Assembly (NCBI GenBank): GCA_031276175.1
Contig: JAISNP010000108.1
Span: 1 to 44,594 of the forward strand
Reading direction: 5' to 3'
Source of the DNA: Tannerella sp.
GTDB lineage: Bacteria; Bacteroidota; Bacteroidia; Bacteroidales; Tannerellaceae
Length of the DNA stretch: 44,594 bases
The position numbers were made by a program, and so were the translations under genes. Of the stretch, positions 1 to 44,594 are shown piece after piece (the first letter of the stretch is position 1; every line of letters begins with the position of its first letter). The notes under the pieces were generated by a model, which was given only the letters and a program-made list of their open reading frames with translations, had not been told where the DNA came from and ran no database searches.

Positions 1-98
1 CATGCCGTGCCGGATGCCTTTAAAGGACTGTTCGGTATGAAAGCCCCTGCGGCAGCTACTCCTGCCGTTTTAATAAAATCTCTTCTTGAAAATTCCAT
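1..98 (-). CDS. Tat-exported protein, N-terminus only
   Basis: The gene starts with an ATG at 98 and runs off the left edge of the window; only 32 codons are visible. They encode a twin-arginine signal: MEFSRRDFIKTAGVAAAG, with the S-R-R-D-F-I-K motif at residues 4-10 followed by a small-residue hydrophobic stretch. The protein is therefore expected to be exported folded. It begins 28 bases after the stop of the SusD gene on the same strand, so it is probably the next gene of that uptake operon. In Bacteroidota such Tat signals after SusC/SusD are common on Gfo/Idh/MocA oxidoreductases and TIM-barrel sugar isomerases, but nothing visible here decides the family. Confidence 0.75.
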   Translation of the reverse strand, partial: MEFSRRDFIKTAGVAAAGAFIPNSPLKASGTA

Positions 99-125
99 AA
101 TATGTGCTTTTTAAAATAATGATGC

Positions 126-2057
126 TTAATATCCCGGATTTTGTTCCAACTGGGGAGCTTTGTTGATTTCGGTAATGGAGACGGGCAGCCAGTATTGCCG
201 GTCGTTCCACTTCCTTTCGTCGGCAAAAGTTGCGGTATTGTGCACATACAGTGACACTCCGTCATCGAAATGGTATATATACATCGGATGAGAGTCTTTA
301 ATTACTTCGTCGCAAATCATCCATTTCCTGATACAATACCATCTGTCTCCTTCGGCCAGCATTTCTATCAGCCTTTCATGCCTGTACCACTCCCTTGCCT
401 GAGCTTGAGAGACGCCGACGGGTCTGTCGGGCAAACCGGCCCGATTTCTGATCCGATTCAGGGTATTAATCCCTTCTTCAATTTCGCCCAGTTCAATGCA
501 GGCTTCGGCGTAGTCCAGCAGCACTTCGGCGTACCTCATTTCAATCCAGGCATTTTCGTTATTGTCCACCTCGCCGTCTATTGTGATGTCGAGCATTTTC
601 CGCAGGTAATAACCGGTTTTTGTGCCGTTCCAGGCTTGTTTGGCTGCCGAACGAGAGTCTTCGCCTCCGACAGTTTCCGATTCAAGGCCGGATATTTCGG
701 AAATTATTTCGGAAACATTTTTGCCGATCAGACCGTTGCCTGCACTTGTGATTTTGTGGCCTATCCGGATTTTGTTGCCGGTCGAAGCCCTTTCCCTCCA
801 CGGAGCGCCGTCGTAGAGCACCGTGGCATAGAAACGGGGTTCTCTTCCGTTATAAGGATTTCGTTCCGGATCGGCATCCAACTGTTCCTTCGTAAAAGCC
901 CTTACTTTCGTTTCTCCCGGATTGTATTTATCCCATTGAAACGAGGTTCCGTCTTTCATTTCAAACTCTCTTACAAGGTCTTCTATCGGTTCGTTATTTC
1001 CCCAGCAGCTATATCCGTTAGGGCCCCAAAACAGATTGTTTTGCGCTCTGTTCCCCTGCTTGTTAAGATATTGAACGCCGAAAATAACTTCATCGTTCCA
1101 CTCGCCTTTCTGCAAAAAGATGCTTTCGAAGTTGGCGGCGTATGCCGTTACATCTTCTTCCGTCATATTTGCGGGAGGGTCGTCTGTGGAGCCTGTGAGC
1201 GCATACACGCCATATTTCCCATCTATAATATCCTTAGCGGCATTTTTGGCGGCCAGCAGTTTTTCGTTTCTACTGTTTCCCGGAAAAGAAACAAGCGCAT
1301 TTGAAGGTTCATATCCTCCATTGGTCAATTCGCCCGATACAAAACTCAACAGTCTGGACTTCAAAGCGGCGGCAGCGCCTTTTGTGGCTCGTCCCTGTGC
1401 AATATCCGTTTTCAACGGCAGGTCGGCCAATGCTTTTTCAATATCCGACAGGATAAAATCCAACGTTTGTTGAAGGGTGGCCCGTGTCGGAGATAAAAAG
1501 TCATCATCCAGGTTAAACTTCTTGTCTACAATCACTACGCCGCCGTAAGATCTGAGCAGGTTGGTATAGTTGAACGCTCTTATAAAATAAGCTTCCGCTT
1601 TGATCTGTTTGATTCTCGCCTCGTCGACAGACGTTTTAACCGGCACATCATCTATCCCTCCCAGTAACGTATTGACGTTTTTAATGTTACTGTAATTGGA
1701 ATTCCATGTGATCCAACTGTAGTTTGCATCGCCGAAATGTCCGAGATAACTGGGGGACAGGGTTCCTTTGGTAAAAGTTACGCTTCCTGCCCGGTGGATA
1801 TTGAGCAGTTCATCCGTGGATGATGACAGTAAGTCTTCACGCATTCCCAAAACAGTAGTATTGTCTTTATTATCACTGCCTATTTGATCATAACACTGAA
1901 ACAAAAAGGCTTCGACAAGATTGACGTCTTGAAAAAGGGACTCTTCATTAAATGAATCAACAGGGTCCTGGTTGAGTACGTTGTCGCAGGATATTATCGT
2001 AAAAGCGGATAATATCATAAAAATGCAACTCTTGCTTATTAAGCTAATCTTTTTCAT
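126..2057 (-). CDS. SusD/RagB family glycan-binding lipoprotein
   Basis: This 643-residue protein is a surface lipoprotein that would cap the SusC-type transporter and bind its substrate. Residues 1-23 form a lipoprotein signal ending in the lipobox IISC, with Cys24 as the lipidated residue. The body has the helical SusD pattern: an N-terminal segment with ten-odd conserved positions around AYFIRAFNYTNLLRSYGGV, and a C-terminal half with EMRYAEVLLDYAEACIELG and RNRAGLP followed by RHERLIEMLAEGDRWY. It ends in the usual LEQNPGY. It lies 28 bases after the SusC gene and 28 bases before a Tat-exported protein. It is longer than the common 500-570 residues. The substrate cannot be read from the sequence. 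Confidence 0.95.
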   Translation of the reverse strand: MKKISLISKSCIFMILSAFTIISCDNVLNQDPVDSFNEESLFQDVNLVEAFLFQCYDQIGSDNKDNTTVLGMREDLLSSSTDELLNIHRAGSVTFTKGTLSPSYLGHFGDANYSWITWNSNYSNIKNVNTLLGGIDDVPVKTSVDEARIKQIKAEAYFIRAFNYTNLLRSYGGVVIVDKKFNLDDDFLSPTRATLQQTLDFILSDIEKALADLPLKTDIAQGRATKGAAAALKSRLLSFVSGELTNGGYEPSNALVSFPGNSRNEKLLAAKNAAKDIIDGKYGVYALTGSTDDPPANMTEEDVTAYAANFESIFLQKGEWNDEVIFGVQYLNKQGNRAQNNLFWGPNGYSCWGNNEPIEDLVREFEMKDGTSFQWDKYNPGETKVRAFTKEQLDADPERNPYNGREPRFYATVLYDGAPWRERASTGNKIRIGHKITSAGNGLIGKNVSEIISEISGLESETVGGEDSRSAAKQAWNGTKTGYYLRKMLDITIDGEVDNNENAWIEMRYAEVLLDYAEACIELGEIEEGINTLNRIRNRAGLPDRPVGVSQAQAREWYRHERLIEMLAEGDRWYCIRKWMICDEVIKDSHPMYIYHFDDGVSLYVHNTATFADERKWNDRQYWLPVSITEINKAPQLEQNPGY

Positions 2058-2085
2058 ATCTTTTTAATTTAACAATTTAATTCTA

Positions 2086-5000
2086 TCAAAAGTTTAGTTT
2101 GAGACCAATATTAAATGACTTCATTGCGGGATAATACTGTGGATTCCCGATTTCAGGGTCATAATTTCTCTGTGCGGAATACAGCAGTAGAAGGTTGTAT
2201 CCGGTGGCATATACGTCGGCCCTTGAGACGCCGACTTTCGAAGAGATGGCGCCGGGAACAGTATAATTCAGTACTACGCTCTTCAATCGCAAATATGCCA
2301 TATTATCAAACCAGTAAGTATTTGAATTGCTCAAATACGACCAGTACTGATCGGCACGGTGAAAGGGTCTTGCCCTGTCCGAATTGTTGTTTTCGGGAGT
2401 CCAGTAATCCGTCGCCATCCATTTGAATACGTTTTGGCCGATACCTCTGTTTCCTTCAATGGAGCTTTTATAGTATGACCCTTGTCCCTGTGTGAGGACA
2501 GACAGCGACCAGTTCTTATATGCCATGTCAATTTTCAGCCCGTAAAACAGTTCGGGAGCATCGGTTTTATCCAGCAGTATTCTGTCGTCCGCATTGATAA
2601 CTTGATCGTTGTTGACATCTTCAAAAATGACGTCGCCCGGCTTGGCTCCCGACCAGTGCGGATAAGCGTCTACGTCCGCCTGAGTTTTGAAAATACCGAT
2701 TGTATTATAAACCAGCTTTGAGCCGTACGGATGTCCCGTTTCTCTTTGCCAGGATACAGCACGCTCAGGCTCATCCATAAAGACTACTTTATTACGCGCC
2801 CAGCTTAAATTGCCGGTCAGGTCAAATTTTACCTTGTCTGCCAGTGTGGTATGATAACCGGCATCCGCTTCGAAGCCTCGATTATCGACAATTGCTATAT
2901 TTTCATCCGGTAGCGCCAGTCCGGTGAACGCCGGAACCGAAGCATTCTTGGTTATCAAAATATCCGAACGCCTGTTGTGGAAAAATTCCGTATTCAAATG
3001 GAACTTTCGGTTTAAGAATTGAGAATCGAAACCCACGTTGTACGTCGTTTGTTTTTCCCATGTAATGGCAGGATTCGCTACTACGGACTGATATATCTTC
3101 GTTTGAACATTTTTATCTGTCCCCAGCGTTACTCCCGAACCCAGACTGTATTTATTGATGTATTGGAAAGGATCTCCCGGATCCATACCCATTTGCCCGT
3201 AAGTTGCCCTCAATTTAAAATAATCTATGAATGACAGGTTTTCTTTCCAGAAACCTTCTTCCGACGCACGCCAGGCCAAAAGCAATGCCGGGAAATTACC
3301 CCATCTGCTCGAAGGCGGGAACTTAAAGGAACCGTCGCGCCTGAATATAAATTCGGCAAGATACTTGTCTTTCAAACTGTAATTAACCCTGCTGATCCAT
3401 GACTGTCTTGCATATATACTTACCCAACCGGAATTTGACTTGTCTTTTTCGCCGCCTGCGTCGAGCGCTTGAACCAAATCCGAAATAAAATACTTTCTGT
3501 AAGCGTCGAATCCGAAAGAATTTTCATCAAATTGTTCGAAAGCGCCGAATATTGAAAAGGAATGATCTCCCAGCTTCTTGGCATAAGTAAAACTGACATT
3601 GAACATTTTTCGTCTGTAACCTTCATTTCCCTCCGTCAATTCGGGAGAATCAATACCGCGCTGACGTGGGTCGAGTTCCATACTTGTAATAAACCCTTCG
3701 GAATTTCTGACCGCAGAGTCATAGTTTGCAAAATATAGCGTCCAGGGTTTTTTGAATACTTTCGAATTTTGATTGTTCACATCGTAATTAAAAAAGCCGT
3801 CTATTGACAATCCCTTGATCATTGGCGGTTTGAATGATGCGCGGAAAGTAATTTCATTTTTATAGTTTTCCCGTTGTTTGTAACCGGCGTCAAAGCTTGT
3901 ATTGACCACCGGATTATACCCGCCTTCGAAATCGGGACCCGGCTCGCCTGTAGGCCAAAAAGAAGGTACCGTCGGGACGACCATGGTTGCCCAACCTACC
4001 AAATAATACGTGTCTGCGGTAGGATATTTCCGCGAGGTCAAGTATCCGCCGTACAATACGGACGTCTCCAGCCAGTCTGCAATCGGAATATCCAATTTCA
4101 CCCGCAGGTTATACTGCTTGTATTTTGTGGATTCCTGTTTATACATGGCCTGATTGTCCCTGTAACCGAAAGATACATAGTAGCGTGTGGCATCAAATCC
4201 TCCGTTCAAGGATAAGCTGTGCCGGGTATCTGTTGTCCATTTTCTGACAAGATCACCCATCCAGTCGGTATCAGGATGCTCCCACGGATCCGCACCGCTT
4301 TTATATAATTCGATATCCCTGTCCGAATAAAGCCGGCTCACGCCTTCATATGACTGGTAGTCGCTTATATATTGCGCATATTCGGCAGCATTTGCTACAC
4401 TTGGAAGTATTGTTGGAGTTTTGAAAGCTTGTGAAAATTCATAGCTCAGATTGGCTTTTTTGTTGGCGCCGCCACTCTTGGTTGTTACAAGGATTACTCC
4501 GTTTGCAGCACGGGAACCATAGATGGCGGCCGAGGCGTCTTTCAAAACGGATATGCTTTCAATATCGTTCGGATCTACCTCATATAAACTTCTGTCGGGG
4601 ATGCCGTCGATAACGACTAAAGGCGCTGTTTTGGCTCCCTTGTCGCCCAACGTAGTTCTGCCGCGAATAAGAATAGTTGCTTCGTCGTTACCCGGCTCCC
4701 CGGATCCTTGTATAACGGTTGCACCCGGTAATCTTCCTGAAATCGCATTTGTTACATCAAAGGCATTTGCAGCGGCAATTTCATTTCCCTGTATAGCCGA
4801 TACGGCTCCTACAAGATTTTCCTTTTTTTGTGTCCCATACCCGACAACCACGACTTCTTCCAAAGCCTGACTGTCTTCTATCATTCTGATTACAAGCGAA
4901 TTGCCCCCCCCCCACACAGCGGCGGATGCGCCGATTTCCTGAGTAATATAGCCGATATAGGATACCTGCAATACGGAATTATCCGAAACGGTCAGAGAAA

Positions 5001-5526
5001 AGTTGCCCTCCACATCGGTAACGGTTCCGTTGGTTGTCCCTTTTTCAATCACATTGGCGCCGATGATCGGTTCGCCTTTAACGTCGGTCACCATACCTGT
5101 TATTCGTTTGCCGGACTGTTGCCGCACGCCTGCCTCGCCTGATGCGGAAGGCGGCGTTTCTTTTCTGGAAAGCACAATGTGCGTTCCGGTCAGGGCATAC
5201 GCTACATCCGTAGTTGCAAGCAATTTGTCCAGTACGTCGGACACAGGCCGGTTCTTTGCCTTTACCGAGACTCTGCGGTTCACGTTTACTTCGTGGTTGA
5301 AGATGAACAGATAGTCCGTCTGTCGCTCAATATCATCCAAGACCGCGCTCAACAGCACGTTTTGTCTGTTAAGCGTCACTCTTGCATTTTGCGAATATGT
5401 ATTCCCTGCATATGAATACATTACGCATACGGTAAATAAAAATGCTGCTAATCTCATAGTGCTAAAAATTTTGTTGCGTTGTAATTTTCGGAGGCAATAC
5501 CCCTCCATCAAAAATTTGTTTTTCAT
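2086..5526 (-). CDS. SusC/RagA TonB-dependent outer-membrane transporter with STN domain
   Basis: This is the TonB-dependent channel of a SusC/SusD pair. I prefer the ATG at 5526 (MKNKFLMEGY), giving 1146 residues; an in-frame ATG at 5577 would add 17. After the signal segment (MRLAAFLFTVCVMYSYAG) comes an STN domain (about residues 45-125 from this start), a carboxypeptidase-regulatory-like domain (ITGMVTDVKGEPIIGANV to LQVSYIGYITQE), the EEVVVVGYGTQKK box, the plug and a large beta barrel ending in FNIGLKLNF. The STN domain is what couples such receptors to FecR/ECF sigma pairs, and that pair lies immediately upstream. The reading frame contains a run of ten G (4904-4913 on the plus strand as C), encoding W-G-G-G between two conserved elements. 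A one-base slip there would truncate the protein before the plug. Confidence 0.95.
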   Translation of the reverse strand: MKNKFLMEGYCLRKLQRNKIFSTMRLAAFLFTVCVMYSYAGNTYSQNARVTLNRQNVLLSAVLDDIERQTDYLFIFNHEVNVNRRVSVKAKNRPVSDVLDKLLATTDVAYALTGTHIVLSRKETPPSASGEAGVRQQSGKRITGMVTDVKGEPIIGANVIEKGTTNGTVTDVEGNFSLTVSDNSVLQVSYIGYITQEIGASAAVWGGGNSLVIRMIEDSQALEEVVVVGYGTQKKENLVGAVSAIQGNEIAAANAFDVTNAISGRLPGATVIQGSGEPGNDEATILIRGRTTLGDKGAKTAPLVVIDGIPDRSLYEVDPNDIESISVLKDASAAIYGSRAANGVILVTTKSGGANKKANLSYEFSQAFKTPTILPSVANAAEYAQYISDYQSYEGVSRLYSDRDIELYKSGADPWEHPDTDWMGDLVRKWTTDTRHSLSLNGGFDATRYYVSFGYRDNQAMYKQESTKYKQYNLRVKLDIPIADWLETSVLYGGYLTSRKYPTADTYYLVGWATMVVPTVPSFWPTGEPGPDFEGGYNPVVNTSFDAGYKQRENYKNEITFRASFKPPMIKGLSIDGFFNYDVNNQNSKVFKKPWTLYFANYDSAVRNSEGFITSMELDPRQRGIDSPELTEGNEGYRRKMFNVSFTYAKKLGDHSFSIFGAFEQFDENSFGFDAYRKYFISDLVQALDAGGEKDKSNSGWVSIYARQSWISRVNYSLKDKYLAEFIFRRDGSFKFPPSSRWGNFPALLLAWRASEEGFWKENLSFIDYFKLRATYGQMGMDPGDPFQYINKYSLGSGVTLGTDKNVQTKIYQSVVANPAITWEKQTTYNVGFDSQFLNRKFHLNTEFFHNRRSDILITKNASVPAFTGLALPDENIAIVDNRGFEADAGYHTTLADKVKFDLTGNLSWARNKVVFMDEPERAVSWQRETGHPYGSKLVYNTIGIFKTQADVDAYPHWSGAKPGDVIFEDVNNDQVINADDRILLDKTDAPELFYGLKIDMAYKNWSLSVLTQGQGSYYKSSIEGNRGIGQNVFKWMATDYWTPENNNSDRARPFHRADQYWSYLSNSNTYWFDNMAYLRLKSVVLNYTVPGAISSKVGVSRADVYATGYNLLLLYSAQRNYDPEIGNPQYYPAMKSFNIGLKLNF
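4904..4913. repeat. Homopolymer of 10 C (10 G in the susC coding strand)
   Basis: Ten consecutive C on the plus strand read as G on the coding strand, spanning codons TGG GGG GGG GGC of the SusC gene. The tract sits in a stretch between the carboxypeptidase-regulatory-like domain and the VVVVGYG box. The second SusC protein of the window has a short ordinary sequence there without poly-G. Homopolymers of this length inside coding DNA are typical slipped-strand sites. Confidence 0.9.
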
Positions 5527-5579
5527 ACGTGATTTTGTTTTGATATTAATACGTTTGTTATTTGGAAATTGTGTCAATC

Positions 5580-5609
5580 ACCGGCAGGCAGCCGCGCATG
5601 TCGGCCGGT
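5580..5609. other. Inverted repeat in the leader between fecR and susC
   Basis: ACCGGC at 5580-5585 is the reverse complement of GCCGGT at 5604-5609, enclosing a GC-rich loop. It lies in the 5' leader of the SusC gene. It could be an RNA stem or a protein site; the arms are short, so confidence is low. Confidence 0.3.
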
Positions 5610-5687
5610 TTCCTTTTGTTTGGTTTTTATGCATTTCTTTCTTTTCCCACAGGCATTAAATTTTGATGGTAAAACATTCTTTTTTAT

Positions 5688-6629
5688 TCACTCTATATAC
5701 ATAATCTGATTTTCATCGTCTCGCCGGTAAGTAAAATGTATGTCTTTCCGTAAAACCCACAGGGCGTAGTCGATTCCGTCCGTATAGCGGAATTTGCCCG
5801 TACAGGAATACTTCGTTACTTTCGTGTTTTTTACCCGAATGGATATATCGTAATATTTTTCAAAATCGTGCATGATGTCGACAAACGATGCGTTGCTGAA
5901 GCATATCAGTCCTTCGCGCCAGCGGTATCGCGTGTAGTCGTCCACGTGTTCGACTTGCAGTTTTCCTTCTTTCAGGACGGCTTTTTCGTCGGGCGCCAGC
6001 AATACGTGGCTTGTGTCGTCGTCTTTCAGTCTGACTCTGAGGCTTCCGCTCATCAGCGTCGCTTCGAAGGCGCTGTCCGATGCGTATGCATCCACATTAA
6101 AATGCGTACCCAGCGCTTCGACTACTCCCTGCACCGTTTGTACGACGAACGGTCTCTTTTTGTCTTCGGCCACTTCGAAATATGCTTCCCCGTCCAGTGT
6201 GATCACTCTCTCGTTACGGTTGAACGATACCGGACAGGCAAGGCTCGAACGGGCATTCAGCCATACGTTTGTGCCGTCGGGCAACGTGATATTCACCCGC
6301 TGTCCGGCCGGAACGGAGACCGTCTGCATGGCCGAATCTTCGTCGCGTGCATGATTTTGGAAATATTCGTAACATACAATAACCGTGAGCGCTACAATCG
6401 CAGCAGTCTTGGCGGCTTCTTTCAAAAACATGGCGGTGCGCGTCCGGCGTCCGGCCTTTTGCCTGCCGGTATCTTCCTGCACATTCAGCACAGTCATGTC
6501 GAACAGTTTGCGCGCTTTCAGGAAAATACGCCTGTTTTCGGCAGAAGCCTCCAGCCATTCGCGTACCTGCATTTCTTCGTTGCGCGATGCCGTTCCGTTA
6601 AAGAATACGTACAGTATGTTTCTATCCAT
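5688..6629 (-). CDS. FecR family anti-sigma factor
   Basis: This 313-residue inner-membrane protein would hold the neighbouring ECF sigma factor inactive and release it when the STN domain of the SusC receptor signals. The cytoplasmic N-terminal domain (1-68) precedes one membrane segment at about 69-91 (AAKTAAIVALTVIVC). The periplasmic FecR domain runs from about 101 to 200 with LPDGTNVWLNARSSL, GEAYFEV and ALGTHFNVDAY. A C-terminal DUF4974-type domain follows (about 242-313: LICFSNASFVDIM, KFRYTDGIDYALWVL). It lies between the sigma gene and the SusC gene on the same strand, the usual order for this regulatory trio. Confidence 0.95.
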   Translation of the reverse strand: MDRNILYVFFNGTASRNEEMQVREWLEASAENRRIFLKARKLFDMTVLNVQEDTGRQKAGRRTRTAMFLKEAAKTAAIVALTVIVCYEYFQNHARDEDSAMQTVSVPAGQRVNITLPDGTNVWLNARSSLACPVSFNRNERVITLDGEAYFEVAEDKKRPFVVQTVQGVVEALGTHFNVDAYASDSAFEATLMSGSLRVRLKDDDTSHVLLAPDEKAVLKEGKLQVEHVDDYTRYRWREGLICFSNASFVDIMHDFEKYYDISIRVKNTKVTKYSCTGKFRYTDGIDYALWVLRKDIHFTYRRDDENQIMYIE

Positions 6630-6697
6630 TTCTTGTTACCCTACATATTAATATCTGTTCGGGAAACCACATCCCCAGTAAAAAAACGAAAAAAAAA

Positions 6698-7258
6698 TCA
6701 GAGAAACAAATACAAAAATGCGAACAGATAATCTTTAAGATTAACTTTTAGCAATTTAAGCGCTTTGGAGATATGAAATTCGACGCCTTTCACGGTCATG
6801 TCCGACTGCGCGGCAATTTCTTTGTGCGACATGTTTCGGTAGCGACTCATCATAAATATCCGGCGGGTCTGTTCGGGCAGTAAGGCCAGCGTCCGGTCAA
6901 CAATCGCTTGGATTTCGGCGGTAAAAAGCGCTTCGGGATTACACGCTTCCAGCATTTCCACTCGCGTGCGCAACTCCCATTCCGCGTGGTTTCTCAGTTT
7001 TTCTTCCACAACTTCGCGCACCTGCTCGCGCTGCAAATACGTCAGGCTTTTGTTTCTGATGATGCCGAGAATGTAGGCCGGTGCGGAGATGTCGGGCGCC
7101 AGCGAATCGATGTGTTCCCAGTAATGGACGAAAGCATCGGCCGTAATGTCTTCGGCTACAGCCAGGTCGCGAACATACGTGCAGGCAAATCGTACGAACC
7201 GCTTTTGGTAATCCGCATATAAACGATTAAATAGTTGTAGTTTATTTGCCGTATCCAT
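6698..7258 (-). CDS. ECF (FecI-type) RNA polymerase sigma-70 factor
   Basis: The protein directs RNA polymerase to the adjacent uptake genes. I choose the ATG at 7258 (MDTANKLQLFNRLY), 186 residues, because an ATG at 7315 would lie upstream of a promoter-like TATGTTTG box at 7278-7285. Region 2 is visible as RFVRFACTYVRDLAVAED followed by ITADAFVHYWEHID, and region 4 as LPEQTRRIFMMSRYRNMSHK followed by EIAAQSDMTVKGVEFHISKA, which contains the helix-turn-helix. The FecR gene starts 68 bases downstream. Together with FecR and the STN-bearing SusC this forms a cell-surface signalling circuit that probably induces the SusC/SusD operon when its glycan is present. Confidence 0.95.
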   Translation of the reverse strand: MDTANKLQLFNRLYADYQKRFVRFACTYVRDLAVAEDITADAFVHYWEHIDSLAPDISAPAYILGIIRNKSLTYLQREQVREVVEEKLRNHAEWELRTRVEMLEACNPEALFTAEIQAIVDRTLALLPEQTRRIFMMSRYRNMSHKEIAAQSDMTVKGVEFHISKALKLLKVNLKDYLFAFLYLFL

Positions 7259-7277
7259 TTTATTCCGAAACAGGCGA

Positions 7278-7285
7278 CAAACATA
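7278..7285 (-). promoter_or_regulatory. Bacteroidota -7 promoter box before the sigma factor gene
   Basis: The minus strand reads TATGTTTG, matching TAnnTTTG, 19 bases before the chosen ATG. Its position argues against the upstream ATG at 7315. The -33 TTTG partner is not clear. Confidence 0.5.
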
Positions 7286-7388
7286 CGAATAAATCCTTAA
7301 AAAATAATAGCTCATAAAAAATTAAATGAATATCGTAAATGCCGCCGGCTTGCGGTGTAGAGATGGAAAAACGCTCCTGACGGGATCA

Positions 7389-7654
7389 GGATTTCATGTT
7401 TTAACATTTATCACATGTGTGATAACTTCCATCACATGTATGATAACTTCCATCACATGTGTGCTAACTTCTATCACATGTGTGCTAACTTTCATCACAT
7501 GTGTGATAACTTTCATCACATGTGTGATAACTTCTATCACATGTGTGATGACTTTCATCACAAGTGTGATGATTTCTATTTCATGTGAAATGACTTTCAT
7601 TACAAGTGTGATGATTTCTATCACATGTGTGATAAATCCTGTTTCACGAGAAAT
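7389..7654. repeat. Tandem array, 21-bp period, dyad core ATCACA-TG-TGTGAT
   Basis: Units begin at 7410, 7431, 7452, 7473, 7494, 7515, 7536, 7557, 7578, 7599 and 7620, exactly 21 bases apart, with degenerate edge units at about 7389 and 7641. Each has a 14-base core with six-base arms around a central pair, typically ATCACATGTGTGAT, then a 7-base spacer such as AACTTCT. The unit at 7578 reads ATTTCATGTGAAAT: both arms changed and the symmetry stayed. The edge unit at 7641 (GTTTCACGAGAAAT) keeps TTTC/GAAA. The array fills the divergent gap between the sigma gene and the glycerophosphodiesterase gene. Because 21 is a multiple of 3, it is open in several frames and yields false ORFs. Confidence 0.95.
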
Positions 7655-7718
7655 TACCGCATCATCTCGGAGATAAAAAGAAGAAGCATCATATCCGATA
7701 TACATTGAAAATTATCCG

Positions 7719-7726
7719 TACTTTTG
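7719..7726 (+). promoter_or_regulatory. Bacteroidota -7 promoter box before the GDPD gene
   Basis: TACTTTTG matches TAnnTTTG and lies 19 bases before the ATG at 7746. A TTGA about 14 bases upstream is a poor -33 match. Confidence 0.5.
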
Positions 7727-7745
7727 CGCGAGTAAAAAATTTCAT

Positions 7746-8669
7746 ATGATGAGGATACGCAAAACGGTTACAATCATTTTCGCAGCAAGCCTGTTTGTTT
7801 CCTGCGGCGGAAGCCGGGAGGGAAAGGCCACGCGGCATGTCATTCCGTGCGGGACGTATGCAGACGTAGAACAGTATTTTCGCTACACGGCCGGATGCCG
7901 CATGATTGTGAGCGGGCACAGGGGAGGCAATGCGCCCGGATTTCCCGAAAACGCGATCGAAACGTTTGAATATACACTGAGTTACATCGAATCATTTTTC
8001 GAGATCGACCCGCAGATGACGAAAGACAGCGTGATTGTCCTCATGCACGACGAAACCATCGACCGGACTACTACCGGCACGGGAAAAGTGGCGGATTATA
8101 CTTTCGACGAACTGCAACAATTCAATCTGGTAGACAGATGGGGAAACACAACACCTTTCAAGATTCCGTCGGCAGAAAATGTAATCCGCTGGAGTCAAGG
8201 GAAAACAATCCTCAATTTCGACAAGAAAAGCGTCACGCGCGATGTGCTGATTCCTCTGGTAAAAAAATGCGGAGCGGAAAATGTGATTTACACGGTACAC
8301 AATGCCGGGGATGCGCTTTTCTGTTACCGGATCGACAACCACGCGCATTTCTCGGCATGGATTAAAGACATGGATGCGCTTCGGGAATATGACGAAACAG
8401 GTATTCCCTGGTCGCATTTCATCGCTTATGTGGAAAGCGCGACGATGAATCCCGACAATCAGGCGCTTTACGATGCGCTGCACGAACGCGGCGTAAGATG
8501 TATGATTGCCCTCTCGCCCTCGCACGACCGCTTACCCTCGTCCGAAGCACGCATCGCAAAATACAGGGAAGAAATCGCAAAAAAACCGGACATCATCGAA
8601 ACGGATTACCCCGTCGAATTTGCCGGGCTTTACCGGCTTGACAAACAAAAGATAATAATAACCGATTAA
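7746..8669 (+). CDS. Glycerophosphodiester phosphodiesterase family lipoprotein
   Basis: This 307-residue protein belongs to the GDPD TIM-barrel family, whose members hydrolyse glycerophosphodiesters or related phosphodiesters. The lipobox LFVSC places the lipidated residue at Cys20. Family motifs are intact: SGHRG with His58, PEN at 67-69, the metal ligands in EID (Glu86, Asp88) and LMHDETIDRTTTGTG with His101. The C-terminal half (MIALSPSHDRLP, IIETDYP) also fits. An alternative ATG lies one codon in. The DUF1080 gene follows after 12 bases on the same strand, so the two are probably cotranscribed. The likely substrate, a phospholipid head group or a phosphorylated glycan, cannot be decided. 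Confidence 0.9.
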   Translation: MMRIRKTVTIIFAASLFVSCGGSREGKATRHVIPCGTYADVEQYFRYTAGCRMIVSGHRGGNAPGFPENAIETFEYTLSYIESFFEIDPQMTKDSVIVLMHDETIDRTTTGTGKVADYTFDELQQFNLVDRWGNTTPFKIPSAENVIRWSQGKTILNFDKKSVTRDVLIPLVKKCGAENVIYTVHNAGDALFCYRIDNHAHFSAWIKDMDALREYDETGIPWSHFIAYVESATMNPDNQALYDALHERGVRCMIALSPSHDRLPSSEARIAKYREEIAKKPDIIETDYPVEFAGLYRLDKQKIIITD

Positions 8670-8681
8670 AAACAGATAGAT

Positions 8682-9950
8682 ATGAAAAGTAAATTGAACA
8701 TTCGGATTGTATGTATGACAATGATTGTGTGTTTCGGCGCATGTACGGAAAAACAAAACACGCTGACGCCGGAAGAAACGGCCGTCGGGTGGCAACTCCT
8801 CTTCGACGGCGAAACGCTGAACGGCTGGCGCGACTATAACGGGACGACGCTGACGAAACCCTGGCACGTGGTGGACGGATGTATTCAGGCAAACGGCAGC
8901 GGCAGCGATTCGGACGGCTACATCGTGACCGACCGGCAATACGAAAACTTCGAACTGTCGTGGGACTGGAAATTGTCCGAAGGCGGCAACAGCGGGATGC
9001 TTTACCACGTAGTCGAACGCCCGCAGTTTACGGTGCCCTACGTCACCGGGCCGGAATATCAGCTGATAGACGAGCCGAACTTCCCCGAACCGCTCGAAGA
9101 ATGGCAAAAGCTGGGCGTGGATTACGCAATGTATCTGCCGGACAAGCACGTGATGAAAGTAAACCCTGCCGGAGAGTGGAACAATGCAAAAATCCGCTTC
9201 GACAACGGGCATGTGGAACATTGGCTCAACGGAGTGAAAATCCTTGAATTCGAAGCTTGGACAGACGACTGGTTTGCACGCAGGAACAGCGGGAAATGGG
9301 CTGATGCCCCCGAATACGGCCTGGCGAAAAAGGGCGTCATCTGCCTGCAGGACCACGGCTATCCGGCTTCGTTCCGCAACATCAAAATTCGCGAATTGCC
9401 GCGCAAAACAAAAGAAGTCTCGCTCTTCAACGGCGCCGACCTGACCGGCTGGGAGGCCTACGGCACGGAACTTTGGTACGTGAAAGACGGCTTGCTGATC
9501 TGCGAAAGCGGCGCGGACAAAAAATACGGGTACCTTGCCACTCGTGAATACTACGACGATTTCGACCTGAGCGTCGAATTTAAGCAGGAGGCCGACGGCA
9601 ATTCCGGCGTATTCATACGTTCGTTCATCGAAGAAGACGTAAAAATAAACGGCTGGCAGGTCGAAGTAGCGCCCAAAGGCTATGACACGGGCGGCATCTA
9701 CGAATCTTACGGACGCGGCTGGCTCGTACAAATCCCGGACGAAAAAGAAAATATACTGAAAGAAGGCGACTGGAATACGTTGCGCATCAAAGTACAGGGC
9801 AACCACGTCGCCACGTGGCTGAACGGCGAAGAGATGGTCAACCTGAACGACGACAAAATCGGAGCCGCTCAGGGACGTATCGCCCTTCAGATTCACGACG
9901 GAGGCGGCATCAAAGTGCTCTGGCGGAATTTACTGATAAAGAGTTTGTGA
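8682..9950 (+). CDS. Lipoprotein with two DUF1080 (3-keto-disaccharide hydrolase-like) domains
   Basis: This 422-residue protein has the lipobox CFGAC (Cys21) and two copies of the DUF1080 concanavalin-like fold. Copy 1 spans about 35-225 (LLFDGETLNGWRDYNG, then GNSGMLYHVVE, then GPEYQLIDE). Copy 2 spans about 240-420 (SLFNGADLTGWEAYG, then GNSGVFIRSF, then WQVEVAPKGYDTGGIYE). Members of this family in gut Bacteroides hydrolyse 3-keto-glucosides and work with Gfo/Idh/MocA dehydrogenases; one such enzyme may be the Tat protein cut off at the left edge, but that is inference. The two copies are clearly diverged, so they may differ in role. Confidence 0.88.
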   Translation: MKSKLNIRIVCMTMIVCFGACTEKQNTLTPEETAVGWQLLFDGETLNGWRDYNGTTLTKPWHVVDGCIQANGSGSDSDGYIVTDRQYENFELSWDWKLSEGGNSGMLYHVVERPQFTVPYVTGPEYQLIDEPNFPEPLEEWQKLGVDYAMYLPDKHVMKVNPAGEWNNAKIRFDNGHVEHWLNGVKILEFEAWTDDWFARRNSGKWADAPEYGLAKKGVICLQDHGYPASFRNIKIRELPRKTKEVSLFNGADLTGWEAYGTELWYVKDGLLICESGADKKYGYLATREYYDDFDLSVEFKQEADGNSGVFIRSFIEEDVKINGWQVEVAPKGYDTGGIYESYGRGWLVQIPDEKENILKEGDWNTLRIKVQGNHVATWLNGEEMVNLNDDKIGAAQGRIALQIHDGGGIKVLWRNLLIKSL

Positions 9951-10002
9951 ATACTTGGCAACCTTGCGCCCGGGCTTTTTCGTGATATTCGGATACAAAA
10001 AA

Positions 10003-10043
10003 AATGATAACGCTACAATACGGCAGGATTCGCTCCCGTTATC
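10003..10043. other. Inverted repeat downstream of the DUF1080 gene
   Basis: GATAACG near 10003 is complementary to CGTTATC near 10037-10043, separated by about 26 bases. It lies in the 258-base gap after the DUF1080 gene. It has no T-run and could be a transcript-end structure. Confidence 0.35.
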
Positions 10044-10072
10044 ATCCCGGGACATGAAATAAATAAGGTGTA

Positions 10073-10144
10073 AAGATATTCCGCAAAGACCACGAAAAAA
10101 AAGGAACCTGCGAGCCTGTCGGTGTCTTTGCGGGATATTTTTTG
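10073..10144 (+). terminator. Probable rho-independent terminator after the DUF1080 gene
   Basis: An imperfect long stem pairs ATATTCCGCAAAGACCAC (left arm, 10076-10093) with GGTGTCTTTGCGGGATAT (right arm, 10121-10138), followed by seven T on the plus strand. The loop is A-rich. It separates the GDPD/DUF1080 pair from the outer-membrane protein gene at 10209, which probably has its own promoter. Confidence 0.6.
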
Positions 10145-10208
10145 TTGTAAATTGCGTATCCCCCGTTTCCGTGTTTTTTATATGTAACTCAACATAAACA
10201 AATATTTT

Positions 10209-12686
10209 ATGACACGCATGTTTTCTCCGGCCGAAAGGCTTAAAATGATTCTCCTTGCGACGGTTTGCTGCATGGCGCCGGTTTGCATCGCTCAAACGAA
10301 CAGCGGCAAAGACGCGATTCACCTGAAGGGACAAATCCTCATCGAAGGAAGTAACGAAGACATTCCGTATGCCACGATTACCGTACAGGATGACAGCGCG
10401 CAGGTCATCTCGCGACAAGTCTCGGACGGCAACGGCCGGTTCGATTTTTCGGTAAGCAGGAGCAGTTCGTACCTGCTGACCGTATCGGCCGTCGGCTACG
10501 TCACCGCTACGGAAACAGTCGCCGTCGCCGTCGGCGAAACGGCAAAAAACCTCGGCCACATCCTGATGAAAGAAGGCATCGAACTGACGGAAGTAAGCGT
10601 AACGGCGCAGAAGCCGCTGATCAAGAGCGACCCCGACAAGCTGGTGTACAGCGTCGAAGCCGATCCCGAAGCGAAAACAAATACGCTGCTCGAAATCATC
10701 CGCAAAGTACCGCTGCTCAGCGTGGATTCCGAAGACAACGTGACGCTCAACGGACAAAGCAACTACAAGGTGCTGGTCAACGGGAAAAGCTCAAGCCTGA
10801 TGTCCAACAATTTCAAAGAAGTAATTAAAAGTATGCCCGCCAATTCCATCAAAGACATTGAAGTGATTACCAACCCGTCGTCCAAATACGAAGCCGAAGG
10901 CGTGGGCGGCATCATCAACATCATCACAACCAAAGACAGGACGGACGGCTACACCGGCAGCGTCGGCGTGAACGCCACTTCGCGCGGCGGATACGGCGCA
11001 AATACCTACGTGGCTGCCAACCTCGGCAAATTCACCTTTTCGACCAACCTTTTTATCAACAAACACACGTCGACTCCCACCGAAAACTCATCGCACCGCG
11101 TCAATATGATGAGCGACACGTATCATTATACCGACACAAAGGGAGAATCACGCATCCGGGGCAGCGGCAACAGCCTCAATTTTGAAGCGGGATACGAAAT
11201 AGACACCTTCAACCTGATAAGCGCTGCGGCATGGGGATACTTCGGCGACAACACCTTCAGCAATTTCGCCTCGACAAGCGAACACGACATACAGCACAAT
11301 CCCGTGCGCAGATACACCAACCGGATGGAGGGCGAAAACAGCTACGGATACATTTCGGGGAATGTCGACTATCAACGCAGTTTCGCAAAGAAAGACAAGA
11401 CGTTTACGGCTTCGTACAAAATAGACTATAATCCCGACAATTCGAAAAACGGGACGAACGTGGACGGCGAACTGAACTACATTACTTACCGCCAGATTTC
11501 GGATAATCGCTCCTCCGGGCAAACGCATACGTTCCAGCTGGATTATTTCGACCCGATCTCGGAAAATCACCAGTTCGAAACGGGCGTGAAAGGCATCTAC
11601 CGGCGGAATTTCAGCGAAACAAACATCTCCGTCTTCGATACGACGGACAATCGCTGGGAAGAAGACCCAAGCCGCCTCAACGACCTTGACTACGACCAGT
11701 ATATCATGGGCGTGTATACCGGCTATCTTTTCAAACACAACAAAATAAGCGCCAAGGGGGGCGCACGGGCGGAATATACGTGGAACGACGGCGTTTTCAA
11801 ATCGAACGTGCATACGAAGTTCAATCATACGCTTTTCAATCTCATCCCCTACATCAACCTCACCTATGCCCTCCAACCTGCGCAAACGGTCAAGCTCTCC
11901 TATACGCAACGGCTCTACCGGCCGGGCATCTGGGCGCTGAATCCTTATGTGAACGACCTCGACCCGCTGAATATCAGCTACGGCAATCCGAAACTGGATG
12001 CCGAAGTATCTCATTCGTTTTCCGCTTCATACGGACAGTTTTCGCCCAAGTTCAACATAAACATCGACCTGAACGGTTCCGTCACAAATAATTCCATTGA
12101 GCAATATTCGTTTATCGACGAAAACAGCATACATCATTCGACTTACGGCAACATCGGCTCCAACCGGCGCTACGGCGCGAACACGTTTATCTCATTCCGT
12201 CCGGACGGGAAATGGAACATATACGGCAACGGGCGGGTAAATTACGTCGTCCTCGACTCGAACAACGAACTGGCACACCACAACGAAGGATGGATGTACG
12301 GATATTCGTTCGGCATACGGTGGACGGCATGGAAAGGCGGTTCCGTCTCGGCCAACGCGGGCGGCAATTCGCCATGGATTCAGTTGCAGGGCAAAGGCTC
12401 GTCGTTCAGTTACACCAGCTTCGGCATCACGCAAAAACTGCTGAAAGACAAATTAGACCTTTCCGTATACATGTCCGATCCCTTCTCGCAGAAAATCTAT
12501 TACAGAAGCGAACTGAACGACCCGACCTACACGATGCGTTCCGAAAATTTCAGATGGGGACAAACCGCGCGCATCAGCGTGATATACCGTTTCGGCAAAA
12601 TGAACACAAGCGTAAAAAAGGCGCGTCGCGGCATCAATAACGACGACCAGCGCGAAGGCACACAGGGCGAGGCAACACAGAACTGA
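10209..12686 (+). CDS. TonB-dependent-receptor-like outer-membrane beta-barrel protein
   Basis: This 825-residue protein has a signal peptide (MTRMFSPAERLKMILLATVC, cleaved near IAQ at about 29). A carboxypeptidase-regulatory-like domain follows at about 38-120 (IHLKGQILIEGSNEDIPYAT). A plug-like domain with LTEVSVTAQKPLIKSDPDKL and VLVNGKSSSLMSNN precedes GVGGIINIITTK. The rest is a barrel of alternating aromatic strands ending in SVIYRFGKMNTSVKKARRG. It resembles the family usually annotated outer membrane beta-barrel family protein (OMP_b-brl_3) rather than SusC, and no SusD partner is adjacent. It probably imports or binds a small ligand; substrate unknown. The C-terminus carries a hydrophilic tail (DDQREGTQGEATQN) after the last strand, which is unusual for a barrel. 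Confidence 0.88.
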   Translation: MTRMFSPAERLKMILLATVCCMAPVCIAQTNSGKDAIHLKGQILIEGSNEDIPYATITVQDDSAQVISRQVSDGNGRFDFSVSRSSSYLLTVSAVGYVTATETVAVAVGETAKNLGHILMKEGIELTEVSVTAQKPLIKSDPDKLVYSVEADPEAKTNTLLEIIRKVPLLSVDSEDNVTLNGQSNYKVLVNGKSSSLMSNNFKEVIKSMPANSIKDIEVITNPSSKYEAEGVGGIINIITTKDRTDGYTGSVGVNATSRGGYGANTYVAANLGKFTFSTNLFINKHTSTPTENSSHRVNMMSDTYHYTDTKGESRIRGSGNSLNFEAGYEIDTFNLISAAAWGYFGDNTFSNFASTSEHDIQHNPVRRYTNRMEGENSYGYISGNVDYQRSFAKKDKTFTASYKIDYNPDNSKNGTNVDGELNYITYRQISDNRSSGQTHTFQLDYFDPISENHQFETGVKGIYRRNFSETNISVFDTTDNRWEEDPSRLNDLDYDQYIMGVYTGYLFKHNKISAKGGARAEYTWNDGVFKSNVHTKFNHTLFNLIPYINLTYALQPAQTVKLSYTQRLYRPGIWALNPYVNDLDPLNISYGNPKLDAEVSHSFSASYGQFSPKFNINIDLNGSVTNNSIEQYSFIDENSIHHSTYGNIGSNRRYGANTFISFRPDGKWNIYGNGRVNYVVLDSNNELAHHNEGWMYGYSFGIRWTAWKGGSVSANAGGNSPWIQLQGKGSSFSYTSFGITQKLLKDKLDLSVYMSDPFSQKIYYRSELNDPTYTMRSENFRWGQTARISVIYRFGKMNTSVKKARRGINNDDQREGTQGEATQN

Positions 12687-12784
12687 ACGGCTGTCCGTGA
12701 GATGCCGGCTCACATATAAAATATACGTTGGGGCGAGATTCTATCCCGTGCAATCTATCCGAGACAAGTCCGTAATTTACAATT

Positions 12785-12818
12785 TTACCCCTCCCACAAC
12801 ACATCGTGGCAGGGGTAA
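12785..12818. terminator. Stem-loop downstream of the outer-membrane protein gene
   Basis: TTACCCCTCCCAC (12785-12797) pairs with GTGGCAGGGGTAA (12806-12818) over 13 positions with one mismatch and an 8-base loop. It lies 99 bases after the stop at 12686. No T-run follows, so termination is only one possibility. Confidence 0.4.
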
Positions 12819-12827
12819 TATGCTTGA

Positions 12828-12926
12828 GAAAGAGCTTTTGATACAGCCCTGATTCTTGCCGTATTTCCGGAATTATACGCCATCGTGGCGCTTGCCGTAG
12901 TCTTCCTGATCGTGGGCGCGCTGTAA
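12828..12926 (+). pseudogene. atpK: 3' fragment of a V-type ATPase proteolipid (subunit K) gene
   Basis: The frame ending in TAA at 12926 reads ERAFDTALILAVFPEL then YAIVALAVVFLIVGAL, and is closed upstream by a TGA at 12825-12827. The pattern of a hydrophobic helix with P-E followed by a second hydrophobic run is that of the last helix of V-type c-ring subunits, where the glutamate binds the ion. No start, no first helices and no other ATPase genes are present. I read it as the torn-off end of an operon whose last gene is normally this subunit, left by a rearrangement in this repeat-rich zone. Confidence 0.55.
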
Positions 12927-13021
12927 ATGAACGGCAAAAAACACCTCCCCACGGAAGAGACGGATGTTTTCCTGTCCTTCCTACGCTTTAACGCCTTCCG
13001 GAGAGCCTCTAACGGATAAGC

Positions 13022-13201
13022 CCAAAATGTCCATTAGGAACATTAATTCATTTGAAAGGCAGTTGTTTTTTGACGAATTAATGCCTTGTATTTGTCTTGT
13101 TATTAGCAAATTGCAATCTTGCTTTTCTAATGGTGTCCATTAGGAATCTAAAGAAAACAAGCACTCATTATAAGATGTTTACCATCTAATGGACATTTTG
13201 G
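13022..13201. mobile_element. 180-bp MITE-like element with 16-bp terminal inverted repeats
   Basis: The left end CCAAAATGTCCATTAG (13022-13037) is the exact reverse complement of the right end CTAATGGACATTTTGG (13186-13201). In the middle, CTAATGG-TGT-CCATTAG (about 13128-13144) repeats the inner part of the ends, so the element looks like two hairpin-bounded halves back to back. It has no coding capacity. It abuts the coding sequence of an IS3-like orfB exactly after the codons for QAYYK, so it interrupts that gene. No clear target-site duplication is visible. Confidence 0.7.
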
Positions 13202-13671
13202 ATTTATAATATGCCTGCTCCGTCACGCCAAACAGCCTGCAAAGAACCGCTGCCGGATATGTCTTCGGGTTCTTTGCACGCAGGTTTACTACCGTTTGGC
13301 GCCGACTTTTTTTCGTATCGTAATCTTAAACTTACTCTCTGCCGCGTTGATCATCTCATCGTATGCCTCCGCTCGCATCCGCTCGTGTTTAAGCTGAGAC
13401 TGCAAACGGACAATCTCCGCCCGAAGGGTTTTCATGTCATTACCTTGAGGCTCGCCGGCAGGCGACGTTCTGTTTGATGCTTAGGCTTTTTCTTTTTCAT
13501 CGGAACGGTTTTTCCCGCGTTTTCCGTCCTAAAGACAACTATCCATCTTGATACCGTAGCATGACCTGCCGGGATAATCCGGAATATGCGACTTTCACCA
13601 TAACCATACTCTCGGTGTAATCCGATCACTTCTTTAAAATACGCTCGTTGTTTCTTTGTTCGTAATTCCAT
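13202..13671 (-). pseudogene. IS3-like transposase remnant (orfA frameshifted, orfB cut after 30 codons)
   Basis: From the ATG at 13671 the frame encodes a helix-turn-helix orfA (MELRTKKQRAYFKEVIGLHR, ATVSRWIVVF) and stops early at 13432. A shift of frame near 13440 restores the expected leucine-rich tail (NDMKTLRAEIVRLQSQLKHE, DEMINAAESKFKITIRKK) to a TAG near 13291. A second frame then encodes the start of orfB (NLRAKNPKTYPAAVLCRLFG, VTEQAYYK) and runs into the 180-bp inverted-repeat element. The catalytic DDE part of orfB is missing. The orfA shift could be an old mutation or a normal recoding site of the IS; the truncated orfB makes the copy dead either way. Confidence 0.75.
13228..13297. 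other. Large imperfect inverted repeat in the IS3-like remnant
   Basis: GCCAAAC...CCTGCAAAGAACC on the left faces GGTTCTTTGCACGCAGG...GTTTGGC on the right. It spans the orfA/orfB junction on the minus strand and could be an RNA structure that stimulates frameshifting between the two reading frames, as in other IS3 elements. Confidence 0.4.
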
Positions 13672-13683
13672 TGTTAACTCTTT

Positions 13684-13870
13684 TGTGAGTCAACTTTTTC
13701 TAGCGAAAGACGGTTTGGATATCGCCGGAAACGGTTTACCTTTGCCGGACTGTCATGGGTTTCCTTCCGGGCTACGCTCTCCGGTCAACCCCTGACAAGG
13801 ATAAGACGCAAAGAGTAAACAAATATCAGGTATAGTTATTAATCCGAGTCAACTCTTCTACGCGATAAGG
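13684..13870. repeat. Two direct copies of an IS-end-like sequence
   Basis: GAGTCAACTTTTTCTAGCGA near 13688 and GAGTCAACTCTTCTACGCGA near 13847 are near-identical in the same orientation, each just upstream (minus strand) or downstream of an orfA remnant. They look like the same terminal sequence of two related IS copies. Nothing coding is visible between them. Confidence 0.4.
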
Positions 13871-13886
13871 CTGCTAAACAGTCAAC

Positions 13887-14051
13887 CTAAATCAGGAAAA
13901 GACAGTCGCGGTAAATCCAACTGCCGACGGTATCTCTGCTTACCTGAAACCGACAGGTTACCATAGATACCAATTCATTGCTGTTGTAATACGCCATTAG
14001 TGCCCGCTCCTTAAACCCTTCCGAATAAAATTTCCTTTTTCGCTTTACCAT
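13887..14051 (-). pseudogene. Second transposase orfA remnant
   Basis: From the ATG at 14051 the product reads MVKRKRKFYSEGFKERALMA and then SNELVSMVTCRFQVSRDTVG, a helix-turn-helix of transposase orfA type (IS3/IS66-like). After GSWIYR the sequence leaves the family and stops at 13887, so it is truncated at about 54 residues. An upstream in-frame ATG at 14147 adds residues that do not resemble a transposase. It is part of the IS graveyard and unlikely to be functional. Confidence 0.55.
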
Positions 14052-14171
14052 ATCTTTACTGCTTTTTAATGTTTCAGGACAATACACCTTTCCCTGAAGA
14101 ACCATAAAAACTGATGGGAGCCCGACATCACGTCGTACTCCCACCATTCAACAATGCTTTCTATAAGGGAC

Positions 14172-14220
14172 AACCCTGAGAGGGTCATCTATACAGGGCA
14201 ACCGGTCATCAACCCTGTAT
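14172..14220. other. Pair of short palindromes (REP-like)
   Basis: ACCCT-GAG-AGGGT lies at about 14173-14185, and ATACAGGG (14191-14198) pairs with CCCTGTAT (14213-14220). They precede an AT-rich stretch (about 14230-14590) in which I see no gene, only very short ORFs of 20 and 29 codons near 14300-14450. Confidence 0.4.
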
Positions 14221-14594
14221 GCTTGATACAATTTTAAAAATGTAATTCTTTATCATATTACCTTACTAATTCTATTGCAATATTACTACGTTTTCCCGAT
14301 ATGAAAAACATTATTAATTCAAAATATCTGAAAGAAAAGTTACAAGACAGGAAAGGTGCATGATTAACAAAGAGAAGCCACTTAATAATTTTATAAGATT
14401 ATACTGTAAAAAACGAGATATGCGATATATTTATAAATTTTCCGGATAATAAACGGCGTTTATTTGCTGAAAGAATTAGATTTTGTCGAAAAAATAGTTT
14501 AGCAATAAAATAATAACGCGAAAAAAAAAAAGTTGAAGACGAAAAAATACGCATAAAAAAGAGGCGAGCCATCCATTAAATGCTCCGTTTTCTC

Positions 14595-14665
14595 TTTCCC
14601 CGATAAGGTATGGCAATTGTTCGACGGCTTCGGCTTCGAGTATGTTTTTGCGGATACATTCCCTC
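14595..14665 (-). pseudogene. 71-bp fragment of the 3' end of ispG
   Basis: This segment matches positions 31425-31495 of the intact ispG gene at all but about five of 71 bases. On the minus strand it encodes RECIRKNILEAEAVEQLPYL, against RECIRKNIPEAEAVEQLLHL in the real protein. Similarity stops abruptly on both sides. It is embedded in a longer open frame (14476-14721) that is otherwise meaningless. I interpret it as a displaced scrap of an ispG copy, not a gene. Confidence 0.85.
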
Positions 14666-14759
14666 TTGTTTTCTCGCTTTTCTCTCGTTTGTTTTAGATA
14701 TTTTGAATTACAATTAGTCACAGGATGGGTTTTTGTTTTTTTGTGTTCCTCATCAGCTT

Positions 14760-15253
14760 TTTCGGCATCTTGTTGTTACGCGCTCGTTCAGACCGGGGAG
14801 CAAGCTCGGGGCAATAGATTGCTTACATCGCTATCAGGGTGTTGTTTATGCAAGGAGTAAGATTTACAGATTTCCTGACGCTTTGTGCTTGCCGAAAAAC
14901 GATGTCAAAGCCCAAGTCGAACAAATCGGTTTTGCCCACATGAAAAAAGTGCCGAAAGGCAAAATCAGCGCTGTATTCTACGATATGACTACGCTGCATT
15001 TTGAAGCCGCAGATGAAGATGAACTTCGTAAGATCGGTTTTTCAAAAGGCGGCAAACACCGGCGTCCGCAGACTTTTCCCGGATTACTTGTCGAAGGCGG
15101 CGGTAATCCGATCAGATACGAGCTATTCGAAGGCAACATAATTTATCGGCGTATTAGAAACGATACGGCAAAAGTTCGGCATTGGTAAGCCAACCGTAAA
15201 TTGCCGATTGGGGGTTGCCGTCCGGAAAAAATGGCAACACCGATTCTTTTTGA
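14760..15253 (+). pseudogene. Degenerate IS1634-like DDE transposase
   Basis: The plus strand encodes the N-terminal part of an IS1634-type transposase: VVTRSFRPGSKLGAIDCLHR, then VFYDMTTLHFEAADEDELRK, then GFSKGGKHRRPQTFPGLLVE and RYELFEGNI. The first catalytic Asp lies in VFYDMTT. After FEGNI the frame is lost, and about 90 bases on, a different frame resumes with KFGIGKPTV and then, after another one-base shift, VIADWGLPSGKNGNTDSF, which corresponds to the family's VADAGLLS block with the second catalytic Asp. The C-terminal half is absent. With at least two frameshifts and a deletion it is dead. Confidence 0.75.
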
Positions 15254-15317
15254 GTATAAACATGTATTCGTAAACACGGGGAAGCCGCCTTGCCATCGGC
15301 AATACGCTCCGCGCGCT

Positions 15318-16844
15318 TTAGTCTTGCCGGTGCTGCGGACGGAGCAGGTCGTTGACCGTTTTTACGGGATTGAACGTTTCGCCGGGGATTTCGACGAAGA
15401 CGGTGTTCCAGTCGCTCATCGCGCCGTTCCACAGTCCGGGCAGTTCCAGCGCCTTCAGTTCGCGGCCGTTCTTGCTTTTGTGCGAAATGAAACCCGTATT
15501 GTCGTCCACGAAATCGGGCAGGTGATATTTATTGCCGTCGGGGTCTTTCAGTGCGCAGACAAGGTCTACGGGATTGAAGTGGGTGCCTTGCTCGAACAGC
15601 GCCTTTTCGGCGGGATTGTTCATGTCGATTTGCGAGCTTTCGAGTATTTGCAGCGAGATGGTTCCGTCCGGATTGACTGCAAAAAACGGGCCTCCTCCCG
15701 GCGCGCCGCAGTTGCGCACCATGCCGCATACGCGGAGCGGACGCAGCAACTTGTGCCGGATGTAAAGAATCAGTTCCGCATCTTCCAGCAGTTTGATTTC
15801 GGGATTCCTGATGCACAGTTCGTCCTGAAGAAAATAAATCATTTCCTGCACCTGTTCGTGCGTATAGTTGCCTTTATTGACGAGACGGGTGTAGCGGCAG
15901 ATTTTCCGATGCAGGTCGACCAGCAGGCCTGCCAGTATTTTTTTGTAGCGTACCGTGAGCGGTTTGAAACGGTCGGGGACGACGTTGTCTATGTTTTTGA
16001 TAAAAACTACGTCGGCATCAATGCCGTTCAAGTTGCCGATCAGTGCGCCGTGGCCTCCCGGACGAAACTCAAGCGCCCCCCGTTCGTCGCGCAGGGGATT
16101 GTTGTCGGCATCCACGGCAATCGTATCCGTCGAAGGCGACTGCAGGCTGAACGCCACGTCGTATCGCACGCTCCGCGTCTGTTCGTATTGCGGTCGTTTT
16201 TCTTCGACAAGCTGCTCGAAGAGCGGGCGGTGTTCGGGCGATACGGTCAGGTGCAGGTGCACTTCGTTTGCATGGTTACATGCATACAGTGCGCCTTCCG
16301 CGAGGTGTTCTTCGAGCGCAGTCCTCGCGCCGTCGGGACAGGAATGAAACAGCAACAGTCCTTTCGGCAGTGCGCCGTATCCCAGTCCTTCCTTGTGGAG
16401 CAGGCAGGCCACGATCGTCTTGTACCGTCCTTCGGTTATGAGGGTGGGGATGTCTTTTCCTTCCTTTTCGCAGAGCCGCCGGTTCAGCGCATCGAAGAAG
16501 GCGAATTTCGCGATTCCGTCGAAAAAGGTTTTTTCGGATTCTGTTGCGGGCGCGTCGTACGGTGCGGAAAGAAAGGCGAAAAGGTCTTTGAACATACGGC
16601 TTGCCGCTCCCGACGCAGGCACGAACTGCACGATCTTCTTCTCCTGCTGCCGGTAGTCGTCCCATATCCGTGCATAATGTGTTTGTTCTTCGACGGAGAT
16701 AAGCCGGATGCCTTTTCCCGTCGAAGCCGAAGCCTTCACGTCGAGATACGGAAAGCCGTCGGCAAATCGTTTCAACTGTTTGCTTAACTGTGATTCGGTA
16801 ATGTTTTTTTCTGCCAGTAACCGTCTGTCTTCCGCTGTCAACAT
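15318..16844 (-). CDS. DUF4301 family protein
   Basis: This 508-residue protein matches the DUF4301 family, which is common and near full length in Bacteroidota and has no firmly known function. It is soluble, with no signal peptide or membrane segment. A glycine/serine-rich stretch VQFVPASGAASRMFKDLFAF near residues 70-95 and LPKGLLLFHSC, then RPGGHGALIGNLN, suggest a nucleotide- or phosphate-binding fold, possibly nucleotidyltransferase-like (inference). The start is supported by a TACTTTTG promoter box 25 bases upstream. It is divergent from the relA-like gene and convergent with the IS graveyard. Confidence 0.85.
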   Translation of the reverse strand: MLTAEDRRLLAEKNITESQLSKQLKRFADGFPYLDVKASASTGKGIRLISVEEQTHYARIWDDYRQQEKKIVQFVPASGAASRMFKDLFAFLSAPYDAPATESEKTFFDGIAKFAFFDALNRRLCEKEGKDIPTLITEGRYKTIVACLLHKEGLGYGALPKGLLLFHSCPDGARTALEEHLAEGALYACNHANEVHLHLTVSPEHRPLFEQLVEEKRPQYEQTRSVRYDVAFSLQSPSTDTIAVDADNNPLRDERGALEFRPGGHGALIGNLNGIDADVVFIKNIDNVVPDRFKPLTVRYKKILAGLLVDLHRKICRYTRLVNKGNYTHEQVQEMIYFLQDELCIRNPEIKLLEDAELILYIRHKLLRPLRVCGMVRNCGAPGGGPFFAVNPDGTISLQILESSQIDMNNPAEKALFEQGTHFNPVDLVCALKDPDGNKYHLPDFVDDNTGFISHKSKNGRELKALELPGLWNGAMSDWNTVFVEIPGETFNPVKTVNDLLRPQHRQD

Positions 16845-16868
16845 ATGGATTCAATTTTACATTTAATG

Positions 16869-16876
16869 CAAAAGTA
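16869..16876 (-). promoter_or_regulatory. Bacteroidota -7 promoter box before the DUF4301 gene
   Basis: The minus strand reads TACTTTTG (TAnnTTTG), 24 bases before the ATG at 16844, inside the 114-base divergent gap. Confidence 0.5.
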
Positions 16877-16958
16877 TGAATTTTGCGGCGGAAAAAGCCG
16901 CTCATCTCGGCAAAAAAAGATAATTTTACGACACCAAAGAAAACAGTAAGTTAAGGTT

Positions 16959-19181
16959 ATGAGTACAACGTCATTTTTTACGGCGGAAGAGAAACGGGAG
17001 TTTTTTTCTGCTTATCATGCATTGGTTTCGCGTCTTTCGTCGTGTCTGGAAAAGGACGATGTGCGGAAGATGAAGGCGCTGATGCGTCGCGTGGTGGCGC
17101 TCGACTGCTACGGTCGCGATCAGAACGGCATCAACGGGCTTTTGCGCAATATACGGACGGCGGTCATCGCCACGTCGGATATTGGGTTGAAGCGTACGTC
17201 GGTGATTGCGCTTTTGCTCTATCGTCCGGTCTACAAGAAGATCATCGACGCGGAGGAGGTGCGCGAAGCTTTCGGCGACGATGTGACGCTTATCATTCAC
17301 CGCTTGCTGAAGACGTCCGACCTTTATGCGCGCAACACGGCCGTCAATTCCGAGAACTTTCATCGCCTGCTTTTCTCTTTTGCCGAAGACGTGCGCGTGA
17401 TCCTCATCATGATTGCCGACCGCCTCTGCATGATGCGGATGGGGAAGCAAATCCGGGTCGAGAGAGACCGCATCCGTCTGGCCACGGAGGTGTCGTATCT
17501 TTACGCTCCGCTGGCGCACAGGCTGGGGCTGTACAAGATCAAGAGCGAACTGGAGGACTTGTCGCTAAAGTATATCGACCCGAAGCAATATGACTTTATC
17601 AAGACGCGGCTGAACGAAACGAAACGTTCGCGCGATGCCTATATCGCCGAGTTTATCAAGCCCGTCGGGGAGCGTCTCGAAGCGGCCGGCCTCGAATGTG
17701 AAATCAAGGGGCGCACCAAGTCCATCCATTCCATCAACAGCAAGATGAAGAAGCAGCAAACGGATTTCGAAGGGATATACGACTTGTTTGCCATCCGCGT
17801 AATTCTGGATTCGAAGCCCGAAAAGGAACGCGAGGAGTGCTGGCAGGCGTTTTCGATTATCACCGACATGTACCAGCCTAATCCGCAACGAATGAGGGAC
17901 TGGATTTCGGTTCCGAAAAACAACGGCTACGAAAGTTTGCACATCACCGTGCTTGGCCCCGGCAACCGGTGGGTGGAGGTGCAGATACGTACCCGGCGGA
18001 TGGACGAGATTGCGGAGCGCGGACTGGCGGCGCACTGGAAATACAAGGGTGTGAAAACGGAACGCGGACTGGACGAATTTATGAGCGACGTGCGCGCCAT
18101 GCTCGAAACGCAGAGCGCAAGTCCGATGGACATGATGCGCGAGTTCAGGATGGACTTGTACGAGGATGAAATATACGTCTTCACTCCCACCGGCGAACTC
18201 GTCAAGCTGGCGAAGGGCGCCACGGCGCTCGACTTTGCCTTTGCCATACATTCGAAGCTCGGCTGCCGCTGCGTGTCGGGCAGGGTGAACGGCCGCAACG
18301 TGCCCATACGCCATGTGCTGAACAACGGCGATTCGGTAGAAATCATCACCTCGCCGCAGCAGAAACCGAAGCAGGACTGGCTCGCGTTCGTGGCCACATC
18401 CAAGGCGCGCACGAAAATCAGACAGGCGCTCCGCGAAGAGGCCGCAAGGGCAACGGAATATGCGCGCGAACTGTTGCAGCGTCGCTTCAAGAACCGGAAG
18501 ATCGACCTCGACGAGCCTTTGCTGATGCGCTACATCAAGAAGAAGGGTTTCAAAACCGTTACCGACTTCTACGTCGAAATAGCGGAGGAACGGCTGGACG
18601 TCAACTGCGTCATCGAGGAATATCTCGACATGGAACGCCGCGAAAAGGAGGCGACCGAACATGCCGAAACGCGCAGCGCGGAGCAGTTTACCGCCATCCC
18701 GCAAACGGAAAAGAGCGGCGGACACGACGAACTCATCATCGACCGCCACCTGACGGGCATCGACTACCGGCTGGCCAAGTGCTGCAATCCGATTTTCGGC
18801 GACGAGATTTTCGGTTTCGTCTCCTCGCAAGGCATAAAGATACATCGCCGCGAATGTCCCAACGCCCCCGAAATGTTCAGCCGCTTCGGATACCGCATCC
18901 TGCCGGCGCGGTGGAACAGCGAAGGAGGCGGAGGATACGGCATCACGCTGCGCGTCATCGGGCACGACGACATCGGCATCGTCACCAACATCTCGTCCGT
19001 CATCTCCAAAGAAAACGAGATGACGCTACGCTCCATACACGTCGATTCCGTCGACGGGCTTTTTCAGGGCGACATCACCGTAATGGTGCGCAATACACTG
19101 GCAATGGAGCGGCTCATCAAAAAAATCAAGGAAGTAAAAGGCGTCAAGCAGGTCACGCGGCTGTACAGTCGCAAGTCGTAA
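16959..19181 (+). CDS. RelA/SpoT family (p)ppGpp synthetase with degenerate HD domain
   Basis: This 740-residue protein makes the stringent-response alarmones from ATP and GDP/GTP. Domain order is HD (1-180), synthetase (about 235-370: GRTKSIHSINSKMKK, YDLFAIRVI, KNNGYESLHITVLGP, VEVQIRTRRMDEIAERG), TGS (about 405-470: EIYVFTPTGELVKL), a zinc-finger/helical region (about 605-650: YRLAKCCNPIFGDEI, HRRECPNA) and ACT (about 665-735). In the HD domain the usual HDxxED motif reads YRPVYKK (88-94) and the usual DRLHNMR reads DRLCMMR (154-160). The metal-binding His/Asp needed for ppGpp hydrolysis are therefore missing, suggesting a synthetase-only enzyme. A second, hydrolase-competent member is expected elsewhere. 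Confidence 0.93.
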   Translation: MSTTSFFTAEEKREFFSAYHALVSRLSSCLEKDDVRKMKALMRRVVALDCYGRDQNGINGLLRNIRTAVIATSDIGLKRTSVIALLLYRPVYKKIIDAEEVREAFGDDVTLIIHRLLKTSDLYARNTAVNSENFHRLLFSFAEDVRVILIMIADRLCMMRMGKQIRVERDRIRLATEVSYLYAPLAHRLGLYKIKSELEDLSLKYIDPKQYDFIKTRLNETKRSRDAYIAEFIKPVGERLEAAGLECEIKGRTKSIHSINSKMKKQQTDFEGIYDLFAIRVILDSKPEKEREECWQAFSIITDMYQPNPQRMRDWISVPKNNGYESLHITVLGPGNRWVEVQIRTRRMDEIAERGLAAHWKYKGVKTERGLDEFMSDVRAMLETQSASPMDMMREFRMDLYEDEIYVFTPTGELVKLAKGATALDFAFAIHSKLGCRCVSGRVNGRNVPIRHVLNNGDSVEIITSPQQKPKQDWLAFVATSKARTKIRQALREEAARATEYARELLQRRFKNRKIDLDEPLLMRYIKKKGFKTVTDFYVEIAEERLDVNCVIEEYLDMERREKEATEHAETRSAEQFTAIPQTEKSGGHDELIIDRHLTGIDYRLAKCCNPIFGDEIFGFVSSQGIKIHRRECPNAPEMFSRFGYRILPARWNSEGGGGYGITLRVIGHDDIGIVTNISSVISKENEMTLRSIHVDSVDGLFQGDITVMVRNTLAMERLIKKIKEVKGVKQVTRLYSRKS

Positions 19182-19250
19182 ATCGGACAACCGTTCCTGC
19201 CGACTTTGGGCTAACCCGGATGTCCCGGCGACGAAGGCGGGAGGGTGTTT

Positions 19251-19754
19251 TTGTTCCCGGAAGTTCCGGCACATAAAATTTCCGAAGCATTTTTGTTCCC
19301 GGAGACTTCGGAACACAAAATTTCTTGAGCATTTTTGTTCCCGGAGACTTCGGAACGCAAAATTTCTTGAGCATTTTTGTTCCCGGAGACTTCGGAACAC
19401 AAAATTTCTTGAGCATTTTTGTTCCCGGAGACTCCGGAACACAAAATTTCTTGAGCATTTTTGTTCCCGGAGACTTCGGAACACAAAATTTCTTGAGCAT
19501 TTTTGTTCCCGGAGACTTCGAAACACAAAATTTCTTGAGCATTTTTGTTCCCGGAGACTTCGGAACACAAAATTTCTTGAGCATTTTTGTTCCCGGAACC
19601 TCCGGGACGAAAATTTCCCTGAGCATTTTTGTTCCCGGAGACTCCGGGACGAAAATTTCCCTGAGCATTTTTGTTCCCGGAGACTCCGGGACGAAAAATT
19701 CCCCGAGCATTTTTGTTCCCGGAGGTTCCGGGATGAAAAATGCTCGGGGAAGTC
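19251..19754. repeat. Tandem array, 12 units of 42 bp (2 x 21), hairpin in each
   Basis: TTGTTCCC recurs at 19251, 19293, 19335, 19377, 19419, 19461, 19503, 19545, 19587, 19629, 19671 and 19713, exactly 42 bases apart. Each unit has a GC-rich dyad (for example TCCCGGAG-A-CTCCGGGA) and an AT-rich part with AAAATTT and GAGCATTTTT. Two unit types occur: earlier units with CTTCGGAACAC and later ones with CTCCGGGACGA. The dyad centre varies (AAGTT, AGACT, AACCT, AGGTT between CCGG arms), mostly keeping pairing. The array sits in the convergent gap between the relA-like gene and the lipoprotein gene at 19831. It is open in several frames and produces false ORFs on both strands. Confidence 0.95.
19701..19749. 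other. 49-bp near-perfect hairpin that closes the 42-bp array
   Basis: CCCCGAGCATTTTT (19701-19714) is the exact reverse complement of AAAAATGCTCGGGG (19736-19749), and between them TCCCGGA and TCCGGGA pair as well. The final repeat unit is thus followed by an inverted copy of the spacer. In either direction it would form a strong stem and could end transcription from both convergent genes. Confidence 0.8.
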
Positions 19755-19830
19755 GAAAAAATAGAACGATTTTGCAGGTTCCATCCGTGTGAGTTTGCGG
19801 GGATGAGATGGAATCCCGTCGGGATGTGCG

Positions 19831-21540
19831 CTATCTTTTACTGCAATCTACCGTTATCTCTCCCTTGTCGGGCAAAATGCGGAACGCGCATCCGTCCGCT
19901 TCGGCAAAAGCGCCTTTCAGGCAGGCGATGCCGTACTCGAAACCACTGTACGCCGCACGAATTTGAGATTTTTCGACGGACACGAACGGAAGCTCTGCGG
20001 GCGCAGCCGCTGTTTTCAGTTCCAGCGCCCACGAGTCTTTGTCGTTGCCCGTCACTTCGAAACGGTCTTCGTAGAAAGTGAACGTAAATTTCCGTTCCGC
20101 AGCGTCCGAAAACGCGACCTGCAACACGTTGTCGGGAAGTTCGGATACCGCAGGCGCGCCGACGGTCAGCGGCTGTCCGTCGCTGCCGACGATTCGCAGA
20201 CCGGCCTTGTCGCTACGCGTACTCCACATAAAACCATCGACAACGGGCAGGGTGGTATAAATGCACTGCGTCGATTCGCCCGCTTTGGTGAGATAGTCCG
20301 ATTCGAACCGTTCGTCGAACAGATGGATGTCGCGGAAGCGGAAAGCGGAGCCTTCCCACAACAGATTGACGCGGTAGAAACGACTGTTGTACCAGACAGT
20401 TTTGTTGCCCTGATTCCGGTGGTCGGTCAGCGCGGCGACGGCGGTAGCGGGCGTCACCGGATAGCGTTCGCGAAACCATCGCCCGGACGATTCCAGCGTT
20501 TCGATGCGTATCTTTCCCTGTTTGTGCAGCGAATCGAGCATGGGAATCTGCATTTCGAGTCCCTCGCGCATCTTCGCCCATGTGAATGAATTTTCCTGAC
20601 CGGCCTGCACGTAGTTGAACGCAAGACAAGGCTCGTCGAACATCGAACGGAAAAACCATTCTACCCAGCCGCGCGTGCCGCCGCCGCCTTCGTGTCCCTG
20701 ATATACGGGCTCGAGCGAAATGACATGCTGCGCCGCGCCTCCCAAACCGGCGTCGTACTGATAGATCGGGTCGCTGCCCAACATGCGGAAGACGGGTACC
20801 GGTATTTGTCCCGTCGCAGTTTGCGCGGGCATGTAAGCATTTCGACGGCTCGGATAGTATGCCTGATTCCAGTAGCCTCCCCAAAGCGTATAGCCGTCGG
20901 TGCCGATCTGGTCTTTGCAGTTACACGACGCCGTGATGTGATATTTGTCGGACATATAGCCCAGCGTATGCGCGTCGATGAACCACGAGCCGACCGAAGC
21001 GGGATATTTCCCGAACACGGATTTGAATTTTTCCATATATACATCGACGAGTTTCTCGCGTTCGGCAGGCGTGTATCCGGTAGCAAATCCGACATCGGCG
21101 TGCCAGTCCCACGGGAAACGTCCTCGCCACGCCATCCCCGCCGCTTCGACGTGCGGCTGCGTGATTTCCCACCATGCGCCGACTTCGGAGCCGGGCGTCA
21201 GTTCGGTTTTCAACAGTTCCTGATACTTGGGATTCAGCAAGGCATCGTACTGCAACAGAAAAGTGCCCGGCAGCCCGTACTGTTTCAGTTGCTTCACCTG
21301 CTCGACCACCGTTTCGTACAGTTCGTCCCGCATCATGTCGGGGTCGTCGGTACGCGGCTCCAACTGCCTGATGAAATTCACGATATTCACAATACGCGGA
21401 GCCTCGGATACGGTCGTCTCCGCCTTTGTCGCCGCAGTGCATCCCGCACACAGCACGATAGCCCCGGCCATAAGACCGGCGGCAATAATGTTTTTGAATG
21501 ATGACTGCGACAGTCGTGCTTCGGATGATAATCTTTTCAT
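19831..21540 (-). CDS. Uncharacterised lipoprotein, predicted barrel glycan-active enzyme
   Basis: This 569-residue protein has a lipoprotein signal ending in LCAGC (Cys34). I do not recognise a named family with certainty. The N-terminal 300 residues (IVNIVNFIRQLEPR, GLPGTFLLQYDALL, EVGAWWEITQPHVEAAG, PASVGSWFIDAHTLGYMSDK) read like a beta/alpha barrel with many Trp, Asp and His, reminiscent of glycoside hydrolase/deacetylase barrels. The C-terminal 200 residues look like beta sandwich. It lies downstream of the second SusC/SusD pair, but a perfect stem-loop (21621-21653) and a promoter box (21607-21614) stand between, so it is probably transcribed separately. A role in processing the SusC/SusD substrate is inferred from position only. 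Confidence 0.7.
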   Translation of the reverse strand: MKRLSSEARLSQSSFKNIIAAGLMAGAIVLCAGCTAATKAETTVSEAPRIVNIVNFIRQLEPRTDDPDMMRDELYETVVEQVKQLKQYGLPGTFLLQYDALLNPKYQELLKTELTPGSEVGAWWEITQPHVEAAGMAWRGRFPWDWHADVGFATGYTPAEREKLVDVYMEKFKSVFGKYPASVGSWFIDAHTLGYMSDKYHITASCNCKDQIGTDGYTLWGGYWNQAYYPSRRNAYMPAQTATGQIPVPVFRMLGSDPIYQYDAGLGGAAQHVISLEPVYQGHEGGGGTRGWVEWFFRSMFDEPCLAFNYVQAGQENSFTWAKMREGLEMQIPMLDSLHKQGKIRIETLESSGRWFRERYPVTPATAVAALTDHRNQGNKTVWYNSRFYRVNLLWEGSAFRFRDIHLFDERFESDYLTKAGESTQCIYTTLPVVDGFMWSTRSDKAGLRIVGSDGQPLTVGAPAVSELPDNVLQVAFSDAAERKFTFTFYEDRFEVTGNDKDSWALELKTAAAPAELPFVSVEKSQIRAAYSGFEYGIACLKGAFAEADGCAFRILPDKGEITVDCSKR

Positions 21541-21606
21541 AATTTGATATGTTTATAATGTTTGTTACTCCCTTCGCCGGACGGTTTTGCCGGAGAAATG
21601 GAGCTG

Positions 21607-21614
21607 CAAAAGTA
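21607..21614 (-). promoter_or_regulatory. Bacteroidota -7 promoter box before the lipoprotein gene
   Basis: The minus strand reads TACTTTTG (TAnnTTTG), 66 bases before the ATG at 21540 and directly after the stem-loop that ends the SusC/SusD transcript. Confidence 0.5.
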
Positions 21615-21653
21615 ATAATAAAACAGATGGACGGATAGCCCGTCCATCTGTTT
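21615..21653 (-). terminator. Rho-independent terminator after the second susD gene
   Basis: AAACAGATGGACGG (21621-21634) and CCGTCCATCTGTTT (21640-21653) are perfect 14-base arms around a 5-base loop. On the minus strand the stem is followed by TTTTATTATTAC. It begins 11 bases after the SusD stop at 21665. Confidence 0.75.
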
Positions 21654-21664
21654 ATCATTGTTCG

Positions 21665-23290
21665 TCAATCGTAATACGGATTTTGTTCTAACGTATTTCC
21701 GCTCTTGGTAATTTCGTCGCGCGGGATCGGCAGCAGGTAATGTTGCGGATAGAAATGCCGCTCCAGCACCGTAATGGGATTATACGTAAACGAGCCGTCG
21801 TTGTTTTTGACAATCTGGACGCCGATGGCCGGCTTGTTTTCGTATTCGTCGGCAATCAGCCACCTGCGAAGGTCGTAGTAACGGTGATTTTCCATCGCAA
21901 GCTCTATGCGCCGTTCGTTACGGAGTTTTTCGAGCAGTTCGGCGCCCGTCGCCGTGACGTGCGGCATTTCTACTCCCGGCCTGTCGCGCACCATGTTGAT
22001 GTATTTACGACATTCTTCTTCATTGCCGAGATTATACTGCGCCTCGGCATAATTCAAATAGAACTCCGCCAGCCGGAAGAATACCCAGGGCTGCGTCACT
22101 CTGTCCGACTCGTTCAGCACCTGATTCTCGTCGTGATATTTGTGCAGGTAGAAACCGGTCAGCGAGCAGTTCCAGCTTCCTACCGGCCCTTCGTTCGTAT
22201 CCAGCCCGCCGGGAATAAATGTTTCTACCGGCCTCCCTCTGAACACGGCGCCGTTGTAGAGTATCGTCGCATCGAAGCGCGGGTCGCGGCCGGCATACGG
22301 ATTGGCCGGATCGAATCCCGAACCGGATTCGGACGGTCTCTTACCGGTAGCCTTCAGTTCGTAGTCGTCCACCAGATTCTGAAGCGGACAGTTGCCGCCC
22401 CATCCGCCGTAGCCGTTCGGCGAGTTGAACACATTCATCATCGTGCCGTTTCCCTTGGTAAACTGACGTTGGAATATCACTTCATCGTTGTTTACGAGGA
22501 AGATTTTCCGGTAATCGTTATACAGGCTGTGTTCCGGCAGCCGGGTCACTTCCAGCGCTGCGGCCGCGGCTTTCTCCCATTTGCCGCGATCGTTGCCGGC
22601 GTTGTTCATCGGGCTTGCCGCATACAGCAGCACGCGCGACTTCAACGCCCTGCACGCATTGGCCGATGCTTTCCCGTAGTTTGCTCCCGATTGAACGGCC
22701 GGCAAATAACCGATGGCCTCGTCCAGTTCCCTGGTGATGAAATCGACACATTCGTCGTATGTGTTTCGCCGAATGGCATAATCCGTATCCGTCATCGAAT
22801 AGGTTTTGGTGATAAGCGGCACGCCGCCGAAACGCCATATCAGGTTGGCATACACAAACGCGCGGATGAATTTCATTTCGCCCGTCAACGTCTTTTTGAC
22901 GTCGTCGCTTACCGTCGCCGCATCTATTTTCTCGAAAAACGTATTGATGTTGCGAAGCTGCTCATAGGCTTTCGACCAGTAGTTGAAATTGGCAAACCTG
23001 TTTGCGTCGAACGTGGTAATGTTGTCCGGATTCATTTCGCCCCTCGAAATCAGCACCGAACTGCTGGCTCCATGGCGGGAATATGTTTCGTCGGTAGTCG
23101 AAGACATCATCGCTTCGTCGAAGCCGTGGGGAATGGCGTTGTAACAAGCCGCCACGTATGCCGTCAAAAGGGCGTCGTCGTTGAATACGTCTTCTTCCGA
23201 AATGGCATCCAGCGGTTTTTTATCCAGAAACTCACTGTCGCATGATGCCAGATAAAACAATGCAATGATTAATGATATATACTTTTTCAT
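21665..23290 (-). CDS. SusD/RagB family glycan-binding lipoprotein
   Basis: This 541-residue surface lipoprotein partners the SusC gene 13 bases upstream. The signal ends in the lipobox LASC with Cys17 (FYLASCDSEF). SusD hallmarks are present: MKFIRAFVYANLIWRFGGVP, DECVDFITRELDEAIGYLP, ACRALKSRVLLYAASPM, FRLAEFYLNYAEAQYNLG, RNERRIELAMENHRYYDLRR and the terminal LEQNPYYD. The length is typical. It differs clearly from the first SusD of the window, so the two loci probably handle different glycans. Confidence 0.96.
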   Translation of the reverse strand: MKKYISLIIALFYLASCDSEFLDKKPLDAISEEDVFNDDALLTAYVAACYNAIPHGFDEAMMSSTTDETYSRHGASSSVLISRGEMNPDNITTFDANRFANFNYWSKAYEQLRNINTFFEKIDAATVSDDVKKTLTGEMKFIRAFVYANLIWRFGGVPLITKTYSMTDTDYAIRRNTYDECVDFITRELDEAIGYLPAVQSGANYGKASANACRALKSRVLLYAASPMNNAGNDRGKWEKAAAAALEVTRLPEHSLYNDYRKIFLVNNDEVIFQRQFTKGNGTMMNVFNSPNGYGGWGGNCPLQNLVDDYELKATGKRPSESGSGFDPANPYAGRDPRFDATILYNGAVFRGRPVETFIPGGLDTNEGPVGSWNCSLTGFYLHKYHDENQVLNESDRVTQPWVFFRLAEFYLNYAEAQYNLGNEEECRKYINMVRDRPGVEMPHVTATGAELLEKLRNERRIELAMENHRYYDLRRWLIADEYENKPAIGVQIVKNNDGSFTYNPITVLERHFYPQHYLLPIPRDEITKSGNTLEQNPYYD

Positions 23291-23303
23291 ACTCAGTCGC
23301 TAT

Positions 23304-26300
23304 TTAAAAAGTTAAGTTTATACCGGCATTAAATATCCGGAGTTGTGGATAATAAGACCCGTCTACCGAAGACGTTTCGGGGTCAAGAAGTTTGATTCGG
23401 CTAATCGTGAACAGATTGTAACCGCTTAAATACAGTCTCAGATTTTTGATGTAAAGTTTTCTGTACAGTTCCGAAGGCAGGGTGTATCCGATTTCCATGT
23501 TTTTCAAGCGCAGAAACGAAGCATTCTGTATCCAGAAATCCGAATTGTAGTTGTCGTAATTGTTGTTATTGCCTCCGGCTCTTGGCATGGAGCCGTTGAG
23601 GTTTGTCGGCGACCAGCGGTCTTCCAGACGTTCCATAAAACTGTTGCTTGACTGGTCTACCCTGAAATGGATGGCTTGTTCCGCACGTCCCTGCCCCTGA
23701 AGCAGGATACTGAAATCAAAATTTTTCCAGCTTGCCGTGGCGGTCAGTCCGAATACGATTTCCGGGAAGTTGGTCAGGTCGCGTCTTTCGCGGTCAAGGT
23801 TCGTGATTGCGCCGTCGCCGTCCATGTCTTCATACTTCAAGTCGCCCGGAATCGTGCCGGCCAGATGCGGGTATGCGTCTATTTCCTGCTGATTCCTGAA
23901 AATGCCTGCGGTTTTGTAATACAGGCCGGCGCCTAAGGGTTTCCCTTCGGCCTTCATATAATCATGACCTTCCGGCCAGGGCGTTTCGTCGATGAAAACG
24001 ACCTTGTTGCGGGCATACAGGAAGTTTCCGGCAAGGCTGTATTGTACCTCTCCGCCCTTGTTGCGATGGGTCAGTTGCAATTCGAATCCCCTGTTGTTTA
24101 CCTTTCCTATATTCTCGTCCGGCAGGTTAATCAGTCCGGTGTAGTTAGGAATGGAGGCATTGCGTTTGGCAAGGATGTTGGAACGGGTCATCTTGAATAT
24201 TTCCGCTTCAAATCCCAGTAAGCCGTTCAATACGCTGCCTTCCAGGGCGGCGTTGTACGTATCGGCCACTTCCCATGTCACATCCTGATTGGGGAATCCG
24301 ACCTGATAAACGCCCTGCGCATCCGTGGCGTTGAATACGTAATTCCGGCCATAGGTATATTTGAGCATATACTGGAATGCGGTAATGTTGTCATTACCCT
24401 GTTTCCCCCATGAAGCGCGCAGTTTCAGATTGTCCAGCCAGTCCGCACGATCTTTGAGGAACGATTCTTCCGACAGCCTCCAACCTGCGGAAATGCCCGG
24501 AAAGAAACCCCAGCGTTTGTCTTTCTGGAAGATATACGAACCGTCGTATCTGAACGTAGCCTGAATCATGTATTTCCCCGCATAATCGTACACCGCACGG
24601 CCGAAATAACTCCGGCGGGCTGTTTCGGATGCCGTACCGCTGTTGTCGAAGTTCGACTTGTTGGAACTTCCGGCAAACAGTTGATCTATCGAAGTAGATA
24701 AAAAGTCCCTCCGCGAAGTCCAGAAGTTATCCCTCCGGTAGCTGTTTTGCTCGTATCCCGCCATAATATCCACATTATGCACATCGGCAAAGTTGTGTTT
24801 ATACGTCAATCTGGTATTCACCGTCAGCGACGTTTCCGGCGTATATTCATGACGGAGCGTTGCCGTCTGTACAAGCGACGATGTGCGTTCCTCATAAGTG
24901 TCCGTAGCCTCGTCCCACGTATAATATGTCCACGGCGTAGTCCAGTTCTTCTGGTTGTTGCCCATCCTGTCGTATGCCGCATATCCGCCGACGGCCAGCC
25001 CGTCCAGCAGCCACGACATATCCCAGTTTGCCGTAAACATTCCGTTGAATACGCTGTAATTGCGTTTCTGGTAGCCGGTAGCTTCGGTCGAAGTAATGAC
25101 CGGATTACCCGAATCCATTCCGCCGGTAGGCAATCCGTTCGGCCAGCGTGCAAGAATATTGGGGTATCCGCGATACATGCGCCAGAAGTCGTCGCCATGA
25201 CCGGAATAGTTCCTGTCTTCGAGCCTGCCGGACAAGTCGATGCCGACATTCAGGTACTTGGCAATGGAGGCATCCACGTTGGAACGTATATCGTACTGTT
25301 GGTAGTGCGTAGCGCCGTTTTTGAACAGTCCGTCCTGATCGGAATATCCTCCGCTGACAAAGTAACGGACGCTTTCCGCCCCTCCGCTGACGGAAATATT
25401 GTAGCGTTGCTGCGGAGCCGTCTTCCTCAACGATTCTTCCGCCCAGTCGGTATTCGGAAAATGAATCGGATCCGAGCCGTTCCTGTACTTTTCAATATCG
25501 GCAGCGGAATAGGTCGGTTGCCGGCCGTCATACACATCTATTTCGCTGTAATATTCGGCGAAGGTAACTGCGTCGGCCATTTTGGGCAGGCGGGTAGGTT
25601 CCTGCAATCCCCAGTTGACGTTGAAGTCGATGACAGGCTTGCCCGTTTTCCCGCGCTTGGTTGTGACCAGAATCACACCGTTTGCCGAGCGCGAACCGTA
25701 AATGGCCGCCGTGGCGTCTTTCAGTACGGTGATGCTTTCGATGTCGTTCGGGTTGAGACGTTCCAGAGAACCGCGCCCTGCTATCCCGTCAATCAGGATC
25801 AGCGGATTGTTGTTTCCCGTCGTACTTTTTCCGCGAATATTGATGGATACGCCGTCATCGCCGGGTCGTCCGCCGCGATTGTTAATCACTACGCCCGGCA
25901 AGCGGCCTTCCAGCGACTGCCCCAGGTTGGCCGCAGGGCTTTTTATAATTTCCGCACCCCGCGTTGTGGCTACCGATCCCGTCAGGACGCCTTTCTTCTG
26001 CGTACCGTAGCCCACGACCACCACTTCTTCCAGCGACAGGTTGTCTTCCGCAAGCCTGACGGTCAGGTTGCTCTGCCCTGCGACGCTGATTTCCTGCGTC
26101 ACATATCCGATATAGGATATTTGCAGCGTGGCATTCGCCCGCACTTCCAGCGCGAATTTGCCTTCTGTGTCGGTGATTGTCCCGTTGGCCGCGACGCCCT
26201 TCTCCATTACATTCGCGCCGATTACCGGCTCGTCGTTCTGATCAACGACCGTCCCCGTGACGCGGGTTCTACTCTGCTGCGGTTCGACCGTTTCCGGCGA

Positions 26301-26426
26301 CGGATAAGTCGTCGCCGCGTGCATCATGCCCGTTCCTATCGCAAGGATAAATGCGGACAGCAGCAACATTCGTTTCATTCTTTCAGGTTTGGCATTTATT
26401 ATGCCGTTTACGAAATACTTTTTCAT
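23304..26426 (-). CDS. SusC/RagA TonB-dependent outer-membrane transporter
   Basis: This 1040-residue receptor has a signal peptide (MKRMLLLSAFILAIGTGMMH), a carboxypeptidase-regulatory-like domain at about 53-135 (RVTGTVVDQNDEPVIGANVM, LQISYIGYVTQEI), the box LEEVVVVGYGTQKK, a plug (GQSLEGRLPGVVINNRGGRP, NDIESITVLKDATAAIYGSR) and a long barrel ending in FNAGINLTF. There is no STN domain and no ECF sigma/FecR pair beside it, so it must be regulated differently from the first SusC. An in-frame ATG at 26378 begins right at the signal peptide and is an equally plausible start. About 360 bases upstream lies a 71-base TC tract. Confidence 0.95.
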   Translation of the reverse strand: MKKYFVNGIINAKPERMKRMLLLSAFILAIGTGMMHAATTYPSPETVEPQQSRTRVTGTVVDQNDEPVIGANVMEKGVAANGTITDTEGKFALEVRANATLQISYIGYVTQEISVAGQSNLTVRLAEDNLSLEEVVVVGYGTQKKGVLTGSVATTRGAEIIKSPAANLGQSLEGRLPGVVINNRGGRPGDDGVSINIRGKSTTGNNNPLILIDGIAGRGSLERLNPNDIESITVLKDATAAIYGSRSANGVILVTTKRGKTGKPVIDFNVNWGLQEPTRLPKMADAVTFAEYYSEIDVYDGRQPTYSAADIEKYRNGSDPIHFPNTDWAEESLRKTAPQQRYNISVSGGAESVRYFVSGGYSDQDGLFKNGATHYQQYDIRSNVDASIAKYLNVGIDLSGRLEDRNYSGHGDDFWRMYRGYPNILARWPNGLPTGGMDSGNPVITSTEATGYQKRNYSVFNGMFTANWDMSWLLDGLAVGGYAAYDRMGNNQKNWTTPWTYYTWDEATDTYEERTSSLVQTATLRHEYTPETSLTVNTRLTYKHNFADVHNVDIMAGYEQNSYRRDNFWTSRRDFLSTSIDQLFAGSSNKSNFDNSGTASETARRSYFGRAVYDYAGKYMIQATFRYDGSYIFQKDKRWGFFPGISAGWRLSEESFLKDRADWLDNLKLRASWGKQGNDNITAFQYMLKYTYGRNYVFNATDAQGVYQVGFPNQDVTWEVADTYNAALEGSVLNGLLGFEAEIFKMTRSNILAKRNASIPNYTGLINLPDENIGKVNNRGFELQLTHRNKGGEVQYSLAGNFLYARNKVVFIDETPWPEGHDYMKAEGKPLGAGLYYKTAGIFRNQQEIDAYPHLAGTIPGDLKYEDMDGDGAITNLDRERRDLTNFPEIVFGLTATASWKNFDFSILLQGQGRAEQAIHFRVDQSSNSFMERLEDRWSPTNLNGSMPRAGGNNNNYDNYNSDFWIQNASFLRLKNMEIGYTLPSELYRKLYIKNLRLYLSGYNLFTISRIKLLDPETSSVDGSYYPQLRIFNAGINLTF

Positions 26427-26785
26427 GTTTTGATAATTTGATTAATAGTAATAATGTATGGTACTTCTTTAAAGTCAATCCTGTCGGGAAACAGTACCGG
26501 TTGTTTCTCAACCTTCCTTTTGTCGGCTTCTTTCGTTTTTTCCATAGGCATTCTGTTTTTAAATGTGACTGTTACTTTGTTTTTCAATGTTCGGTTGGCC
26601 TGCCTGCCGTCGCGCAACGACGACACACGGCGAAAGGCGTTTCCTTCTCCGTGCGGCAGTATTCGGTATATGTATGTTTGAGGTTTTCCCGGAGTTGCCT
26701 CCGGAAAACGGTGTTGGGTTTTATTGTACGGAAAATAAGTTTTCCGTATATTACGCGCGCGTTTACTTTTATTATATACGCCTGC

Positions 26786-26863
<78 letters not shown>

Positions 26864-27332
26864 ATATCGTGCCGTAACCCGCCGAACGGAGGGCTGAACA
26901 ACACTTTGTTTGCAGGGAAAATGGAGACTTGTACATGTTCTATTGCTTTAAATTATACATTGCACGTTGCCTGCAAAACTACGTTTCTTATTTTAAATAA
27001 GCAAATATTACTTGTTGGATGTTTGAGGAATTATATTTTTTTATTCTACATTAGGGATTGAGCGGTCTCTTTTCTGTTTATTTGACGCAGAGTATGGGAT
27101 TGCAACATTCCGGAATTGTTTTTGTAGAGCCTGAAAATCATGAGATTCCGTTCTTTTTCCCGACGTCGTCGCTTTTTTTGTGAGATTCTTCAAACAAAGC
27201 TACGGCTCTTCAGAATCGATATGCTGTCCGGTCGTCAGGGCATTAAAATATCACGCAGTATAATTGAGAACCTTTCCATGCGGTGTGAAGCTCGTCGGAA
27301 GTGCCCTGTCGGGACGAGATGGGATTACATGC

Positions 27333-27381
27333 ACACAAAGGATTAACCCGATCATTCGCTTTTCCGGATTATCCTTTGTGT
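27333..27381. other. 11-bp inverted repeat
   Basis: ACACAAAGGAT (27333-27343) and ATCCTTTGTGT (27371-27381) are perfect arms around 27 bases. No T-run follows in either direction. Function unknown; it could be a dimeric protein site. Confidence 0.5.
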
Positions 27382-27416
27382 ACAAGCGCTTCCGTGCTTA
27401 AATAAAAAAGAGAGGT

Positions 27417-27444
27417 TGAAAAACGCCCCGCCGTTAAAAGCGTT
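27417..27444 (-). terminator. Possible terminator of the rubrerythrin gene
   Basis: On the minus strand AACGC and GCGTT close a GC-rich loop and are followed by TTTTTC. It lies about 40 bases after the stop at 27483. The stem is short, so this is tentative. Confidence 0.4.
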
Positions 27445-27482
27445 CCCGAGAAACTTATCCGTCCCGTGACGTGAGGGGAGAT

Positions 27483-28061
27483 TCAGTAGTTTTCCTTTTT
27501 AGGTTCGAAATAAGCTTGAGGATGAGCGCAGGCAGGGCATTTCTGAGGCGCGTTCTTGCCTTTGTGCACATATCCGCAGTTGCGGCATTGCCATGCAATT
27601 TCTTCCTCCTTGCCGAATACGGAACCGTTCGTAAGATTGGCAAGCAGTTTGCGATAGCGGATTTCGTGCTCTTCTTCCACACGTGCTATCATGCGGAAGA
27701 CGACGGCTATTTCCCTAAATCCTTCCTTTTCGGCCGTGTCGGCGAATGTGGGGTACAATGCCGTCCATTCTTCGTTTTCTCCGGCCGCCGCTGCCGCCAG
27801 ATTTTCTTCGGTCGTGCCGATTATTCCCGCAGGATACGAGGCCGTAATCTCCACCGTTCCGCCTTCGAGGAATTTAAAAAATCGTTTGGCATGTTCCTTT
27901 TCCTGCTCTGCCGTTTCCATGAATACTCCGGATATTTGTTCATATCCTTCCTTTTTTGCCGCACTTGCAAAAAACGTGTAACGAGACCTTGCCTGCGATT
28001 CGCCGGCAAACGATTTCAACAGATTCTTTTCTGTTTGCGTTCCTTTAATACTTTGTTCCAT
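27483..28061 (-). CDS. rbr: Rubrerythrin
   Basis: This 192-residue cytoplasmic protein reduces hydrogen peroxide in anaerobes. I start it at the ATG at 28061 ([18 protein letters not shown]), because the alternative ATG at 28091 falls inside a promoter box. The four-helix diiron domain shows two Glu/His clusters: [13 protein letters not shown] with [12 protein letters not shown], and [11 protein letters not shown] with [10 protein letters not shown]. The C-terminal rubredoxin-like knuckles are [10 protein letters not shown] and [11 protein letters not shown], giving the Fe(Cys)4 site. It stands alone, divergent from a SulP transporter gene. The length and domain order are standard. Confidence 0.95.
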
Positions 28062-28088
28062 AATGCATATCATTTTTTTTAAACCTGC

Positions 28089-28096
28089 CAAAGTTA
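28089..28096 (-). promoter_or_regulatory. Bacteroidota -7 promoter box before rubrerythrin
   Basis: The minus strand reads TAACTTTG (TAnnTTTG), 27 bases before the ATG at 28061; a TTTA about 20 bases further upstream is a partial -33 match. This decides the start of the gene. Confidence 0.6.
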
Positions 28097-28226
28097 CGTC
28101 TTATTTTATTTGTAAAGTATCGTGGCAAGTCCTATTCTTTGTTAAAAAATCGATGTGTTTTTTATTCATCTATTAATTGTAATAAATTACTTACACAATC
28201 GTGTCCGAAAGTTTTACCGCAGTAAT

Positions 28227-28234
28227 TATCTTTG
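28227..28234 (+). promoter_or_regulatory. Bacteroidota -7 promoter box before the SulP gene
   Basis: TATCTTTG (TAnnTTTG) lies 38 bases before the ATG at 28273 and downstream of an in-frame ATG at 28201, so the downstream start is favoured. Confidence 0.55.
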
Positions 28235-28272
28235 CGCGGATTTTACGGATTGAATACAAAAAAAGAGGAAGA

Positions 28273-29976
28273 ATGAAGTTGACGTTTGATTTCCATCCCA
28301 AACTCCTGTCCACACTGAAATCGTATACCAAAGCACGTTTTGCAAGCGACCTGATGGCCGGCATCATTGTCGGGATCGTGGCGTTGCCGCTTGCGATAGC
28401 GTTTGGTATCGCTTCGGGCGTTTCGCCTGAAAAGGGGCTGATTACGGCGATTATCGGCGGGTTTATCGTTTCGTTCCTGAGCGGCAGTTCGGTGCAGATC
28501 GGCGGGCCGACGGGCGCTTTTATCGTGATTGTCTACGGCATTGTCGGGCAATTCGGAGTGGAAGGGCTGGCGATTGCCACCATCCTTGCCGGGGTGTTCC
28601 TGATGCTGATGGGCGTGCTGCGTCTGGGGACGATTATCAAGTTTATCCCTTATCCGATTGTGGTAGGCTTTACGAGCGGCATCGCGCTGACGATTTTTAC
28701 CACGCAGGTGAAGGATTTGACGGGAATGAGTATCGAAAAGATGCCGGTTGATTTCGCGTCGAAATGGATTGCGTATGCACATCATGCCGATACGGCGTCG
28801 CTGTGGTCGATACTTGTCGGCGCGGTGAGTATTGCGATGATTTTCATCACGCCGCGTTTTTTGAAAAAGATTCCCGGTTCGCTTGTCGCCATCGTTGTCA
28901 TGACGGTGGCGGTGTATTTCCTCCGCACGTATGCGGGGATAACCGGCATTGAGACTATCGGCGACCGTTTTGTCATCAATGCGTCGCTGCCCCGTCCCGA
29001 AGGTATTTCCATCAACATGGAAACCCTCAACCTGCTGCTGCCTTCCGCCTTTACGATTGCCGTGCTGGGGGCTATCGAGTCGTTGCTGTCGGCTACGGTT
29101 GCGGACGGCATGGTGGGAGACAGGCATCATTCCAATACGGAACTGATTGCGCAGGGAGCGGCCAACATCATCACGCCCCTGTTCGGAGGCATCCCGGTGA
29201 CGGGAGCCATTGCCCGCACGATGACCAACATCAATAACGGCGGGCGAACGCCGGTGGCGGGTATCGTTCACGCCGTTGTGCTGTCGCTGATTCTGCTCTT
29301 CCTCGGGCCGCTGACGAGGCATATTCCTATGGCCTGTCTGGCGGGGGTGCTGACGGTTGTTTCCTACAACATGAGCGAGTGGCGCACCTTCCGCTCGCTG
29401 CTGAAGAATCCCAAAAGCGATGTGACGGTGTTGCTGACCACCTTCCTGCTGACCGTCATTTTTGACCTGACGATTGCGATTGAAATCGGGCTGCTTTTGG
29501 CAATGCTCCTGTTCATGAGGCGGATGATGGAAACTACGAAGGTGTCGGTGTCGACCGAGCACATCAACCTGTCGGAAGATGCGGAAATGGTTCACGACGA
29601 GGATGTGCTGAAGGTGCCCGAAGGCGTGGAGGTATATGAAATCAACGGGCCGTTCTTTTTCGGGATAGCCAACAAGTTCGACGAATGTATGCGCCGGATG
29701 GGCAATAAGCCGGTTGTGCGCATCATCCGTATGCGCAAGGTTCCGTTTATGGATTCCACCGGGCTGCATAATCTGGAGAGCCTTTGTCGCCTTTCTCAAA
29801 AGGATAATATTGCCATCATCCTGTCCGGAGTTAATCCGAAGGTGCACGAACTGCTTATAAAGAACGGGATGGACAGGCGTATCGGAAACGAAAATATCTG
29901 TTCGCACATCAACGAAGCCCTGGCAAAGGCGGCGCAGTATGCCGGGAACTGCGAAACGAAACCGCATATACATTAA
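28273..29976 (+). CDS. SulP family anion transporter with STAS domain
   Basis: This 567-residue inner-membrane protein belongs to the SLC26/SulP family, whose bacterial members carry sulfate, bicarbonate or dicarboxylates. The start at 28273 (MKLTFDFHPKLL) is preceded by AGAGGAAG and a promoter box. The membrane part (about 30-440) has the family blocks AGIIVGIVALPLAIAFGIAS, SGSSVQIGGPTGAFIVIVYG and GGIPVTGAIARTMTNINNGG. The C-terminal STAS domain (about 460-560) has VYEINGPFFFGIANKFDE and the conserved MDSTGLHNLES, with the usual phosphorylatable serine. The ion cannot be decided from sequence. The prfB gene starts 23 bases downstream and may be cotranscribed. Confidence 0.93.
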   Translation: MKLTFDFHPKLLSTLKSYTKARFASDLMAGIIVGIVALPLAIAFGIASGVSPEKGLITAIIGGFIVSFLSGSSVQIGGPTGAFIVIVYGIVGQFGVEGLAIATILAGVFLMLMGVLRLGTIIKFIPYPIVVGFTSGIALTIFTTQVKDLTGMSIEKMPVDFASKWIAYAHHADTASLWSILVGAVSIAMIFITPRFLKKIPGSLVAIVVMTVAVYFLRTYAGITGIETIGDRFVINASLPRPEGISINMETLNLLLPSAFTIAVLGAIESLLSATVADGMVGDRHHSNTELIAQGAANIITPLFGGIPVTGAIARTMTNINNGGRTPVAGIVHAVVLSLILLFLGPLTRHIPMACLAGVLTVVSYNMSEWRTFRSLLKNPKSDVTVLLTTFLLTVIFDLTIAIEIGLLLAMLLFMRRMMETTKVSVSTEHINLSEDAEMVHDEDVLKVPEGVEVYEINGPFFFGIANKFDECMRRMGNKPVVRIIRMRKVPFMDSTGLHNLESLCRLSQKDNIAIILSGVNPKVHELLIKNGMDRRIGNENICSHINEALAKAAQYAGNCETKPHIH

Positions 29977-29999
29977 ATATCACATTATAATATATACAT

Positions 30000-31131
30000 A
30001 TGATTACATCAGACCAATTACGCAATGTGTTGGAACGCGAGCAGGCGTTGAGGGGGTACCTTTGACGTGGACGGGAAAATTGTCCGTCTGGAAGAAGAGA
30101 CGCTGCGGACGCAGGATCCGGGTTTCTGGAACGATCCGAAACGCGCCGAGGCGCAGATGAAGGTCGTCAAGGACCTGAAGAAATGGATCGACCTGTACGG
30201 GGAAGTGCACAACGCCGCCGAAGAACTGAATCTGGCGTGCGAATATGCAAAAGAAGGAGTCATCACGGAGCCGGAACTTGAGGCGGCATACGCGCAGGCC
30301 GTGTCGCTCCTTGAGCGCCTTGAGTTCAGAAACATGCTTCGCGAAGAGGGCGACCAGATGAGTTGCGTCCTGAAAATTAATTCCGGCGCGGGAGGCACCG
30401 AGAGCCAGGATTGGGCGGCGATGCTGATGCGCATGTACATGCGGTGGGCGGAAGCAAGCGGATATAAATTGACGGTAAACCATTTGCTGGAAGGCGAAGA
30501 GGCGGGCATCAAGAGCGTAACGATGCGGATAGAGGGCGATTATGCCTATGGCTACCTGAAGGGCGAAAACGGCGTACACCGTCTGGTTCGCGTTTCGCCG
30601 TTCAATGCGCAGGGGAAGCGGATGACTTCGTTCGCATCGGTGTTTGCCGCCCCGCTCGTGGACGACTCTATTGAAATAGAGATTAATCCGGCCGACTATA
30701 CATGGGATACGTTCCGTTCGGGCGGCGCGGGCGGGCAGAATGTGAACAAGGTGGAAACGGGCGTGCGCCTGCGCTACAATTACAGGGATCCCGATACGGG
30801 CGAAACGCGCGAAATCCTGATAGAAAACACCGAAAGCCGCTCGCAAACGGATAACCGCGAGAATGCGATGCGGCTGCTCCGCTCCATGCTGTATGACATG
30901 GAATTGCAACGGCGGCTGGCTGAAAAAAACAAAATAGAAGCGGGTAAGAAGAAAATAGAATGGGGTTCGCAAATCAGGAGCTACGTTTTTGACGATCGCC
31001 GCGTGAAAGATCACCGCACCAATTATCAGACATCGGACGTAAACAGCGTGATGGACGGCAAAATCGACGGGTTTATCAAGGCCTATCTGATGGAGTTCGC
31101 CGAGAAACAGGGGCAGCAGGCCTCGCGGTGA
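30000..31131 (+). CDS. prfB: Peptide chain release factor 2 with programmed +1 frameshift
   Basis: RF2 recognises UGA and UAA stop codons and triggers peptide release. The gene starts at 30000 (MITSDQLRNVLEREQALRGYL), reaches an in-frame TGA at 30063-30065, and continues in the +1 frame from GAC at 30064, giving about 376 residues. The recoding site AGGGGG-TAC-CTT-TGA-C is the classic autoregulatory RF2 signal: when RF2 is scarce, ribosomes shift and make more. The long part carries the RF2 codon-recognition tripeptide SPF (RLVRVSPFNAQGKR) and the catalytic GGQ (SGGAGGQNVNKVE). Starting the gene at 30067 would miss the regulatory frame. Confidence 0.97.
30051..30066 (+). promoter_or_regulatory. 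RF2 programmed frameshift site
   Basis: AGGGGG (30051-30056) acts as an internal Shine-Dalgarno three bases before the slippery CTT-TGA-C (30060-30066). The in-frame TGA sensed by RF2 is at 30063-30065. Confidence 0.95.
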
Positions 31132-31221
31132 GCCGTTTCACGCTTCATGAAGGCGGCCTGTCGGATATGCGTTTTGTGAAGCGCCGCATTTCTTCCGAAG
31201 CTTCCGCTTTACCTCATTTTT

Positions 31222-31380
31222 ACTTAAGTCGGAGCCGTTTTTACTTAAGTAAAAGTCATTTTTACTTAAGTCGGAGCCGCTTTTACTTAAGTCGGAATAA
31301 TTTTTACTTAAGTCAAAATCGCTTTTACTTAAGTCGGAGCCATTTTTACTTAAGTCGAAATCGCTTTTACTTAAGTCAAA
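31222..31380. repeat. Tandem array, 8 units of 21 bp, core ACTTAAGT
   Basis: The perfect 8-bp palindrome ACTTAAGT occurs at 31222, 31243, 31264, 31285, 31306, 31327, 31348 and 31369, always 21 bases apart. All eight cores are identical, while the 13-base spacers vary (CGGAGCC, AAAAGTC, CGGAATA, CAAAATC and so on, then TTTT or TTTTT). In the second unit the palindrome extends to 16 bases, TTTTACTTAAGTAAAA. The array fills the convergent gap between prfB and ispG and ends a few bases before the ispG stop codon at 31384. A long spurious frame (31128-31433) runs through it. Confidence 0.95.
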
Positions 31381-31383
31381 ACC

Positions 31384-33246
31384 TCATAATTTTTCGGATA
31401 TTTCTTTACACGGCCTGTTTGCGCTTTCCCTGATAAGGTGCAGCAATTGTTCGACGGCTTCGGCTTCGGGTATGTTTTTGCGGATACATTCCCTGCCTTT
31501 GTAGAGGCTGATGCGTCCGTGTCCTGCGCCGACGTAACCGTAATCGGCGTCCGCCATTTCGCCGGGGCCATTGACGATACATCCCATAACGGCGATTTTC
31601 AGCCCTTTCAGGTGTGAAGTGGCGGCTTTTACGCGGGCGAGGGTCGCCTTCAGGTCGTAAAGCGTACGTCCGCAGCCCGGACACGAGATGTATTCGGTTT
31701 TGCTGATGCGCGCACGCGCAGCCTGCAGGATGGCAAACATATATCGCTCCGCCGCGAAGGCCTCCGTATGCTGCGCATTGCACAGGAAGATGCCGTTGCC
31801 GATGCCATCCGTCAGCGCCGCGCCGAAGTCGGCGGCAGCTTTCAACTGGAGGCTTTCGAGGTCTGTCTCGCAGTAATGCCGGCGGAGGACGACGGGCGCG
31901 TCGCAGCCGGCCTCTTTCAGGCGGAGGATCAAGGCGCGCATTTCGGCTACGGGGTTGGGGTGGCTGCTGTTGAAGACCATGACGGTGGCCTTGTCCTGCC
32001 TGAACAAATCGAGCACGGATGCGTTGATATCCCTGTATTCCAGTTCGACAAACTTTGCCGATGCCCGGCAGTCTTTTATTTTCGATACATTCCCGGCGTG
32101 GAAATACGGGAACACGCCCGGCCGGTCGTCGCAGTAATCCGCGTCGACAAGCAGCGGGGCGACAGGTTGAGCGGCCGTATCCGGGCTGTTTCGACCGATA
32201 TAGATAAAGTCGGGCGGCACGTCTCCGGTCGAGACGGCGATTTCGCCGGGATGACGCCAAGATATGACTGCCGGATGATTGTGGCCGCCGATTCCCGGCA
32301 CTTCGCGTGTCTCGCGGCGATAATCCGCGTCGGGCGCATATGTGTCGGGCGCGTCGACCGGTTCGTGATTTTCGCGCAGCAGGATGTAGTCGACTAATTT
32401 CCGGGCGACGGGTATTTCCGTTTCGGGCGGTTCGCTCAGCGATACGCGGACGGTGTCGCCAATCCCGTCGGCAAGCAGCGCGCCGATGCCGACGGCGCTT
32501 TTGATGCGTCCGTCTTCGCTGTCGCCCGCTTCGGTCACGCCCAGATGCAGCGGATAGTGCATGTCTTCTTCATCCATCGTTCGCACCAGCAGGCGCACGG
32601 TTTGCACCATTACTGTCGTGTTGGAGGCTTTTATGGAAATGACCGCATCGTTGAAATCCATCTCTCGGCAGATGTGTAAAAACTCCATGCAGGAAGCCAC
32701 CATGCCTTCGGGCGTATCTCCGTAGCGGCTCATGATGCGGTCCGACAGCGAGCCGTGGTTTACGCCGATACGGATGGCCGTCCCGTAGCGGCGGCAGAGT
32801 TGCAGGAAAGGAATGAACCGTTCGCGGATTTTTGCAATGTCGCTTTCATATTCCCCTCCCCCGCCGGCATGACGGGCCTGGCGAAATGATTGGGCATTGT
32901 CGACGTAGTTGCCCGGATTGATACGGACTTTTTCGACGCTTGCGGCAGCCGCGTCGGCGGCTTTGGGGTTGAAATGAATGTCGGCTATCAGTGGCGTATC
33001 GTAACCTTTGCTGCGCAACGCTTCCCGGACAGCGGCCAGATTGCGGGCTTCGCGTTCGCCCTGCGCCGTGAAGCGGACATAGTCAGCCCCCGCTTCAATG
33101 ATGCGGACGGCTTGCGCCACGGCGGCGGCCGTATCCATCGTCGAGACGTCGGCCATAGACTGGATGCGGATGGGATTTTTCCCGCCCAGAGGCGTGCCGC
33201 CGATGCGCACTTCCGTCGACCGGCGGCGCTGATAACGGATGTTCAA
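31384..33246 (-). CDS. ispG: 4-hydroxy-3-methylbut-2-enyl diphosphate synthase, long form
   Basis: This 620-residue enzyme performs the penultimate step of the MEP isoprenoid pathway, using a [4Fe-4S] cluster. It is the long form with an extra domain between the TIM barrel and the cluster domain, typical of Bacteroidota, Chlamydia and plants. The barrel shows QSMADVSTMDTAAAVAQ, ADIHFNPKAA and VRINPGNYVD; the cluster domain shows CPGCGRTLYDL and MGCIVNGPGEMADADYGYVG, supplying the three Cys and the Glu ligand. The start appears to be TTG at 33246, overlapping the purE stop as TTGA, since no ATG lies in a plausible place. It is the third gene of gcvH-purE-ispG. A fragment of its 3' end occurs at 14595-14665. 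Confidence 0.95.
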   Translation of the reverse strand: MNIRYQRRRSTEVRIGGTPLGGKNPIRIQSMADVSTMDTAAAVAQAVRIIEAGADYVRFTAQGEREARNLAAVREALRSKGYDTPLIADIHFNPKAADAAAASVEKVRINPGNYVDNAQSFRQARHAGGGGEYESDIAKIRERFIPFLQLCRRYGTAIRIGVNHGSLSDRIMSRYGDTPEGMVASCMEFLHICREMDFNDAVISIKASNTTVMVQTVRLLVRTMDEEDMHYPLHLGVTEAGDSEDGRIKSAVGIGALLADGIGDTVRVSLSEPPETEIPVARKLVDYILLRENHEPVDAPDTYAPDADYRRETREVPGIGGHNHPAVISWRHPGEIAVSTGDVPPDFIYIGRNSPDTAAQPVAPLLVDADYCDDRPGVFPYFHAGNVSKIKDCRASAKFVELEYRDINASVLDLFRQDKATVMVFNSSHPNPVAEMRALILRLKEAGCDAPVVLRRHYCETDLESLQLKAAADFGAALTDGIGNGIFLCNAQHTEAFAAERYMFAILQAARARISKTEYISCPGCGRTLYDLKATLARVKAATSHLKGLKIAVMGCIVNGPGEMADADYGYVGAGHGRISLYKGRECIRKNIPEAEAVEQLLHLIRESANRPCKEISEKL

Positions 33247-33749
33247 TTGGTTTTGTGTTTGAACGTCACTGTCGCCAGTTCTTCGTTGGCCGCGATTATT
33301 TTTCCCTTCAACTCTTCTCTGTGCGCGTGCAGGCGTTTTTGAAGCGCTTCGTCGCCGAGCGAAAGTATTTGTGCGGAGAGAATGGCGGCGTTCAATGCGG
33401 CATTGATGCCTACGGTGGCTACGGGGATGCCCGGAGGCATTTGCACGATGGAAAGGAGGGCGTCCATGCCGCCGAGCGTCGCGTGGACGGGTACGCCGAT
33501 GACGGGCAGCGTCGTCATGGAGGCAATCACGCCGCAGAGATGCGCCGCCATCCCTGCCGCGGCGATAATTACCTTAATGCCCCGGTCTTCGGCGCCTTCG
33601 GCAAACCGCGCCACTTCGCCGGGGGTGCGGTGTGCCGAGAGCGCGTGCATTTCGAACGGGATTTCCAGCCCGTCCAGAAAACGGGCTGCCTTTTCCATTA
33701 CGGGAAGGTCGGAGGCGCTCCCCATGATAATGCTGACGACGGGTGTCAT
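33243..33749 (-). CDS. purE: N5-carboxyaminoimidazole ribonucleotide mutase
   Basis: This 168-residue enzyme moves the carboxyl group of N5-CAIR to give CAIR in purine synthesis. Class I motifs are clear: IIMGSASDLPVME near the N-terminus, ALSAHRTPG with the catalytic His, AAAGMAAHLCGVIAS, and TLPVIGVPV followed by GGMDALLSIVQMPPGIPVAT. It follows gcvH after 7 bases and its stop overlaps the TTG start of ispG, so the three are translated from one message. No purK lies nearby. Confidence 0.97.
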   Translation of the reverse strand: MTPVVSIIMGSASDLPVMEKAARFLDGLEIPFEMHALSAHRTPGEVARFAEGAEDRGIKVIIAAAGMAAHLCGVIASMTTLPVIGVPVHATLGGMDALLSIVQMPPGIPVATVGINAALNAAILSAQILSLGDEALQKRLHAHREELKGKIIAANEELATVTFKHKTN

Positions 33750-33756
33750 GGATGTG

Positions 33757-34134
33757 CTATTCGACGGTTTGCCGGTAATCGTCGGCCGAGAGCAGCGTAT
33801 CCAGTTCGGACAGGTCGGAAGGTTTTACCCTGATAATCCATCCTGCCTGATAGGGGGCTTCGTTGACGAGTTCGGGATTGTTTTCGAGTTCGGGATTCAC
33901 GGCCAGCACTTCGCCCGAAACGGGCATAAACAGGTCTGATACTGTTTTGACGGCTTCGATCGTTCCGAACACATCTTCTTTGCCAAGGGTTTCGCCTTCG
34001 GCAGTAATATCTACAAAGACGATTTCGCCCAGTTCGCTCTGCGCATAGTCGGTGATTCCGACGTATGCGACTTCTCCTTCTATGCGAATCCACTCATGGT
34101 CGCGCGTGTACTTCAAATCGGTTGGGAAATTCAT
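33757..34134 (-). CDS. gcvH: Glycine cleavage system H protein
   Basis: This 125-residue lipoyl carrier shuttles the aminomethyl group between the P, T and L proteins. Family features are [29 protein letters not shown] and the lipoyl site [18 protein letters not shown] with Lys63. It is the first gene of gcvH-purE-ispG; a TAACTTTG promoter box lies 43 bases upstream, within the 3' end of rpoN. The P and T proteins are not in this window. Confidence 0.97.
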
Positions 34135-34177
34135 TTTGTCAAGTTGTTAAATGTTTTATTTATGTTTAAACCGGCCG

Positions 34178-34185
34178 CAAAGTTA
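34178..34185 (-). promoter_or_regulatory. Bacteroidota -7 promoter box before gcvH-purE-ispG
   Basis: The minus strand reads TAACTTTG (TAnnTTTG), overlapping the last codon of rpoN and 43 bases before the gcvH ATG, so the operon can be read independently of rpoN. Confidence 0.5.
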
Positions 34186-35637
34186 TAATTCTTTTCTGAG
34201 CCTTGCAACCGATATGCCCATTTGTTCGCGGTATTTGGCCACGGTGCGCCGCGCGGCGACGTATCCTTTTTCTTTCAGCATGGCCGAGAGGGTATCGTCG
34301 GTGAGGGGAGCGCGTTTGTCTTCGGAGTCGATACATTCTTTCATGATTTGTTTCACCATGCGGGTGGAAATTTCTTCGCCGCTATCGTTTTGCGTCGATT
34401 CGGAGAAGAAGAACTTCAGGGGATAGATGCCGAAATTGGTTTGAACGTATTTGCTGTTGCTTACGCGCGAGATTGTGGAGATGTCGTATCCGGAATGTTG
34501 CGCCACGTCTTTAAGGATCATGGGATGCAGGCGCGATTCGTCGCCGGTGAGGAAGAAGTCTTTTTGCAGCAGGATTATGGCCTGCATGGTGCGTTGAAGT
34601 GTTTCCTGACGTTGCTTGACGGAATCAATAAACCATCGGGCGGCGTCGAGTTTTTGCCTGACGAACTGAACGGCATCGCGCATCTCGGCCGTGCGGTTGG
34701 CTTTGTTTTTCGTGTAATCGTTCACCATGTCCATGTATTCCCGGCTGATATGCAGGTCGGGTATGCCGCGCTGATTCATGATGAGCGTCAGGTCTTCGTT
34801 GTGGGTTTCCACGATGAAGTCGGGCATTACCTGTACGGACGTATCGGATACGTTTGCCACGCTGTTGCCCGGTTTGGGGTTCAACATTGTAATCTCGTGA
34901 AGAATTTGTTTCATTTCGTTTTCGTCGAGATTCATCGCTCGCCTGATTTTATCGAAATGCTTTTTGGCGAAAGCATCGAAATAATCTTTCAGCACGGTAA
35001 CGGCCGATTGCGTGCAGGGGGTTTGCTGTTTTTTTTCCAATTGCAGCAGAAGACATTCCTGCAGGCTGCGGGCAGCGATGCCTGCGGGATCGAAATCCTG
35101 AATCACGGTAAGCACGGATTGTATGGAAGCCTCGTCGACCTCTTCGCCCGCTTTGAAAATCAGGTCGTCCGTAATAGAAGTCAAGTCGCGCCGGAGATAG
35201 CCGTTGTCGTCGATGTTCCCGATGATGTATTCGCCGATTTTCTTTTCGCGTTCCGACAAGTTGCGCAGTCCGAGCTGTTCGAGCAAGTATTCCTGAAGGG
35301 AAATTCCGCTCGAAAACGGGATTTCTTCGCGGCGATCCTCTCTGTCGTGCATCTCGGCCAGTTTGTAGTAGGGAATATCATCCTCCGTCATGTAGTCGCC
35401 CAGAGACAAATCCACCTCGCCGTCGTCCGCGCTGTTGTTTTCGACCTCGACCGTCTCATTCGATTCGCTGTGTTCCGAAAGAAAATCGCCCCCCTCCTCC
35501 AGTAAGGGATTTTCTTCCAGTTCCTGCTTGATACGGTTTTCCATCTCAATGACGGGAAGCTCCAGCAAACGAACATACTGTATTTGTTGAGGCGAGAGCC
35601 GCTGTTGCAATTTCTGTTGTAATTTCTGCTTAAACAT
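34183..35637 (-). CDS. rpoN: RNA polymerase sigma-54 factor
   Basis: Sigma-54 directs polymerase to -24/-12 promoters that need an ATP-driven activator. I start at the ATG at 35637 (MFKQKLQQKLQQRLSPQQIQ), giving 484 residues; an adjacent ATG at 35640 is equally possible, and the longer frame to 35757 is excluded by a promoter box at 35661. The glutamine-rich activator-responsive region I is at 1-50, an acidic region II follows, then the core-binding domain (GISLQEYLLEQL, DFDPAGIAARSLQECLLLQL), and the C-terminus carries HSGYDISTISRVSNSKYVQT and the RpoN box ARRTVAKYRE. No enhancer-binding activator is encoded in the window. Confidence 0.96.
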   Translation of the reverse strand: MFKQKLQQKLQQRLSPQQIQYVRLLELPVIEMENRIKQELEENPLLEEGGDFLSEHSESNETVEVENNSADDGEVDLSLGDYMTEDDIPYYKLAEMHDREDRREEIPFSSGISLQEYLLEQLGLRNLSEREKKIGEYIIGNIDDNGYLRRDLTSITDDLIFKAGEEVDEASIQSVLTVIQDFDPAGIAARSLQECLLLQLEKKQQTPCTQSAVTVLKDYFDAFAKKHFDKIRRAMNLDENEMKQILHEITMLNPKPGNSVANVSDTSVQVMPDFIVETHNEDLTLIMNQRGIPDLHISREYMDMVNDYTKNKANRTAEMRDAVQFVRQKLDAARWFIDSVKQRQETLQRTMQAIILLQKDFFLTGDESRLHPMILKDVAQHSGYDISTISRVSNSKYVQTNFGIYPLKFFFSESTQNDSGEEISTRMVKQIMKECIDSEDKRAPLTDDTLSAMLKEKGYVAARRTVAKYREQMGISVARLRKEL

Positions 35638-35660
35638 CATTTCTACTTTATCTCGTGTGG

Positions 35661-35668
35661 CAAAATTA
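35661..35668 (-). promoter_or_regulatory. Bacteroidota -7 promoter box before rpoN
   Basis: The minus strand reads TAATTTTG (TAnnTTTG), 23 bases before the ATG at 35637, with TTGG about 20 bases further upstream as a partial -33 box. Confidence 0.55.
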
Positions 35669-35845
35669 CATGAAAACCCCCGGTTATCCAAGTGCGCACA
35701 AGAAAAATCAAGACTGCTCCGGCGCGCTTTATGATTTAAAATGAATATCGCATTCATTCCCCGATAAGTCCGAAATATCTTATTCCCATAGCCTTAAGTT
35801 TGCAATGCGGAGCTAAAACCTGCTCCGGCCGCCCTAACTTTGAGC

Positions 35846-36060
35846 CATTCGGAGCTAACTCCGAGTCATTCGGAGCTAACTACGAGTCATTCGGAGTTAA
35901 CTACGAGTCATTCGGAGTTAACTACGAGCCATTCGGAGTTAACTACGAGCCATTCGGAGTTAGCTACGAGCCATTCGGAGTTAGCTACGAGCCATTCGGA
36001 GTTAACTACGAGCCATTCGGAGTTAACTACGAGCCATTCGGAGTTAGCTCCGAGCGACAA
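35846..36060. repeat. Tandem array, 10 units of 21 bp, dyad TCGGAG-TTAA-CTnCGA
   Basis: CATTCGGAG occurs at 35846, 35867, 35888, 35909, 35930, 35951, 35972, 35993, 36014 and 36035, exactly 21 bases apart; a degenerate unit precedes at about 35825. The 16-base dyad reads TCGGAGTTAACTACGA in five units, TCGGAGCTAACTCCGA in the first, TCGGAGTTAGCTCCGA in the last and intermediate forms elsewhere. Both outer units have perfect six-base arms TCGGAG/CTCCGA, while the inner ones have one mismatched pair but an AGTTAACT centre. The array lies in the divergent gap between rpoN and panB. Confidence 0.95.
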
Positions 36061-36254
36061 AAACTTATAAGTATACCGGATAGATTCAGCGAAACGCAAT
36101 CTCGTCCCGACAACAACTCCCGGCACGGAAGATTGCGGCTTTCGGCCGGTGGAGGAATCATATCCGATATAAACCTGTATTTAAGCACAAAGGTGCGGGA
36201 TTCGCAAAACGTCCGAAAAACCCGAATTTCCGCTTTCGAATCTTAAATCTTTGC

Positions 36255-36262
36255 TATCTTTG
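36255..36262 (+). promoter_or_regulatory. Bacteroidota -7 promoter box before panB
   Basis: TATCTTTG (TAnnTTTG) lies 29 bases before the panB ATG at 36292, with TTTC about 20 bases upstream as a partial -33 box. It stands about 200 bases from the end of the 21-bp array. Confidence 0.6.
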
Positions 36263-36291
36263 CGGCGCAAAAAACGAAAAAAACGAAAACT

Positions 36292-37119
36292 ATGTCAGTA
36301 GCAATAACCTCCGACGATACGACGCGAAAAGTCACCACGCACCGGCTAATGGAGATGAAACAGCGCGGAGAGAAGATTTCCATGCTGACTGCTTACGATT
36401 ATTCAATGGCAAAAATCATCGACCGTGCGGGCATGGATGTGATTCTGGTCGGCGATTCGGCGTCGAACGTGATGGCGGGCAACGTAACCACGCTCCCCAT
36501 CACGCTCGACCAGATGATATATCACGGCAAATCGGTCGTAAAAGCCGTCAAGCGCGCCCTTGTCGTTGTGGACTTGCCGTTCGGCACCTATCAGGGCAAT
36601 TCGAAGGAAGCGCTCGGTTCGGCCATCCGCGTGATGAAAGAGACGCACGCCGACTGCATCAAGATGGAGGGCGGCGCGGAAATACGCGAATCCATCGAGC
36701 GCGTGCTGTGCGCCGGAATCCCCATCATGGGGCACCTCGGACTTACGCCGCAGTCGATAAACAAATTCGGAACCTACGCCGTGCGTGCGCGCGAGGATGT
36801 CGAGGCAAAAAAACTGCTCGAAGACGCGCACCTGCTCGAAGAACTGGGATGCTTCGGCATCGTACTGGAAAAAATTCCCGCGCTGCTGACGAAGCAGGTT
36901 GCCGAAGAACTGGCCATCCCGACCATCAGCATCGGCGCCGGACGCTATGCCGACGGACAAGTGCTCGTGATGCACGACATGCTGGGCATCAACCGGGAAT
37001 TTTCGCCGCGCTTCCTCCGCCGGTACGCCGACCTGAACGAGGTGATTACGAAAGCCGTACAGGCATATGTAACCGACGTAAAAAACAGAAACTTCCCGAA
37101 CGAAAAAGAACAGTATTAA
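36292..37119 (+). CDS. panB: 3-methyl-2-oxobutanoate hydroxymethyltransferase
   Basis: This 275-residue enzyme transfers a hydroxymethyl group from methylene-tetrahydrofolate to ketoisovalerate, the first committed step of pantothenate and CoA synthesis. Family blocks are [32 protein letters not shown] with the Mg-binding Asp, [13 protein letters not shown] with the second Asp, CIKMEGG with the active Lys/Glu, and [10 protein letters not shown] with the catalytic Glu. It starts a plus-strand run; proS begins 45 bases after its stop. No panC or panD is adjacent. Confidence 0.97.
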
Positions 37120-37164
37120 CCCCTATCCCTATCCCTGCATAGCATACATTATTATATAGAACGC

Positions 37165-38643
37165 ATGGCAAAAACATTGAAAGAACTTACGCCGAGGAGC
37201 GAAAACTACTCGCAGTGGTATCAAGACTTGGTAATTAAGGCGGATATGGCGGAAAACTCCGCCGTGCGAGGGTGCATGGTCATCAAGCCCTACGGATACG
37301 CCATCTGGGAAAAAATGCAGCGCGTGCTGGACGACATGTTCAAGGAAACAGGGCATCAGAACGCATACTTCCCGCTGCTGATCCCCAAGTCGTTCCTGAG
37401 CCGTGAGGCCGACCACGTAGAGGGTTTCGCAAAAGAGTGCGCCGTAGTGACGCACTACCGGCTGAAAAATGCGGCGGACGGCAGCGGCGTCGTAGTCGAC
37501 CCGACCGCCCGGCTGGAAGAGGAACTCATCATCCGCCCCACGTCGGAAACCATCATCTGGAACACGTACCGCAACTGGATTCATTCCTACCGCGACCTGC
37601 CGGTTCTGGTCAACCAGTGGGCTAACGTGATGCGCTGGGAGATGCGCACGCGGCTCTTCCTCCGGACGTCCGAATTTCTCTGGCAGGAAGGACATACCGC
37701 CCATGCCACACGCGCGGAAGCCGAGGAAGAAACGCGCCGTATGCTGGAAGTATACGCCGCGTTTGCCGAGCAATACATGGCGCTCCCCGTCGTCAGGGGA
37801 ATCAAAACGGCGAGCGAACGGTTCGCCGGAGCGCTGGAAACATACTGCATCGAAGCCATGATGCAGGACGGCAAGGCGCTGCAGGCAGGCACCTCGCATT
37901 TCCTCGGACAGAATTTCGGAAAAGCCTTCGACGTGACGTTCCTCGACCGGGAAGGGAAAACCGATTATGCTTGGGCTACCTCCTGGGGCGTTTCCACCCG
38001 CCTGATCGGGGCGCTCATCATGGCTCATTCCGACGACAGCGGGCTTGTCCTGCCGCCGAGGCTTGCGCCGCTGCAGGTAGTGATCATTCCGATTTACCGT
38101 TCCGAAGAACAACTGGCGCAAATCGGCGAAAAAGCCGCCGCCATTGCCGACAAACTCAAGGCAATGGGAATCACCGTGAAATACGACGATGCCGACAACA
38201 GGAAACCGGGCTGGAAGTTTGCCGAATACGAACTGAAGGGCGTCCCCGTACGCCTGGCGATGGGCGCCCGCGACCTCGAAAACAACACGGTGGAAATCAT
38301 GCGCCGCGATACGCTTGAAAAAGAAACGGTCGCGTGCGAAGGCATTGAGACCCGCGTGCAAAAACTGCTCGACGAGATACAGCAGCACATTTTCGACAAA
38401 GCGTTCCATGCGCGCGAAATGCGCACGGTCACGGTCGACACGTACGACGAGTTCAAAGAGAAAATCGAAGAAGGCCGCTTCATCATGGCGCACTGGGACG
38501 GCACGGCGGAAACCGAGGAACGCATTAAGACCGAAACAAAAGCGACCATCCGCTGCATTCCGCTGGAGAACGGCGCGGCGGGCAAATGTATGGTGACCGG
38601 CAACCCGTCGCCGCAACGGGTCTTGTTTGCACGTGCTTATTGA
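37165..38643 (+). CDS. proS: Prolyl-tRNA synthetase, archaeal/eukaryotic type
   Basis: This 492-residue class II synthetase charges tRNA-Pro. Length and lack of an editing insertion mark the short archaeal/eukaryotic type. Motif 2 is in the block [20 protein letters not shown] to [20 protein letters not shown], followed by [15 protein letters not shown]. Motif 3 lies in [19 protein letters not shown]. The anticodon-binding domain starts near 300 ([14 protein letters not shown]), and a C-terminal domain ends in the characteristic Tyr (RVLFARAY). It stands six bases before hisG, so the histidine genes may be read through from it. Confidence 0.96.
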
Positions 38644-38649
38644 CGCCCC

Positions 38650-39510
38650 ATGAATAATATGCTGAGAATTGCCGTACAGTCCAAGGGACGCCTGTATGAC
38701 GAGACCATGACGCTGTTCGAAGAATCGGGCATCCGTCTGAGCAAGGCCAAGCGCACGCTTTTGCAGTCGGCTGTGGATTTTCCTGTCGAAGTATTGTTCC
38801 TGCGCGACGACGACATCCCGCAGTCGGTCGCCAACGGCGTGGCGGATGCAGGCATTGTGGGCGAAAACGAGTATGTGGAAAAAGGGCAGGGAGCGGAGCT
38901 GGTGAAACGACTGGGATTCAGCAAATGCCGCCTCTCGCTTGCCATCCCGAAAGATGCCGGGTACGAAGGCCTGTCGTGGTTCGAAGGCAAAACGATAGCC
39001 ACTTCCTATCCTGCGATTCTGAAACGTTTCCTGACAGACAACGGCATCTCCGCCGCTTTGCACGAGATTTCCGGCTCGGTCGAGATTGCGCCGGGCATCG
39101 GGCTGGCGGATGCGATTTTCGACATCGTCAGTTCGGGCAGCACGCTTGTGAGCAACCGGCTGAAAGAAGTGCAGGTCGTGATGGAAAGCGAAGCCCTGCT
39201 GATTGCAAACCCATCACTGCCGGACGGGAAGCGAAGCGTACTGAGCGAAATACTGTTCCGCTTCACCGCCGTACAGGAAGCCGCAGGCAAGAAATACGTG
39301 CTGCTGAACGCGCCGCGAGAGCAGTTGGCGGAAATCACGAAATTGTTGCCCGGCATGAAAAGCCCGACAGTCACCCCCCTGGCCGACGAAGGCTGGGTTT
39401 CGGTGCAGTCCGTGATTACCGAGAAGCATTTCTGGGAAATCATCGGCAAACTGAAAAACCTCGGCGCCGAGGGGATTCTGGTGATTCCGATTGAAAAGAT
39501 GATACTTTGA
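38650..39510 (+). CDS. hisG: ATP phosphoribosyltransferase, long form
   Basis: This 286-residue enzyme condenses ATP with PRPP, the first and feedback-controlled step of histidine synthesis. It is the long form with a C-terminal regulatory domain (about 215-286: MKSPTVTPLADEGWVSVQSV, IIGKLKNLGAEGILVIPIEK), so no HisZ partner is needed. The catalytic part shows AVQSKGRLYDETM, GVADAGIVGENEY, IATSYPAILKRFL and the PRPP loop DIVSSGSTLVSN. It opens hisG-hisD-hisC-hisB. I see no histidine leader peptide or T-box before it. Confidence 0.97.
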   Translation: MNNMLRIAVQSKGRLYDETMTLFEESGIRLSKAKRTLLQSAVDFPVEVLFLRDDDIPQSVANGVADAGIVGENEYVEKGQGAELVKRLGFSKCRLSLAIPKDAGYEGLSWFEGKTIATSYPAILKRFLTDNGISAALHEISGSVEIAPGIGLADAIFDIVSSGSTLVSNRLKEVQVVMESEALLIANPSLPDGKRSVLSEILFRFTAVQEAAGKKYVLLNAPREQLAEITKLLPGMKSPTVTPLADEGWVSVQSVITEKHFWEIIGKLKNLGAEGILVIPIEKMIL

Positions 39511-39516
39511 GGACGG

Positions 39517-40803
39517 ATGGAAATCATTAAATATCCTGCCCGTGAGGAATGGGAAGCATTGCAGCAGCGTCCCGTACTGGATACGGCGGCGCTGTTCGAC
39601 GTGGTGCGGAGAGTGCTCGACGATGTGCGGACGGACGGCGACGCGGCGGTCAAACGTTACGGCGAAAAATTTGACCACGTATCGCTCGAACAATTGGCCG
39701 TGACGCCCGAAGAGATGCGGGAAGCCGAATCGCTCCTTCCGGACGATCTGAAGCAGGCTATCCGCACGGCGCACGACAACATTGCCGCCTTTCATGCCGC
39801 CCAACGGTTCGAAGGCGTGACGGTAGAAACCATGCCGGGCGTGACATGCCGGCAGAAGGCCGTTCCCATCGAAAAAGTCGGACTGTACGTCCCCGGAGGC
39901 ACGGCGCCGTTGTTTTCGACCGTCCTGATGCTTGCCGTGCCGGCGCGTATTGCGGGATGCGGGGAAATCGTGCTTTGCACGCCGCCGAACAGGGAAGGAA
40001 AAGTGCAGCCGGCCATTCTGTTTTCCGCACGGCTTGCAGGCGTGGACAGGATTTTCAAAGCGGGAGGCATTCAGGCGATTGCGGCCATGACTTACGGCAC
40101 GGAAAGCATCCCCAGGGTATACAAGATATTCGGGCCGGGCAATCAGTACGTGATGGCAGCCAAGCAATGGGTCGGAATGAGGGATGTGGCGACGGATATG
40201 CCCGCCGGCCCTTCGGAAGTGGCTATCATTGCGGACGAAACGGCCTGCCCCGCGTTTATCGCCTCCGATTTCCTTTCGCAGGCGGAGCATGGGGCGGACA
40301 GCCAGTCGCTGCTCCTGACAACTTCCGAGCCGCTTGCGAACGCCGTCGTGATGGAAATCGAACGGCAACTGGCGCTGCTTTCCCGCAGGGCATTGACGGA
40401 ACAGTCGCTGGGAAACAGCCGAATCATTATCCTTAGAGACACGGATGAAATGATTGCATTCAGCAACGGATATGCGCCCGAACACCTCATCATACAAACG
40501 GCAGACTTGGGGTATGCAAGGGAGCGCATCCTGAATGCGGGCAGCGTGTTTCTGGGCGCATACACCCCCGAAAGCGCGGGCGATTATGCTTCGGGAACGA
40601 ATCACACGCTGCCGACAAACGGTTATGCGCGGGCATACAGCGGCGTGAACCTGGACAGTTTCGTCAAAAAAATCACATTTCAGGAGATTACGAAAGAGGG
40701 CTTGAGGGCGCTGGGCGCAACCATCTGCGCAATGGCGAACGGCGAACGGCTGGATGCGCACGCAAACGCCGTTGCCGTAAGGCTCAAAGACATGGAGTTT
40801 TAA
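39517..40803 (+). CDS. hisD: Histidinol dehydrogenase
   Basis: This 428-residue zinc enzyme carries out the last two oxidations of histidine synthesis. Motifs are VGLYVPGGTAPLFSTVLMLA, GGIQAIAAMTYGTESIP, FGPGNQYVMAAKQWVG, SDFLSQAEHGADSQSLLLTT with zinc/active-site residues, GYAPEHLIIQTAD with the catalytic Glu-His pair, and ASGTNHTLPTNGYAR. Six bases separate it from hisG. Confidence 0.97.
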   Translation: MEIIKYPAREEWEALQQRPVLDTAALFDVVRRVLDDVRTDGDAAVKRYGEKFDHVSLEQLAVTPEEMREAESLLPDDLKQAIRTAHDNIAAFHAAQRFEGVTVETMPGVTCRQKAVPIEKVGLYVPGGTAPLFSTVLMLAVPARIAGCGEIVLCTPPNREGKVQPAILFSARLAGVDRIFKAGGIQAIAAMTYGTESIPRVYKIFGPGNQYVMAAKQWVGMRDVATDMPAGPSEVAIIADETACPAFIASDFLSQAEHGADSQSLLLTTSEPLANAVVMEIERQLALLSRRALTEQSLGNSRIIILRDTDEMIAFSNGYAPEHLIIQTADLGYARERILNAGSVFLGAYTPESAGDYASGTNHTLPTNGYARAYSGVNLDSFVKKITFQEITKEGLRALGATICAMANGERLDAHANAVAVRLKDMEF

Positions 40804-40822
40804 ATCATTAAATCCGAATGAT

Positions 40823-41887
40823 ATGGACATTGAAAAGTGGGTTCGCGCAAACATACGCCGCCTGAAGCCTTATTCCTGTGCACGCAGCGAGTTCAGAGGA
40901 GAGGCAACCGCCTATCTGGATGCGAACGAGAATCCGATGAACCTGCCGTACAGTCGCTATCCCGACCCCTGGCAGGAAGCGCTGAAGGCAAAGATTGCGC
41001 GGCTGAAAGGCGTGCGTCCCTCGCAAATCGTGGTAGGCGCAGGCAGCGACGAGGTGATTGACCTCTCCATCCGCATTTTCTGCGAGCCGCAACGGGATAA
41101 TATCGTGGCGATAGACCCGACTTACGGCATGTATCAGGTATGCGCCGACATTCATGACGTGGAATACCGCAGGGCGCTCTTGAATGAAGATTTTACGCTT
41201 GATGCCGAACGCTTGCTGGCGGCAACGGACGAACGGACGAAGATGATCTTCCTCTGTTCGCCGAACAATCCGACCGGCAACCTGCTGAACCGCGGCAAAA
41301 TGATCCGGATAGTGGAAGGCTTCAACGGCATTGTGGTTATCGACGAGGCATACGTAGATTTTTCGTCGGAAGCGTCGTGGCTCACCGCGCTCAACAGGTA
41401 CCCGAACCTCATTGTGCTCCATACCTTTTCGAAAGCATGGGGACTGGCGGCCGTGCGGTGCGGCATGGCGTTTGCCTCGGAGGAAATCATCGGGTATTTC
41501 AACAAGGTGAAGTATCCGTACAATATCAATCTGCTGACGCAAAACTTCGTCGGCGAACAGATCGAAAACGAATCGCGCAAAAACGAATGGGTTGCACGGT
41601 TGCTTGCCCGGCGCATACGGCTCGCCGCACAGTTGGAAACCGTCCCGTCGATAGAAGCCGTATATCCGTCGGACGCCAATTTCCTGCTCGTCAAAACGCG
41701 CGACGCCAACGGCATTTACCGTCGACTGGTTGAGGCGGGAATCATCGTGCGTAACCGCAACTCGGTATCGCTGTGCCGCGACTGCCTGCGCATTACGGTC
41801 GGCACGCCGGATGAAAACGAAGCCCTGGTTCTGGCGCTGCTCGACATGGACGGCGTCTCTCCCTCCTCCGTAATGCAACGGCCATGA
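40823..41887 (+). CDS. hisC: Histidinol-phosphate aminotransferase
   Basis: This 354-residue PLP enzyme converts imidazole acetol phosphate to histidinol phosphate. Class II fold-type I motifs are [65 protein letters not shown] with the PLP-ring Asp, and [15 protein letters not shown] with the Schiff-base Lys. Its TGA stop overlaps the hisB ATG in ATGA, implying translational coupling. There are 19 bases between hisD and this gene. Confidence 0.97.
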
Positions 41888-42996
41888 GGAAAAAGGCGCT
41901 TTTTATCGATCGCGACGGTACGCTTGTGGTAGAACCGCCCGAAACGTATCAGGTGGACAGTTTGGAGCAACTCGAATTTCTCCCCGGCGTAATCCGCAAT
42001 CTCTACTTCATCCGCCGTCATCTGGATTTCGAGTTTGTCATGGTCAGCAATCAGGACGGGCTGGGCACGCCGGCTTATCCTCAGGCGCGCTTTGACCTTG
42101 TGCAGGGGAAACTCCTGCAAACGCTGGTTAACGAGGGGGTGCGCTTTGACGACATACGGATAGACCCGTCTTTCCCCGAAGCCGGCTCGCCCGACAGGAA
42201 ACCTGCAACGGGCATGTTGACCCACTACATGTGCGGGGATTACGACCTTGAGGGGTCGTTCGTCATCGGCGACCGCCTGACGGATGTGGAACTGGCCGGT
42301 AACCTCGGCTGCCGGGCTATCCTCCTCCGTCCGCAGGGCGTGCGCACGCTGTCGGACGACGGCTTCCTGTTCACGGCAACCTGCTGGGACGAAATTGCCG
42401 AATACCTCTTTGCCGGCGAACGTACCGCCACCGTGCAGCGCACAACGAAAGAAACGGACGTCTTTGTCCGCCTGAATCTGGACGGTAGCGGGCAAACGGA
42501 CATTTCCACCGGGATAGGCTTCTTTGACCACATGCTTGACCAAATCGGTAAACATTCGGGCATGGACCTGACCCTGCGGGTGAAAGGCGACTTGCATGTG
42601 GACGAGCATCATACGATCGAGGATACGGCCATTGCCCTGGGCGAAGCCCTGCGCCGCGCCCTGGGCGAAAAGCGGGGCATGGAGCGCTACGGTTTCTGCC
42701 TGCCGATGGACGACTGCCTGTGTCGGGTGGCTCTCGACTTCGGCGGACGGGCATGGCTTGTGTACGACGTTGATTTTAACCGCGAAAAAATCGGCGAAAT
42801 GCCCACGGAAATGTTCCCGCACTTCTTCAAATCCCTCAGCGACGCCGCCCGCATGAACCTGCATATCAAAGCCGAAGGCAACAATGCGCACCACAAGGCC
42901 GAAGGCATCTTCAAAGCGCTGGCCAAAGCCATCAAAATGGCCGTCAAACGGGATATTTACAAATACGAACTACCGAGTACGAAGGGCGTGCTTTGA
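41884..42996 (+). CDS. hisB: Bifunctional histidinol-phosphatase / imidazoleglycerol-phosphate dehydratase
   Basis: This 370-residue fusion performs the sixth and eighth steps of histidine synthesis. Residues 1-165 form a HAD phosphatase ([16 protein letters not shown] with the nucleophile Asp in [32 protein letters not shown]). Residues about 180-370 form the dehydratase, with the two manganese-binding blocks [17 protein letters not shown] and [19 protein letters not shown], and [17 protein letters not shown]. The fusion is known from enterobacteria and Bacteroidota. It is the last gene of the cluster; hisA, hisF, hisH and hisI are not in the window. Confidence 0.97.
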
Positions 42997-43432
42997 ACCC
43001 TGTCCGAAGCAAACAGCAGGAACAGGATAAAATTAATTACCGCATCATAACGTATCTAAAATACAACCGAAAGCATCCTTTAGGGATCCTGTACACTGTC
43101 TGTATGGTCTCTGTATGGTTCCTGATACCCCGCAAACCGGGCAATTTAGTGAAGAAAACGTAAATGAAACACACACAATTCGTGTTTCGTCAGACTTGTT
43201 ACATGATTTTAACAAAATAAAAAACCTCCGCGTATCCCGCCTGCACGGATACACGGAGGAATTATACACGCAAAGACCGGGATTACATTTCCTTTGTCTT
43301 CTCCGGGATATTCCCCGGAAGGATGGAATCGCAGATACGCACGCTTTATAGAGAATCGCTTAGGTCGAACTTTAATTATATATTCCGGGGTTATTTTTCA
43401 ACCTCCCTGATCTGTATTCAGGAAAACAACGT
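42997..43432. other. Convergent gap after hisB
   Basis: 436 bases between two convergent genes. It contains a good terminator for the minus-strand gene (43214-43259) and no tandem array. A short frame at 43115-43351 has no recognisable features. I see no distinct terminator for the hisB transcript. Confidence 0.6.
43214..43259 (-). terminator. Rho-independent terminator of the membrane-protein gene
   Basis: On the minus strand CCTCCGTGTATCC pairs with GGATACGCGGAGG (plus 43225-43259) and is followed by TTTTTTATTTTG. It lies about 170 bases after the stop at 43433. Confidence 0.8.
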
Positions 43433-44140
43433 TCAGAACACATACGCCAGTCCCAACCCGTTGCCGTGGACGTTGAGTTGGAGATGAGGCGCGCGCTTTG
43501 CCGGCAATTCGGATACTTCCTGCAGGTAACTGTGCATGGCTCTGCGTTTTTTATTTCCTCCGGTAATCATGACAGGAACACTGGCAATTACACATGCTCC
43601 ACCTACAATGATGGCAGTACCGCCAACACCTGTTGCATCATCATCACCACCTGCTGAAAGTACAAGCGCTGTTCCACTGCCAACCATAACCCCACCGGAA
43701 ATAAGAAGTATGATTCCTCTTGTCTGCAACGACCTCCCTCTGCTGTACTCCGCATAATATACGGGATAATCTCTTATCGAATTACTCAACGGTTGGGCAG
43801 TCTGTGGCTGCCTCCGGTTGACAACTGCAGGTGTCGGCTGCACAACGTCGGGCTGCGCTGCCTGTTTTCCGGCATCGTCAAACGTCTCTACCGTGCCGTT
43901 TTGATACAGAATCGACAAAATTTGACTTTTCGGGAGTGTGTACGTCGGACCGTCCGGATTGTCGAAGTTCCTGTACCGGATGTTGTCGAGGTTCACCTCA
44001 GTGACTTTGGCATTGATTTTCTTCGCATCGCGTGTCACAATCACGTCCTGCGCAAAACATGCTCCCAAGCATAAGCCGAGGAGAGATAGCATAAAAATAC
44101 TTTTCTTTTCATTTTCCGTAAATATTAATTGGTTAAACAT
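43433..44140 (-). CDS. Uncharacterised exported protein with membrane hairpin
   Basis: This 235-residue protein is of a kind often seen in Bacteroidota without known function. The N-terminus (KSIFMLSLLGLCLGACFAQD) is a signal peptide cleaved near AQ; the likely real start is the ATG at 44140 (MFNQLIF) or an internal Met at residue 17. A beta-rich domain follows (VIVTRDAKKINAKVTEVNLD, YRNFDNPDGPTYTLPKSQIL), of the type that reads like a short SH3-like fold. Then comes a Q/P-rich linker and two hydrophobic glycine-rich segments (RGIILLISGGVMVGSGTALV and GGTAIIVGGACVIASVPVMI) separated by a DDD turn. It may sit in the envelope. It has its own terminator. Confidence 0.75.
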   Translation of the reverse strand: MFNQLIFTENEKKSIFMLSLLGLCLGACFAQDVIVTRDAKKINAKVTEVNLDNIRYRNFDNPDGPTYTLPKSQILSILYQNGTVETFDDAGKQAAQPDVVQPTPAVVNRRQPQTAQPLSNSIRDYPVYYAEYSRGRSLQTRGIILLISGGVMVGSGTALVLSAGGDDDATGVGGTAIIVGGACVIASVPVMITGGNKKRRAMHSYLQEVSELPAKRAPHLQLNVHGNGLGLAYVF

Positions 44141-44518
44141 GTATCTTCATAAGGCGGAGGTATGGGCATAAAAAAAACCGCTTCGCGGCATACGGCGCCG
44201 TGAGCGGACGAAAAAGGGAAAACCGGTCGGAAAGAATCCGGCAACAAAGGATTTATGAAAGGATATGCTTCCGGACAGGCTCTATGCAGAGAAATGCACG
44301 GGGAAATCGCCCTCCCCCGAAATGTTTGTTAACGTTTTGAGGTGTTTTTTAGTGGAGCGGGAGGCGGTTACGGAATGTGTATATTCCCATAAGTTCAAAA
44401 CTGTCGTCATGATTCAAAATCTAAAAAAGCAAAATTCATATCGCCGGCAAATGTATGCAAAAAAATTCATGTGCAAGAAAAACAAATTTTTTATACCGTA
44501 TACGGCGGCGTATTCGCA
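44141..44518. other. Gap before the last partial gene
   Basis: 378 bases with no convincing gene. It holds a terminator for the gene at the right edge (44170-44207). A short frame at 44265-44534 has no recognisable features. No promoter box was identified for the membrane-protein gene. Confidence 0.55.
44170..44207 (-). terminator. Rho-independent terminator of the right-edge gene
   Basis: On the minus strand CCGCT and AGCGG enclose a GC-rich loop that itself can pair (GGCGCC, GCCGC), followed by eight T. It stands between the right-edge gene and the membrane-protein gene. Confidence 0.6.
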
Positions 44519-44594
44519 CTACCCTTTCGATTGAAAAGCCAGCGCATACATCCGCATCTGCTTCAGCATGGCGACGAGTCCGTTGGAACGGGTT
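44519..44594 (-). CDS. Partial gene, C-terminus only, unidentified
   Basis: The minus strand is open from the right edge to a TAG at 44519, ending TRSNGLVAMLKQMRMYALAF-QSKG. This reads like an amphipathic helix at the end of a real protein, and the downstream terminator supports a gene here. The 24 visible residues are too few to name a family. Confidence 0.55.
   Translation of the reverse strand, partial: TRSNGLVAMLKQMRMYALAFQSKG

Follow-up and report, generated by a model that had tools for sequence, protein, structure and literature searches.

Abundant intergenic arrays with 21- and 42-bp periods in a Tannerella genome and their probable origin within small mobile elements

Results

The tandem arrays that lie between genes in the genome of this gut-type Tannerella are real and unusually abundant, and at least some of them are carried by tiny mobile elements of the type found in its oral relative Porphyromonas gingivalis. 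We think it probable that the arrays in general are minisatellites within small, non-autonomous, MITE-like mobile elements of the BrickBuilt kind, whose ends can still be recognised for a minority of arrays. They are probably not a new boundary code.

The window, the whole stretch of 44,594 nucleotides that was analysed, holds four arrays reported by the first-pass annotation. TRF recovered all four on the forward strand. A purpose-written codon-model script, used for gene calling, put arrays 1 and 4 between divergent genes and arrays 2 and 3 between convergent ones. Array 1 (7410–7635) has 10.8 copies of a 21-bp unit with the dyad ATCACATGTGTGAT, and lies between genes for an ECF sigma factor and a glycerophosphodiester-phosphodiesterase-like protein. 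Array 2 (19248–19724), between a RelA/SpoT-family gene and an unassigned gene, has 11.4 copies of a 42-bp unit, and inspection of the sequence showed the dyad CCCGGAGACTCCGGG in some of these copies. Array 3 (31214–31381), between prfB and ispG, is built of 21-bp units with ACTTAAGT and was found at periods of 21, 42 and 63. Array 4 (35835–36055), between rpoN and panB, has 10.5 copies of a 21-bp unit with the dyad TCGGAGTTAACTACGA. The reported periods of 21 or 42 bp were thus confirmed for all four, although array 2 showed no 21-bp sub-period. The window contains no tRNA, and no Rfam family matched it with a score over the gathering threshold.

An excess of 21- and 42-bp periods across the genome, which the first-pass annotation had named as support for its reading, was found and is far above chance. 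Among the 86 arrays detected by TRF in 885 kb of the genome (length at least 80 bp, score at least 90), 59 had a period that is a multiple of 21. The five top values of the lag profile were at 42, 84, 21, 63 and 105, with far lower values at 41, 82, 22 and 23. Widening the lattice to 20–23 or 41–43 bp gave 73 arrays in 885 kb (82/Mb), and the density of such arrays in a congener was 169/Mb. Arrays made up 2.0% and 4.9% of the sampled sequence in two species. A 41-nt period was found in many arrays of the congener G023 and in five here. In other Bacteroidota arrays were far sparser, yet 20/37 intergenic arrays fell into the 20–23 or 41–43 bp period classes. Indel bases per substitution within arrays were 0.036 in this genome and 0.094 in G023, and single-linkage families united units of 21, 41 and 42 bp.

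Dyads were in excess by about fourfold over column-shuffled controls. A dyad score of at least 5 was reached by 47/64 arrays, compared to a mean of 10.8 (maximum 16) over 40 column shuffles, and in G023 by 37/49 arrays, compared to a shuffle mean of 10.2 (maximum 16). In both species variation was lower in the dyad arms than elsewhere in the unit, beyond the column-shuffle controls. Dyads are therefore commoner than in shuffled units, as the first-pass annotation had anticipated, but its statement that each unit carries one is too strong: in a simpler letter-shuffle test 41/77 arrays did not reach P < 0.05, including array 2 (P 0.10), array 3 (P 0.31) and array 4 (P 0.06), while array 1 did (P 0.035). 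Exactly one unpaired central base was found in 28.8/57 dyads of G023 (ties shared), compared to 6.9 expected. The geometric part of the original proposal, a period of two or four helical turns with frequent dyads and many different sequences, is thus supported with controls in two species.

Two extensions of this geometry were tried and rejected. Compensatory evolution of the arms was twice the shuffle mean overall (30 compensated cells, with 456 single changes and a shuffle mean of 15.5), but reached P < 0.05 in just 3/84 arrays. A hidden 21-bp lattice of dyads within the 42-bp units gave z 7.6 at 21 bp, which was set aside because, in a circular unit with mirror symmetry, the point opposite the axis is distinguished in any case. 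In a more stringent test z was only 1.8–2.65 at 20.5–21 bp, the 11 units of this genome gave a larger value, 3.4, at 15.5 bp, and the opposite point of the 21-bp units gave 4.6; the hidden lattice was therefore dropped.

The absence of arrays between co-directional genes proved to be true in the window only, as co-directional genes flank 24/57 array-bearing junctions genome-wide. The 59 multiple-of-21 arrays comprised 15 co-directional, 16 convergent, 15 divergent and 12 one-sided cases (lacking a called gene on one flank, where a contig or a fetched stretch ended), and one genic array. The other 58 were clear of called genes, and they are tandem repeats without spacers, as in a MITE of the BrickBuilt kind. 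Per junction, strand switches were enriched over co-directional junctions with odds ratios of 5.3 here and 3.9 in G023. These fell to 2.4 (P 0.007) and 2.1 (P 0.025), respectively, for junctions whose non-array space was 100 bp or more, and to 1.6 (P 0.18) and 1.8 (P 0.09) for 150 bp or more. Much of the bias is therefore due to the exclusion of arrays from tight operon junctions, although a weaker preference for strand switches may remain. The suggested role in marking boundaries or terminating transcripts is the weak part of the original interpretation.

The units had been described as unrelated, which does not hold: every array of the window has siblings in the genome (4–12 loci). Array 1 has three further loci; array 2 has matches on 10 contigs and also in 6/40 congeners; array 3 has siblings on contigs C143, C15 and C52; and the array 4 family has 12 loci in the genome and none in 40 congeners. 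Single-linkage clustering placed arrays 3 and 4 in one family of seven, joined through other members. Compared directly, these two matched at 13/18 positions, which is inside the shuffle range (maximum 14).

An initial comparison of array flanks gave scattered similarities that were not taken as ends, and comparison by family then revealed a leader and a tail. For the array 4 family, 10 of the 12 loci were examined: seven had the leader (pairwise alignments of 43–107 bp, 71–96% identity), one had only its inner 36 bp, and two had neither side. The tail was present in the best copies, and four copies were 373–375 bp long. A duplication outside the ends could be read by eye at locus L320 (ATAAAATAAAA), was less clear at L318 and L321, and could not be read at L319. 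At another element, L035, TTAAAAGATTAT was read by eye on either side of the inverted ends.

Within the window, a search for end pairs placed array 1 in a MITE-like element (7325–7706, forward strand) with inverted ends AATGAATATCG (7325–7335) and CGATATACATT (7696–7706). This element matched the tail model (E 2e-5), and its flanks are A/T-rich, with AAAATTA common to both when read by eye. Array 4 lies in a diverged leader-array element (35740–36174, forward strand), which matched the leader model at 35736–35808 (E 2.8e-14) and has a tail-end motif (36152–36174) with three mismatches. Its left flank resembles six sibling loci, and its right flank resembles two, over 22–24 bp. Arrays 1 and 4 thus lie within MITE-like elements. 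The leader and tail models found neither part at array 2, and neither was found at the window locus of array 3, whose siblings have leader and tail (C143) or leader (C15).

Across the 885 kb, the leader model matched 14 places at E < 1e-8. The leader lay on the expected side in 8/76 arrays, beside several different units, and also at C143 and C15. The end motif AATGWATATCG (at most one mismatch) had 87 matches, compared to five for the reversed motif. Its 13 inward pairs enclosed a lattice array in five cases (including array 1) and neither array nor gene in three, and overlapped genes in five. However, the proposal that all arrays are elements with ends of this type was not supported after controlling for orientation: with two mismatches allowed, two-sided ends were in the right orientation for 4/73 arrays and in the wrong one for 3, and one- or two-sided ends for 19 and 17, respectively. 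A MITE239-like end, known from P. gingivalis, brackets 1/73 arrays here and 2/88 in G023.

Flank comparisons were mixed. Dispersed repeats were found in 51/118 array flanks compared to 115/480 other intergenic windows in this genome, but in G023 they were hardly enriched (50/160 compared to 70/280), which counts against mobility. Left and right flanks matched as inverted repeats above the 99% null for 4/63 arrays here and 9/87 in G023, but direct matches over the same null were about as frequent here (5/63). No parent transposase was identified, which also counts against a mobile origin, and the leader model had no match in the sequence searched of G023, named congeners or other congeners. At four orthologous gene pairs in relatives (three lattice arrays and one genic repeat), compared as junctions, no array was present, which speaks for a mobile origin. 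A RAYT search (PF01797) gave no clear support, with one weak match here (E 2e-6) and matches in 3/12 congeners, and none in the other nine (G023 left out). Array 2 had no match in phages and array 1 none in plasmids.

Discussion

What we observed directly are the dispersed families, the leader shared by the array 4 family, the inverted ends of array 1, different units beside the same leader, the excess of dyads and the lower variation of their arms. In the mechanism that we favour, an element would insert into A/T-rich DNA between transcription units, and slippage or unequal exchange would then expand one of its internal units, about 21 or 42 bp long and often dyad-bearing, into a tandem array. 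Homogenisation of the copies would turn over the sequence rapidly while leaving the period unchanged, many arrays would lose recognisable ends, and arrays would lie at strand switches chiefly because tight operon junctions exclude them. For the arrays as a whole, transposition is the presumed mode of spread and slippage the presumed mode of amplification. What maintains the arms may be the action of a dimeric protein, or of the amplification process itself, on the dyad in the duplex. Common descent alone does not account for the recurrence of these period classes in other genera, which counts against this reading.

The closest known systems are in the same bacterial order. BrickBuilt is a P. 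gingivalis MITE with a 23-nt minisatellite, one unit family and 19 copies (PMC4596501). Like our arrays, it has an intergenic tandem array without spacers and repeat numbers that differ between loci; it also has a flanking leader and tail, as some of our arrays do, and ends that are often lost. The end sequences printed for BrickBuilt (PMC4596501) are not the same as those of element 1. The arrays described here differ from BrickBuilt in having many unit families, mostly of 21 or 42 bp, at about 80–170 arrays per Mb in two species. Another P. gingivalis MITE, 464/PgRS, has 41-nt tandem repeats (PMC4596501), a period shared by the 41-nt arrays of G023 and this genome. Direct-repeat sites of Bacteroides hybrid two-component regulators have a mean spacing of 21 bp, equal to two helix turns, and lie on the same face (PMC3878776). 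In contrast to arrays of about 10 copies at any type of junction, these are two sites at sugar-utilisation promoters (PMC3878776). The first-pass annotation knew of no described family defined by period. We likewise found no such class in the literature searched (mostly outside subscription journals), but BrickBuilt and 464/PgRS share the period classes.

REP/REPIN elements, which are associated with a RAYT transposase, are dispersed short palindromes between genes. The arrays resemble them in this respect, but have a strict tandem period, and the genome has one weak Y1 transposase match.

Could the lattice itself be selected? Each unit would then be a site for a dimeric DNA-binding protein, with spacings of 21 or 42 bp keeping sites on the same face for cooperative binding, and the array would act in nucleoid structure or insulation, which is compatible with a mobile-element origin. 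The dyad excess and the lower variation of the arms in two species speak for this, as do the one-base dyad centres of G023: since a single base is too short a loop for a hairpin, the symmetry resembles that of duplex DNA. Lattice arrays also occurred in 14/82 species-junctions (three orthologous junctions), with periods of 21, 23, 41, 42 or multiples and unit similarity at shuffle level. However, the other 68 had none, indels were not strikingly rare, and the units are too diverse for one sequence-specific protein. HU-family matches (six here, 5–9 in four congeners, 1–5 in eight genomes of other families) are somewhat higher in the genus but do not track array density, as the array-poor G035 and G044 have eight and nine and the array-rich G023 has five; HU copy number thus gained no clear support as an explanation. 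We therefore regard selection of the lattice as possible though unlikely. A bolder version is geometry-defined bacterial satellite DNA, in which selection would keep dyads at two or four turns, a dimeric chromatin protein would read the phased duplex symmetry, and lattice-bearing elements would be retained between transcription units across Bacteroidales; we find this rather unlikely.

Neutral minisatellites, amplified by slippage from repeat-prone sequence at any site where genes are spared and inheriting their period from a few ancestral repeats, would account for the families that join 21-, 41- and 42-bp units, for indel rates compatible with slow drift of the period, and for sporadic presence at orthologous junctions. 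We nevertheless judge them improbable, since the arms are the less variable part of the unit, the rarity of compensated pairs misfits frequent arm-to-arm correction, and the same period classes recur in other genera. Bidirectional terminators, or arrays of RNA hairpins at transcript ends, would suit the frequency of arrays at convergent junctions (17/62 in this genome) and the T- and A-runs that flank the array 2 dyad, but divergent junctions bear arrays as often (16/65), many dyads are gapless or have a one-base centre (16.8/43 here, 33/57 in G023), and Rfam matched nothing in the window, which makes this role highly improbable.

An origin within mobile elements thus remains our preferred reading. 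In practice, assemblies may also break at such arrays: 12 of the 59 with a multiple-of-21 period lay where a contig or a fetched stretch ended. More broadly, the data suggest that the 23- and 41-nt repeats of P. gingivalis belong to one structural class that extends across Bacteroidales and is hypertrophied in one genus, and they pose the question of why unrelated units have a helical period in common and conserve their dyads.

Period and dispersal of the arrays

The host genome comprises 2.79 Mb in 145 contigs, of which the window is one (C118), with a Bacteroidales-type gene content (SusC/RagA, FecR, ECF sigma factor). TRF bore out the four arrays of the first-pass annotation and their periods (array 1, 7410-7635, 21 bp; array 2, 19248-19724, 42 bp; array 3, 31214-31381, 21, 42 or 63 bp; array 4, 35835-36055, 21 bp). 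The survey of this genome covered 884,962 bases in 61 pieces, the window among them; its contigs were sampled mostly by number order, with two picked for array-1 matches. With limits of at least 80 bp and a score of at least 90, TRF, which itself favours regular arrays, found 86 arrays, and the period was a multiple of 21 in 59 of them (27 at 21, 22 at 42, 7 at 63 and 3 at 84 bp). Lattice arrays, with any period of 20-23 or 41-43 bp, numbered 73 (82.5/Mb, 1.96% of the sampled sequence).

All period comparisons were drawn from within Bacteroidota, from mostly fragmented genomes with gene calls from a simple script. The single-contig congener G023 had 88 lattice arrays in the 520 kb sampled (169/Mb, 4.87% of sequence), mostly of 41-42 bp. 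Three less-sampled congeners had 3 (G035), 4 (G034) and 1 (G044) multiple-of-21 arrays (10-31/Mb), and 80 named Bacteroidota loci had 2 (1.4/Mb). Under looser limits, 76 loci carrying neither a Tannerella nor a Tannerellaceae label yielded 37 intergenic arrays, with periods of 21-23 bp in 17 and of 41, 42 or 82 bp in 3; the period classes are thus not private to the genus.

The description of the four window arrays as unrelated was not confirmed by sequence searches, which showed that each has siblings. Arrays 3 and 4, set directly against each other, agree at 13 of 18 positions, where shuffled units reach up to 14. Array 1 occurs at 4 loci in its own genome, with one weak match among 20 relatives; array 3 at 4 loci, with one marginal match in 40 congeners; and array 4 at 12 loci, its unit being found in none of the 40 congeners searched. 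For some units recurrence extends to other species, as with array 2, which is matched on 10 own-genome contigs and in 6 of 40 congeners.

Other repeats were seen in the same sequences. A second dispersed family, around GAGATTCCATCTC, occurs in the own-genome sample (L011-L070) as 12-mers in up to 23 copies, and a similar stretch lies to the right of array 2. The 2.6 kb at 12687-15317, without a called gene, appears to be a larger dispersed repeat, parts of it recurring in two sampled pieces (L060 and L055; 93-94% identity over 457-511 bp). Within it, 14587-14664 (78 bp) looks like a stray ispG fragment, with 91% identity to the ispG 3' end at 31417-31494. A perfect intergenic (TC)35 tract at 26789-26859 is a possible phase-variable candidate, and further long AG/CT tracts were present in L033 and L060. 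G023 carries three (TAGAGGG)n heptamer arrays of ~95-130 bp (L281_5, L286_90, L295_8).

Dyads within the repeat units

The proposal that each unit carries a dyad held for many arrays, though not for all. Against column-shuffled units, scores of at least 5 were reached in 47 of 64 arrays here (10.8 expected) and 37 of 49 in G023 (10.2 expected). With letter-shuffled units, 36 of 77 own-genome arrays had P < 0.05 and 15 had P < 0.01. Among arrays scoring at least 5, 41 of 47 here and 28 of 37 in G023 had copies that differed less from one another in the dyad arms than elsewhere in the unit. The mean difference (0.055 here, 0.040 in G023) lay above all 40 shuffles, in G023 only narrowly (shuffle maximum 0.0389). 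At a stricter score of 6 the differences were similar (0.052 and 0.046), with some shuffles surpassing them (maxima 0.073 and 0.063), few shuffled arrays reaching that score. Mean variation in arms versus spacer was 0.053 versus 0.108 here and 0.059 versus 0.093 in G023. About half of the G023 dyads (28.8 of 57, ties shared) have one unpaired base at the centre, a geometry suiting duplex DNA and not RNA hairpins.

Placement relative to genes

Lattice arrays were found at 33 of 127 strand-switch versus 24 of 383 co-directional junctions here (odds ratio 5.3), and at 31 of 74 versus 39 of 250 in G023 (odds ratio 3.9). The co-directional counts contradict, beyond the window, the earlier claim that no array lies between co-directional genes. 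Available space bears on this preference. Where residual non-array space was below 50 bp, arrays occurred at 0 of 216 junctions here and 1 of 92 in G023. The odds ratio was 2.4 (P 0.007) here and 2.1 (P 0.025) in G023 for junctions with at least 100 bp of such space, and 1.6 (P 0.18) and 1.8 (P 0.09) with at least 150 bp. A weaker preference may persist beyond spacing, because own-genome convergent junctions with 50-200 bp of residual space are still array-rich: 9 of 25 carry an array, compared with 6 of 97 for co-directional junctions and none of the 13 divergent ones.

Unit turnover at orthologous junctions

With flanks of at least 300 bp, and counting the own genome, lattice arrays occupied the 3' end of ispG in 6 of 28 species and that of the RelA/SpoT-family gene in 4 of 29, and the 5' side of rpoN in 4 of 25. 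Their periods were 21, 23, 41, 42 or multiples; two more ispG junctions had repeats at other lags (94; 12-17). Likeness among the 14 units was at shuffle level (mean best match 10.6 versus 10.5 of 18), and 7 of them had a dyad at P ≤ 0.05.

Leaders, tails and known elements

Among 10 of the 12 array-4 loci examined, 7 had a common leader, 1 had only 36 bp of it and 2 had neither flank; the best copies share a terminal tail, GAGGTATCATATCCGATATACAT. At E < 1e-8, a leader model located 14 copies within the own-genome sample; it lay on the expected side of 8 of 76 arrays, and had zero matches in G023, the named loci and the other congener sequence searched. Since the leader adjoins arrays of GTTAAC, CTTAAG, CACGTG and 42-bp units, a single backbone hosts different units on one lattice. 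At 35640-35757, the longest rpoN reading frame begins within the array-4 element (35740-36174). Of 35 long matches in relatives, 29 begin no earlier than residue 24, so the opening codons of this frame probably belong to the element.

The element around array 1 (7325-7706, 382 bp) has inverted AATG[A/T]ATATCG ends, which also bound array-free short elements (L045 3550-3731, L052 4484-4644). Termini similar to the MITE239 end given in PMC4596501 enclose 1 array here and 2 in G023. Ends were found for a minority, most arrays having none recognised, and in a two-mismatch search the right orientation was not in excess over the wrong one.

Size classes identical to those here appear in the passages of PMC4596501 on Porphyromonas gingivalis, which describe BrickBuilt, an element of 23-nt repeats that has a leader and a tail and is present in 19 intergenic copies, the 464/PgRS elements (41-nt repeats) and, from an earlier genome report, 41-, 23- and 22-nt repeats. 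The first-pass statement that no such family had been described is therefore only partly right. Hybrid two-component regulators, whose direct-repeat sites are spaced 21 bp in the relevant part of PMC3878776, are a possible rival for short promoter arrays, not for the arrays here. By analogy, these are classed as working like elements of the BrickBuilt kind, to which arrays 1 and 4 probably belong, and not as BrickBuilt itself.

The indel-to-substitution ratios within arrays (0.036 here, 0.094 in G023) are no proof of active period protection. Transposition may have spread the arrays and slippage may have amplified them, and the duplex symmetry of the dyads would play a role. The arrays are dispersed, some families have a leader in common, and the period is kept while units turn over and dyads are conserved.
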